Source: Panagrolaimus kolymaensis
Lineage: Eukaryota; Nematoda; Chromadorea; Rhabditida; Panagrolaimidae
Assembly (NCBI GenBank): GCA_028622995.1
Contig: JAJQJQ010000049.1
Span: forward strand, 310,001-374,000
Direction of reading: 5' to 3'
Length of the DNA: 64,000 nucleotides
Shown here: piece by piece, positions 1 to 64,000 of the stretch
Position numbering within the stretch: the first letter of the stretch is position 1
Layout: each line of letters opens with the position of its first letter
Translations under genes and position numbers: made by a program
Notes under the pieces: generated by a model
Database searches by the model: none
What the model was told of the DNA's origin: nothing
The model's input: only the letters and a program-made list of their open reading frames with translations

Positions 1-807
1 TAAAGTTTTTTTTTACTGTATTCAAACATAATATTTTTAGTGGAACAAGGTATTCAAATAAATAACAAACCCCAAGATTATTTTTGGTTGTTGCTAGTTT
101 CGTCTATCATAAACTCAATGCATTTTTTTCTTCATTTTCTTATCACCACCAAATATAGCTAAAAAAATAATGGAATCAAAAAAACTAAAAAATTTAAAAC
201 AAACTCAATGAATATGTTTTTTGCAAGCTAAGCTTTTTTTGTCTTTAAAATTGGCGGCAAAACAATTTTTTAAAACGCTAACTAACTTTCTTTTTTCATT
301 TTGGCTGCGTGCTTTTAGTTTTCAATGCATTGACTTTCTCCTTCCAAACACAAATTATTTTACTGCTGTTTCTGTCTTTGCTTGCAGCGGCGGTGTCTTC
401 TTTTTCTTTTTTCTTTTTTGACTATTTTTGGGTTTTCTTCTTCTTCTTTGCTTTATTGGCAGAAAGCCGCCATCCATCTAGCTAAAAAGTGTATGTGTAT
501 GTGTGGAGAAATGGAAACGGCAACAGCAGCACCATTGATGCATGTTTTATCTCCTTCAAAAAAATGCCAAACATGCAGCCGCAAAACAAAAACAACAACA
601 TCGTCGTCAGCTTTTTCTATCCCACGAGCTTCTTCAGCCGCCGGCGCATCCTTTTCTTCTCAAAAATATGCAATTTCAATTCCAAAACTTTCATTGGAAT
701 TATATTTATTTAATGTTCAACAAAATTTATTAAAATTTAGGAAAAATGTAAAGAAATTTATTTTAAAATGTTTGAGATCTAAAATATATTTTTTTAAGCT
801 TCTAAAA
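1..807. other. AT-rich leader/intergenic region
   Basis: No gene is supported here. Open frames around 221-733 are low-complexity (Phe, Leu and Ser rich) and share no recognisable domain. A long open frame reading into the first exon of the next gene begins at 382, but the stretch upstream of the ATG at 808 is compositionally like 5' flank rather than protein. It may hold the promoter or 5' UTR of the coiled-coil gene. Confidence 0.5.
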
Positions 808-2479
808 ATGGCGGCCACTGCATCTTCCTCGACATCGGCAACTTCAACAGCTCGAAGAAGCATTGATTTCCAAGTAAACTTTTTTATCATCGTTTTTTTT
901 AAAGTTTAGTTTTTAGGATAAAATAAAATTCCTTAATTCCACATGTGATAATTTATTAAATTGTTTAAATTATGGAAAAATTATTAATATTGAAAGGGTA
1001 GATCCAAAAGTGGATTTAATTTATGACAAGCATATCTCAAATCTTCATGATAATTATTTAGAATATCGAAATGAAAATGGATTATTAAAGCATAGATTAG
1101 CGGAAATTGATACAAAGGTTAGTAATTTCAAAACAAATTTTTTTATCTGAAAAATATAGAATGTTTATTTATGGACACGAAAATTTTAAAAATGCACGGT
1201 TTTTGACGGAAAAATTAATAAAAAAAAACTTTATTTGCTATTTTAAAAAGTTTAAAAATTTTTTTCGGTATTAAAATCCAAGAATTTTTTTTATTTTCTC
1301 GACTAAATTTAAATAAAAGCATTTATTTACTAAGATTAAAAATTAAAGAAAGTTTTATTTCTGGCGCGAAAAATCCTAAAACATAAAAGTCTTAAGTTTT
1401 CTTAAATTTTATTTTTAAAGTATCAAAGAAATATACAAATCCAGAAACTTTTGTATCAAAATTCCCCGTAAAAGTTGCCTTTTTTCTTCAGATTTGTACA
1501 ATATTAAACGAAAATGATTATCTTCGATGGGAAAATGAACAATATAAACTTGAAATCGATGGGCTAAGAAAATCATTGGATGATGAAAATTTATTAACAA
1601 AAGAATTAAAAGCAGAAATTTGTTGTTTGCGTTTAAATCAAGATCAAATAAATCATATTCATTCTGTGAGGCTCAAAGAAGAATTATTAAGCGTGAGAGA
1701 TATTTCAAAAACCATTGAAGAATCAAGCAAATGAAAATTTGAAGATTGCGAACGGGAAACAAAATTAAAAGAAATGGAATTAAAGAAAAAAATTGAATGC
1801 TTGGAAGAGGAGTTGAGCGATAAAAGCTCCATGGTTGAAAAGTATGGACAAAAAATTGAACATTTAAATAATGAAAATTATCGAATTTCACAAGTTTTTA
1901 ATGTAAGTAAAGAAATTAATTTTAAAAAATGAAATTAAAAATAGACAAGAAAATATTAATTTTATATATTTTCGCATTTTTTTCTCTGAGACACCAGATT
2001 TATTATATTTCTTTTCAAAATTTTTAACCCAAAAATTAAATTTAAAAAATTTCTTTGATCTAAATGCAAAAAATTTTTTTTAGAAAACCAAATCTGAAAT
2101 GGAAGAACAAATTGAGCAATTTTATCTTCGAGAAAGTGCACTTGAAACTGAACTTTCCGCTGCCATGAGAAAAATTGCAAATTTCAATCAAGAGAAATTA
2201 ATGGATTATCAAAATAAAAATGATACAGATTTAAACGAAAATATGCCATCCCGAACCAATAATTTTTTATTTAATGAAAAATTTAAAGAAGCAAGCGATT
2301 GGCAAAATTTATTAAATGAAAAAACTCTTCAAATCGCTGATTTACGTGAAAGACTTGTATTTATGGAAGAGGAATGTCGATTGGTTAAAGAAGAAAATGA
2401 ATATTCCAATTCTTTATTAACTCAAATGGGAAAAGATATGAGAGTTTTATTGAATGCAGCCAAGGAAGCTAAAACTTGA
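808..2479 (+). CDS. Coiled-coil protein with an in-frame TGA
   Basis: Four exons join in frame: 808-873, 917-1117, 1492-1902 and 2084-2479, all in phase 0, with GT donors and TTTTTAG or TTCTTCAG acceptors. The product would be about 357 residues. It starts with a Ser/Thr/Ala-rich leader and is then almost wholly charged, heptad-like sequence rich in Glu, Lys and Leu, as in cytoskeletal or scaffold coiled coils. I do not recognise the family. The oddity is a TGA at 1732-1734 in exon 3, in the middle of an otherwise open and compositionally uniform frame that runs on for 56 codons and then into exon 4. The gene is therefore either a young pseudogene, mis-sequenced at one base, or read through. 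The ATG at 808 was chosen because it directly precedes a clean splice donor; an upstream start is possible. Confidence 0.6.
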
Positions 2480-3043
2480 TTTTTATTATTAGTTATTTTC
2501 AAAATTAAAATGTGACTTGGATTTTAATACTTTTTTATGTTGTTGTAAATTAACGGGTAAATAAAAAATATGCATTTTTAGTTTTACTAACTTTTATTTC
2601 TTGACGGACATTTTTTCTTTCAATTTTTTTTGTCAGAAAATTATTTAGGGTTTGCAAACTTTTTATTAAAATTTCTTTTAAATATGTTTCAAGACTAAAT
2701 AATCGACTGATTATCTCCTCACAATTTTAAGCAATAAACAAATTATTTTTTATTGGAACAACAACAACAATTTTATAAAATAATAGCCTAAAAGAATGCT
2801 TTAAAGATTAGCAAATTTTTTCATAAACTATTAAGGTCAAAAAATATTTTTTATAAAGGTACACTTCAAGCGCGAGAACTCTCAAAGGTCATTTCCAAGA
2901 GGAAAAATATTTGGTTCTTTACGAACAACAAAAACAATCTTTAGATGTAAGAAGTAATTCTTGAAAAATATCATCATTTTTATTTATTTATATCTTTCAA
3001 GCTAGCTTGATTTTCTTAAATAAATTCTCGTGGTCTTAAAAAA
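2480..3043. other. Intergenic region with an exon-like fragment
   Basis: Mostly AT-rich spacer. Around 2868-2955 one frame reads as a short charged, Gln-rich stretch resembling coiled coil, ending at a stop. It could be a remnant or alternative 3' exon of the upstream gene, but I see no convincing acceptor. Nothing else is supported. Confidence 0.3.
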
Positions 3044-3906
3044 ATGTCTTCATCTTCTTCGTTTGCTACTAATATTCCTGTTGTCGCCGCCATTGCTGAA
3101 AATAATTTCTATGATGAAAATGATTTAAATGAAAAATTATGGAAAAGTGATGAAAGTAAAGATTTTACTTTTATTATCGGTGATGAAAAAATTAAAGTTA
3201 GTTTATTCTCACTTATAAATGCTCTATTTTTAATGGCCTGAAAAAAAATGTCACATAAAGGCGTCCAAAAAATAATTTTTTTTTATTTAAAATATAATTA
3301 ACAAATTTTTTTAGGCTCATAAATGCGTCCTTGTTTTAGCTTCACCTATTTTTAAATCAATCGTGGAAACTCAAAATAATATGGATGTTAGCGAATTTAC
3401 TTTTGATACCATTGAAATTGTTGTAAGAGTTTGTTATCAACAATTTCACAACCTTATGGACAGTTGTGAAACGTGCGTTCGACCCATTCTTCATTTTTCT
3501 CATAAATATGAAATTCAAAAACTTAAGGTAAAATAATCACATTTTTACCAATAAAAACTAATTAATTTTTTTTTCTTTGTAGGATATATCCGAAGATTTT
3601 CTTTGTAAGAAAATTTTTATTGATAATTTCAATAAACTTGCAAATTTATCCATGAAATGTAAAGCTAAAAAGCTTCAAAAAGCTTGCTGCAAATATTTGA
3701 ATAACCATGATTTAAAAGATTTGGATGATCTTGAACCCCTTGATGAAAGTTTTTACAAAGAATATTATTTAAATGAAAATTTTGTTAAATCACAAATCAA
3801 AGAAGTCAAGACTTACACAAAAAACGATTTTCCTGATTCAAGTGTAATAGTTGTTTCTCTTATAATTTTCTCATTTTTGTTTGGGTTTTGCTTTCGGTTT
3901 GTTTAA
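3044..3906 (+). CDS. BTB/POZ-domain protein with C-terminal hydrophobic tail
   Basis: Three exons (3044-3196, 3315-3527, 3583-3906, all phase 0) give about 229 residues. Residues 38-60 match the start of a BTB/POZ fold: D-F-T-F-I-I-G then, across intron 1, A-H-K-C-V-L-V-L-A-S-P-I-F. In known BTB proteins this segment forms the dimer core and the protein often acts as a substrate adaptor for Cullin-3. After the BTB comes a helical, BACK-like region. The last 20 or so residues are a hydrophobic helix (VIVVSLIIFSFLFGF) with no tail after it. That is unusual for BTB adaptors and would predict a tail-anchored or membrane-tethered protein. It has no MATH or Kelch domain. Domain call is firm; the membrane tether is inference. 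Confidence 0.75.
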
Positions 3907-4498
3907 TTCGTGCATTCTGGATTATGATAAACTAAAATTTTTGCTTTTATGTTTTTTATGAAGAAAAAAAATTTTATTTAAAAAATATTGTAATCTGCCA
4001 CTTTTTTTTTTGATTTGAAAAATCTATAGTTTTATTTACAATTTTTAATATTTTTGTTAAAAAAAATAAAAATTTTAGAAAAAAATAATTTTTTTTTGCA
4101 ATGAAACATAAAAATTGAAGGCTATAAGGAATATTAATAAATATCTACTGCTTATAATAAAAATGAATTAAATGATTAAATATATAAGCTTTTTTCATGC
4201 CCGAAAAGTATTTTTGATTTTTTTTCTAACAAAAGTTTTTTTTGGTAATTTTTTTGCTTTATCAAAGATTTTTTGAATGTAAAAAACAATAAACTAAAAC
4301 AAATAATTAACGAAAAATTTTTCTCTTATTTTTATTATCTACATATAAATGATTTTGTATGAGTGAACATGGTTAAAAGTTTGTTATCTTATCAAATTTT
4401 AGTTGCTTGTATTCTTCCAATTTATTGATTCAATTTGTTTTTATTTTTTACATAATTTATACATTATTTCTTCTTTTTTTCTTTTTAAAGAAAATAAA
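3907..4498. other. Intergenic AT-rich spacer
   Basis: No gene seen. The stretch is A/T homopolymer-rich and ends in the 5' flank of the lectin at 4499. Confidence 0.6.
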
Positions 4499-5502
4499 AT
4501 GATTATTTTTAAAATTATTTTAGCATTTTTGTCTGTCGTCGTTGTCAATTCAAATAAATTATGCCCTAATGGAAGTTTAGAAAGACCAGATAATTGTTAT
4601 TATTTTCAATCAAATTCATCCGAATTTGCAACAGCTGAAAATTTTTGTTATTCTATTGGAGGACATTTGGTTTCAATTCATGATGCTTTTTCAAATGCTT
4701 TACTTGCGGGTAAATTTTTTTGTATTCTTTTGTGTTTGGTTCGTGAGGCGATAATCTTTAAAAAAAAATGAAAAAGCTTGATTTATAAAATTTTAACTTT
4801 TTAGGCGAAGCTCCAAATTATTTCCAACAAAGTTCGACATCAAATTTTTGGATAGGTGCCACAACTTTAATGAATTCTAGTAAATGGGCATGGATGGATT
4901 TCACTCCATTTGATTTTATGGATTGGGCTATCAATGAACCAAAAAATATTAGCGCTTCTAATTGTGTTTCAGTTTCGATTGCATCAGGTTCATGGACTTC
5001 AGAAGATTGTTTTAAATTAAAACCATTTGTTTGTGAAATTATTCCAAAACCAACAAATCCACCTTTTATTAGTTGTCCAAAAGGATGGATTTATTTCCAA
5101 TCTTCAAAATCATGCATTGGGATTTCACAAAATTTTGGTCACGTAAATTGGACTTTTGCAGAAGAAAAGTGTATAAGTTGGGGAGCTCATTTAGTTTCCA
5201 TTCATAGCGAAGATGAATATAAATTTTGTGAAGGTAAAGAATTTTTGTAACTAAAAAAGCGATTTTTTAAATGTTGAATTTTAGCATTTGATTATTATGC
5301 TTGGGCTGGCCCATTTTGGACTGGAGGATATTCAATTGATGGAGGAAATACTTGGATATATACCGATGGAAAACCATTTGATTACGATCTCGATCCTTTT
5401 AATAATGTCAAAACAAATGGATGTGCAGCAGCTGGTAACAGTGGATTGTATATTATTGAATGCGCAGAAAATAGGTTGTTTTTATGTAAAAAGAAAGCTT
5501 AA
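4499..5502 (+). CDS. Secreted two-domain C-type lectin (A)
   Basis: Exons 4499-4709, 4805-5233 and 5285-5502, all joined in phase 1, give about 285 residues. A signal peptide (MIIFKIILAFLSVVVVNS) is followed by two C-type lectin-like domains. Domain 1 starts at the C-P-N-G-S motif and has the nematode hallmarks G-G-H-L-V-S-I-H, F-W-I-G and an E-P-K-N loop close to the usual EPN sugar-binding site, and ends with F-V-C-E. Domain 2 starts at C-P-K-G-W and ends L-F-L-C-K. The linker is short and Pro-rich. Such proteins are secreted and bind glycans in nutrition, development or immunity. The three-exon, phase-1 structure is shared with the lectins at 42.9-48.1 kb, so these derive from a common ancestor. 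The start was chosen at the ATG opening the signal peptide, not the upstream ATG at 4403. Confidence 0.88.
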
Positions 5503-6805
5503 TTATTTTTATAAAAAGAAGAGTTTTATATTTAACTTTTCGCCGGAGTTTTCTGAAAGCATGATTTTTATTTTTATTTTTTTTAATTGATAAATACTTT
5601 AAAAAACACATGCATTCGAATAACAAGCTTTGGAAAATTATAATAGTAAACAAAAGAAGAAGATTCATTAAACCTTGCTTTTGGAATTTATTTAATATGA
5701 GAATGATCAAAAGGTAAAAAATATTAGTAAAACAATTTTTAGAACGATTTACAATAAAATCGGAATCCATACAAGTTTGTCCATTCCCAAAGAGTCTCAT
5801 ATTCTTCACTCAATCGAAAATTTAGATGGTATTAAAAGAATATAAAATAATAATTATGTAATGGTAAAGAAAGTTGTTAAAAATAAAAATAAAAGTTCAA
5901 GCATTTTTTCAAAAAAATTTCAATTTTAAAACTATGCACGTACTTTCTTTCATCGTCTGCTTCATTATTTTAAATCATTTTCTTTCGCTTTCGTTTAATA
6001 AAATAAATTTATTTCGTAAATTGGTTAAATTTGTCCTAGGACCAAAAAAGGCGGCAATATAATTGGTGCAAAAAAATCCTAGAGGGGTTTCTTAGCTCTT
6101 TTAAGGGCGTTCTTCCCCGTAAACAAAAATGAAACTCTCTAGAAGCTGGAAACCTTGACGTGGTTAGAGGGCTTAATATCAAATTTTTTTATTTGATTAA
6201 CTAATATTCAGCAATCTCCACTTTTAAAGTGTGGGAAAATTAATTTTTGGAAAGTTTTGCTTTACAGCAGAACAAATTTTTATAACAAACAAAATAATTT
6301 TTGGAGTGATTTGCTTTTATAGCAGAGCGGATATTTTTGTATGTGTGTCACATCCATGCATTTTTTTTTGATTTCCGTCCATCTGAACCCATCTTTTCTG
6401 AATCGAGCAGAGAGGACTGCCCCAATTACTTTTGTTCTGAACTGTACTATGGCAGGGTTTCCTTCCATTTTATCTGCATCTTGAACGAATCCATGAAAAA
6501 TAATAAAAAAGGCGAAATTCATGTCTCAGCTTACGGCCGAGAATCTTTAAATGACTTACATGTAAATTTATTTAATAATTATTTCATTCTTTTATCACCT
6601 AAAATATTCATTTGACTGTGTTTGTGCAATAATAAAACTTGTAGGAACAATCTCTCATTTATCGATAATGGCCATGGATTTTTTTACAGCTCAAAACTTT
6701 TTTCTTCTTCTTCAATCCTTTTTTTAAATTAAAAATGTTTGTCTTTTTCGTATTTATTTCATTTAAACATATTTTATTACTTTTTAACAAACTCATTTTT
6801 TATAT
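5503..6805. other. Intergenic region, no supported gene
   Basis: Several short open frames lie on both strands (for example 5874-6062, 6280-6522 and 6337-6615) but none has a recognisable domain or splice structure. The stretch near 6340-6560 is less AT-biased than its surroundings and holds overlapping open frames on opposite strands. Its nature is unclear. Between about 6245 and 6335 a motif around GCTTT(A)CAGCAGA is imperfectly repeated. Confidence 0.4.
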
Positions 6806-8873
6806 TTAATCAATTTTCATTTGCCCAATTAAAAAAAGAATTTTTTCTAAACTTTCATTAGCGAGTTTGCTAAATTCGGAATTAATTGGAAATGGGGCAT
6901 TTGCTAAATTTTGTACACTTTCAGCAATTTTTTGTTGAAGTTCTTGGTTTTTTCCAGTGGTTCCAAGTCTTTCAACAATAATTGCAATTTCATTTAATAC
7001 AACTTTGGGAACTTCAGGATCTGAATTTTCAAGGAAACCACAAAGGCAAGAAACAATTCCAGAGTTAATCAAAAATTGAATTTGTTGGTTATTAGCTGTC
7101 ACCAAAGCGTTGCAAAGAACATAAGCGACTTCCTAAAAAAAATAATGCATTTAACTAAAATTTCAATTTTAAAAAAAGAAAAAAATTGATGGAAATATGG
7201 TTGGATTGCTTTTAGTCCCAAATATGTATGGAAAATTATGGCATTCTTCTCGCAAAATTTTTTTTCAAAACTTTTAATAAAAAATTTACTCGTTGCAATT
7301 TTGAGTCATCATTAACCTTCGCAAATTCAATCAAAACCGGAACCAATCCAGCATCAAAAAATTGTTGAAGTTGTTGTTTGTTGCCAGCGGTAATATTCGA
7401 AAGTAAAATCAAAATTTTCTTTTGAATTTTTTTATTATTATTTTGAGCATTTTTTATTAATAATTCTTCCATAGAATTCAATAATCCAGAATCCAAAACT
7501 CTTTGAGTTAGAAAATCTTCTCCGGAAACGAGGTTAATCAAAACATCCAAAGTTTTGGATAAAATTTTGGAATCTGGATGACCAAGGAAAGCTATCAATG
7601 GGACATTGAGCTAAAAAAATAAATAAATAAAAGATCAAGGTCGAAACTTTAAAAAAAAATTTACATTAGCTTCAATAATCATATTTTGTGTTTCAATTCC
7701 TTTATCAGAAAATGCTACAATTTCTTGCAAAGTTTTTTGGAGGATTTGTAAATCTTGGCATTGAATAAGTTTAGTAAAAACAAAAATAATTTCAGAAGCC
7801 ATAGTTGTTTTTGTTGTTGAATTATTTCCATTTTCATATTCCCTGAATATAACCGAACTACTACTTTCACAAAAATTTGATAAAATCAATAAAATATTTT
7901 GTAATCGAATAATTGAAGCTTCTGGGGTAATTAATTTAGCGAGTAAATGAATTAATCCATTTTTACAGCATTCAAATTTGTATTGGATAAAGTTGGCTGA
8001 AAAATATAAACATTATTTTTTAATAATAATTAATTTTCCAATATTTAAGTTCGAAAAAAATTGCATACTCGTAATATTTTCCAAAGCCACTAAAGCTTGA
8101 TCACAAATAATTTCAGAATTATTATTTTTTGATTCAAGAAGTTTAATAAAATATGGAATCGCTCCAGCATCCACGACACTTTTAGTTTGTTGAATATTTC
8201 CACTTGCAATGTTTGTTAAAATCCAGGCAGCTTCTTGTTGCAAGGGTTCACTAAAAAAAGTAAAATAATGGGTTATTTGTTTATTTATTTTTTCATAAAA
8301 ATCTCTAAATTTTATTTATTATAAAATTTAAATTATTTCTTCATTTTTATATTTTAGATTTTATTTTTTGTGAATTTTTCAAATTATTCATTTTATTTAA
8401 ATTTTTGGAAAACAATATTTTTCAAATTTTTTCGGTGGAAAATAAACAAAATTGTTTTTAAAAAACCTTTCTTTTTTTGATTTTCTCCAAAAAAGCTTTC
8501 GTTGCAAAGAAAAAATCAATTATTTAAATAAAAAAAGCAAGTTTTTAAATTTTTTATCGTCCTTTTTAGTAATTTTCAGTCTGGTCAAGATAAATATTCA
8601 AAAAAAAGCTTACTTTTCTAATGTCAAACATTGAACAAGTGTTGGAACTACCCCAGTGTTAATCACGGCATCAATGAGTGGTTTAGTTGTTTCACAACAT
8701 AAAATTTCACGAATTTTTTTAACTGCTTCAAGCTGAATATTGGCATCGTCAGTTTTAGCTGCTTGATTTGCAAGATTTTGAAGGAATTCAATGTTTTCAT
8801 TTTCGTTGAAAGGGCCGCCGCCAGAATTTTCATAAACATCGTGATTTGGATTTTTATAAAATTGTTTTCTCAT
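6806..8873 (-). CDS. Divergent importin-alpha-like armadillo protein
   Basis: Five exons on the minus strand (8614-8873, 8069-8250, 7665-7996, 7290-7610, 6806-7132) splice in frame to 473 residues. The protein is built of armadillo repeats of karyopherin/importin alpha; the first full one contains [15 protein letters not shown], the classic NLS-binding Trp/Asn pair. Importin alpha links cargo NLS to importin beta. Two departures are visible. There is no Arg-rich importin-beta-binding domain at the N-terminus, which begins [12 protein letters not shown]. The Trp of later repeats is replaced, for example V-A-L-E-N-I and I-L-L-S-N-I-T-A-G where W-A-L-G-N-I and W-T-I-S-N-I are usual. It is therefore probably a diverged paralogue rather than the main transport receptor, unless an upstream exon was missed. 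Confidence 0.82.
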
Positions 8874-9381
8874 CGTGGCGATACCAAAAATTTTTAAAAC
8901 AAAAACTAAAACAAAATTAATTACAGAAGAAAAAAATATTAAAAAGTTTTTTGTGTATAAAAATGCACAAAATTTAGCAGCTTTTTATATGACAACAAAA
9001 AAAAGAGGTAAAGGTGCGGCGGTTATGTGTCGAAATAAAATAAAATATGCAAGCTTGCATTGTAACCCATGGAAATCAAAGGTGTGCCTGCCCCATTATT
9101 CTTTTTTGCATCATCAAACAAACAAACTACATTATTTTGCTTTCTTATTTTTTTTTTGTTAGATTTCTTCACAAAAATTTCCTCACTTTGTTTTTTGTAT
9201 TCTCCACACCTTTTTTTTTAAACTTTAAAATTTGATAAATAAACATTTTAAGGAGTGTTAAAAAAAATAAAAATGACCGAACCAAACTTTAACAAAAATT
9301 TAAATAAAAGAAATTGAAATTTCTCTTTCATAAAATATTTAAATCAAAATTAAAGAAAAAATGTCCATCATTTTTTATTTA
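8874..9381. other. Intergenic region between two minus-strand genes
   Basis: An open frame at 8875-9162 has no recognised domain. The sequence immediately 5' of the importin-alpha-like start shows no acceptor AG, supporting that start. The 3' UTR of the lectin at 9382 would lie at the left side of the lectin stop, and its neighbour's 5' UTR here. Confidence 0.4.
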
Positions 9382-10297
9382 TTATAATTCTTTTTTGTTG
9401 TTGTCTTTAGCTTTTTTCTCTTTCGATTTTTTGCACATAGCAAATGGAGGATTGGGAGTGTAATATTCTGGAGGGTTTTGATCACAAAAATAATCCGACC
9501 ATTGTCCATTACAATCACATCCCAATGGAGTTACAACGTGATTAGGCATAAAAATGCAATCGGTCCAAGGTTCATTAGGTTGTCTGTAAAAAATATTCAA
9601 TAATTGAAATTGAAAAGTTTTTAAAATAATAAATAAAAAATTTGCATTTAATTAAATAATTTGCTGTTTTCTGAATTCGCTTTTTCTCCAAAAAAATGGA
9701 TATATATTTTTTTGAGTTTGTATTGTATCTCTCTCACCTTTGATCCCATGGTACAGGAAAATCATCGGGTGTTCCATCCGTCCAAGTATAAGTTCCATTT
9801 ACGCCTGGATCATTAATTTTGTTTCGGCCAAGCCAAATTGTATTATCTATAAAAAAATACATATTTTTACGTAATATATTTTTTTATTTAGAAAAATCAT
9901 ATTTTTCTTTCAAAGCTTACTATCTCGAAGTTTATTAACAAATTCATTTTCTTCTTTACTATGAATCGAAATTAAATGACTTCCCCATTCAATGCATCGC
10001 TTTTCAGCATCAGGTTGCCAATGTTGTTCTTTAAGTAAAGCGTATAAATGATTGCCAAATGGAAGCCATTCCTATAAATAAAAAAATATTATAATTATCG
10101 CATTTAATTAAAAAAACATTTATGTAAACAATTTCCAGACGCTTGTTGCTGCAGGTATTTTGTGGATGGCGGCTATATGCATTTAACAAAAAAAACCTTA
10201 CAGGTTGGGTATCATTATTATTATTTCCTTCGACATTTGATGAAAATAAACTCAAAGATAAAAATATTACAACCACAAAAAATAAGACCGCTTTCAT
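9382..10297 (-). CDS. Single-domain C-type lectin (B) with Lys-rich KKEL tail
   Basis: Four exons on the minus strand (10202-10297, 9921-10071, 9738-9846, 9382-9583) give 185 residues. A strong signal peptide (MKAVLFFVVVIFLSLSLF) leads to a short Asn-rich linker and one C-type lectin-like domain with A-E-K-R-C, G-S-H-L-I-S-I-H-S, T-I-W-L-G, Y-T-W-T-D-G-T and a Q-P-N-E-P-W loop, ending M-C-K-K. Its exon structure differs from the tandem lectins, so it belongs to another lectin branch. The C-terminus is highly basic and ends in KKEL, which resembles a KDEL-type ER retention signal. Whether it works as one is inference. It lies head-to-tail behind the importin-alpha-like gene, on the same strand. 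Confidence 0.82.
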
Positions 10298-10699
10298 TTT
10301 TATTATTCAACTTTAAATAATTATTTTTGTTTCAAATGATTTTTCTTTCTTCTTCTTTTTTTTTGTTTGATTGATAAAGGTTCGATCACGTTTTTTTTTC
10401 TCTTTGATTTTTTCATAATTAAATAATTATTTTATGATGATTGTTGTTGACCTCTCCTTTTTTTTGTCTGTCGTCTCCATCTATTATTTTTTCTTATTTT
10501 TTCGGTGAAAGGGTCGTTACTAAAATCGGTCCGGTCCTGAAAATAAACGATAATAGCCTGTAATCTTTTTTTATTTTTTTTTATTTTGTTTCAGTCAAAA
10601 CTCGGCATTCCTCTTCAAATAGAAGTTTTAATTTTCCTTCAATTTTTCCACATTTATAAAATTTCGTCTTATTAATAATCCAAATAATTTCGCTCTCTT
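10298..10699. other. Intergenic T-rich spacer
   Basis: 5' flank of lectin B, with long T-rich stretches and no supported gene. Confidence 0.5.
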
Positions 10700-11517
10700 T
10701 TGGTATAAATTAGTTCCACTTTGAAATGAGTTGGTTTTTTATTTCCTCGCCATAATCGAAATGCAAACAAATGCAACAGCAACCAAGGTCGCCAGGAATT
10801 TGGGCTTTAATGCTTTTAAATAATTTATCGATGTATCCATCGTCATCGAATTCCACTGAAAAATACTTAAATAAAAAAAGCCTTTAAATCAATACTATGA
10901 ATTCTCGGAGTTACAAATTTAGGTGCTCGAATTGAAAATGAGTTTCGCCGCTTTGAATTCGTTTCATAAACTGAAACAATTTCACCAAATGAATCAATTC
11001 CAATCAGGTTTGGGCGGGAATCCCGGATCGTGTTCCGGATTCCCGGATTCCGGACCAATTTTTCGATAATTATTCCCGTCCCGGATTCCCGGATTTTATG
11101 TCCGGAATCCGGAATTAATAAGAGTAAAGAGAGGAGTACATATTATCATTCGAGTAATCATTTTCTTCAAAATTTTCATAAAATATCACCAAAACTTTTT
11201 GGTTATCTGACAAATTATTACTAAAAAACACTTTTTTCTCAAAGAAATTTAACGCTAAAATCCATAATTGGTTAAAACGTCATGTTTTTTTAAAAATGCG
11301 TCTAATACATTTTGTTCTGTTTTTAATTAGAAAGCATTTGGTTAAAAAAAAATGAAAAAATGACAGAAAAATAGAATTTTTAACCATTTTATGAATTCCC
11401 GGATCATTCCCGGATTCCCGTTCCGTCCCGGACTTTTTTACGGGAATCCCGGACTCCCGGATTCCCGTCCCGGAGTTTTCATTACCGCCCAAGCCTGATT
11501 CGAATGTGCCAAACCAT
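10700..11517 (-). pseudogene. Y1: broken HSP70-like gene split by a transposon
   Basis: Minus-strand copy of the Y family (compare 31730-32605). Exon 1 begins at the ATG at 11517 (M-V-W-H), is cut after about six codons by a 493-bp inverted-repeat element (11005-11497), and resumes with G-I-D-S-F-G-E-I-V-S-V-Y-E-T. The donor after the exon is changed relative to Y3 (GTAAGT in Y3, CTAAAT here). Exon 2 starts near 10854 with E-F-D-D-D-G-Y-I-D-K and reads through the C-C-C-I-C-L-H motif before it ends at a stop around 10720. It sits 3' of X1 on the same strand, matching the X then Y order of the other cassettes. Confidence 0.7.
11005..11497. mobile_element. hAT-like foldback MITE inside Y1
   Basis: Terminal inverted repeats are CAGGTTTGGGCGG at the left and CCGCCCAAGCCTG at the right (one mismatch). 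The flanking 8-bp direct repeats are ATTCCAAT (10997-11004) and ATTCGAAT (11498-11505), differing at one base. The ends are rich in a CCCGGATTCCCG repeat, a marked GC rise against the surrounding DNA. There is no transposase. The CAGG ends and 8-bp target duplication fit the hAT superfamily. Confidence 0.75.
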
Positions 11518-11759
11518 ATTTGTTTGTATGTTTAAAGGAAGGAAAAATAAATCAATAAACCATGCAAAAAAAACGAATAAATTTTTTATATTTTGCTGAA
11601 GAAAAAATGCTTAAAATTGATAAAAATGAATGCAGCTTATAAAGCGTTGATTAAGATTGTTAAAAAGAAAGGTTTAACTTGAAATGGGCAATAAAAAAAA
11701 CAAATCATGAAAAAAAGTTTTATTACATATTTGTCGAACAAAAACTTAGTAAACGAATA

Positions 11760-13202
11760 TTAAAATAATTTATGGCAGCAATAATAGTGATAGGCAGTTC
11801 CATTTTCATCTAAAGGACGTCGAATTGCAAGATGATAACCAGTTGATGTTTGATGAACGAATGGCGAAATTTCACATGGTTTCTAAAATCACAAACGTTT
11901 ATTCAAAGTAATATATTTATAAAATCAAACCTCAAAAACTCCAGTGCTCTTATTGAACTTCAAACATCTGCTTCCAATAATGCCAAATAATTCTGATAAA
12001 GGAAGGTCGCACTTCATTTTCATGAGATAAAACATGAGATCATCAAAATTATCATTTGTAACGACATAAGTATCTTTACCACATTTGGTTAACATCATAA
12101 GTAGAATAAGATCATGGCTATAGCTAAAATTTGTTGGATTAGTTGAAAGTAAAAAAAGTTGGTAAACATACTGAGATACGTTGGCTCGAAAACAAATAAG
12201 TCTTTTCAATTGTTTAAGTTCTTGAAACATGTCATCAGGCAAATCAAACTTTGAAATTAAACCAATAGCAGAAAAATTTAGTAAAATTTCATCTATGCAA
12301 GGTTGTAGGTATTTAATATTTGTAAATTTATGAGACCCTTCAACGTAATCTTGAATAATATTGGGAACATCAGCCAAACAAATAGGTGACGAACTTGAGT
12401 TTTCTTCTTTCGATTTCATTAACAATTTTGAATATGATCGAAGCTTTATAATTTCTCTAGATGGTACCTTTACCTCTTTTGCATATCCATATAGAGCTCG
12501 AGAAAATCCAGCAAATCCTTCATCAGTGAATTTAGGTTTTGGATCAAATTTTGATGAACAATTCGTACATTTACGATCATCTCCAACTTCGACTTTTACA
12601 AATGGTGGCAAATGAGATATTCTAAAAAAAGAATGGCGGTAATATAGAAATTTAGCAAAAGAAACAAACTTATTAAACGGTTGAATAAAGTTATCAGCAA
12701 AGGTTTCTGGAAGTTGATAATAACGTTCAGCCATTGTATTCATAAATAATTCAAGAAGAATTAAAGCTTGTGTTGGCGATTCTTCCATCCATTTTAACAA
12801 TTCATTTAACATTTTAGCATCGTCGTAAACAAATAACAATAGAGACTTAAATAATTGTTCTCTGACTTCTTTCAAATCACGTTGTTGTAAAGCAAGAGTA
12901 ATGAGACGAAGAAACATAGATTTATCAGGAATATTCTTTTTAACCCACTTACCACTTAGTTTTTTGCTATCCGACGAAAAATTTGCTGTTCCCAGGAGCA
13001 GTTGACGTGAAGATTGAGATGGAGGCATTTTTGAAACAGGATTAAATGAACATTTAATTGCTGGGAGACGACGAGAAAGCATAATTGGTTGATTGCAAAT
13101 CTTTCCTTTGGTAAGTTCTTCTTTACATATTTGAAACTTCTGTTTTCTTATAGAAACGTTCAACATATGAAACAGGATATTTCTTTCATTTCTAATCATC
13201 AC
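11760..13202 (-). CDS. X1: PRORP/MRPP3-like protein (protein-only RNase P family)
   Basis: Exons 12670-13202, 12172-12621, 11931-12123 and 11760-11882 give 432 residues. Starting instead at the conserved M-L-S-R-R-L (near 13082) gives about 392. The N-terminus S-R-R-L-P-A-I-K is basic, as in a mitochondrial presequence. The order of motifs follows protein-only RNase P, which removes tRNA 5' leaders: a helical region where PRORP has PPR helices, K-C-T-N-C-S, A-D-V-P-N (PRORP D-G-L-N), Y-S-H-D (PRORP D-D), V-V-T-N-D, and a C-terminal G-Y-H-L with Y-Y-C-C for the zinc site. One Asp of the catalytic pair is His. Intron 1 is open in frame here but has conserved splice sites in every copy. Assignment rests on motif order, not a search. 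Confidence 0.72.
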
Positions 13203-14282
13203 GTACTTGAATTACAAATCACGAGTTTGATGACACATTTGATGAATAAGATTAGCTTGAATGAAACATAGAAACATTAGAAGCAAAAAAAATTGCTACT
13301 CGATTTTCATTGTCAAAAGAAAACATAATGCCAAAAAAGACTCTTGCTAGTGTTTTGATTTATTTTTGTTCAAAAATAAATTTTTAATTTTTAGATGTGT
13401 GTTTAGCCATTTTCTTTTATTATTATTTTCCAAAAATAAAATCTATGATAAGAGAAAAGTTTAAAAAATAAAGAAGTGAAATAGCAAAAGGGAAACATTT
13501 AAAAGAGAAACAAATTAGAAGGCTTTTAATTTTTTCACGATAAATTAATTAGGGACACACCTTTTTGATTCTTTTGTTACAAACATATATCGCTTAAAAA
13601 AGAGATTTGACATCTCTGAATAAAATCCATTTTTTTCGAAAAAAATTCTTGAAGGGTAAAAAAAGAAAAAAAGAAGAAAGAATCAATAACAAATTTCAAT
13701 CAATCTAATCTATCATTAATTAACACCTTTGAATTTATTATAATTTGAAACAAAGTAAACTTTAATTTTTAGTTTGTAATTTTATATAAAAAAAATAAAA
13801 TTTTATGTTTTAGCCCAAGAAAAAATCGAAAGGAATTAAATTTTCCTTTTTCTTTTTTGAATTTAATTTTAACAAAGCTTCAAAAAAATCCTTGATTTAA
13901 TAATTTACGTGGTTGTTCGATTTATTTTAAAAAATTATATAAACGCCCATTAGAAATTAGAAAATTTTATAAAAAAAATTCAAAGGCACTCTTAATGTTT
14001 GGACTTTTTAGCATTGCAAAAATATTTTTATTGATGGAAGAAAGAAAGAAATCATTCGATGATGGGTCAGACAGGTCAATAACAATACAGACCGATAAGC
14101 ACCTTTTATTTTTACTTTTTTTTGTCTGTCTGTCTGCCTCCTCTGCCTTCTTCTTCCTTAACACTTGAATAAAAAAAGGAAGAAAAAAAAAGAAAGAGAA
14201 ACATTTATTCAAACAAACTTCAATTGTTATAGTTTTTTGTTCGTTTGGGAAATTTATTTGTTTGCTCCTCAAAAAAAAAATA
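13203..14282. other. Intergenic; homologous to X3 upstream DNA
   Basis: No gene supported. The part near 13480-13620 is the reverse complement, with changes, of the stretch at about 29570-29740, upstream of X3. The inverted X1 duplication therefore extends well beyond its coding part. The rest is AT-rich flank of the kinase gene at 14283. Confidence 0.55.
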
Positions 14283-15928
14283 ATGCCACCGCCACCAAAA
14301 CATTCAACTTCAACAATAATTCAAACTCCATTAATTGAAGAAACGCGTTTGAAAGAAATATTAAAAAATGTTTACGGAATTTCTGAATGTAATATTTTTA
14401 ATTTAACTGGTTATGATGATTTAAATTTTCGAATTGAAAATGTTGTATTTAATTCAAATGCAAATGAAACATTAAAAAATCGAGGAGAAAAAGTTTTTAT
14501 TGTAAAATTTACAAATCCTTTGGAATCAGAAATTCCTGATTTGATTGATGGACAAATTAAATTAACGGAACATTTAAGAAATCATGGAATTCCATGTTTT
14601 GAAACTTTTCCAACTATTGATGGATCATTATGGAAATTTGTTTACATGACTGATTCAGGTACAGAATGTCCGTCCCAATTTTTTTTTTCGATTTCGACTT
14701 GCCATCAGATTTTTGATATTCATACCAAAAAAGGCTAATATCTTTAGGAAAGGTTACGACAATTCTAAAGTTTTTTTGTGTATCATTCATTTTTTTCAAA
14801 GCCAAAAAATTTTGGGCTTGTTTAAGACCATGTTTACCAGGTTTTTATGCTTTAAATTATCGGAAATTCGATGATAAAAATTTTATAAATTTGGAAAATC
14901 AAAACTTTCAACAACAAAAAATTAAAGTTAAAAAACTAAAAGTTTTAAAGTCAAGAAACAAAAAATTTAAAAAACAAAATCCAAATTAAAAAATAAAATT
15001 TTAAATTAAGACTCAAAATTGGTAACTGAACTTTTAACCTTAACATTTTTGGTTGCATTTCTCTTCATTGCTAATTATTTATATAATTTTTTAGTTAAAG
15101 CCCCTATAAGATTAATTCAATTTATGCCTGGAATAATGCTTGAAAACATAGGATATAATAATATTGTATTTGAATTGATTGGTAGCCTCGTAGCTGATTT
15201 CCATAATGCCACATCAACTTTCATTCATCCTGCTTATAAAAAGCAAGGAGGAAGCCATTTTATGTGGGGTGAATGTTGGGAGGCGCTTGAAGAAGAATTT
15301 AATTATCAAGTTCTTGAAGGCCATTTAATAGATGAAAAGCAAATTAAATTATGTCAAAAAGGTTTTGAAGATTTACGAAACGATATTCTTTCAAAAAGAC
15401 ATAAATTTCAATCGGGTTTAATTCATTCTGATATAAATGAAACAAATGTTTTATTATTAAGAAAAAATTCTTCCTCCCAACACGAAAGTTATGAAATTAC
15501 AGCATTATTGGATTTTGGTGATGTCCATCATTCTTTGCTAATTTATGACATCGCTGCATTGGTTTTATATCTTTCCGTGGATACAAAAGAAGATAATTGG
15601 CGAATCATAGCCAGACAAGTTATAAAAGGTTATGAAAAAAAGCGAAAACTTGCTGCCTTCGATCTTGAACATATTTTAGTTTCAATAAGGGCAAAACTTA
15701 TAAGTTCGTTAATTTATGCAATGAGAACGGTACGAATTAATTATCGAAATGAAGAAGATCCAACGTATATTTTAAAAATGCAAGATTATGGTTGGAAAAT
15801 ATTGGAAGTAAGCAACCAACTTATCTTTTTTTTTCTTTTATTGATTTAAAAATAATTTTTCTTTGTTTAATCTAATTTTTTTATAGTTATTCACAAATGA
15901 ATATGATTCAAATAATCGATTAATTTGA
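14283..15928 (+). CDS. Hydroxylysine kinase-like (APH-fold phosphotransferase)
   Basis: Three exons (14283-14658, 15095-15807, 15887-15928; phases 1 then 0) give 376 residues, close to the length of vertebrate hydroxylysine kinase (HYKK/AGPHD1). That enzyme phosphorylates 5-hydroxy-lysine with GTP during collagen lysine breakdown. The aminoglycoside-phosphotransferase fold is shown by an early Y-D-D-L-N-F-R-I strand, the Lys strand F-I-V-K-F, the catalytic loop G-L-I-H-S-D-I-N-E-T-N-V, and the metal-binding A-L-L-D-F-G-D. The catalytic loop has His-Ser-Asp where His-Gly-Asp is common. The first intron, about 436 nt, is the longest of this gene and contains no transposon I can see. Neighbours are unrelated X cassettes. 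It could be a paralogue with another small-molecule substrate. Confidence 0.82.
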
Positions 15929-16917
15929 AATGGTCCATGGTTGCTGTTAGTAAAGAAAAAAACTTAAAAAATTTCATTATTTTTTTCGTTGTTAATTCTT
16001 TTTTTGTTTTAGCACTCGTTTATTTTTGAAAAAATAAAGTTAAAATATTCAAAAAAGAGAATAATTAGACTTCGTTATTTTTTCACCCAATAAAATGCTA
16101 ATGAGCCAAATTTATTGCACTCATTTTGATAGACATTTTTATTTTTCAAGCAAGAAAATCAATGACTTTTTATTGGAAAAAAGTGGGCACTTACATAAAA
16201 TTATTTTTGACTATTGTCTCAATTTGGTAAAGTTGCCATAGATTTTTATGATCTCTAATAAAAGTTTCAAATGAATACCACTTTTTATTGTTGGTTGATT
16301 TCTTTGCTTTATTTTTTTGAAGTCCTTAAAGTTGATATTTTAAAAAGGAAATCCTTGCTTTCGGCTTTTTAGAAATTGAATCAAGCAACTTTAATTTGTT
16401 TCAACAAATACAAAATACATTATAAAAATTATCGAAATAATAATTTTCTTGTAGTTTTTAAAAAATAGGAACTTATTAAGGAATTTATTATTTAAATTGA
16501 CAGGGTATTAATCACCCGCTTATTATATATCATAACTTTGTAACGGCTGTAACTGTTGCTTCCGGTTCTTTAAGATAAAAAGGATTTATTTAGTAACAAG
16601 ATATTTAACCCGTTGATCGATAAGATAAAAATTGAGATTAAGATTAAAAGACTAAAACAAAACGAAGAGAAAAGGACAATTAGCTTGGTTGGAAAGAGAT
16701 GGGTCCGAAAAGGTTAAAGGATTGGTTGATTAAAGGCGTTACAACTTCTTTATTTTTAAACTTTTCTTATAATATGGTTTCTTTTTTCTGCAAAAAACGA
16801 TAATAATAAAAGAAAATAGTTAATAAACAAACATCTAAAAATTAAAATAATTTTTTGAGCAAAAAAATAAACAAAAAACTCAAGCTAAAAAGAAGGAATT
16901 GAATAGTAAGAGCATTT
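15929..16917. other. Intergenic AT-rich spacer
   Basis: No gene supported; only short frames. It precedes the conserved X2 upstream block. Confidence 0.5.
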
Positions 16918-17120
16918 TTTGGCATAATGTTTGCTTTTGACAATGAAAATCGAATTTGCAACTTTTGTTTTTTTGCAAACGTTTCTTAGGTTTTTGAGCA
17001 TATCCTTTTCATCAATTGTGTCATCAAACTTGTGATTTGGTTTTTGAATTCTACAGTCAAAAACATTGATTTGTAATACAAGGGAAGATAAGAAATAAAA
17101 GCATTATCCTGTTTGGTTGG
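16918..17120 (+). repeat. Conserved upstream block of X2 (copy at 29868-30080)
   Basis: About 200 bp just upstream of X2 is nearly identical to 29868-30080 upstream of X3, with only scattered differences. X4 and X5 keep shorter, more diverged versions (about 36215-36350 and 39680-39790). Such conservation outside the coding part points to recent duplication or conversion and may include the promoter. Direct promoter motifs cannot be named. Confidence 0.75.
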
Positions 17121-17181
17121 TTCAACATCTTATAAGAAAGCAGAAATTTGAAAAGTGTAAAGAAGAAAACTTACCAAAGAA

Positions 17182-18556
17182 ATGATTTGCTGTCAAGCAT
17201 TGATGCTTTCTCGTCGTCTTCCGTCAATTAAATCTTTGTTTAATCATGTTTCAAATATGCAGCCATCTCAATTTTCACGTCAACTACTCATGGAAGCAGC
17301 AAATTTACCGTTGGAATGCAAAAAAGAAGATGATGGTTTGGTTAAAGCAAATAGTTCACTCCTGCTTAAAAGACGAATCAAATTAAGAAAAGATAAATTT
17401 CTTGGTGAAATTACTCATGCTATTCAAAAACGTGATATGAAAGAAGTAGTAAAACAATTTTTTAGCTCGCCAGCGTTTTTTGTTTACGACGATGCTAAAA
17501 TGTTAAATGCATTGCTACTATGGATTGAAGAATCGCCAACAAGAGCTTTATTTCTTCTTCAATTATTTATGCATACATTGGCTTACAAGTATTATCAACT
17601 TACAATCGATTTTGCTGATAACTTTATTCAACCGTTTAATAAGTTTGTTTCTTTTTGCTAAATTTCTTTTTAACCTTCGTTCTTTTTTTAGAATATCTCA
17701 TTTGCCACCATTTGTAAAAGTCGAAGTTGGAGATGATCGTAAATGTGTTAATTGTTCATCAAAATTTGATCCAAAACCTACACTCTCTGATGAAGAATTG
17801 ACTGAATTTTCACGAGTTCTATATGAATATGCGAAAGAGAAAAATGTACCATCAAAAGAAATTGAAAAGCTCGAATTACGTGCAAACGAGTTATTGGAAT
17901 GGAAAGAAGAAAACTCAAGTTCGTCACCTATTTGTTTGGCTGATGTTCCCAATATTATTCATGATTACGTTGAAGGGTCTCATAAATTTACAAATATTCA
18001 ATGCCTACGACCTTGCGTAGATGAAATGTTACCAATTTTTTCTGCTGTTGGTTTAATTTCAAACGGGTTTCTTTTGCCTGATGTTATGTTTCAAGAACTT
18101 AAAAAATTGGAAAGAGTTATTTATTCTAAATCCAACGGATCTCAGTATGTTTACCAACTTTTTTTGCTTTCAACTAATCAAGCCAATTTTAGCTATAGCC
18201 ATGATCTTATTCTACTTATGATGTTGACCAAATGTGGAAAAGATACTTATGTTGTTACAAATGATTATTTTATTTGTCATATGATTAATCTCATGAAGAT
18301 GAAGTGCGACCTTCATTTATCAAAAATATTTCGCATTATAAGAAGCAGATGTTTGAAGTTCAATAAGAGCGCTGGAGTTTTTGAGGTTTGATTTTACAAA
18401 TATATTACTATGAATAAATGTTTGCGATTTTAGAAACCATGTGAAATATCGCCATTCGTTCATAAAACATCAACTGGTTATCATCTTGCTATTCGACGTC
18501 CTTTTAACGAAAATGAAAAGGCCTATGACTATTATTGTTGTGATAAATTATTTTAA
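17182..18556 (+). CDS. X2: PRORP/MRPP3-like protein
   Basis: Exons 17182-17642, 17692-18144, 18193-18385 and 18434-18556 give 409 residues. Motifs by residue: basic S-R-R-L-P-S-I-K near 10; C172-x-x-C175; A-D238-V-P-N241; Y-S-H308-D309; V-V-T-N-D329; G-Y-H386; Y-Y-C404-C405. In protein-only RNase P the CxxC plus a C-terminal His and Cys hold zinc, and four Asp hold two metals in the NYN nuclease. Here three of the four Asp are kept and one is His. The protein is shorter than human PRORP or plant PRORP1, mainly at the N-terminal PPR part. Unlike its siblings it has an extra Asn-Gly-Phe insertion after L-I-S. It is followed by a 1.03-kb transposon and then broken Y2. Confidence 0.75.
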
Positions 18557-18633
18557 TGTTCGTTTACTTTGTTTTTGTTCGACAAATATGTAATAAATTT
18601 TTTTTTAAAAATTGTCTTTTTTATTGTTCATTT

Positions 18634-19661
18634 CAGCCCTGTAAGCAAACCGACATTTTTGTAGGTTGAAACCGACAGTTGTCGGTTTAGACCGACAAAT
18701 TTTTTTTCTCAGAAATGATGAAATTATGAATGAATAATTAATTTTAAATTTTTCTGCGCTATTAATTTACTATAAAACACAATTTTGAGGTTGTCGGTCT
18801 GGACCGACAGATGTTTTTTTGAACCGACAATAAATATTTTTGAAGGAGTTTCTCTATAAAATGATTAGAAAATACTTTAAAATTAATTTAAAACATTATA
18901 AAAACCATCCATGCATCGATATCAACCATTTATGGTATTTATTGTATATCGTGTGCTATTTTGGTGTGTTTTAGTGACTCAAAAAAATAAAAATCTCCAA
19001 ATTCCAAGTTTTTGGCTTACAATCATTTTTTCTACACTAATTTTGGGTCGTAGAATCCGAATTTGATAACAGATTGCCTACATCTCTTGTTAATTTTGGA
19101 GTTAGGATTTTTTGAAATATGCAAATTTTGACTATCAATAAAACTTTTTTTAAAGCTAATCAAACATAGAAAATGATATCAAATTCGGATTCTACGACCC
19201 AAAATTAGTGTAGAAAAAATGATTATAAGCCAAAAACTTGGAATTTGGAGATTTTTATTTTTTTGAGTCACTAAAACACACCAAAATAGCACACGATATA
19301 CAATAAATACCATAAATGGTTGATATCGATGCATGGATGGTTTTTATAATGTTTTAAATTAATTTTAAAGTATTTTCTAATCATTTTATAGAGAAACTCC
19401 TTCAAAAATATTTATTGTCGGTTCAAAAAAACATCTGTCGGTCCAGACCGACAACTGTCGGTCTGGACCGACAAGGCCCAAAAAGTGTCGGTTTGGACCG
19501 ACAACCTCAAAATTGTGTTTTATAGTAAATTAATAGCGCAGAAAAATTTAAAATTAATTATTCATTCATAATTTCATCATTTCTGAGAAAAAAAATTTGT
19601 CGGTCTAAACCGACAACTGTCGGTTTCAACCTACAAAAATGTCGGTTTGCTTACAGGGCTG
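18634..19661. mobile_element. 1,028-bp hAT-like foldback element
   Basis: Perfect terminal inverted repeats begin CAGCCCTGTAAGCAAACC and end with the complement. The 8-bp target duplication GTTCATTT is exact (18626-18633 and 19662-19669). Nearly the whole element is a single inverted repeat: the left arm runs to about 19130 and returns on the right. Both arms carry repeats of TGTCGGTCTGGACCGACA-type palindromes. No transposase is encoded. The inner arm motif GGGTCGTAGAATCCGAATTT resembles one in the foldback at 56256-57833. Confidence 0.9.
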
Positions 19662-19845
19662 GTTCATTTCAAGCTAAAGTTTTGTTTTAAAGGAATCTAA
19701 ATCGACGCTTTATCAGCTGCATTCATTTTTTCGAAATCATTATTAAGCTTTTTTTCTTCAGCAGAATAGAAAAAAAAACTTGTTGCTCCTTCATTTTTGT
19801 ATGGTTTATTCATTTATTTTTCCTTCCTTTAAAATATAAACAAAT

Positions 19846-20250
19846 ACGGTTTGGCATGTTGGAATAGATTCATTTCGGGAAATTGTTTCAGTTTATGAAA
19901 CCGATTCAAAGCGACAAAACACATTTTCAATTCGAGCACGTAACTTTGAAAGTGCGAGAGCCCCTAGTCGTGATTTAGAGGCTATTTTAACCACATAGTT
20001 TTTCAGTGGAATTCGATGACGATGGATACATAGACAAATTATTTAAAAGCATTAAAGCCCAAATTCCGGGCGACCTTGGATGTTGTTGCATTTGTTTGCA
20101 TTTCGATTATGGAAACGAAATAAAGAACCAACTAATTTCAAAGTGGTACAAACTATGAATTTTCCAAAGTTGAAGTCATTTATGAAAGCATAGTTATTGG
20201 TTGATATTGAAAACTCGGATGAAAGTGTCGAACCGGGTTTTACAATGGGT
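19846..20250 (+). pseudogene. Y2: broken HSP70-like gene
   Basis: Homologous to Y3. Exon 1 begins at 19846 with ACG in place of ATG, and shows a one-base insertion near the G-I-D-S-F segment (TTTCGGGAAATTG). Exon 2 starts at 20007 after a TTTTTCAG acceptor with the E-F-D-D-D-G-Y-I-D-K segment and the C-C-C-I-C-L-H motif, then breaks at the Q-S-G-T-N region. It lies 3' of X2 beyond the foldback element, so the X-then-Y order is kept. Confidence 0.72.
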
Positions 20251-20314
20251 AAATGAGATCGTTTATTAAGCTTTTAATTTTTCCATTTAATAATTTTTTC
20301 AATTGTTCAATGAA

Positions 20315-20470
20315 ACAACTACAAGTAATTTTTGGATTGATTTAAATAATTTCATCGTTCCTGAAAATTATTGGAATTGGAAAGATAATTAATTATACTT
20401 TGGATTTTACTGAAATCTCCTAAGATTTTGAACCAAATAATAATGTTTAATAGAACCATCGAGAGTCCTG
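20315..20470 (+). pseudogene. Decayed C-type lectin exon
   Basis: Reading in pieces gives N-F-W-I-D-L-N-N, W-N-W-K-D, L-D-F-T-E and D-F-E-P-N-N, matching the lectin exon at 29125-29369. Stops and small indels break it. It lies on the 3' side of Y2, so it is another remnant of the same cassette. Confidence 0.6.
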
Positions 20471-20849
20471 CATAACACAACTTTTTTTTTCTTAGAAAAA
20501 AATATTTTTATAAAATGTAGTTTGTAATTTATTTCATGCTAGAATTATTTATTTATTATTTCCCAGTACTCTAATTTCAAAAAAAAGGCAGAACCGAAAG
20601 AAAAAGATATAATTTTTTATTTTTTTGTTGTTACGGAAATTACAGGTGAAATTAAATAAATAAATAAAAAATTTATAAACATTTATAATTATTTAACTTT
20701 AAAAAAAGAAACATTTTATTTTACAAACAAAAAAGTATAAAAAAAGATTTTTTTGTTTATTAGTCCGGAGAATATTTATGGTATTCGTTAAAATAATTTT
20801 GTTCTGTTTTTTTAGGGTATGCAAATAAATAAATATTGTTAAATCGTCG
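20471..20849. other. Intergenic spacer
   Basis: AT-rich flank between the lectin relic and the CUB-like gene; no gene seen. Confidence 0.5.
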
Positions 20850-23800
20850 ATGATGTCGTTGTTTCGTATATTTTTATTAACAGGTAAAGATAATAATCAA
20901 TTGCAATTGTACGGGCTTTGGAGCTCTTGACTCTTCCTTTAAATTTTAAGAAACGCAAATACCAAAAAAGTTTTATTTTTATTTTTCCATTAAATTCTTA
21001 TTGATCCAAAAAATCACAAAATTATCTTTTTGTTTCAGTCTTATTTGGATTCAAATTTTGTGAAAATCGAATAATAAATTGCACGTTAACATCTAATTCA
21101 AGAGATACCAGCAATATCGAAGATTTTTCTGAATTAAGTGAAAATGAATTTGTTCAATTTCAAACTGAAGCCTATCCAACCATTGTGGAAGTTTATTCAT
21201 TGGTATTAAATTGTTATCGAAAATTTTATGTAATAATTTTTTCGATTTTAAATTATTCAAATTGCTTTATTAAACAAAAAAATTTAGGTGACTAAAGAAA
21301 ATTCAAATTTTTGGTTTGTTTTATTAAATGGCGCCCTTACAAACTTTTATTTGACTCAAGTTCCTCCAACAACAGCGAATAATAATGGGATTGATTATGT
21401 AAAAACAAATTTTATGTAAGAAATTTTCTTCCACAAAATTAATTTAAATATGAGTTTCAAAAATACCTTTTTTTAGGTGGGATTCAATGCCTTCATGGTT
21501 TTCATATTTAATAAATTCTTCAAAAATGGAATTTCAAGCCAAAGATTATTTTGGTTTCTCAAAAACTTTATCATCGTGGAGAGGATTTCAATCATTTATT
21601 TATGTTCCAAGTAATAAATTAATTTTTTTTGGTTAGATTTTTATTACTTTGAAAATTTTATAGATTCAACCAATCTAATTTCTTGCCCACTGAATGGAAA
21701 TATTTTTACTTTAAATGATAACATCGAAATTATTCCAATCGCATCAAGCTTTTATTTTCCAAATGCCATGATCGAAGAAACTCCAACCATAACAAAAATT
21801 TGTAAATGGATTTTTAAAATTCCTTTAAACTTCAAACTCAAAGTTCATATTCGGCAAATAAATTTTGCTCCATCGGATTCATTAACAGTTTTTACTGAAG
21901 AAAATAAAAGCTTGCCACCACTGGCATCCATAAATAATAATATTCCAAATGTTAATTATTTTAGTGGCAAAGAATTTACAATTATTTATGAAAAAAAAAT
22001 ATCCCGAAATTTTATTGGTCAACAAAAACAACAACCTTTTGGGTTTGGTGGAATTGTTACAGCTGTTTTAGAGAATCCAATTTTAACCCATAATTGCAGT
22101 TTTAATAATAACGAAAAAGATGAATTTGAATTTTTTGAAAATCATGAATGGCCAAATGAATATCAAAATAATGATGTTTGTTTTTTTTCCTTTAAAAATT
22201 TAACCAAATTTTTTTAAATCAAAAATTCAACTTTTTTAACCTTTTTGTTTTAGCAATGTGAAATCTCTCAAACCATTGGAAAGAATAAAACTTTTCTCTT
22301 GAATTATGCTGGATTTGTTGAGCCTGGAGTAGATAATTTAACGATCACGGATAAATTTAATAATAATAAATTCCTCTTGTCTCAACATAATACTTGGATT
22401 ATCGACAGCAAGGCTAAAGAAATAAGTTTGAAATTTGAATCGGATGGAAGCTTAAATTCTGTTAATTTCGCGACATCATTGACCGAAATTTGTGAGAGAC
22501 TCTTATTTTCTTATTATTTTTATTTATTAACAGTGGGATTAAATTTTAGCGTGTGTTTGTTCTAATAAAACCCAAATTATTCCTTGCAACCCTTATTTCG
22601 ATTATGAAAATTTTGGAATTGTGAATGCTAGTGAAAATTATGATTTCACTTATTGTGGAGGGATGAATTGCTCCTTTAATGTAAGTGTAAAAATAAAAAT
22701 TATTCTTTTGACATGAAAAATAAAAATAATGAATTAAGAATAAGATTTTCTTGTCGTCGAGAAAAGAAAAAATTTTCATTTACATAAAAAATTGTTATTT
22801 ATTTATTTAATTAAATTTTTATAGCTCATGCTGCCCGAAGATTGCAAAAATTTTTCTTCTATCATTTTGCCTCAACTTGAATTGCGCCCAAATTCGAGTG
22901 ATATGGTAAAAATATATAAAAATGAAACTTTGTTGTTGACTACCATCACTGCCAATAATAATACTAAACTACAAAATGATTACTTTTTTAAGCCAAATGA
23001 AAGTATCAAAATTGAATTTCATTCTGATTCAAAATTATTTGGAATTTCTAAAGCTCCATTTGCATTTTTTAAAATTGCAAGCTTGCCAAGTAAGTTCTTG
23101 CAAATAAATCTGTGCTGCTAAAGGTTAAACTATTTTTTTGTTATTATTTCGCAGGCTTTAAAAAAACAATAATAAATTTAACACCAAATAATTATACTGT
23201 TACTATTGATTTAACATTAATTGTGGGTCAACATTTGATTACGATAACAGCTCCTCAAAGCAACAATAATTATACATTGGATATGTTTGCAATCGATAAT
23301 TTAGACGATGGTGATCCGAATACAAATTTAGATTATTATTTTTTTTATGATTCTAATTCCACAGAAAATCGTATTGGAAGGTATGTTTAAAAAAAAGTTT
23401 TTTTGTTGTTTTTGTTGGATAATTTCTTCAAAACTTTTTGCTTTTTAAAAAAAATTGATGAGTTTAAAGATTCAATGATTTACCTCGACACTCGATTTAT
23501 AAACAAATGCGATTTTATACTTCTAAATCAAATTCAATATCCATTTTTGGTTCATCCCAATATGGTCCATTTTTAACATTGTTTTTTCGTTTGAGAGAAA
23601 GTAAGAAAAAAAATCCAAAACTTTAATAAATAATATTAATTAAATTTAAGTTCATTCTAAAAATTGCCCATCATCGGAGGATAACGTGGTGATGGTTTCA
23701 AATACAACCATCACAGCCAAATCATTGGAAACTGGAGGGCCATGTTTATTAACAATTTTATATTGGAATGGCTTTGGTTCAAATACGTATGTGAAATACA

Positions 23801-24585
23801 TAAATTTAAAAACAAATGCAATGGAAAATGTAAAATTCATTGGAGGAGTGGATTCAAATTTGGTATTTTTTGAATTTAAGTATGTTTTTTTTGTTGATTT
23901 TTATGCCAAAACCAAATATTAACAAAATAAAGTTTATAGTTTTCAAACTGTAAATTCTTGGTCAAAATTATTTTTATTTGGTCTCTCTAATTCTTTTCTC
24001 ATTCCTGCAAATTCTACATTAAGCTTTATCAGTTTAAGCTATTTAGGTATGCGAAGGAAATTCATTTTATTTTTTTCAAAGCAAATTTGATGATAAAATT
24101 TTTAGATGCACCTGGGTATGACTCTTTTAATGTTTCAAAAGGAATACTCGCTTCTTCGACATTTAGCGATCCATTTGAGGTGCTGAAAAATAATTTAGAA
24201 TGGATAAATATTCCAATAGATTTTATTTGTCAATTAAAAGTAAAATACTTAGATATATCAGAAAATGCAAATTTGACGATTTTCTTTGAAACAATCGAGC
24301 AAAAACAAAAGTAAGGGTTTTTTAAATTTAAAATGATTTTAAGAAATTTTGATTGATTTTTAACTTCTTTCTTTCAGTCTAACTCATGTAAATCAAACAT
24401 TTATTTTTGTTGCAAATAGTTATCCACTCGATTCTAAAGTTTATATCCATTATGAAGATGAACCTCAAGGAGGATATCGAGGATATATAATTGAATATGA
24501 AATGATAAAATCTAATGCATTTTTTGGTTATTATTCATATACTTTTTTAATTTTTGTTGTTTTCTTCCCAAACTTTTTGCTTTGA
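20850..24585 (+). CDS. CUB-like secreted or surface glycoprotein
   Basis: Fourteen exons splice in frame (20850-20883, 21039-21202, 21288-21415, 21477-21610, 21664-22175, 22254-22491, 22550-22680, 22825-23089, 23155-23380, 23470-23600, 23651-23879, 23940-24046, 24106-24310, 24378-24585) to 903 residues. A signal peptide (MMSLFRIFLLTVLFG) is followed by several CUB-like repeats. One pair shows C-P-L-N-G-N-I-F-T and later C-K-W-I-F-K-I-P; another C-N-P-Y-F-D with C-G-G-M-N-C. Asn-Xaa-Ser/Thr sites are very many. The last 20 residues are hydrophobic (YTFLIFVVFFPNFLL) with almost no tail, so either a GPI-anchor signal or a membrane anchor. Nematode CUB-like proteins are often induced by infection; that role is only an inference here. 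Confidence 0.78.
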
Positions 24586-24935
24586 TTTTTAAAATAAATT
24601 TTTTTTGTAGGATTTATCCAAAAATAAATGTGTAAATACAAATTTAAAAATAAATAATATTTCAATTTATTGAAGCGTTTTATTTATAGAAAAAGAGAGT
24701 TAGAAAACAAATAATTAATTTTTATTATAGAAGATATTAAAAAAAATTATGGGTTTTTTGTTAAATTTGAGACGTCAATGAATAATTAATTCTATGAAAA
24801 GCTTAAAATAAAAATTAATAAGTGGGAAGTAAGGAGCAGCTGCGTCTGAGAATACATTCGAGTTAATAATAATAACTCCATATTCATAAAAAGAAACATG
24901 GAAAGATATAATTAATTTAAAATGATACTTCTTCA

Positions 24936-27232
24936 TCAAATTATTCTTCTTCGCCCCCGATGATTTTGATTTATTGCATTAATGGTTGTTGTTGGAGATG
25001 AAGAAGGTGTAATAAAGCTTATGACATTATTATTCATAACAAATACAGTATTATTATTAAGTTTCAAATACTTATTTTTTAGTTTTCGAAATGTAGCAAT
25101 GGGATGTAAAAAGGTTGAAAAAACATATTTTGTAAAATATAAAAAGTTTTTTCGATATTCACTTAAAGCAATTAAAACTATAAAAGAATCAATAAATGCA
25201 CGAATAAGGTTTAAACTTTGAATAGATTCATCATTCATCAAATAATCAAACCATAATGGAAGTTTATAATTAAGCATATTAACAGATGAAAAAGCAACGC
25301 GATAAAAATCTTCATATTTTTTAAATAAATTTATTAAAAATAAAATACTCAACATCAAACATTGGACCATCATGACACAAGATATTCGAATTGTTGAATT
25401 CATGCTAGCTCGATTATATTTATATTGATATCGAAGTTGTTTAAAAATTTTAAGTATTATTGAAATAGCAAAAATATCAGAAATAATTAATAAAAATGGT
25501 GGAAATAATATTTCAAGCATTCTTAAAGCGGTATAAAAATCTGTGTTCCAATAATATGGTATTTCATTCATGCATAAAGAAAATGTATCATTACATATTT
25601 CAAAGGTATCGCCTATAATAATAATAAAAAGAAAGAAGAATAAAATAAATTTTTATATTCCCCACGTCCACGACACCGACACATTTCTGCATTGTTGTTG
25701 CCCCATTTTTTTCAATTTCGTTGTCTCAATTTTCGCCTAATTAATTTTAATATTTTGTTTTTAAAAAATTTTAAACCGTTTTTGTAGCTGCTTGAGTCTC
25801 ACATCTGTGTGTTTGCCATTTTCGAAAAGTTTTGTAAAAAAACTTATTTTTTGTAGGTTAAAAAAAGAATGAAAAAAAGAATGAAAAAATACGGTATGGT
25901 ATATGCCTGGAAAGCAATAACCTAAAAAAAAGTTTTCAGACTGAAATAAATGTGGGATTTTATGTGAAATTCTTTTTTTTAAATCTGATTTCACACTAGG
26001 GTAAATTATCCCGTACCGTTCCCGCCGGGAATTCCCGCGGGAACGGTACGGGATACGTTCCCGTGTTCCCATTCCCGTCAAATTTCCATTCCCGTTTTAT
26101 TCCCGAGAATCATTCCCGCCGAATTTTTATTCCCGTTAACACATTTAACAATTTTTGCTAAAAGCTTTATTTTATTTTTAAATTATCCCAAACGATGAAA
26201 TAAGTACTGTTTTGACAAGCTTTTCATTAAATTTTATTATTTGAGGCTTTTAAACCATTAATTTATTCAAAAAATTTAAATATTCCCGAGGGAATTCCCG
26301 GCGGGACGGTACGGGATAAGTTCCCGTCTTCCCGTTCCCGAAAAATTTTTATTCCCGTTTTATTCCCGTGAAAAATCCCGTGGTCAAACGGGAACATTCC
26401 CGTTCCCGCATTTTTTGGCGACGGTACGGGATAATTTACCCTATTTCACACATATGTACTGTTTTTTTGTTTCCATCGCTTGATGTCGTCGTCGACGTGT
26501 TTCTTTTTTAAATCCAAAAAGCTTATAATTCAAATATTTTTATTTATTTAAAAAATTTTTACCTTCACAAAAAGTTTTTTGACAATGATTTTTAATTTGA
26601 GAGGATAATATCATGGCTATTGTATCAAAAATAAATGATAAATTTATTAAAAAAATATATCCAAAATTAAAAAAAATTATAGCAAAAATAATTTTAAATT
26701 TTTTTGAAGAAAATCTTTCATAAAAATAATTACAAAATAAACCAAGAAATCTTGAAAATGTTAATAAAAATAATGGAGCATATGAAATACTTTTATATGT
26801 GTTTTCTAATAAATCAATTATGCGTTGAAAAAAATATGAATCATTTTTATTAAAATAATAAAAACAATTTGGTGGTCCTTGATTCCATTGAATTGAAATT
26901 TCATCTTCATAAAACCAAAACCATGCATTGTAACTGGGTTTATTACAAATAAAATTATATGAAATTAGCAAATCCCATAAAGCTTGATTAAGAATAAACC
27001 ATTTATAATTTTCTTTAATATTACCAAAAATTGAAATAAAAATTATTGGAAAAGTTATGGCTAAACAAATATATCCAAATCCAATGGTTTCTAGAATGAA
27101 TGGAAGTTGAAATATCGCGCACGTGACATATGAATCCATGAAAGTATTTAATCCTCGAACGTTGCATGGAATTGAACCATAATTCGGTGGAGTAAAATCT
27201 ACGACAATTCCATTTTTTCGAAAAATCGTCAT
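24936..27232 (-). CDS. Seven-transmembrane serpentine receptor 1
   Basis: Two exons (26563-27232 and 24936-25612, phase 1) give 448 residues. Hydrophobic helices occur at I-C-L-A-I-T-F-P-I-I-F-I-S-I-F-G, L-N-Q-A-L-W-D-L-L, S-Y-A-P-L-F-L-L-T-F-S-R-F, I-I-F-A-I-I-F-F-N-F-G-Y-I-F, then four in exon 2 including A-F-I-D-S-F-I-V-L-I-A-L. S-R-F at the end of the third-helix region resembles the DRY-type end of nematode chemoreceptors. The C-terminal tail is basic and Asn-rich. It is homologous to the receptor at 48266-49478 through shared N-F-K/N-Q-A-x-W-D and C-F-Y-Y-F segments. The subfamily (srx, srt, srw or other) cannot be fixed by eye. Intron 1 is about 950 nt and holds a MITE. Confidence 0.72.
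25997..26443. mobile_element. hAT-like MITE in receptor intron
   Basis: Terminal inverted repeats TAGGGTAAATTATCCCG and its complement, and an exact 8-bp target duplication TTTCACAC (25989-25996, 26444-26451). The ends carry repeats of TTCCCG and GGGAATTCCCG, again a GC-rich end with an AT-rich middle. It shares general style, but not sequence, with the element at 11005-11497. Confidence 0.88.
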
Positions 27233-28295
27233 CCTTTTTTTCTTTCTTAAAAAATTACAGTAATTTTTCTTTTCGACTTTTAGATTATTATTATTTATTA
27301 ATAAAGATTAATAGGTTGGTTATTTAGAAGCTTTTTTAATATAAATAAAATTTTAGTTTATTTTATGGCTACACTGAAATGTTTGCGGAGGCATATGGAT
27401 ATGTATGCATCAAGAACTAAAATACGAAAAGGCTAAAAGCTCAACTTAAAAAATAAATAAATATTTATGTAATTACTCTATTTTATTGAAATTGGCATTA
27501 CTTTTTTTAAGTGGCACTTTTCGGTAACTGCAAAGCTTAAGGCTTTATTGTGCATTTTTATTTTTCATTATTTTTTTTTAAGAAGGGACGAAGTTACTTT
27601 TTGGATATATGTACATTAAAAATGAAGCTAAAAAATAAATTTGTTTGATGTAAGTTTTCAGAAATTAAAATATTTACCGAGAATTTCTATTCTAAAAAAT
27701 TTGTTAAAACTTTTTTTGCACCTGTTACAAAAGCCACAAATTTCTTTTGAACCTCTGTTCCGCAATTGGTGGCAAATGGTATGAAGAAAAGAAAACAAAA
27801 TTGGAAAAATCACGTTTTTAGTTTTTGTCAAAAAAGCAATAACAAAATGAAATTTTTTTTAAATTAATTAAACAAGGATTAAATATGCACGCATTAAAAA
27901 ATCAATATTTCCAACAACTTTTTAACATGAATAAACATTTGTAATAACAATCGATTCCATGGGTTTTCTTTTTTCTCGTTAAGTTTAAAGATACTTGAAC
28001 TTGAAAAAAAGGTATTATTCATCTAACATTCTGCATTTATTTCATCTTTTAACCTTTTGCACATTTAATCTTTTATTTTTTGTTTTTAATCATTCGATCA
28101 TTCGAACAATCGAACAAAAATTGGCCAACTTTGAGTTTTCTTTAAATCATCTCATCTTTAAAAAAAATTTGCTATCAGTGATGACGCAACCTTTACTTGC
28201 CTTATATAAATTCAGTGGACCTCAGTCATAAGTTTACGCACTTTTTTATTTATTTATTTTTCTCACGTTTTTATTCACGAAAAATAAAATAAAAA
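27233..28295. other. Intergenic region
   Basis: About 1 kb between the receptor and the lectin. Open frames (such as 27995-28231) have no domain. T-rich. Confidence 0.5.
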
Positions 28296-29369
28296 ATGTT
28301 ATTTTATGTTATTTATTTTTGTTGTATGATTGCAACCATTTTCGCGGCGGCATGTCCTTCAGGAAGTGAAACCCTTTTAAATGATTGTTATGTTTATCAA
28401 ATAAATTCGATTCCCTTTTCTTCCGCTGAACTTGATTGTAATGTCCTTGGAGGACATTTAGTTTCAATTCATAATGGATTTGTTAATGCTGCACTTATAA
28501 GCAGCGCTGGCGGTTTACCGAAATCCTTCGGTTTTCGGTTTCGGTTAACCGAACCGAAACCGAAGCTTATCGGTTTTCGGTTTTTCGGTTTAAATCGAAA
28601 ACCGAAATCCTCGATTTTCGGTTTTTCGGTTTATAAAATTTTTCGGTTTTCGGTTCGGTTTGAAATTCAAAATCGTTATTTTTTGGGTTAACATATTAGG
28701 TATTGCTTAAATAATGCCTTTTTATGCATTATTAGCATGTTTGCTAACACTTTGGATAACAACTAGATACATTTTTCTATGAAAAGCGAATTCGGTTTTT
28801 TCGGTTCGAATCGGTGCACCGAACCGAAACCGAAGTTTCTCGGTTTTCGGTTTATCGGTTTGAACCGAAAACCGGGATACTTCGGTTTTCGATTTTCGGT
28901 TCGGTTCGGTTCACCGAAAACCGAACCGAAAATGCACCGAAAACCGAACCGAAAAACCGAAAACCGCCAGCGCTGCTTATAAGTAAGAAGGTCAAAAAAA
29001 AAATTGATTTCATGGTGAATCCACCGATGACAGCAAAAAAAGATTTTTTGAAAAATTTCAATTTTAATTAAAGGCGTATTCCAAAAAAAAGAAGAAGCCA
29101 AAATTAATTGAAGGAAATTTTCAGAAGGAGCAGCCAAATATTTTGATGAAACAACAACAACAAATTTTTGGATTGGTTTAAATAATGTTTCGAATCCAGG
29201 AAATTGGATTTGGACCGATCGCTCAACTTTGGATTTCACTGAATTCTCCTCAGATTTTGAACCAAATAATTTTTCATTGAATTGTGGAGCGTTGAATGTT
29301 CAAACAGGATTGTGGGAACCTAATGATTGTGTTGAACCAAAACCATATGTTTGTAGGTTGCCAATTTAG
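28296..29369 (+). pseudogene. C-type lectin (C), disrupted at its splice donor by a transposon
   Basis: Exon 1 (from 28296) encodes a signal peptide (MLFYVIYFCCMIATIF), then C-P-S-G-S and G-G-H-L-V-S-I-H-N. It would normally end at the phase-1 donor in CTTATAA|GTAAGA. A 474-bp inverted-repeat element was inserted exactly there, so the first copy of the 8-bp duplication is followed by the element and the donor remains only in the second copy (28976-28983). Exon 2 (29125-29369) is intact: N-F-W-I-G, E-P-N-N and Y-V-C-R-L-P-I. Kept in the exon, the element adds 482 bp and brings a stop. Splicing might be rescued by another donor, so loss is likely but not proved. Without the element it would be a one-domain secreted lectin of about 149 residues. 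Confidence 0.82.
28502..28975. mobile_element. hAT-like MITE inserted in lectin C
   Basis: Terminal inverted repeats CAGCGCTGGCGGTTT and complement; exact 8-bp target duplication CTTATAAG (28494-28501, 28976-28983). The body is dense with CCGAAAACCGAA-like repeats in both orientations. No protein is encoded. The target duplication overlaps the exon 1 splice donor. Confidence 0.9.
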
Positions 29370-29867
29370 TATTTAAATTTGTTGGAGAAATAATAAATAT
29401 TTACAATATTTAATTTTACATTCAAAAATCGAAGAAAAAAATACGTGCAAAAATTAACTTGGCTAATATTTAAAGCAGAAACACTATTTCCTCTACTTTC
29501 TTATCATTCTTTTTCTTTTAAATTCCTTAAAAAGTTTTTTTCGAAAAATATGTATTTTAGTCAGAGCTATCAAATCTCTTTTTTAAGCGATATATGTATG
29601 TAATCAAAGAATCAAAAAAGTGTTTGTTCCCCATTAATTTATCGTGAAAAAATTAAAAGCCTTCCAATTTGTTTCTCTTTTAAATGTTTCCCTTTTGGCT
29701 GTTTCACTTCTTTATTTTTTATACTTCTCTCTTATCAGAGCTTTTAGTTCTGGAAAATGATTATAAAAGAAAATGGCTAAACAAACATCTGAAATTTAAA
29801 CCTTTTTTTTGAACAAAAAAAATAAACCAAAACTCAAGCTAAAATGAAGGTAGAGTAAATGAGTTTT
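29370..29867. other. Intergenic; homologous to DNA 5' of X1
   Basis: No gene. The part near 29570-29740 matches 13480-13620 in reverse complement. This marks the inverted duplication that gave X1. Confidence 0.55.
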
Positions 29868-30080
29868 TTTGGCATAATGTTTGCTTTTGACAATGAAAAT
29901 CGAATTTGCAACTTTTGTTTTTTTGCAAACGTTTCTTAGGTTTTTGAGCATATCCTTTTCATCAATTGTGTCATCAAACTTGTGATTTGGTTTTTGAATT
30001 CTACAGTCAAAAACATTGATTTGTAATACAAGGGAAGATAAGAAATAAAATCATTATCCTGTATCGTTGGTTCAACATTT
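29868..30080 (+). repeat. Conserved upstream block of X3
   Basis: Near-identical to 16918-17120 upstream of X2, including the run from GGCATAATGTTTGC to a region close to ATTATCCTGT. Probably carries 5' control sequence common to both. Confidence 0.75.
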
Positions 30081-30130
30081 TTACAAGAAAGCAGAAATTT
30101 GAAAAGAATAAAGAAGAACTTACCAAAGAA

Positions 30131-31479
30131 ATGATTTGGAGTCAACCAATGATGCTTTCTCATCGTCTTCCATCAATTAAATCTTTGTTTAATCATGTTT
30201 CAAAAATGTCTCAATTTTCAAGTCGACTACTCATGGGAACAGCAAATTTTTCGTCGGATAGCAAAAAAGAAAATGATGATTTAGTTAATGCAAATAGTTC
30301 AATCGTGATCCCCAGAAATACAAAATTTCTTGGTCTTATTACTCATGCTTTACAACGACGTCATATGAAAGAAGTACAAGAACTATTTTTTAGGTCTCCT
30401 GTGTTATTTGTTTACGACGATGCTAAAATGTTAAATGAATTGTTAAAATGGTTGGAAGAATCGCCAACAAGAGCTTTATTTCTTCTTCAATTATTTATGC
30501 ATACATTGGCTTACAAGTATTATCAACTTACAATCGATTTTGCTGATAACTTTATTCAACCGTTTAATAAGTTTGTTTCTTTTTCTAAATTTCTATGTTA
30601 CCTTTCATTTGTTTTTTAGAATATCTCATTTGCCACCATTTCAAAAAGTCGAAGTTGGAGGTGATCTTAAATGTTCTAATTGTTCATCAAATTTTGATCC
30701 AAAACCAACGCTCTCTGATATAAGAATGGCTGAACTTTCACGAATTCTTTATGATTATGCGAAAGAGGAAAAGGTACCATCAATAGAAATTGAAACGCTC
30801 CAATCTTGTGCAATCAGCTTATTGAAATTGAAAAAAGAAAATTCAAGTTCGTCAGCTATTTGTTTGGTTGATGTTCCCAATATTATTCATGGTTACGTTG
30901 AAGGGTCTAATCGATTTACAAATATTCAATGCCTACGACCTTGCGTAGATGAAATGTTATCAAAATTTTCTGCTGTTGGTTTAATTTCAAAGTTTGATTT
31001 GCCTGATGACATGACTCGAGAACTTGAAGATTTGAAGAAAGTTGTTTATTATAAAACAAAAATTACATCGTAAGCATTTTTTGTTTTTGTTTTCAACTAA
31101 TCAAACATATTTTAGCTATAGCCATGATCTTATTCTACTTATGATGTTAACCAAATGTGGTAAAGATACTTATGTCGTTACAAATGATAATTTTGATGAT
31201 CATTTGTTTAATCTGATGAAGATGAAGCACTCACTTGCTTTATCATTAATATTTGGCATTATTGGAAGCAGATGTTTGAAGTTCAATAAGAGCACTGGAG
31301 TTTTTGAGGTTTGATTTTATAAATATATTACTTTGAATAAACGTTTGTGATTTTAGAAACCATGTGAAATCTCGCCTTTCGTTCATAAAACATCAACTGG
31401 TTATCATCTTGCAATTCGACGTCCTTTAGATAAAAATGGAACTGCCTATCACTATTATTGCTGCCATAAATTATTTTAA
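30131..31479 (+). CDS. X3: PRORP/MRPP3-like protein
   Basis: Exons 30131-30570, 30620-31069, 31116-31308 and 31357-31479 give 401 residues. The start M-I-W-S-Q-P-M-M is followed by the basic S-H-R-L-P-S-I-K segment. It keeps K-C-S-N-C-S, V-D-V-P-N, Y-S-H-D, V-V-T-N-D-N-F-D-D-H, and the terminal G-Y-H-L-A-I-R-R with Y-Y-C-C. The D-D-H after T-N-D is closest of the copies to the R-D-H of true PRORPs. Exons 3 and 4 have exactly the same lengths (193 and 123 nt) as in the other four copies. Of the family it sits nearest an apparently intact Y gene, only 250 bp upstream of it. A mitochondrial location is inferred from the basic N-terminus only. Confidence 0.75.
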
Positions 31480-31729
31480 TATTCGTTTACTTTGTTTTTG
31501 TTCGACAAATATGTAATAAAACTTTTTTTTAATAATTGACTTTTTTATTGTATATATTTCAAGCTAAACCTTTCTTTTTAGCAATCTTAATCAATGCTTT
31601 ATCAGTTGCATTCATTTTTATCGAAATCAATATGAAGCTTTTTTCTCTTCAGCAAAATATAAAAAACTTGTTGCTTTATTTTTGCATGGTTTATTGATTT
31701 ATTTTTCCTTCCTTTAAATATAAACAAAT

Positions 31730-32605
31730 ACGGTTTGGCACGTTGGAATAGATTCATTTGGTGAAATTGTTTCAGTTTATGAAACGGATTCAAAGCGACA
31801 AAGTGCAATTTCAATTCGAGCACGTAAGTTTATAACTGCGAAGTTTCTAGTTTAAATTTTAAACCTTCAATAACTACAGCTTTTTCAGTGGAATTCGATG
31901 ACGATGGATACATAGACAAATTATTTAAAAGCATTAAAGCCCAAATTCCGGGCGACCTTGGTTGCTGTTGCATTTGTTTGCATTTCGATTATGGCGAAGA
32001 AATAAAAAATCAACTAATTCAAAGTGGAACAAACTATGGATTTTCCAAAGTTGAAATCATCGATGAACGAATAGTTATTGGTTGGTATGGTTTGGCCCAA
32101 TCAGGATATAAACCAAAAGAAAATGACAATATTTGGATTATTAATAACACAAAATTTTATAAATGGACAAAAATTGAAGGAAAATTAAAACTTCTGATTG
32201 AAGTGGAATGCGTCGGAGTTTTGACTGAAACAAAATTAAATAAAATGAAAAAAGATTATGGAAATCCTGCCATTATCGTTTATTTCCATCCGGATAAATT
32301 GTTTCGAATGATTTTGAAAAAACAATTTCCACAATGTTTTTTATTTTTTGTTAATTATTCGATTTTTTTGGCTGATCGACATTATTATGAATGGACTTTA
32401 AAAGAAGCTTTAATTATGGCTGGAGGCAACAGCGATCTGGAAATAGCGAAACAAATAGTTAACAATTTTTTATTTTAAAGGATTTTATAAAAAATAAATT
32501 GTTTTTTAGCTTTCTGAAACTGACAAATCACTTTTAAACCAACCAAGCGAGAAGATCGCTCCTGACTTTGATGTTATAACTTATAACAAAAAAACAAACC
32601 ACTAA
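31730..32605 (+). CDS. Y3: short degenerate HSP70-like protein, no ATG
   Basis: Exons 31730-31823, 31889-32457 and 32510-32605 give 252 residues without a stop. It aligns by order with an HSP70 nucleotide-binding domain: V-G-I-D-S-F-G-E-I-V-S-V-Y (HSP70 G-I-D-L-G-T-T), a segment L-H-F-D-Y-G-E-E-I-K-N-Q-L-I (HSP70 Y-F-N-D-A-Q-R-Q-A), K-V-E-I-I-D-E-R (R-I-I-N-E-P), and L-I-M-A-G-G-N-S (V-G-G-S-T-R). The phosphate-binding G-T-T and G-G-G-T-F motifs are gone, as is the peptide-binding half. So it cannot be an ordinary chaperone. The first codon is ACG where related copies have ATG, and an in-frame TAA lies just upstream. Either a missed exon, a non-AUG start or loss of function explains this. It follows X3 on the same strand. 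Confidence 0.62.
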
Positions 32606-33653
32606 GAAAAAAAGAATGAAAAATAAAAAAAATAAAAACGGGGGGGCGAAAGTAAAAAAGTGCCGATTATCCTTCCTAAAAATTTTCATTGTGCGTTCGT
32701 TCGCGCTCGGAAATGATTCATGGGAAAGTTTCAAAAAAAATGAAAAAATTTGCATAAATGTGAATGGAAGTGTCAGTAAAGAAGTTATTGTTTGCATTGC
32801 TTAAAAATGAAGCGCTATTGAGCGATGGTTAGCTTTGAGTTGTTTTAAAGGTTTGGGATCTTGAAAACGATTTTATAAGATCCAAATAGAGGGTATGCTT
32901 AGAATTATTGGCGATGCTATGGGAGATGCGGGAGGAAATCTATTACAATCTTTGAGGATCTTAAAGAAGTAAATTTGAGTATGATGTCGCGGAGTTAAGG
33001 ATCTCATAATTAATGGCAAAATGTTTTTAATAATTTGTATAAAACAAGTTTCAAGGCCGGCCGGAGGCCGGCGGCGTTTCTAGTTTATTATGAAACCGAT
33101 TTAAAAATAATTTTTAAATAAATAAAAAATATCAATTATATTTCCAATTTAAAAATCCATCCATAAACATAAAATACAATAATTATTTAAGCATCTCAGT
33201 CCATTTTTTAGCTTTTTAACAGCTATAGTAGCATTAAGATTCTCGATGGAAGATTTATATTTATTTTACTTCGAAGCCTTTTTTGTTAATTACCTAAACT
33301 AAAATATTCCAGAATCATCTTTGGAAAGTAATCATTGCAGGTTAAATGGTGATTTTTTTACCTATAATAAATCTGTCTTCAAACAAGCAATAAATATTTT
33401 TGATTACAATTTTTGTTCTGTTCTGCTGAAGGCCAATCTTAATGGGCATGAATTTTCAAAAAAAAATTTTTAAAATCAAAGTCATTATGTTTTCTTTTTT
33501 TACCAAATATAAAAATTGTAACACAAATTAAAAAATAAAAGCAAATCAGTGTTTGAAAAATAGAAAAAACCAAACAAAAAAATTTAAAACAAAAAATGGA
33601 GTTCTTTCGATTTAAAAGAATGGGAAATTTCACCGGTTGTAAAAGTTTTAAAA
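32606..33653. other. Intergenic; contains a GC-rich palindromic patch
   Basis: No gene supported. At about 33054-33078 there is a short patch of GGCCGG-type repeats (sequence near AAGGCCGGCCGGAGGCC) unlike the AT-rich surroundings. Its origin is unknown. A stretch of GC-rich G runs also occurs near 32640. Confidence 0.45.
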
Positions 33654-34441
33654 TCATTTTTGTAGTTCTTTTTTAAAATTCTTGACATCTTTAATTTCAA
33701 GGAGTTTAGCTATGGCAGAATTATTTATTTCGACACGTTTTGATTTTTGTGCTTCAGTTAACCAAAAATAATAAATATCCATGGTACCAAGAGCGAAATC
33801 TTTTTCAAAATTTGTAAGACATGCGTTAAAAAATAAGTAATAAATGGTTTCAGAAATAAAAGGAGTTGTGTCATCCGAAGAAACAAGGTTCAAGTTTTCA
33901 ATAATCTTTGGAGTTTTTGCAAGCATTGACTTTAAAATTAATTTATTCACCATAATCCGCTGAGATTTTTGGTGTTCAGACAAATATCGAGAACCTTTGT
34001 GGCAATATCTAAAAATTGATTTTTGCCAACCAAAAGTGTTTTTAAAAATTTTAAAAATAAATTAATTGGAACATACCGAGAATAAATTTTTTTATTCTCT
34101 TTGGTAATCCATTTTCTATCCTTAGCATATTTGAGGGCTGCTAATCCTAAAGGATTTTTAATACTCTTTTGAATGTTTTTCAAACTATCATAAACGGCGT
34201 TCATTTGTAATTGAATAAATTGGGTGTGGCATTGTTTTCCAAGAATAATCTTTGCGCCATTTAGCTTGTTTTTATAAACATGAATTTTTCGAATTGGCGC
34301 ATGTCCACAGGCGCATTTTTCCGCTTTTAATGATTCATAAGTTTCTGTTAAGCTCCATTCTTTAATAGATTCATCAAAATATTTATCAACACTTTTTTCA
34401 ATAATCAAATTTTGGAATGTTTCAAAATTGTAACCGGACAT
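33654..34441 (-). CDS. Protein with CxCG...GxxC zinc-like motif, family unknown
   Basis: Minus strand. Exon 1, 33995-34441 (149 codons), reads M-S-G-Y-N-F-E through C-A-C-G-H and, 24 residues on, G-K-Q-C-H. A spacing of C-x-C-G then G-x-x-C looks like a zinc-knuckle. The frame ends at a stop unless a 35-nt stretch (33960-33994, GTTCTC to CTCAG) is removed; doing so joins to a second open frame (33654-33959) and gives 250 residues. Thirty-five nt is shorter than any other intron in this window (43 nt is next), so a frameshift is the alternative. I recognise no family; the motif type occurs in assorted DNA-virus, plasmid and eukaryotic proteins, so origin by transfer is possible but unproved. 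It lies between two X cassettes. Confidence 0.5.
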
Positions 34442-35121
34442 GATTAAAATAATTTGAGAAAAAGTGAAATAAAAATAAACAAAACGCAGTAATTGATTGA
34501 AATGATTTTTTTCTAAAAACTAATAATTTAAGGATCAGAATCGAGTATACTACATAAATAAATTTCCAAAAACTTTAACGAATAAGAAAAATGCTAAGAA
34601 AATGGAAGAAAAATTAAAACTACTTTTTTTTCTTGCTGCAAATCAAAGTAAGCAAAAAATGGAATGAAAAAAACTAAAGAAGAAAATGAAAAGCAAAAGA
34701 AAAATGTTTTAAAAAAGTTTTTTTATGCTGTCTTGTTTTTTTTTATAAACAAAGCTTTTTTACAACAGCGAAATGCAAGAAAAAAAATTCTTCAAAGCTC
34801 CAGTGAATATCAAGAAAAATCTTTTGGACGATAAAAAAAATAAACTTCGAAGTTTATAAACTTCCATAAAACAAAATAAGGCTGCTCAAATTTGTGCTAC
34901 GTTGAAGCCATAAAAAATGTTTCACTTCTTATTTCTGATACTTGTACATAGCTACTATTGGAGCAATAATAAAAAAATTTCAAGTTATTTCATTCCATCT
35001 CTTTTTCTCTTTTTTTTGTGCTTTATTTTTAGAATTTTCCAAATTGGATTAATAATGCTCTATAAATTTCAAAATTTGCGTAGTTTATACTTTTCACATA
35101 CATCCTTAATTTATTTTAATA
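34442..35121. other. Intergenic spacer
   Basis: AT-rich spacer without a supported gene. Confidence 0.5.
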
Positions 35122-35163
35122 TTATGGTTTGGCATGTTGGAATTGAGCCATTTGGAGATTCCT
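35122..35163 (+). pseudogene. Relic of Y exon 1
   Basis: Reads M-V-W-H-V-G-I-E-P-F-G then stops, matching the start of Y exon 1 (V-W-H-V-G-I-D-S-F-G). Nothing more of Y follows. Confidence 0.6.
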
Positions 35164-35700
35164 GATATCACACAGAAGATAAACATAGAGCTACTTCAGA
35201 ATTAAGATCGCATATTTGATAATCATTTGGCTAAAAAAAATTTCATTAATTCTTAAAAAAATTTATACGATCCACCTCTTTGGGTTCTCACGTATTTTTT
35301 GACCCTTGCACGTATCTTTTAATATCTTTGGATCCTTTAGCTTGGGTTCTTCTTTATCTTTTGATCTTTCAACATTTTTTAAATTCTTCATTTGGTTCCT
35401 TACTTCGAATCCTTTCTTTGAGCCTTTTAGCATCTGGGAGTTCGATTACATGCTTGAAATGTTTGCAATTCGATATGAATAACTTTTGTTGCATTGAAAA
35501 TTAAGCTTCCGTGGCCGAGCGAGCAAAAAAATAAATAAGATTAGATTAATTAATAAACCTTTTTATTTGCTCTCCAAATAAAAAAGCTAATTTGATTTTC
35601 GAAATAAAAACTTGTAAAAAAATTTAACCTCAAATTTCAATTTTAATTAAAGGTGTATTCCAAAAAAAGGAAGCTAAAATCAATTAAAGAAAATTTTGAG

Positions 35701-35945
35701 AAGGAGCAGCCAAATATTTTGATGAAACAACAACGACAAATTTTTGGATTGGTTTAGATAATGTTACGAATCCAGGAAATTGGATTTGGACCAACCGCTC
35801 AACTTTGGATTTCACTGAATTTTCCTCAAATTTAGAACCAAATAATTTTTCATTGAATTGTGGAGCATTAAATGTTCAAACAGGATTGTGGGAATCTAAT
35901 GATTGGTCTAAATAAAAACCATATGTTTGTATGTTGCCAATTTAG
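35701..35945 (+). pseudogene. C-type lectin pseudo-exon in unit 4
   Basis: Homologous to 29125-29369. The acceptor TTTTCAG is now TTTTGAG. It reads through F-W-I-G-L and the E-P-N-N loop, but a conserved Cys has become Trp (N-D-W) and a stop follows it at S-K-stop. Exon 1 of the lectin is absent. It is the 5' marker of the duplicated cassette. Confidence 0.82.
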
Positions 35946-36360
35946 TATTTAAATTTGTTGGAGAAATAATAAATAATTACAAAATTTTATTTTACTTACA
36001 AAAATCGAAGAAAAAATACGTACAAAAATATTTATTTGGCTAAAATTTAAAGCTGAAACACACTTTCCTGTATTTTCTTATCATTCCTTTTATTTAAGTC
36101 TTTCGAGAATTTTTTCGGAAAAATACGAAACGCAAAATGGCTTAATAAACATCTAAAAATTAAACCTTTTTTTTGAACAAAAAATAAACCAAAACTCAAG
36201 CTAAAAAGAAGCAACAGTAAATGAGTTTTTTTGGCATAATGTTTGCTTTTGATAAATAATTTGCAACTTTGTTTTTTTGCTTCAAACGTTTCTATGTTTC
36301 ATTCAAGCTAATCTTATTCATCAAATGTGTCATCAAACTCGTGATTTGTAATTCAAGTAA

Positions 36361-37810
36361 GTGATGATTACAAATAAAAGAAATATCCTGTTTCATATGT
36401 TCAATGTTTCTATAAGAAAGCAGAAGTTTCAAAAATGTAAAGAAGAAATTACCAAAGGAATGATTTGCTGTCAACCATTTATGCTTTCTCGTCGTCTCCC
36501 AGCAATTAAATGTTCATTTAATCCTGTTTCAAAAATGCCTCCATCTCAATCTTCACGTCAACTGCTCCTGGGAACAGCAAATTTACCGTTGGAATGTAAA
36601 AAAGAAAATGGTGATAAATCAAATAGTTCAATCGTGATTACAAGAAAAGCCAAATTTCTTGATGACATTACTCTTGCTTTACAACAACGTGATTTGAATG
36701 AAGTACGAAAACTCTTTTCTAGCTCGCCATGGTTATTTGTTTACGACGATGCTAAAATGTTAAATGCATTGCTACTATGGATTGAAGAATCGCCGACAAA
36801 AGCTTTAATACTTCTTGAATTCTTCATGGATACATTGGCTCACAATTATTATCAACTTCCAGAAAGCTTTGCTGATAACTTTATTCAAAAGTTTAATAAG
36901 TTTGTTTCTTTTGCTAAATTTCTTTGCAACCTTCGTTCTTTTTTTAGAATATCTCATTTGCCGTCATTTGAAAAAGTCGAAGTTGGAAATGATCGTAAAT
37001 GTGTTAATTGTTCATCAAAATTTGATCCAAAGCCAACATTCACTGAAGAAGGGTTAGCTGCATTTTCACGAGCTCTAAATGATTATGCTAAAGAAGAAAA
37101 GGTACCATCAAAAGAAATTGAAAAGCTCCAATCTTGTGCAACCATCTTATTGAAATGGAAAAAAGAAAACTCAAGTTCGTCACCTATTTGTTTGGCTGAT
37201 GTTCCCAATATTATTCATAATAACATTGAAGGCTCCAATCATTTAGCAGATCTTCGATACCTGCCACTTTTCTTAGATGAAATGTTACCAAATTTTTCTG
37301 CTGTTGGTTTAATTTCAAAGTTTGATTTGCCTGATGACACCATTCAAGAACTTGAAGATATGAAAAGAGTTTTTTATTATAAAGCATATAAGACTGAGTA
37401 AGTATTTTTTTGTTTTTGTTTTTAACTAACCAAACATTTTTTAGCTATCGCCATAATCTTATTCTACTTTTGATGTTTACTGAATGTGGTAAAGATACTT
37501 ATATTGTTACAAATGATAAATATCTTGATCATATGCATTATCTCAAGAAGATGAAGTGTCCACTTCCTTTAACACAAATATTTGGCATTCTTCGAAGCAG
37601 ATGTTTGAGGTTCAATAAGAGTACTGGAGTTTTAGAGGTTTGATATTTTACTTTTAATAAATGTATGTAATTTCTATATAATTTTAGAATCCATGTGAAA
37701 TTTCGCCATTCGTTCATCAAACATCAACTGGTTATCATTTTGCAATTCGACGTCCTTTAGATGAAAATGGAACTGCCTATAACTATTATTGCTGTGATAA
37801 ATTATTTTAA
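36361..37810 (+). CDS. X4: PRORP/MRPP3-like protein lacking a second catalytic Asp
   Basis: Exons 36361-36899, 36948-37397, 37445-37637 and 37688-37810 give 434 residues from the first ATG, or 401 from the M-I-C-C-Q start shared with X2 and X5 (36460). The N-terminal extension M-M-I-T-N-K-R is shared with X1. K-C-V-N-C, A-D-V-P-N, V-T-N-D and the C-terminal G-Y-H-F with Y-Y-C-C are kept. However the catalytic pair reads Y-R-H-N: both positions (usually Asp-Asp) are replaced, so this copy is predicted to be a poor or inactive nuclease. The reading frame is open throughout and splice sites are intact, so it is not an obvious pseudogene. Confidence 0.75.
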
Positions 37811-38066
37811 TGTTCTTTTCTTTTACTTTGTTTTTGTTTGACAAATATTTAATAAAACTTTTTTTCAAAAATTGTCTTTTTTTATTGTCCATTTCAAGCT
37901 AAACCTTTGTTTTAAAGATCTTTATCAACGCTTTATAAGCTGCATTCATTTTTATCGAAATCATTATTAAGCTTTGTTTTTTCAGCAGAATAGGAAAAAA
38001 CTTGTTGCTGCTTCATTTTTGCATCGTTTATTGATTTATTTTTCTTTCCTTTAAATACAAACAAAT

Positions 38067-38160
38067 ATGGTTTGGCATGTTGGAATAGAAGCATTTGGTG
38101 AAATTGTTTCAGTTTATGAAACCGAATCAAAGCGACAAAATGCATTTTAAATTCGAGCAC
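38067..38160 (+). pseudogene. Y4: relic of Y exon 1
   Basis: ATG and M-V-W-H-V-G-I-E-A-F-G-E-I-V-S-V-Y-E-T are present, but a TAA interrupts at the F-S-I-R-A position, and no exon 2 exists downstream. Confidence 0.75.
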
Positions 38161-38269
38161 ATAAGTATGTAACAGCGAGAGTCTTTAGTATGGATTTAGA
38201 GCCTATTACAAAAGAAATACATAACTTCGTCATTAGAAAAATTTTCAAAAATATTATTTTCGTTTTAAC

Positions 38270-38890
38270 CATCGCCAGTCTTAACAGGGACACTCAATGA
38301 AATTTGCGTAGGTTCTTTTTTTGTGAAGCCGCAAATTCTTTAAGTAGTTCTTGTGTATCATAAACTTCGCCATTGGAGAAAGTTTATTTTTGGGTGAAAG
38401 TAACAAAATAAATTTCTTTTCTTCGGTCTCGAGGAAAATTCTAACCTTAAAATCAAAAATTTATTTAATTTATTATTTTTTGTTTTATTTAAAAAATTCA
38501 TTAAAATAATTACTAACATTGCTCATTCATAGCATCGTCACCTTTTTCTACAGCTTCTTCTTTGGCATGATAAATTTTGGAACCATTTGAAGCCACAAAT
38601 TTCTAAATAATTTTATATTTATGAAAGAAAATTGTATAAAAATTATATGAAAACATATTTTATAAAAATATCCAGAAAAAATCCGTTTCTTTTTTTGTGT
38701 AGGATTTAAATCCTCTAAAAACTCTAAATCGCGGATGTTTTTGTTATTAAAAGCTCGAGCTATTTCGAGCTTGTCTTCAAATGATAAATCTAAACGGTTA
38801 TTAAACTTAGATGCAACAGGATTTTATATCACGTTAAAATGGAAGTCTCATGACACAATCATCTTCAGGCCATCTTGATAGAAATGCTTC
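38270..38890 (-). pseudogene. Decayed minus-strand gene, unit 4
   Basis: Three exon-like blocks on the minus strand repeat those at 41640-42305. One near 38515-38605 reads K-F-V-A-S-N-G-S-K-I-Y-H-A-K-E-E-A-V. One near 38700-38835 reads K-F-N-N-R-L-D-L-S-F-E-D-K-L-E-I-A-R. One at 38278-38380 reads N-G-E-V-Y-D-T-Q-E-L-L-K-E-F, with a one-base change against the unit 5 copy. The blocks do not join into a clean frame in either unit. Family not recognised. Confidence 0.5.
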
Positions 38891-39156
38891 ATTTTTTAAT
38901 TTTACCATTAAAAAATCTTTTTAAAAAATAAATAAAAAATAATGTTAAAATATTCAAAAAAAGGAAGAAGAAAAAATAGATGTGTAAAAAATTTACCGCC
39001 TCTTTTGGTTCAAATTTTTTTTGCTCTCCAAACAAAAAAGCTAATTTGATTTTCAAAATAAAAACTTGTAAAAAAAATTTAACCTCAAATTTCAATTGTA
39101 ATTAAAGGCGTATTCCAAAAAAAAAGAAGCGAAAATTAATCAAAGAAAATTTTCAG

Positions 39157-39404
39157 AAGGAGCAGCAAAATATTTTGATGAAACAACAATAACGACAAAT
39201 TTTTGAATTGGTTTAAATAATGTTTCGAATCCAGGAAATTGGATTTGGACCGATCGCTCAACTTTGGATTTCACTGAATTCTCCTCAGATTTTGAACCAA
39301 ATAATTTTTCATGGAAATGTGGAGCATTAAATGTTCAAACAGGATTGTGGGAATCTAATGATTGGTCTAAATAAAAACCATATGTTTGTATGTTGCCAAT
39401 TTAG
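39157..39404 (+). pseudogene. C-type lectin pseudo-exon in unit 5
   Basis: Homologous to 29125-29369. The F-W-I-G tryptophan codon is now TGA, and the Cys-to-Trp change and the stop of the unit 4 copy are also present, so these arose before the two units separated. Confidence 0.82.
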
Positions 39405-39854
39405 TATTTAAATTTGTTGGAGAAATAAAAAATAATTACATAATTTTATTTTACATTCAAAAATCGAAGAAAAAATACGCGCAAATTTTTATTTGGCTAA
39501 AAATTAAAGCCGAAAAACCATTTCTCGTAATTTTCTTATCTTTCCTTTTTTAACAAATTTTTTAAGAAGTTTTTTTTAATAAATATGAAAAACAAAATGG
39601 CTAAACAAACATCTAAAAATTAAACTTTTTGAACAAAAAAATAAACCAAAACTCAAGCTAAAAAGAAGCAACAGTAAATGAGTTTTTTTGGCATAATGTT
39701 TGCTTTTGATAAATAATTTGCAGCTTTTTTTGCTTCAAACGTTTCTAAGTTTGAAGCTAATCTTATTCGTCAATTGTGTCATCAAATTATTGATTTAACA
39801 TTTTATAAGAAAGCAGAAATTTGAAAAGTGTAAAGAAGAAAACTTACAAAAGAA

Positions 39855-41211
39855 ATGATTTGCTGTCAAGCAATGGTGCTTTCTCGTCGTCTTCCGTCAA
39901 TTAAATCTTTGTTTAATCATGTTTCAAAAATGCAGCCATCTCAATTTTCACGTCAACTACTCCTGGGAACAGCAAATTTATCGTTGGAATGCACAAAAGA
40001 AAATGATGATTTGGTTAAACCAAATAGTTCAATCGTGATTACAAAAAAAGCCGAATTTCTTGGTCCACTTACTCATGCTATTCAACAACGTGATTTGAAG
40101 GAAGCGCAAAAACGATTTTTTAGATCTCCTTTGTTATGTTTTTACGACGATGCTAAAATGTTAAATGAATTGTTAAAATGGATGGAAGAATCGCCAACAA
40201 AAGCTTTAAAACTTCTTGAAATATTTATGCATACATTGGCTCACAATCATTATCAACTTTATATCTATTTTTTTGAAAATTTTATTCAAAAGTTTAATAA
40301 GTTTGTTTCTTTTGCTAAATTTCTTTGCAACCTTCGTTCTTTTTTTAGAATATCTCATTTGCCGTCATTTGAAAAAGTCGAAGTTGGAAATGATCGTAAA
40401 TGTGTTAATTGTTCATCATATTTTGTTCCAAAACCTACTTTCACTGATGAAGGATTTGCTGCATTTTCTCGAGTTCTTTATGAATATGCAAAAGAGAAAA
40501 AGGTACCATCAAAAGAATTTGAAACGCTCCAGTCTTGTGCAACCATCTTATTGAAATGGAAAAAAGAAAACTCAAGTTCGTCACCTATTTGTTTGGCTGA
40601 TGTTAACAATATTATTCATGGTGAAGTTGAAGGCACCAATCGTTTAACAGATCTTCCATACCTGCCACTTTTCTTAGATGAAATGTTACCAAATTTTTCT
40701 GCTGTTGGTTTAATTTCAAAGTTTGATTTGCCTGATGACACCATTAAAGAACTTGAAGGTTTGAAGAGAGTTGTTTATTATAAAACATACAATGAAAAGT
40801 AAGTATTTTTTTGGTTTTGTTTTTAATTAACCAAACATATTTTAGCTATAGCCATAATCTTATTCTATTTTTGATGTTTACCGAATGTGGTAAAGACACT
40901 TATATTGTTACAAATGATCGTTTTCGTGATGATATGTTTAATCTCATAAAGATGAAGTGTCCACTTTCTTTAACACCAATATATGGCATTCTTAGAAGCA
41001 GATGTTTGAAGTTCAGTAAGAGCACTGGAGTTTTAGAGGTTTGATTTTTTACTTTTAATACACGTATATAATTTCTATATAATTTTAGAAACCATGTGAA
41101 ATCTCGCCATTCGTTCACAAAACATCAACTGGTTATCATCTTGCTATTCGACGTTCGCTTGACAAAAATGGAACTGCCTATGACTATTATTGCTGCAATA
41201 AATTATTTTAA
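39855..41211 (+). CDS. X5: PRORP/MRPP3-like protein lacking a second catalytic Asp
   Basis: Exons 39855-40300, 40349-40798, 40846-41038 and 41089-41211 give 403 residues. It keeps the basic S-R-R-L-P-S-I-K start, K-C-V-N-C-S, A-D-V-N-N, I-V-T-N-D, and G-Y-H-L with Y-Y-C-C. The catalytic pair is Y-S-H-N, with Asn in the position that is Asp in X1-X3, as in X4. Loss of the second Asp is thus shared by the two tandem units and predates their split. The frame is open and all splice sites are standard. It is followed by a Y exon 1 relic and the minus-strand remnant. Confidence 0.75.
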
Positions 41212-41454
41212 TGTTCGTTTACGTTATTTTTGTTCGATAAATATTTAATAAAACTTTTTTTCAAAAATTGTCTTTTTTTATTGCCCATTTCAAGCTAAAT
41301 CTTTGTTTTAAAGATCTTTATCAACTCTTTATAAGCTGCATTCATTTTTATCGAAATCAATATTAATCTTTTTTCTCAGCAGAATAGGAAAAAACTTGTT
41401 GCTTTATTTTTGCATGGTTTATTGATTTATTTTTCCTTCCTTTAAATTACAAAT

Positions 41455-41548
41455 ATGGTTTGGCATATTGGAATAGATTAATTTGGTGAAATTGTTTCAG
41501 TTTATGAAACGGATTCAAAGCGACAAAATGCGTTTTAAATTCGAGCAC
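41455..41548 (+). pseudogene. Y5: relic of Y exon 1
   Basis: Begins ATG, M-V-W-H-I-G-I-D, then TAA where S-F-G starts in Y3, and a second stop near F-S-I-R-A. The GTAAGT donor remains. No exon 2 follows. Confidence 0.75.
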
Positions 41549-41639
41549 GTAAGTTTGTAACAGCAAAAGTCCCTAGTATGGATTTAGAGCCTATTACAAA
41601 AGAAATACATAACTTCGTCGTTAGAAAAATTTTCAAAAA

Positions 41640-42305
41640 TATTATTTTCATTTTAACCATCGCCAGTCTTAACAGGGACACTCAATGAAATTTGCGTAGG
41701 CTCTTTTTTTGAAGCCGCAAATTCTTTAAGTAGTTCTTGTGTATCATAAACTTCGCCATTGGAGAAAGTTTATTTTTGGGTGGAAGTGACAAAATAAAAT
41801 TCTTCTCTTCGATCTCGAGGAAAATTTTAACTTCAAAATCAAAAATTTATTTAATTTATTATTTTTTGTTTTATTTAAAAAATTCATTAAAATAATTACT
41901 AACATTGCTCATTCATAGCATCGTCACCTTTTTCTACAGCTTCTTCTTTGGCATGATAAATTTTGGAACCATTTGAAGTCCCAAATTTCTAAATAATTTT
42001 ATATTTATGAAATATAATTGCATAAAAATTATATGAAAACATATTTTATAAAAATATTTAAAAGAGCCTTTTCTTTTCTTTTTTTGCGTAGGGTTTAAAT
42101 CCTCCAAATATGCTAAAAACATTTCGCGGATATTTTTGTTGTTAAAAGCTCGAGCTATTTCGAGCTTGTCTTCAAATGATAAATCTAAACGGTTATTAAA
42201 CTTAGATGCAACAGGATTTGTTTGATATCACGTTAAAATGGAAGTCTCATGAGTCATGACACAATCATCTTCAGGCCATCTTGATATGAAATGCTTCATT
42301 TTTTT
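41640..42305 (-). pseudogene. Decayed minus-strand gene, unit 5
   Basis: Minus-strand frame from about 42299 reads M-K-H-F-I-S-R-W-P-E-D-D-C-V, a TGA after S-I-L-T, and then Y-Q-T-N-P-V-A-S-K-F-N-N-R-L in the same frame. Further blocks repeat those of unit 4, including a final S-L-S-V-P-V-K-T-G-D-G. Unrecognised; better preserved here than in unit 4. Confidence 0.5.
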
Positions 42306-42405
42306 ATTTTACCATTGAAAAATCTTTTTTAAAAATAAAAACAAAATTAAAGTTAAAATATTCAAAAAAAAAATGCTGATTAAATAATTTACTGCCTCTT
42401 TTGGT

Positions 42406-42903
42406 TCAAATTGTCTTTTTTTTCTGGGAAAATCGATGACCTTTTACAAGAAAAAAAGCATGGGCATGCATGCTGACATAATTGTTTTAGAGAAAAAAGA
42501 TTTTCCAAATTCTTAGACAAATTTTTATTGATTTTTGTTTCAAAGAAAGTTCAAACCAAATCACTTTTGTGTGTTTTCTTTTTTTCCGAAGAATGTGGAA
42601 GAAAAAAAGTTAGTGTGCAAAAAAAAAGAAGAAGAGAGAAACTAAAGATAAATAAAAAGCATCCCTCGAAAAGGTACATTTTAAATATAAAAATTTAAAA
42701 AAACAAAATTTAAAAAGGATTAGGTAATCTAACATTATTTCAAACATTTATTACACCAGAAGAAAGAAAAAAATGATTCTGTGATCATTGTTGCTGCCAT
42801 TATCACTTTTTTTCCACATTTTTTTGTTAACCAAAATCAATATAAAAAATACCCACAATTTTTTTGTTTTGCTTGTTTTTATTTTTTTTTTGCTCTTCTA
42901 AAC
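42406..42903. other. Intergenic; 5' flank of lectin D
   Basis: No gene supported; A/T-rich. Confidence 0.5.
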
Positions 42904-43882
42904 ATGAAACAATTTTATTTTTTGCTGTATTTTTATTTTTTTGTTAAAATTTCTTTTGGAGCCTGTCCATCTGGAAGTGTGGAACTCCAAAATTCTTGTT
43001 ATTCATTTCAATCGACTGCTTCAAGTTATTCGGATGCCGAAGTGGATTGCCTTGATCGTTCTGGACATTTAGCTTCCATTCATGATGGATTTACAAATTC
43101 TTTAATTACAAGTTTGAAATTTTTTTGGGTTTAAAATTTTTTTTTTAAAAATACTGTAAAAATTTAGGCGAAGGAAAAAAAGCTTTTTCAAGCGCAATCG
43201 ATTTTTGGATAGGTTTACGAAGTTTATCAACTCCTCAAACTTGGCTATGGACGGATAATTCCATTTATGATTTCACTGAATGGGCTCCATCTGAACCACA
43301 AAATTTGTCAACAACCAATTGTGCGTCTTTAGTTCTACAAAATGGTTTATGGGCTTCAGCAAATTGCTCCAATAAAAAATCCTATGTTTGCAAAGTATCT
43401 CAAATTGGCCCATCTCCAACATATCCATCAAATATTTGCTCAGATCATTGGATATATTTTGAACCAACTAATTCATGTTATGGTGGAACATTTGATTATT
43501 CTCAAGATTGGGCTACAGCGGAAAAATATTGTGAAAACCAAGGAGGGTTTTTGGCTTCCATTCATAGCTTTGATGAAGCTAAATTTGTTACAGGTAATCT
43601 AACTTTTTTATTTATTTATAAACTTAATTTTTTTTTTTTGCAGCTTTTGGATATGAAACCGGTTACGGTTTATGGACTGGCCTATATTCAGATAATAATG
43701 AAACTTCATGGAAATGGTCGGATGGAACTCCATTAGATTACTTTTTATGGGATACTGGTTATCCAAGCTTAAATGTTTCAAGTTGCGGTTTGATTTATAA
43801 CAATTACATGAGAGATTTATACTGTGAAGAAACAGCGTATTTTGTTTGTAAAAAACCTGCAAATTTTAGAAGAAAAAAATAA
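42904..43882 (+). CDS. Secreted two-domain C-type lectin (D)
   Basis: Exons 42904-43111, 43168-43593 and 43644-43882, phase 1 at both junctions, give 290 residues. Signal peptide MKQFYFLLYFYFFVKISFG, then domain 1 from A-C-P-S-G-S (G-H-L-A-S-I-H, F-W-I-G, E-P-Q-N, S-Y-V-C-K) and domain 2 from I-C-S-D-H-W (G-G-F-L-A-S-I-H-S, G-L-W-T-G, W-K-W-S-D-G-T, Y-F-V-C-K-K). Domain 1 has an E-P-Q-N loop like the EPN motif; domain 2 lacks one. It is the first of three tandem copies with the same exon pattern. A start ATG further upstream (42781) is less likely since the signal peptide begins at 42904. Confidence 0.9.
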
Positions 43883-43986
43883 TTTTTTTTAAACCTTTTG
43901 TAATTTATTACTTTTTTTAAATATGTAAATTTTATTTACTCGAATTTTGACCTCTGTTGAAAGAGCAGAAATTGTAACTACATTAA

Positions 43987-44178
43987 AGGAACAAGACTAT
44001 TTGATGCCTTTTTGAAATTTCGTTTCCGTGTCATAGAAGTTGCGAATGCCAAGCGCGTGTTTGAATTTAACGTGTAATTTTTTTAATGACACGTAAATTC
44101 AAATTGCCGGTTGGCGAAATGAACTTCTATGACCCGTAAAACGAAATTTTGAAAAAGGCATCAAATAGTCTTGTTCCT
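43987..44178. mobile_element. Short MITE with TTAA target site
   Basis: Inverted termini AGGAACAAGACTATTTGATG and complement, flanked on both sides by TTAA (43983-43986, 44179-44182). A 192-bp, almost self-complementary element, in the spacer between lectins D and E. TTAA flanks fit the piggyBac type. Confidence 0.8.
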
Positions 44179-44377
44179 TTAACCAATAAAAAGACAAACA
44201 ACAAAATAAGGGTACGCATTTTTAATGTGTATGTATTTAGGGTAATCAAGGAACCAAGAACACATATTTTCATCAAATTTTTTATCATCATTTTCCCTAT
44301 AAAAAGAATGCAAAAAAAAAGTTGTAGTGCTTTCTTGAAAAACTTTTTTATTTTTTTATGTTATTTTTTTTTCAATA

Positions 44378-45439
44378 ATGAAACAACAAAAACAAAGATT
44401 TTGTGCTTTGTTTTTTATTTTTGTTGTTGCATTTTATGTAACTAAAATTTCTTCCACTTCATGTCCTAATGGAAGCATTGAAATTCAAAATGATTGTTAT
44501 ATTTTTCAATCCAATCTTAGTCAATTTTCAACATCTGAAATTGCTTGCAATTCAATTTCGGGCCATTTGGTTTCAATTCATAATGGCTTTGTAAATTCTT
44601 TTCTCATTAGTAAGAAAATTTTAGTTAAATCAAATTTATGTATTCATCATTTAATTTAATTTTTTTTCAGATGAAGCTTCAACCTATTTTAATGATTCAT
44701 CAATAAAAAATTTTTGGATTGGTTTAAATAATTCAGTGATTTCCAGAAATTGGAGTTGGACAGATAAATCGCCTTTTGATTTTAATGAATGGGCACCTTT
44801 AGAACCCCAAAATTTATCAACAACGAATTGTGCAAGTTTGATTTTACAAAATGGTTTATGGAAAAGTGATGATTGTTTTAAATCAAAACCATATGTTTGT
44901 AAAGTGCCAAATCTTTTTTATTCGACTACCATACCACAAATAACAACAACTAAATTAACACCTACTCCTTCACCATCACCAACAACGAATCCAGTTAATA
45001 TAAATTGTTCAGATGGATGGTTTAATTTTGCTCATTCATGTTATACTGGATATTATAATTCTAGACAAAATTGGACAAACGCAGAAAAACATTGTGAAGA
45101 TCAAGGAGGATTTTTAGCTTCGATTCATAGTCTTGATGAAGCTAAATTTATAGCGGGTATAAAAATAAAATTTAATTTCTTTAAAAAATACTTTCCACTT
45201 ATTTTCTTACAGCTTTTGCACATGAAAACTTATGGACAGGATTATTTTCCAATGACAATGAAGTTTCATGGCATTGGTCTGATGGAAGTCCAGTGGATTA
45301 TCTTCCATGGGGTAATGGATATCCTAATTTAAATGTTTCAAGTTGCGCATACATTTACATTTATTTTATTATTGATTATGATTGTGGAAATAATTTTTAT
45401 TTCGTTTGTAAAAAACCTGCAAATATTACAAGAATATAA
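44378..45439 (+). CDS. Secreted two-domain C-type lectin (E)
   Basis: Exons 44378-44609, 44671-45156 and 45213-45439 (phase 1 each) give 314 residues. Signal peptide with C-A-L-F-F-I-F-V-V-A-F; domain 1 from S-C-P-N-G-S with G-H-L-V-S-I-H-N, F-W-I-G, E-P-Q-N, Y-V-C-K; then a Thr/Pro/Ser-rich linker (T-T-K-L-T-P-T-P-S-P) that is much longer than in D and looks like an O-glycosylated stalk; domain 2 from N-C-S-D-G-W to Y-F-V-C-K-K. Tandem paralogue of D and F. An adjacent T-rich 5' flank is shared in style with F. Confidence 0.9.
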
Positions 45440-45570
45440 AAGGCTAAATTTTCAATGCGTTCAAAAAAAAACTTTTTTTTTACAAATTATTTTATTTTTG
45501 ATTCTAAGAATATTTTTTTCTAAAAAATAAATTATAAAATATTTTTTATTTATGGATTTTTGCATTTAAA

Positions 45571-45822
45571 GGGAGTGTCTCAGCAAACGAGAAAACTTTT
45601 CTACAGCGGGTGTTCCTAGCCGAAAGTTTCATTGTCTCAAAAGCTTACAAAGTGCTACGAATTTTTGTAGCTTTTTGTAGCATTTTGAGAAAAAAAAAAC
45701 AAAGTGCTACAAAAAGCTACAAAAAATTTGAAGCTCTTTGTAAGCTTTTGAGACAATGAAAAAAAACTTTCGGGCTAGGAACACCCGCTGTAAGGAGTTT
45801 TCTCGTTTGCTGAGACACTTCC
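45571..45822. mobile_element. MITE with TTAA/TTTAAA flanks
   Basis: Inverted termini GGGAGTGTCTCAGCAAACG and complement (one mismatch), each bordered by TTTAAA. If the target duplication is TTAA, the element starts AGGGAG. A second inner inverted repeat surrounds GTGCTACAAAAAGC. No coding capacity. In the spacer 3' of lectin E. Confidence 0.78.
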
Positions 45823-45982
45823 TTTAAATAAATAAAAAAGAAGTTCATTTCGATAATAAATTTGGTGTAACATTGATTAACCTATCTTGCAGTGAAAAAA
45901 AAATGTTGCAAGTAATTATGCGTCGACGCGAGTCAAAAAAAGTACATATTTTGCCATTTATAAAACGACGATTGAAACTTTT

Positions 45983-46721
45983 GGCTCTACTCTGTTTTAG
46001 GCGTCCGACGTACTTTTTTAGGCGTCCGAACGGAAATAGGCGTCCGAGATATCATTTTAGGCGTCCGAAACATTATAGGCGTCCGAAATTATTTAGTTCA
46101 AAAAACTTGAAAAAATATTAATTTTTTAATGTTGTTTTTTATTTTTCGAACCTTAGAGGAAAACCGCAAACCTAAAGCTGAGATACTTAGAGGAAAAACT
46201 CAACCCTAAAACTAAGATACTTAGAGGAAAAGAACCGTCGACTAAGACTGAGACTAAGGCTCAGCCTAAGATACTAAGTCTAAAACTGAGACTAAGCTAA
46301 GGGTATAAATAGAGTAATAAAATTAATATACTTACCACGTTGGTATCTTTAGCTCAGTCTTAGTCTCAGGATCTCAGTCTCAGCCTTAGGATCTCAGGCT
46401 TAGGCTTAGTCTCAGGATCTCAGTTGATGATTGCTTCCCTCTAAGTTTCTTAGCTTTAGGTTTGAGGCTTTCCTCTAAGTCTCAGTTTTAGGTTTTAGGG
46501 TTGAGGCTTTCCTCTAAGAATCTCAGTTTTAGGTTTGCGGTTTTCCTCTAAGGTTCGAAAAATAAAAAACAACATTAAAAAATTAATATTTTTTCAAGTT
46601 TTTTGAACTAAATAATTTCGGACGCCTATAATGTTTCGGACGCCTAAAATGATATCTCGGACGCCTATTTCCGTTCGGACGCCTATTTCCACCCTTCGGA
46701 CGCCTAAAACAGAGTAGAGCC
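45983..46721. mobile_element. 739-bp hAT-like foldback element
   Basis: Termini GGCTCTACTCTGTTTTAGG and complement, flanked by an exact 8-bp duplication AAACTTTT (45975-45982, 46722-46729). Both arms carry AGGCGTCCGA repeats; the centre is a run of short CTCAGTCTTAG-type repeats. Inserted in the spacer between lectins E and F. Confidence 0.9.
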
Positions 46722-47070
46722 AAACTTTTTTATTTTCATGAAAAAAAAACAAAAAAAATTTTTTTTTAAAAACTATGGCATATTAAAATTTTAATATCCT
46801 TCAATAATGAAATAATTAAAATACAATTAATTTGGGTGCAGCAAAAACTTTATATTTCGATATACATATTTAATTTCATTAAACAAACAAAAGGGCAAAA
46901 ATTAAGGTGCGTTTTTAGGGTGCATTTAGATGTAATTAAAAAAAACACACCCATTTGTCATCGCTTTTTTATCAATATTTTTTAGGTATATAAAAAGGGT
47001 GTAAAAAAGGTTGAAGTCCTTTGCTGAAAAAAGTTTTTCCATTTTATTGTTTATTGTTGGTGAATCAAAG

Positions 47071-48067
47071 ATGAAACAACAGCAAATTTGTATTTTGTTT
47101 ATATTTTTTATTGCATTTTGCATAACTAAAATTTCTTCAACTGGCTGCCAAGCTGGAAGTATCGAAATTCAAAATTCATGTTATTTTTTTCAATTAAATC
47201 CCGCAAATTATGGTTCAGCTGAAAGTCATTGCCGTACACTTTTTGGAAAATTAGTTTCTATTCATGATGGATGGACTAATGCTATATTAAACAGTTCGTT
47301 ATTGTTTGGAAAATAAATTTAAATATCGTTTTAAGCTTAAAAAAATTTTTTTTAGGCGAAGGTGGAAAAGCATTTACTGAAAATAATGTGGCGGATTTTT
47401 GGATTGGTTTAAATAATGCTACCCTTTCTGGAAATTGGGAATGGACAGATAATTCAACTTTTGATTTTAAAGAATGGGCTCCTTCTGAACCCCAAAATAG
47501 TTGTGCAAGTTTGAATATGGAAAATGGATTATGGGCGACTGATGATTGCATCACTCAAAAACCATTTGTTTGCAATATTCCACCAAGAAATCCACCATCA
47601 AATTATTGCCCCCCTGGAAAATGGGAATATTTTGATCAAACTAATTCTTGCTATGGCGGAAATTATGAATATGCAACAAATTGGACTTTCGCAGAAAAAT
47701 ATTGTGAAAGCGAAGGAGGATTTTTAACGTCCATTCATAGCGTTGAAGAAGCCAAATTTGTTTCAGGCAAAAAATCAAACACCTAATTTTTTGTTTACAA
47801 TAAAAAAAATCTTTTATTTTAGCACTTGAATACACAACTAACATAGGTTTATGGATTGGATTATTTTCAAATGATAATCAAGCTACATGGCAATGGTCAG
47901 ATGGAACCCAAACCGATTATCTTCCATGGGCAAATTTTAATCCTCATTTACAAGTTTCAAGTTGCGTATACATTTATAATAATAATTTTTATGATTATCA
48001 TTGTAAAGATTTTGCATTTGGAGTATGTAAAAAAGCAGCATCGCCACAACTTAATAAAATTTATTAA
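47071..48067 (+). CDS. Secreted two-domain C-type lectin (F), with a GC-AG intron
   Basis: Exons 47071-47293, 47356-47766 and 47823-48067 give 292 residues. Signal peptide I-C-I-L-F-I-F-F-I-A-F-C; domain 1 from G-C-Q-A-G-S (G-K-L-V-S-I-H, F-W-I-G, E-P-Q-N, F-V-C-N) and domain 2 from Y-C-P-P-G-K-W to G-V-C-K-K. The second intron begins GC rather than GT (CAG|GCAAAA at 47766-47772), where the sister genes have GT. A shift of start to an ATG at 47011 is possible but the hydrophobic leader begins at 47071. The third of the lectin tandem; E and F have the closest leaders. Confidence 0.9.
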
Positions 48068-48265
48068 TAAAGTTTTATTTTAATTTTAATAAAGATTTTG
48101 TTTTATGAATCTGAATGTCCCCAAATAAGTCACGTTCATCCTTAGAAATGTTTATGAAAAAATTAGTTTGTAAAAATACAAAATGTTAAAATAATACATA
48201 ATTACGGGTAAAATAAACTAATAATTTTTTTAAAGGGAATGTAAAAAATAATTGGTACCTATTTA

Positions 48266-49478
48266 TTATTTTCTAACAACTGCTATTGATGTTACTGGAG
48301 TTTGAGAAAAATATGTTTTATTTTTAATATACCATTTTTGAGGGTGACGAAACATAAAGTAAAGATATTTTATCCCATCTAACATAGCTTCCCGATATCC
48401 GACCATAATAAATAAAACTATTATAGCTTCAATAAAGACTCGAAGTTGTTTTATGGATTGTCGGATATCTGTTAATCCTGAATATCCATCAAGCCAAAGT
48501 GGAAGCCTAAAATCTATGTAACCCTTGTAATCTTTGGTTGGATCATAATTTTTAATTGTGTTAAGTTTGAAGCCAAAATATATTGGAAGGTCTTCAAATA
48601 TGGCGATAATTTCAAGTAAAAATACAAAAAAATTAATTAAAGTTTGTAAAAAAATGACTAAAGCAATTCGAACGGAATTTTTGAAATCCTTTCGATTATG
48701 TTTTAATTGAAATTTAGCTTGCTTTGTTACACTCCAAACTATCATAGTTGCAAATATCATTGAACCAAATAAACATAGCGGCGGCTTCAAAAATGATAAG
48801 ACAATAAAAAGTAAATCACAAACTCGATAAAAATTGAACATAAAATCCTGATTTGCTGCCTCCGTGCATAAGGCTATTGGTAAGCTTTGTTGAATTTTGC
48901 ATAAATAATCTTTTCTCTTATTCATGATCATGGCAAATAAAATGCTAAAAATATCGATAAAAATAACAAAAACATAAAAAATAAATATAGTTAAAAATAT
49001 TCGATATCCTCGTGTAAATTTTTCATTTAGTTTTGTATAAAAAATAGTTATAAATCGTGAGAGTGAAAGAAGAAATATGTAAAGCAGAAAAGGTATTATT
49101 TGTGAGCACCAAGGCGATCGATAAATCGGCATACATCCAATCAAAGCTTTTCTGAAGCAATCCATAATTTTTGAAATAATAAAAACATGGTAAACTATTT
49201 TTATTATTAATATAACTTTTCGTATTATTGTTGCATGACCATTCGTAACTGATAAACATATCCCAAATTGCTTGATTTAAAATAAACCATCGATAATTTC
49301 CATTAATTCCACCAAAAATTGATATAAAAATAATTAGGCTTAAAAGACCAAAGCAAATATAATCCAAATTATAATTATATACCGATGTAGCAAAGTTAAT
49401 AAGAAAACATCGAAATTCATCGATATTTGTTGTTATATTTTTACTATAAACTTGACAAAAAAATGAAGAATTATTCAT
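48266..49478 (-). pseudogene. Seven-transmembrane receptor 2 with apparent frameshift
   Basis: Two overlapping minus-strand frames form one receptor. The first (49478 down to about 49100) covers helix 1, I-L-N-Q-A-I-W-D-M-F and C-F-Y-Y-F-K-N. The second continues from about 49130 with P-F-L-L-Y-I-F-L-L-S-L-S-R-F to the stop at 48266. I could find no GT-AG intron that joins them, so a one-base indel is likely between 49080 and 49150. The product would be about 390 residues, homologous to receptor 1 at 24936-27232 but, unlike it, with no intron. Either a pseudogene or an assembly indel. Confidence 0.65.
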
Positions 49479-49934
49479 TTTTAATATTAATATTTATTTA
49501 TTTTTTTTAATGAGCGAGCAACTATAGATAATTCTTCAAATTTTTATATATGTAGGAGTTTTTAAAATTTATAAAAAATATCTCCACTCCCTTTTAAACA
49601 TAGCTTTTAAAATTTTATCTTTATCATAGTAACTACTTATTATTAAAAGTGCCAAATACAACAAATAAAAGGTTTTCTAAATTTTGAAAAATAACAATTA
49701 TTAGTTTTCATTATACCAGAGGAGAGCCCACTCAGAACAAAGGCTACTATCATGCATCAAAGGGCTTATTAAAAAAAAATTTATTTCCGTAAAAGTATAA
49801 ATAATAGTTTAAAAGGGAAGCTTGAAAGATGGCAGTTGCCAAAAAAAAAAAATAGTTTGACTCAAACAATTTGAAACTTGATTTATAAAAAAATTGACAA
49901 AAAAAACTTAAAATTTTGATAATAAACACTTATT
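49479..49934. other. Intergenic spacer
   Basis: AT-rich; nothing supported. Confidence 0.5.
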
Positions 49935-50013
49935 TCTTCTTTCGTCTCAGTATTACAAGCAATTCCATATCCTTTATTTGATCTTGAAAAATCAATTCCA
50001 ACATGCCATACTA
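49935..50013 (-). pseudogene. Possible relic of Y exon 1
   Basis: On the minus strand it reads V-W-H-V-G-I-D-F-S-R-S-N-K-G-Y-G-I-A and then T-E-T-K-E-E. The V-W-H-V-G-I-D start is shared with Y exon 1, but the remainder differs, so this may be a separate HSP70-like start. It lies far from any X gene. Confidence 0.45.
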
Positions 50014-50489
50014 TTTTAAATAACCTCTTTCAACAACAAAAGATGGAAGAAAATATATTTTTGAAAAAAAAGCAAACATCTATGGGAAACTTTTTGTGAT
50101 AAACAATAAAACCTTTTCTTTATCAATGTTTATGGTTGTCAAAAAAAAAAAACAAAGAGCTAAGTAAATAGCGCTTGCACAATAGCCTGGGCAAAAATTT
50201 GGTTTAAAAATAAAATAGGATGAATCAACCGAAAAAGTTTGATGTAAACATTGGATATTCGAATATTCAAAAGATCGATCTTCAAAGAAAAAAAGAAATT
50301 CTCAAAAACTAAACAAATTTTCAAATTTGTTCGTTCCCATATTTTTTTGGCTTCGAGCGTCAATGCGCCGATTTGAAGCTTCCTCGCATCAAAATTTTTT
50401 TTTGTTAGTTTTTTAACGCCGGATTTCTCTTCTCATTCGTTTTACATTAGTTTCTTGAAAACATTCATATTTTTTAAACTGATGCCATC
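50014..50489. other. 5' flank of the DNAJC11 gene
   Basis: No coding sequence supported. A T-rich tract lies close to the start. Confidence 0.5.
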
Positions 50490-52534
<2,045 letters not shown>

Positions 52535-52904
52535 ATTCTCTCGGACATTCTTATAAATTTCTTCATGGTTTTGGATGATGTCGTTACATGGATCTGAATT
52601 ACTATCTTCGCTCTCTCTTCAAACTACTCCTCTTCATCAAAATGTTAAGAAACTTCTTTCATCCAACAATTCTTCGTTTTTTCTTCTTTTGTTATTTTTG
52701 TTCCTTCCGTGTCTTTTTAAAATCTTAAAAAACTTCATTGCTCATTTTGTCTTTTTCTTTTTTTAAAGCCGGTATTTTTTATTATTAGGTTCTATTGTTG
52801 TTGTAGTTGGTTCAATTGTAGGTTAGTAAAATTAGTTTTGTATGATGATATTGTTTGTTTTAATATTATATAAAAATAAACATTGTTGAATCTTGTCTTG
52901 TTTG

Positions 52905-52939
52905 GGGCCAGCGTGAGCGCGAAGCGCTCACGCTGGCCC
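52905..52939. repeat. Perfect GC-rich hairpin, 16-bp stem
   Basis: GGGCCAGCGTGAGCGC pairs perfectly with GCGCTCACGCTGGCCC across a GAA loop. It is the most GC-rich stretch of its neighbourhood, about 370 bp past the stop of DNAJC11. It could be a terminator-like structure, a small RNA precursor or a transposon end. Confidence 0.85.
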
Positions 52940-53718
52940 AAGTTGAGTTTGCCTTGACTGAGCGCAAGATCTCTTTTTTTTCCAACTAGCTTATTCATGT
53001 ATTTATGTTTATTAATTTTAGCTGAAATTTTGTAAACTTATGAGAGACCATCTATAGATTATATCTGTAAAGAAATCCAGAAAAAAAACTTTATAAATTT
53101 AGAGATTTGACTAAAAATGTGTCCAAAAAAAATATGTCCGTTTGTTTGTTTGTTTGTTTGTTTTCTGTCCCCTTTTTTTTTCTTATCGCGAAAAGGCCTG
53201 AGTGTTGTCTCTTTGAAAAGAAAGAAAGTTTTTTTTATTTCTTGATTTTTTGAAAGGGAAATTGTTTTTTTGATTGAAAATTAATGTTTTTAAAATTAAT
53301 TTAATTAGTTGTAAATTTGCATAAAAATTAGATATTAAAAAGAAACCCTCGGCATTTTTTGAATTATGTTTTTTTTACATAAATTTCTTTTTATGTACAT
53401 ATACTTTTTTTGAGAATTCTAAAAATAAATTAGAGTTTAGTTGGGTATGAGTGAATTCTTAGTTTTAAGGATATATTGTTTTAGAAGAGGGACTGGGAGT
53501 TTGAGAGTAAACTGTTTTTGAAATTAATAAATTTTTTGGGATCTTGTGAGGTCGAAGAGAAACAAATTTAGAAAAAAATTCTCTAAACAGAAAATTGTAG
53601 TTTTTGGTGACTAATGTTTTTTAAAAGATTCATATTATTCCCATTGTGCCTATTTTTTCAGTTATCTCTAACATGTCACCTTGTTGGAATATATCTCTTC
53701 GAGATCAATAAAAGAAGG

Positions 53719-54086
53719 GAAATCAGTACTATATTTAGGCTAAAAGCCAATAAAAGGTGGAAGTTGAGTAATGAAGTCAATAAAAGCATGGAAATTAAAA
53801 AAGCGGAAGTCAATAAAAGAAGTGAAATAGCTCAACTTCGCGGCGGAAATAAGAGTCGTCGTGATTTTTTTTTTTTTCAAACGTTCGCATAATTAAATTG
53901 TAAAAAAATGTAAGTTTAAAATAATGGTAATTAAAACAAAAGGAAAAAACTCTTATTTCCGCCGCGAAGTTGAGCTATTTCACTTCTTTTATTGACTTCC
54001 GCTTTTTTAATTTCCATGCTTTTATTGACTTCATTACTCAACTTCCACCTTTTATTGGCTTTTAGCCTAAATATAGTACTGATTTT
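53719..54086. mobile_element. Foldback inverted-repeat element
   Basis: Left arm 53719-53856 and right arm 53949-54086 are near-perfect reverse complements around a 92-bp loop. The arms carry imperfect tandem repeats of GTCAATAAAAG plus a GGAA run. Both arms read as an open frame with the same protein (starts A-N-K-R-W-K-L-S-N-E), which is a by-product of the inversion. No clear target duplication could be read. Confidence 0.75.
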
Positions 54087-54555
54087 CTTTTTTGATTTTG
54101 CATCCATTTCAAATGGAAAAAAAGATGATGTGTGTGTAAAAAAAGCTGACAATGTCTACCACCAAATACGTTAGTTGGCAAAATGTTCACTTGCGGAAAG
54201 ACGCGCGAGAATCGATGGATGAATAAAATGCAAGATAAAATTTTGAGTGTTCATTCAGAGTTTTTTTGTTATTCAGCTTCCTAGAATATTTTTGTTTGTT
54301 TGTTCAACTCACTCCATTCCTATTTCCAAAAGATGCTATTTTATTTTTTTGAAACTTAGTTGCTTTTAGTTTTATGAAAGGAAAGATAAATTCATATAAC
54401 AGAAAAGACGACGCGCGTTTATGTATTTTTGTGAATAACTTGGATCTCTTTTTCGTTTAGCGATACCTCCTCCTTTTTTTCTTGCGTGAAATATTATATC
54501 TGTCATTATTTGTTTTAACCGTTTCTAACCTGCTTCTTTATTTTAGTGAACAATC

Positions 54556-56138
54556 ATGATTATGAATGAAACTGAAAGTATTATTGCTTTCTTTAAAAAA
54601 GAATATCCTTATGTTGGTTTGACTCATGATATGTTGAAGAATCCTAAGGTTCGTTTATTTAGTTTGTATTTACATAGCCACTTCTTACCACTTGCTTCTT
54701 TTTTAGTTTGAAATTGTACGCGACCTTTATCAATGCTTAACTTCTACTATCTTTGGCTTTTCTGAAGATCTTTTCGCTCCAAATGAAAATGATCCAGAAA
54801 TGGCGCTAAAAATTGTTCTTCGTTTAATGCAAAGTATTATCAATGATATTACGAGTGAAATGTTTGTTATTACTGATATGATTAAGCCTACAGCCACGCG
54901 AACACGCTTCTTTCTTACTCATTTGATCGAATTTTATAATTTCATCGTCGAACATGCTAGTGAAGTCGAAAAATGTCAAGTGGAAGTGGTACGTTTTTTT
55001 TGACTTGTTATTCATATTTCTAATATTGATTTTTAGAATGTTCTTAAAGCCAAACTTGAGGATGATCGTGCTGCCATTGCAAATTTGGGTGATGAAATTC
55101 AAAAGCAAAATCAAAAGAACGAAAGATCAAAAAGAAAACGTCTGGATTTATCTTCAAAGTTCAATCAACTTGAAATCGAACTTGCAACAAAGCAAAAGGA
55201 AAAGAACAAATCAAAGAAAACGTCAACCTTGTTGAAGACCAAATGAAGAAAAAAGAAGCTAAAATCTCTTCTCTTGATGCATCGATTGATGAAGCTCTTC
55301 AAGAAGCTCAACAACTTGAAATGGATATCGTTTCATCTCCTCATCGAATGTTTAGTGAAATTCAACGTACTGAAACTGAATTGACACAATGTGAAGAAAA
55401 CATTGAAGACCATAAGTAAGCTTGAGTTTCTTCATTGATCTTTCTAATTTTAAACTTTTCAGGCGTCAAGCTCGTGAATATGCTCGTCAAAAAGCTGGTT
55501 CTGAAGAATTAAGCAATCAACTGGAAGATTTTGAAAAAGAAACTAAAACCTCGTTTGCTGCAAAGATGAAACTCTTCAATGAACAACGTGTTGCTTTGAA
55601 AGAATCTGATGCTCATTTACAAGCTCGTCAACAAAGTGTCTTAATGGCTGAAAGAAAACTTGTGGATCGCAAAGCTGAAGGTGAAGAAGCCTTGAGAAAG
55701 CAAAAAGCTGATGGAACGTTCCTGAAAGAAACCATAGAATGTGTTGAAAGAAAAATCCAACAAATCAATGAGTAAGTTGTTTCCTTATCTTATTTGGTAC
55801 CTAAACATATTCATTATTTTAGAGAAATCGTTGAAATTAATCAACTCTATGAATCGAAGGACAAAAGAGAACTCTTGTTTAACTTGAAACAGAAGAAACA
55901 AATCCTCAAAGATATGGAAGAAGAACATCTTGTTAAACAAAACAATGTCAATCAAATCGTCGACAAACTTCGAAATGCTGTTGCAACTCAACAAAAACAA
56001 GTTCAACACAATACTGAAGTCTTCAATCGAACAATATCAAGCATTAAAAACAATGAAAAATTGGCTCAAATCAATCAACTGTCGGCTCAAAATGAAGAAC
56101 TTATTAACAAAAAGCGTGAACTTGAAGAACCTCAATAA
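54556..56138 (+). CDS. NUF2: NUF2/HIM-10 kinetochore protein, with a one-base frame break
   Basis: Exons 54556-54648, 54707-54988, 55037-55415, 55463-55771 and 55823-56138. NUF2 is a subunit of the NDC80 complex that links kinetochores to microtubules. The N-terminal calponin-like region ends in the family hallmark M-I-K-P-T-A-T-R-T-R-F-F-L-T-H-L-I-E-F (human P-K-A-K-R-T-S-R-F-L). Coiled coil follows to the C-terminus. The frame breaks near 55200: exon 3 is one base too short for phase. Adding one A in the A-run at about 55201 would restore the E-Q-I-K-E-N coiled coil and give about 459 residues, the usual NUF2 length. As NUF2 is essential and single-copy, a homopolymer sequencing error is the simplest explanation. 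Confidence 0.85.
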
Positions 56139-56255
56139 TTTTCTTTGTATGTATTGTCACCATCCATCACTTCTCTATGTTATTTTCATTTTATAAATTG
56201 TTCGTTTTTGTGTTATAATTTGTCTTGTATGATGTTGCTTTATTGTTTTATAAAA

Positions 56256-57833
56256 GCCATTTTTTCTAAAAATCGAACTTCGCTGGAATTTATCGAAAAT
56301 ATTTAAATTCGCAAATTGACTTTTCTTTGACTACCCTTAGGTTTTCGAGGTCGCTGATCACGAATCTGACCTCAGTTTCATTGGTCTCATAGCGAAAACT
56401 CGAGTTCCTGAGCTCTCAAAACGAAAAGTCAACTTTTTATTAAGACGCTTTTTTTAAAAAATGTCTAGACCAAAAAATAGCAAAAAATATGCTGATTATT
56501 TTTGTAATTGATGCTGATAATAGAAGAATAGGCACAAATGGGTCAAAAGCCCATTTTAATGAAAAATTCAATGTTTCGCTTAGGAAAACTCGAAATCTGT
56601 GGCCGCGGGCCAGCCATTTGAATACATATTCGGATTCCTCATGAAATTTCACCCTAGAAAAAGGGAATTTTAAGAAAAAAAAGCGGGACAACTTGAAAAC
56701 GGTGAATGGCTGAATGAATTACATCAATATGAGGTATATCAACAAGTAATTAATAAATACATGTAAAAAATACAAAATCTTTACTAGAAACGTAGAAAAA
56801 CTCATTTAATGATTTTACAAATCGATAAAACTTCATATTGATATGCTTTTCGATTTTTCCCACATTTTTAAAGTTTAATAGTAGCAAACGATTGTCAAAA
56901 AAATAAAAATTATAAAAATGAGGTATTTATTTTTAAAACTCTTCATTTCTAGCTCTAATTTGGGTCGTAGAAACCGAATTTGACAATTAAAAAAATCTAT
57001 CATTAATTGGTTATTGAGTTATGATTTTTTTAAATATGCAAATTTTTCACTATGCTATTACTCAGTTTTAAGCTAATCATTCGTAGAAACTGTTATCAAA
57101 TTCGGTTTCTACGACCCAAATTAGGGCTAGAAATGAAGAGTTTTAAAAATAAATACCTCATTTTGAGAAATTTAAATTTTTTGACCATTATTTATTAGTA
57201 TAAAACTTTAAAAATGTGGGAAAAATCGAAAAGCCTTACAACATGAAGTTTTATCGATTTGTAAAATCATTAAATGAGTTTTTCTACGTTTCTAGTAAAG
57301 ATTTTGTATTTTTTACATGTATTTATTAATTACTTGTTGATATACCTCATATTGATGTAATTCATTCAGCCATTCACCGTTTTCAAGTTGTCCCGCTTTT
57401 TTTTCTTAAAATTCCCTTTTTCTAGGGTGAAATTTCATGAGGAATTCGAATATGTATTCAAATGGCTGGCCCGCGGCCACAGATTTCGAGTTTTCCTAAG
57501 CGAAACATTGAATTTTTCATTAAAATGGACTTTTGACCCATTTGTGTCTATACTTCTCTTATCAGCATCAATTACAAAAATAATCAGCATATTTTTTGCT
57601 ATTTTTTGGTCTAGACATTTTTTAAAAAAAGCGTCTTAATAAAAAAGTTGGGTTTTCGTTTTGAGAGCTCTGGAACTCGAGTTTTCGCTTCGAAACCGAT
57701 GAAACTGAGGTCAGATTCGTCATCAGCGACCTCGAAAACCTAAGGGTAGTCAAAGAAAAGTTAATTTGCGAATTTAAATATTTTCGATAAATTCCAAATT
57801 CATCGAAAAAGTGCGATTCTTAGAAAAAATGGC
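56256..57833. mobile_element. 1.58-kb foldback element 3' of NUF2
   Basis: Both ends begin GCCATTTTTTCTAA and are inverted; the flanks TTATAAAA and TTATAAAT match in 7 of 8 bases. The arms (each about 750 bp) are nearly complementary. An 83-codon frame (starts M-S-R-F-F-F-L-K) is present in both arms in opposite directions with four differences; no transposase domain is seen. The inner motif GGGTCGTAGAAACCGAATTT recalls the one in the element at 18634-19661. Confidence 0.82.
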
Positions 57834-58560
57834 TTATAAATAAATTGTATGTCTTTATTGAATATTTTTTGTTTGAATGTGAGTGGAGTAACGATTGATA
57901 GATACTAGGTATCAGGCGTTTTTCTTCTAAGCTTTAGGAACTTCTTCACAAAGATGTTACTATAATATTTTGTAAAGAAACAATTTCCTTAATTTGAACA
58001 TTACTTCTTTAAACGAGGAACTCGAGTCCTTCCGCTACTTATTTTCCCTTTATTACTTTATTCAATTGCATCATTACCTTCTCGTTATGATCTTTGTTCA
58101 ATGATGTCAGTCATCGTCAGCCGTTAAAGAATGCACACAAACATCACCGATCGCTCTTTCTCACATATATCCTTTTTATTGTTTGTATTTTTGTATTTTT
58201 ACGTCTCAAGCGTAGCTAGAGCTTTTGCACGTTTTTATATCGCCGGAAGCAGCGATAGTTGCATTCCTTTGCGATCCTATTAGAGTTTTGAAGAATAAAT
58301 GAGTTTTAAGGAGATTTAGGTCTCCTGGCCATCAATATTTTATAATAATTAGTTTTGTGTTAATAAAATAGGAGCTTTTGGGTCAACCGCAATTAATTAC
58401 ATTACTGTTAGATCCAGCTACATATAACAACTTGACAAAACCCAAGAAAAAAAGGCACAATATTATCAAATGAAAGAATTTTTTATACCGTAAAAACAAA
58501 CAAATACAAATAATAAATAACATAATAATAATTAGCAAGAATACAGCTACATTTCATAAA
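57834..58560. other. Intergenic; 3' side of HYOU1-like gene
   Basis: No gene supported. It forms the 3' flank of the minus-strand HYOU1-like gene. Confidence 0.55.
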
Positions 58561-61500
58561 TCAAAGCTCAAAATGGAGGGCATTAAATTCGATATCATCA
58601 GCATCCAAGATTGGGCTATAAACAAATGATTCATCCATGGATGGCGAAGTTTCTCCTTCTTTTTGTTCGGCATTAAACGCAACAGTTTCTCCGCCTTCTT
58701 TCGCTTCTCCATGTTGTTGAATATCAGCATCAAAATCTTCTCCACCTTCATTTGCTATACCACTACTTGAACCATCAGCAACACCTTCATTTCCTTCTTG
58801 TTTTTCAGCATTATGATCCACAGCTGGTACAGTATCATTCGCTTCTTTAGCAAGAACAGCTTCTTCAATTTCTTCCATTTTAGCTTCCGCTTCAGCTTTC
58901 AATTTTGCTATCATTTCAGCTCTTTCTTTGGCCTCTTTTTCAGCTTTCTTTTTCTTTTCAGCATCAATGAGATCTTGAATACGCTCTTCAATAGCAAAGA
59001 TGATTTCATCGATTGGAGTTTGCTTTACACGGAATTCCTCGGTGGTTGTTGAAAGACCAGCTTCATCTTCAATCCATGTTGCAGTAACTTCGAGCAATTG
59101 GGTTAAGTTCTTAACTTCATTTCCTTGAGCAAAAGCCATAAAATTCTCATCATGCATACGTTCTTTGATTTCATACACACGAGCTTCAATTCTGTTATGA
59201 GCCGCATCACGTTCAGCTTTCAATCTTTCAATGCGTTCAAAACCAGAGAGACTAAAAAAGAAACAAGTAATAGGTGAAATTAACAAGCTTCAAACTTACA
59301 CTTTCTTCGATTCTTTGATGTTTTCTTTGTTGAGACCAATGTAAGCATTATAATATTTAACTTTCAATTTAGGTTTAATAACCTTTGATTTAGGTTCTTT
59401 CTTCGGTTTAGAGGTTGTTTCATTGAGAGAATGCAAAGTTTCGTTTTTGACTGTATCAGCAGATTGAGTTTCATTTGCAGCTTTTTCATTTCCTTTGTTG
59501 GCAGCAGCTCCTTTCGTTTCTTGTTCATAGCTTCCATTGACACCTTCTTCTGTCTTGTTTTCAGTTGGTAGTTTTACAGCATCTGGATTTGGAGTTTGTG
59601 TAGTTGCTTCTGGTTCCATAACTTCTGGAGTTGTTGATACTGATGGCATTGGTGGTTCATCTTTTAATCCTTCTTTAGTTTCTTCTTTATCAGAGTTAGC
59701 TCCGAAAAACTTTCCAATGGATTCAACAATAGCTGTAATAATTAAGAAGATTATTCATTTTTGTTAGACAAAGAGAAACTTACAGTCAAGAGTAGCATTT
59801 GTTTTGATCTTTTCAATAATAACTTCAGCTCCATCATTTCGAACAATACCATAATAGTCGATGAGGAAGAAAGCTTTGACACCTTTGAAAATATGATCAT
59901 CATCGATATTCTTCTTAATCGCTTCAGAAATACCATTGAAAGCAACATCACTTATATTCGATGAACCAAATTCTTCTAATTGTTCTGTTGAAAGATAACC
60001 AATAGCAGCTCCATAACGAACATTAACAGCAAAGTCGGTTGAATGAGAAGTAAACGTCATGATTTTACGATTCGTTGGATAATGACTTTTGTAGCTGAAC
60101 AAAGTTCGATCAACACGACGCATTTCTGATTCATCTTCGCCACTAACAGTATCAAAGCTGATTTGAATGGGATAAATAACAAGTTCTTGAACATCGATCT
60201 TCTTAACTTTGAATCCTTTGCTTAAATGAGCAGCTTGATAAAGAGCACCAAGAGCAGCAGCTTCATCGGTATTCAAAAAGCGATTGGGTTCTTTCCTGAA
60301 AAATTAAGCTTCACCAAATGTCAAAATTAATGAATCCTTACCCTTTGAAGAGTTCTTTCAAAACTTCTTGAATCCTTGGTATTCTTGTGCCAGCACCAAA
60401 AAGAATGATTTGATCGATATCATCAACATTCAATTCAGCCATCTTCAAAGCATCCAATACAGGTTTCATGTATCCTTCTTCATATTCCTTCACAAAGTTG
60501 ACGATATGATCACGATGTACTTTGAGACGACAGTCTTTATCTTCAAATACGCTTTCAACTTGAGCCATGGTTTCAGTATTAGCAGATAAAACATGTTTAA
60601 CTCGTTCAGCTTGTTGTAACAGCTTTGACATAGCTCGAAGATCATCAGCAATCTTCTTCGAAGTTTGATGTTGCTTTGAAAATTTTTCAGCAAGAAAATC
60701 ACGAACTTTGAAGGTCAAACTTCTTCCACCGAGTTGACGATTGAAGCCAACACCTTTCATTGTAACAACAGGTTCCAAGGTTTTAGAAACATTTGATTTA
60801 GCAAGTTTAAGTTGAACAACACTTGCAACAGTTTTAGATGCACCAATATCATATATGAGAACATGTTGAGCTTTTTCGATGATATCCTTGCGACGAGTAA
60901 AAGCATAATTGAGAGCTGCAGCACTAGAGTCGGACATAAGTTGGAGAAGATTGAAACCAGCAATTTCACTTGCACGAACAATAGCTTTACGCTCAGCTTG
61001 ATTGAGATATGCTGGAATGGTGATAATGACATCATGAATAGGAGTTTTACCATAAACCACAGCTTGTTCATGAGCATTCCATAGGATCATTGCGAGTAAA
61101 GTTTCGACATTGAATGAACCACTATCTCTGAAAAAGAAGAACATGAAGGTAAGACAATCGCTTACAAAAATTTAAGCTTTTTACTTTGTATTGATCATTA
61201 CAGTACCACGAACAGGATCTTCTGTTACATTCAAATATGGAAATTGTTTGATGTATTCTTGGACGATGGGATTGCTGAATTGTTTACCAACGAGATCAGT
61301 AACATAAGGAATAACCTTTTCAGGATGTTTACGACCCTAAAATCAAACAAGGCTTTAGTTATTATCAAAAAAGAAATGAAAGAAAGTTTACAATTTGAAG
61401 AGCATGTTCACCAAAAAATCGTTCACCATTATGAAAAGCAATAAGATTGGCTGTTTTACGTTGAGAGTCTTTGTTTAGTATAATTTCCATAGGGATTCCA

Positions 61501-61694
61501 GGTTTGACTAGACCAATTTTGAGAAACGATGAACCCAAATCAATTGACATTGCAGCTATTGAAGCATCTGAAAAAAAAAGACAATCATTAAAAGATTTTA
61601 TAATAAAAAAAATATCATTACCTGTGATGGTGAAGCATGATAGCAATATCAAAGTTGCTGAAAACCATAACAAATTTGTCGAGCGTAAGATCAT
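58561..61694 (-). CDS. HYOU1: HYOU1/GRP170-like ER chaperone (HSP110/HSP70 family)
   Basis: Seven exons on the minus strand (61622-61694, 61392-61567, 61185-61336, 60342-61127, 59784-60295, 59300-59732, 58561-59251) give 940 residues. A signal peptide ([14 protein letters not shown]) precedes the nucleotide-binding domain with [28 protein letters not shown] and [16 protein letters not shown]170 is an ER nucleotide-exchange factor for BiP and a holdase. The phrase [12 protein letters not shown] is typical of this branch. The long C-terminal region is Glu/Lys-rich and ends H-F-E-L, like a KDEL-type signal. It shares a 344-bp divergent gap with the multi-TM gene at 62039. Nothing is broken; it is probably the normal single-copy gene. 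Confidence 0.92.
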
Positions 61695-62038
61695 GTTTAT
61701 AACACACACCTAAAAGAATGAAAGATGATTACAAAGAAAATAAAAAAGCTTCACGCAAAAGAGAAAGGGTTTTGAAGTTGAAAATGAAAAAATGTTTGAC
61801 TAAAAAAAGAAGCTTCAAAGTTGCTTGATTTTTTTAGCCTAAAAAATGAAGAAACAAAACGCATTTCACCAGAAAATTTGCATGAATGAATTTTTTTTGT
61901 TTGACATTCATTCATTCAAGTGCGCTTCGGTTCAATCAACGTGAAGAAAGATTCAAAATCAAACTTTTCAACAACAACAAATTTTCATCATTTCTTTCAA
62001 CTGCAGCAACAACTACAACCTGTTAAAGTCTACCAACA
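61695..62038. promoter_or_regulatory. Divergent promoter region between HYOU1-like and multi-TM gene
   Basis: A 344-bp gap between two start codons pointing away from each other, so both promoters must lie here. I cannot name a motif with confidence. Confidence 0.5.
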
Positions 62039-62773
62039 ATGGATTTGGTTCAAAATAATGTTCTTGGTGATGGAGAAAATGATGATGGCCTCGCCTTTCT
62101 TCAACAACATAGAGAAGCTCTTTTACGTCTTCACTATGAATTAGAAAAAGAAGGAGCTAAACTAAAAAATGAAATTGCAACTAATAATCTTCATAGGGCT
62201 TTTACTTTGTATAGAGGATTGCTTTTTACCTTGGTTACAGATGTCATAATGTTATCACCATCAACAATCTTTGACTATTATCACGTTTTCATGCGACTTT
62301 TAATTGTACTTTACTTGTTTACTACTGCTATTCTTTGCTTTGCTTATGAATGGGAATCTCAATGGGAACCTCTTCAATTTACCGGATTTCTCGCAACTTC
62401 AGTGATTGTAAGTTTGCTTGTATTTTTTGAATGTTTTGATTTTACTGTATACCTTTTTTAGGCAGCTGATATGGTCTTAGTTCTCATTGAATTTGGTTCA
62501 TACTATTTCTTTGGTAATATGTTAGTTTGGTATCAACGCTCTTGGATTGCTCGTAATACCTCTTTCATCCTTCCTGATAGTTTTTGGTTATTTACTATGA
62601 TTTATTGTTCTGTTGGTTGCTGGTGTTTATATAATGCTTATGAATGGTTCAAAACTTTTACTGCATGGAAGAAAATTCAATATGAACCTCGTCCTCTCCT
62701 TCACCAAGATGTCATGGATAATGATGATGATGCTATTTCAGAAGCTAGTTCTTCTGATTCTTTAACTCAATAG
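62039..62773 (+). CDS. Multi-TM protein, paralogue 1
   Basis: Two exons (62039-62407 and 62462-62773, phase 0) give 226 residues. An acidic, helical N-terminus (L-Q-Q-H-R-E-A-L-L-R-L-H-Y-E-L-E-K) is followed by at least four hydrophobic segments around residues 58-80, 88-106, 115-150 and 165-195. The exon junction is T-S-V-I|A-A-D-M. The C-terminus is acidic and Ser-rich (D-N-D-D-D-A-I-S-E-A-S-S-S-D-S). The gene at 63019 is homologous with the same intron position. I do not recognise the family. It is divergently transcribed from the HYOU1-like gene. Confidence 0.75.
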
Positions 62774-63018
62774 TTTATTGTTTATGTGTGTTATTTGATT
62801 GTTTTTGTTTCATGAATAAATTAGTTCTTTCTTTTGTTTTGACTCTTTACAATACAATGTGTTTGCTTTACACCTGAGTTTTTTTGTCTAACCAGATTGC
62901 TTCACCAGTACGCTATAGCTTGATCTTCAAACCTTTCTTTCTTTTCACTGATCATCGAATTCTCCTCTAACTTGTTTACATTTTTCAGGTATCGATACTG
63001 TGACATTATTCTTCAATT
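62774..63018. other. Short gap between tandem multi-TM genes
   Basis: 245 bp, same-strand spacing that would allow an operon, but no trans-splice site was identified. Confidence 0.4.
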
Positions 63019-63616
63019 ATGGCTATGATCGTTTATCAAAATCCTCCTCAACCAAGAATTCCTGATGCATTGGAACAATATTTGGAAAATCGATATCTCA
63101 GTGCAAAAACTACACTTCGTCAATCTTTAGCTTATTATGGACAATTAAAAATGAATGGACTTTTAATATTTATTCAACCTTTTCAACATCTAACGATAAT
63201 GAATTATTATCATGTGAACATCACTTTTGTGCTTATGTTTTGTCATATTCCTGCTTTACTCAGTTGGTTTTTGAATCGTGATTATCCATATTTTGTAGCA
63301 TTTTTGGTTACTTCATTGATTGTAAGTTTCATTTATCCTAATATTTAAGTAATCATGGAATCACTTTTAGGCAACTGAAATGTTTTACTTTATTCTGGAG
63401 ATTTTGTTCTATTACGCCTTTGATATTCAATTAATCACTTTGAATCATGAAAGTTCTTTTTATTTCTCAATTTTTGTTATGGGATATTGCTATTTTGGAC
63501 TTCAATGTTTATTTGCAGCTCATCAATGGTTAAGAAGGTTTAATGCTTTAAGACAATATCAACATGGAACTCGCCATCGTATATCAATTCTTCCAAAATC
63601 TGTTATTGGTGCTTAA
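63019..63616 (+). CDS. Multi-TM protein, paralogue 2
   Basis: Exons 63019-63321 and 63371-63616 give 182 residues. Junction T-S-L-I|A-T-E-M matches paralogue 1. Four hydrophobic segments and the motifs N-Y-Y-H-V (paralogue 1: D-Y-Y-H-V) and A-A-H-Q-W-L-R-R-F-N-A (paralogue 1: N-A-Y-E-W-F-K-T-F-T-A) show the common origin. It lacks the acidic Ser-rich C-terminal tail. The N-terminus is shorter and not acidic. Function unknown. Confidence 0.72.
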
Positions 63617-64000
63617 TTTGCTTGTAATCTTATTTCTTATTGCTGTTAGTGAATTTCTTGTCATTTTGTTATTAATTTTAAACAGAACAAATAAAATTAT
63701 ATGTATCTGCTTTATTTTGAAAAATAATTGTGTTCACAAAACTTTTTTCACTTGCTTTCATTTAGGGTTTCTCTGCTGTAATTGGATGTAACATTTTTCT
63801 TTTTTTCAAAGCTTTTCTAAACTTTTTTAAGCAAGCTTTATTAGATGTTACAAAAGTTCGAATCTTACAATGCCATGACATTGAGCTTTTTTAAACAATT
63901 ATTATCAACATTGCTTACAAACAACTATCCATGAAACGATGGCTAAATTTTCTGGTAAAAGAACATCAAAAATAACAATAATATTATTTATTTATTTCGT
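63617..64000. other. Downstream flank
   Basis: No gene supported to the end of the window. Confidence 0.5.

Follow-up and report, generated by a model that had tools for sequence, protein, structure and literature searches.

Animal PRORP (MRPP3; Pfam PF16953) is, according to an excerpt of PMC4558845, believed to be a single-copy gene in animals. The PRORP subtype is said to be defined by four catalytic aspartates conserved in the NYN pocket, and the split zinc-binding domain consists of three cysteines and one histidine (both from sections of PMC10941002). Human MRPP3 is inactive as D479N and retains very low activity as D478N (sections of PMC4477676), and the human PRORP fragments that were crystallised after N-terminal truncation show no activity, not even with their partners present (PMC10941002, same sections). 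An animal PRORP gene family does not appear in titles and abstract openings of the open-licence literature on PRORP/MRPP3, for PRORP combined with "tandem" among the best 12 of 63 records. Arabidopsis thaliana does possess a PRORP gene family of several members (PRORP1/2/3), but these are working enzymes divided by compartment (as given in parts of PMC10941002), whereas the genes described here lie together in a cluster, encode shortened proteins and differ at catalytic positions. The human MRPP3 delta-206 crystal construct is similar in extent, comprising the last PPR motifs, the zinc domain and NYN (parts of PMC4477676); it is, however, engineered with its catalytic aspartates intact, while the nematode proteins are natural and altered there.

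The window, i.e. the whole 64-kb stretch of Panagrolaimus kolymaensis DNA analysed, contains five clustered genes of this kind, X1 on the reverse and X2 to X5 on the forward strand, each followed by a second gene or gene remnant, Y (Table 1). The X genes encode 392-409 aa, and each spliced frame is intact with a single terminal stop (5/5). Exons 3 and 4 measure 193 and 123 nt in all five copies, as the sequence-only reading had stated, and introns are 46-50 nt long. Exon 2 has 453 nt in X2 and 450 nt in the other four, and exon 1 (413, 461, 440, 440 and 446 nt in X1 to X5) differs in length by multiples of three. An AATAAA motif lies at +36 to +41 past the stop codon of every copy. X1 is also open with introns 1 and 2 retained, the source of a 428-aa ORF.

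Table 1. Features of the X-Y blocks (window coordinates).
Feature	Position	Strand	Details
X1, PRORP-derived, 392 aa	11760..13082	-	exons 13082-12670, 12621-12172, 12123-11931, 11882-11760
X2, 409 aa	17182..18556	+	exons 17182-17642, 17692-18144, 18193-18385, 18434-18556
X3, 401 aa	30131..31479	+	exons 30131-30570, 30620-31069, 31116-31308, 31357-31479
X4, 401 aa	36460..37810	+	exons 36460-36899, 36948-37397, 37445-37637, 37688-37810
X5, 403 aa	39855..41211	+	exons 39855-40300, 40349-40798, 40846-41038, 41089-41211
Y1 pseudogene	10561..11517	-	ATG at 11517; insertion ~11,004-11,497 splits exon 1; exon 2 from 10853 frameshifted
Y2 pseudogene	19846..20207	+	ACG at start codon; exon 2 from 20009, frameshifted
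Y3, sole Y with long frame	31730..32478	+	begins with ACG; 195 open codons in exon 2 (31889-32478)
Y4 relic, exon 1 only	38067..38207	+	one internal stop
Y5 relic, exon 1 only	41455..41595	+	two internal stops
C-type-lectin-like relic upstream of X3	29053..29550	+	89% to 35632-36125 and 39087-39587
C-type-lectin-like relic upstream of X4	35632..36125	+	block comparison
C-type-lectin-like relic upstream of X5	39087..39587	+	block comparison
Palindromic (foldback) element between X2 and Y2, ~1.03 kb	18634..19661	.	arms 282 nt at 99%, 176 nt at 98%

A profile of the five X copies retrieves two proteins (E 1.8e-108 and 2.3e-98; 8000 candidates scored from 5.8 billion proteins), P0001 from JGI and P0002, the MRPP3 of Panagrolaimus superbus (UniRef), both assigned to PF16953. 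The alignment of these two PRORPs covers 100% and 87% of the first query, and X is homologous to them over its length at 40-42% identity. Both match Pfam PRORP themselves, though below the Pfam cut-off (P0001: E 2.1e-6, residues 294-519; P0002: E 9.4e-7, residues 403-501). Direct searches of Pfam and the PDB, run either with one X sequence at a time or with the profile of all five, give no significant PRORP match; in the direct Pfam scan one of five copies matches PRORP, at E 0.053, so that the direct profile match suggested as a check by the sequence-only reading does not materialise. Taken by that test alone, the PRORP claim would look refuted. No PRORP structure was found among PDB sequences with X, P0001, P0002 or their seven-row alignment as queries. 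The PRORP-like motif order noted earlier is nevertheless real and backed by the homology to panagrolaimid PRORPs. X keeps the zinc ligands CxxC, H and C as well as the first and last catalytic aspartates, and ends likewise in YYCC.KLF. By this homology X1 to X5 are derived from PRORP. Descent from PRORP and local expansion, as first proposed, are supported; one catalytic aspartate is lost, and the predicted N-terminus is shortened.

Compared with the 514-534 aa of the panagrolaimid PRORPs, X lacks some 130-150 N-terminal residues and with them the N-terminal PPR part; the last part of the PPR domain is kept, with about 138-155 residues ahead of the zinc domain as counted on the alignment. A tblastn search of the window with P0001 finds nothing for residues 1-132, even at E values as high as 10. 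The 5' ends of X are predicted, and a missed exon further upstream might supply more PPR sequence. The first 35-42 residues (4-5 Lys/Arg, 0-1 acidic) are compatible with a presequence, yet align inside the canonical PPR region. A split zinc-binding domain of the PRORP type, with three cysteines and one histidine, is present: C300, C303, H511, C529 and C530 (P0001 numbers) are conserved in all seven alignment rows, the last zinc-binding cysteine being C529 or C530. All four catalytic aspartates occur in P0001; in P0002 a 20-residue gap covers the first position, and the other three are kept. D366 and D454 are retained in every X copy, D433 (matching human D478) is replaced by His in 5/5, and D434 (matching human D479) is Asp in X1-X3 and Asn in X4-X5, which leaves three of four aspartates in the former and two of four in the latter. 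This correspondence is based on an alignment block free of gaps and on the distances between residues, with human numbers taken from parts of PMC4477676 (433/434 to 454 = 21/20, equal to human 478/479 to 499; 366 to 433 = 67 versus 69 for human 409 to 478) and Arabidopsis numbers from parts of PMC10941002; the alignment itself consists of X1-X5, P0001 and P0002. X1 to X5 are probably no longer ordinary RNase P. The sequence-only reading was silent on the aspartate loss, the truncation and the mosaic nature of the copies.

Over long stretches (1.2-2.7 kb) the blocks match one another at 81-89% identity, and the duplicated unit is larger than X plus Y: C-type-lectin-like relics lie upstream of X3, X4 and X5, and the X4 and X5 blocks share a further antisense gene relic. 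Part of the relic upstream of X3 (29118-29355) is 72% identical to 44664-44901, inside an ORF resembling a C-type lectin by eye, and a neighbouring ORF (43149-43736) matches Lectin_C at 3.1e-18. The X copies are mosaics, with none of 5000 permutations in a recombination test as low as the observed value. No tRNA genes were found in the window in a scan with the bacterial code.

Simulated neutrally along its own branch, each X copy would have acquired 4.95-7.16 stops on average, single copies remain stop-free in 0.1-0.7% of 2000 simulations and all five together in none of 2000, figures that, like the omega estimates below, assume a single tree, an assumption broken by recombination among the copies. 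Pairwise gaps are multiples of three in 15/15 cases in exon 1 and in 4/8 in exon 2, the other four all reflecting a gap of 2 nt in X3 next to intron 2, as against 0/20 in introns, 5/28 in the 5' flank and 0/17 in the 3' flank. Omega over X is 0.67 overall (2dlnL 10.1 against 1), 0.17 in the exon-4 region (2dlnL 17.8) and, indistinguishable from 1, 0.95 in NYN (first half 1.15, second half 0.77). Pairwise NG86 ratios range from 0.67 to 1.26, YN00 estimates from 0.45 to 1.04 (nine of ten pairs) and those of the ML method from 0.47 to 0.89. As read from these patterns, selection keeps the reading frames of X and the exon-4 region is under constraint; the NYN value and the NG86 ratios also fit copies drifting toward loss.

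A Y copy or remnant downstream of X is confirmed in 5/5 blocks, starting 243-257 nt beyond the end of the X stop codon for X1, X3, X4 and X5; the palindromic insertion interrupts this spacing at X2. Y1 extends just beyond position 10700, where the earlier reading let the array begin. At least four of the five Y copies are damaged, and perhaps the fifth as well. Over 128 nt of exon 2, Y1 and Y2 differ from Y3 at third codon positions in 12 of 13 cases, which suggests that Y once coded for a conserved protein.

The HSP70-like character ascribed to Y finds no support in any sequence test; there is a motif-level resemblance by eye, with GIDSFGEIVSVYE close to the beginning and MAGGNSDLE towards the end. 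Pfam yields no family for Y even at E 10, while a control in the same window (60338-61171, reverse strand) matches PF00012 at 2.7e-50. No HSP70 match is obtained from NCBIfam, where Y has no match at all, from PDB sequences, from pairwise comparison with E. coli DnaK, or from profile-profile comparison with DnaK and the HYOU1-like piece of the window. None of the 191 candidates of a protein search reaches E 10; the search considers proteins of 0.55-1.75 times the query length, a range outside which full-length HSP70s lie. Against a ten-member HSP70 profile, five members of which come from plasmid records with a DnaK match (among the best 30 of 285), 23 of 200 shuffled Y3 sequences score at least as high as Y3, in a comparison that has no known distant HSP70 as positive control. 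The best local hmmsearch match, with a negative score, lies in the part of Y towards its end that carries the HSP70 motif (GG). A structure model from the one sequence reaches pLDDT 45.3 and gives no usable match to the actin-like ATPase fold. None of the profile, sequence and pairwise comparisons, nor the shuffles, supports Y as an HSP70; given where that best match lies, a very distant relation may exist.

We slightly favour the reading that X1-X5 are a tandem PRORP-derived family, probably catalytically impaired and kept by selection. Active nucleases of changed chemistry or substrates in X1-X3 are unlikely, if still the strongest competitor: their His can bind metal, so these copies might still cut RNA, and a short PPR part would free NYN from pre-tRNA recognition. 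Three of four catalytic positions with Asp, the residual activity of human D478N and the preserved frames agree with this, but the equally intact X4 and X5 carry Asn at the D479 position, a change that abolishes the human enzyme's activity, NYN is by omega the least constrained region, and truncated human fragments are inactive. That the X genes are instead recent, functionless duplicates on their way to pseudogenes appears rather improbable. The overall and NYN omegas and pairwise ratios would suit such drift, as would the Y and lectin relics of the same blocks, which are already broken; the five intact frames, where some 5-7 stops each are expected, the exon-1 gaps and the exon-4 constraint speak against it.

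It is very improbable that X is the animal's own mitochondrial RNase P, split over shortened copies after loss of the canonical gene. No canonical PRORP was seen within the 64-kb window, as this would require, but the window says nothing of the rest of the genome, and related panagrolaimids have a full-length PRORP with a DDD site. Hardly any weight can be given to the functional X-Y pair of the sequence-only reading. The constant order in 5/5 blocks, the former constraint on Y exon 2, the motif-level resemblance and the over-representation of Hsp70 domains in cryptobiotic Panagrolaimus (part of PMC6889759) would accord with it; Y1, Y2, Y4 and Y5 are broken, however, Y3 lacks an ATG, and neither the database and pairwise comparisons nor the shuffles point to HSP70. 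With at least four of five Y copies broken against X intact in 5/5, the pairing is probably mere co-duplication.

Under the favoured reading of an impaired but selected family, X1-X5 would be tandemly amplified PRORP (MRPP3) paralogs, whose founder would have lost the N-terminal PPR part and one catalytic aspartate, and X4 and X5 would hold the loss of a second in common. They would no longer act as RNase P, X1-X3 being at most weakly active and X4-X5 dead as nucleases, and might work through the retained fold by binding RNA or a partner, perhaps as modulators of the mitochondrial RNase P complex; that activity is lost, that the proteins are mitochondrial and that they bind partners is what we infer from sequence. 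New copies would arise when the whole block (lectin relic - X - Y) is duplicated, and gene conversion or unequal exchange would move sequence between them, with Y, formerly a conserved protein gene, carried along as a passenger broken in most or all copies. More tentatively, the genes may be fast-changing "pseudo-PRORPs", catalytically altered, PPR-truncated, selected, block-duplicated beside C-type lectin genes and gene-converted, with a role outside tRNA 5'-end formation; they could, for example, serve as a decoy for mitochondrial RNase P or regulate it, or take part in genetic conflict, mito-nuclear or other.

Y looks ordinary, a passenger gene decaying within a duplicated block. The X cluster, if truly intact and catalytically altered, would show PRORP freed from its tRNA task and reused, and its copies would be natural variants at D478 and D479, residues mutagenised in the human enzyme. 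It sharpens the question of which role the zinc-binding and NYN scaffold of PRORP may play without catalysis.

The five PRORP-derived genes of the window (X1-X5, see table) each possess a single intact open frame after splicing, with introns of 46-50 nt set at common GT...AG sites after DNA alignment of the copies. Exons 3 and 4 measure 193 and 123 nt in all five, exon 2 comprises 453 nt in X2 and 450 nt in the other four, and an AATAAA motif is located 36-41 nt past every stop codon. The core observation of the sequence-only reading, five genes with constant third and fourth exons, therefore stands.

Positions of the X genes, the downstream Y sequences and further elements in the window
Feature	Position	Strand	Description
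X1	13,082-11,760	-	predicted spliced frame, 392 codons
X2	17,182-18,556	+	predicted spliced frame, 409 codons
X3	30,131-31,479	+	predicted spliced frame, 401 codons
X4	36,460-37,810	+	predicted spliced frame, 401 codons
X5	39,855-41,211	+	predicted spliced frame, 403 codons
Y1	10,853-10,726 (compared exon 2 stretch)		starts ATG; ~0.5-kb insertion and frameshift
Y2	20,009-20,136 (compared exon 2 stretch)		starts ACG; frameshift
Y3	31,730 (exon 1); 31,891-32,018 (compared exon 2 stretch)		first codon ACG; exon 2 open over 195 codons
Y4			exon 1 scrap; one stop
Y5			exon 1 scrap; two stops
Foldback element	18,634-19,661		palindromic, near-perfect, ~1.03 kb, between X2 and Y2; ends rich in TGTCGG/CCGACA
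Part of foldback element	19,029-19,216		resembles 56,946-57,133 (78%)
GGGAATCC/CGGGA-like repeats	about 11,004-11,497; 26,019-26,109; 26,283-26,372		one interrupts Y1
Two overlapping ORFs	33,654-34,519	-	135 and 190 aa; CACGHAPIR stretch in the latter
Antisense gene remains	38,300-38,900; 41,700-42,250	-	end the X4 and X5 blocks
HSP70-family gene	58,561-61,709	-	PF00012, 2.7e-50 for one ORF

Pfam and PDB searches with single X sequences and a five-row profile gave no convincing match; the proposed likeness to the Pfam PRORP (protein-only RNase P) profile appeared weakly in one copy of five (E 0.053). The five-copy profile was also compared with 5.8 billion proteins, scoring being limited to the 8000 candidates sharing most words, and among these only two strong matches were returned: P0001, a JGI protein of 534 aa with full coverage at 40% identity (E 1.8e-108), and P0002, a Panagrolaimus superbus protein (E 2.3e-98, 42% identity) whose given name is mitochondrial ribonuclease P protein 3. 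Both are annotated PF16953 in the database, and both scored below the Pfam cut-off for PRORP in a direct scan (E 2.1e-6 and 9.4e-7, respectively). A repeat search with all seven sequences found no further relatives among 6728 candidates. Given the strong matches to two PF16953 proteins, X is, on sequence grounds, derived from PRORP, and the kinship suggested earlier is borne out by this route.

Compared with P0001, X begins at about residue 133-152 (alignment, tblastn), and tblastn at E up to 10 matched nothing in the window to P0001 residues 1-132; judged by the exons that could be located, X is truncated. The YDDD motif of the canonical nuclease (NYN) domain reads YSHD in X1-X3, YRHN in X4 and YSHN in X5. 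P0001 D433 and D434 lie 21 and 20 residues from D454, distances that human D478 and D479 likewise keep from D499; the altered residues therefore correspond to human D478 (His in all five copies) and D479 (Asn in X4 and X5). Counterparts of D409 and D499 (P0001 D366 and D454) are retained throughout X, and the zinc ligands in all seven aligned rows (X1-X5, P0001, P0002). For human MRPP3, one study gives D479N and D499N as inactive, D478N as very low and D409N as partially active (PMC4477676). According to a review, the four-Asp pocket defines PRORPs, and crystallised N-terminally truncated human PRORP fragments are inactive, even with partners (PMC10941002). By that definition, X as predicted lacks one defining PRORP feature, the four-Asp pocket; it is filed as a PRORP-derived variant rather than a functional PRORP.

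X4 and X5 lie in direct tandem blocks of 3.4 kb each, in which a C-type-lectin-like relic precedes X, and relics of Y and of an antisense gene follow it. The antisense relic consists of short stretches that look coding but contain stops; one piece of 96 nt is 98% identical between the two blocks. The X3 and X2 blocks are other versions of this unit, and X1 is inverted. The nearest partner of a copy shifts along the gene: X1 is closest to X4 (92-93%) over the 5' flank and the early part of exon 1, to X2 (mostly 88-92%) across exon 2 and intron 2, and to X3 (92-96%) from exon 3 onward. In a PHI-like permutation test (164 sites), the value of 0.341 lay well outside chance expectation (0.499 +/- 0.011; 0/5000 as low). 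Sequence is thus exchanged among the X copies, and single-tree estimates are therefore approximate.

In neutral-drift simulations on the terminal branches of the X codon tree (2000 runs), an unconstrained copy was expected to gain a mean of 4.95 to 7.16 stops; each copy stayed stop-free in 0.1-0.7% of runs, all five together in 0/2000. Pairwise gaps among copies are multiples of three in 15/15 cases in exon 1, outside the exons in 5/28 (5' flank), 0/17 (3' flank) and 0/20 (introns). Exon 2 has 4/8 such gaps, the other four representing one 2-nt X3 gap beside the intron-2 boundary, despite which the spliced X3 exon retains the length of most copies (450 nt). Omega across the tree is 0.67 (2dlnL 10.1 vs 1; kappa on a grid), with regional values of 0.83 in the N-terminus (2dlnL 0.4), 0.59 in the PPR remnant (3.4), 0.57 in the central part (4.4), 0.95 in the NYN part (0.04; halves 1.15 and 0.77) and 0.17 in the exon-4 region (17.8). 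Pairwise ratios are 0.47-0.89 by ML and higher, 0.67-1.26, by NG86. The picture is one of maintained yet fast-changing proteins, the zinc-binding end most protected and the nuclease part least.

Downstream of each X lies a copy or remnant of a second sequence, Y. Because 12/13 differences from Y3 in the 128 nt of exon 2 common to Y1, Y2 and Y3 fall in third codon positions, Y evidently coded for a constrained protein until recently; it seems to represent a conserved gene that died recently, its copies now broken. Its proposed HSP70-like identity was supported by none of the sequence tests made, whereas the genuine HSP70-family gene at 58.5-61.7 kb, which we take by eye to be HYOU1-like, was readily recognised by Pfam at once. 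Other surrounding genes are an Arm-repeat gene (presumably importin-alpha-like), DnaJC11-like, APH-type kinase-like and C-type lectin genes, and a CUB-like gene just below cut-off; the 190-aa ORF has no Pfam match at E 0.01. A remote Y-HSP70 relation is thinkable: Hsp70 domains are reportedly enriched in cryptobiotic Panagrolaimus genomes (PMC6889759), which keeps the idea alive and is no evidence in itself.

That X and Y form a functional pair, as their repeated adjacency might suggest, is barely credible beside the decaying Y. X as the sole RNase P of the animal we consider very improbable. An altered but active nuclease is a rather unlikely reading. Non-functional, decaying copies, a reading that the loosely constrained nuclease part would fit, appear distinctly doubtful given the kept frames and the protected zinc end. 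The basic, acid-poor N-terminus of X may permit mitochondrial import. The best reading, held with modest confidence, is that RNase P activity has been lost or strongly reduced in X, which would keep a role through its retained fold.
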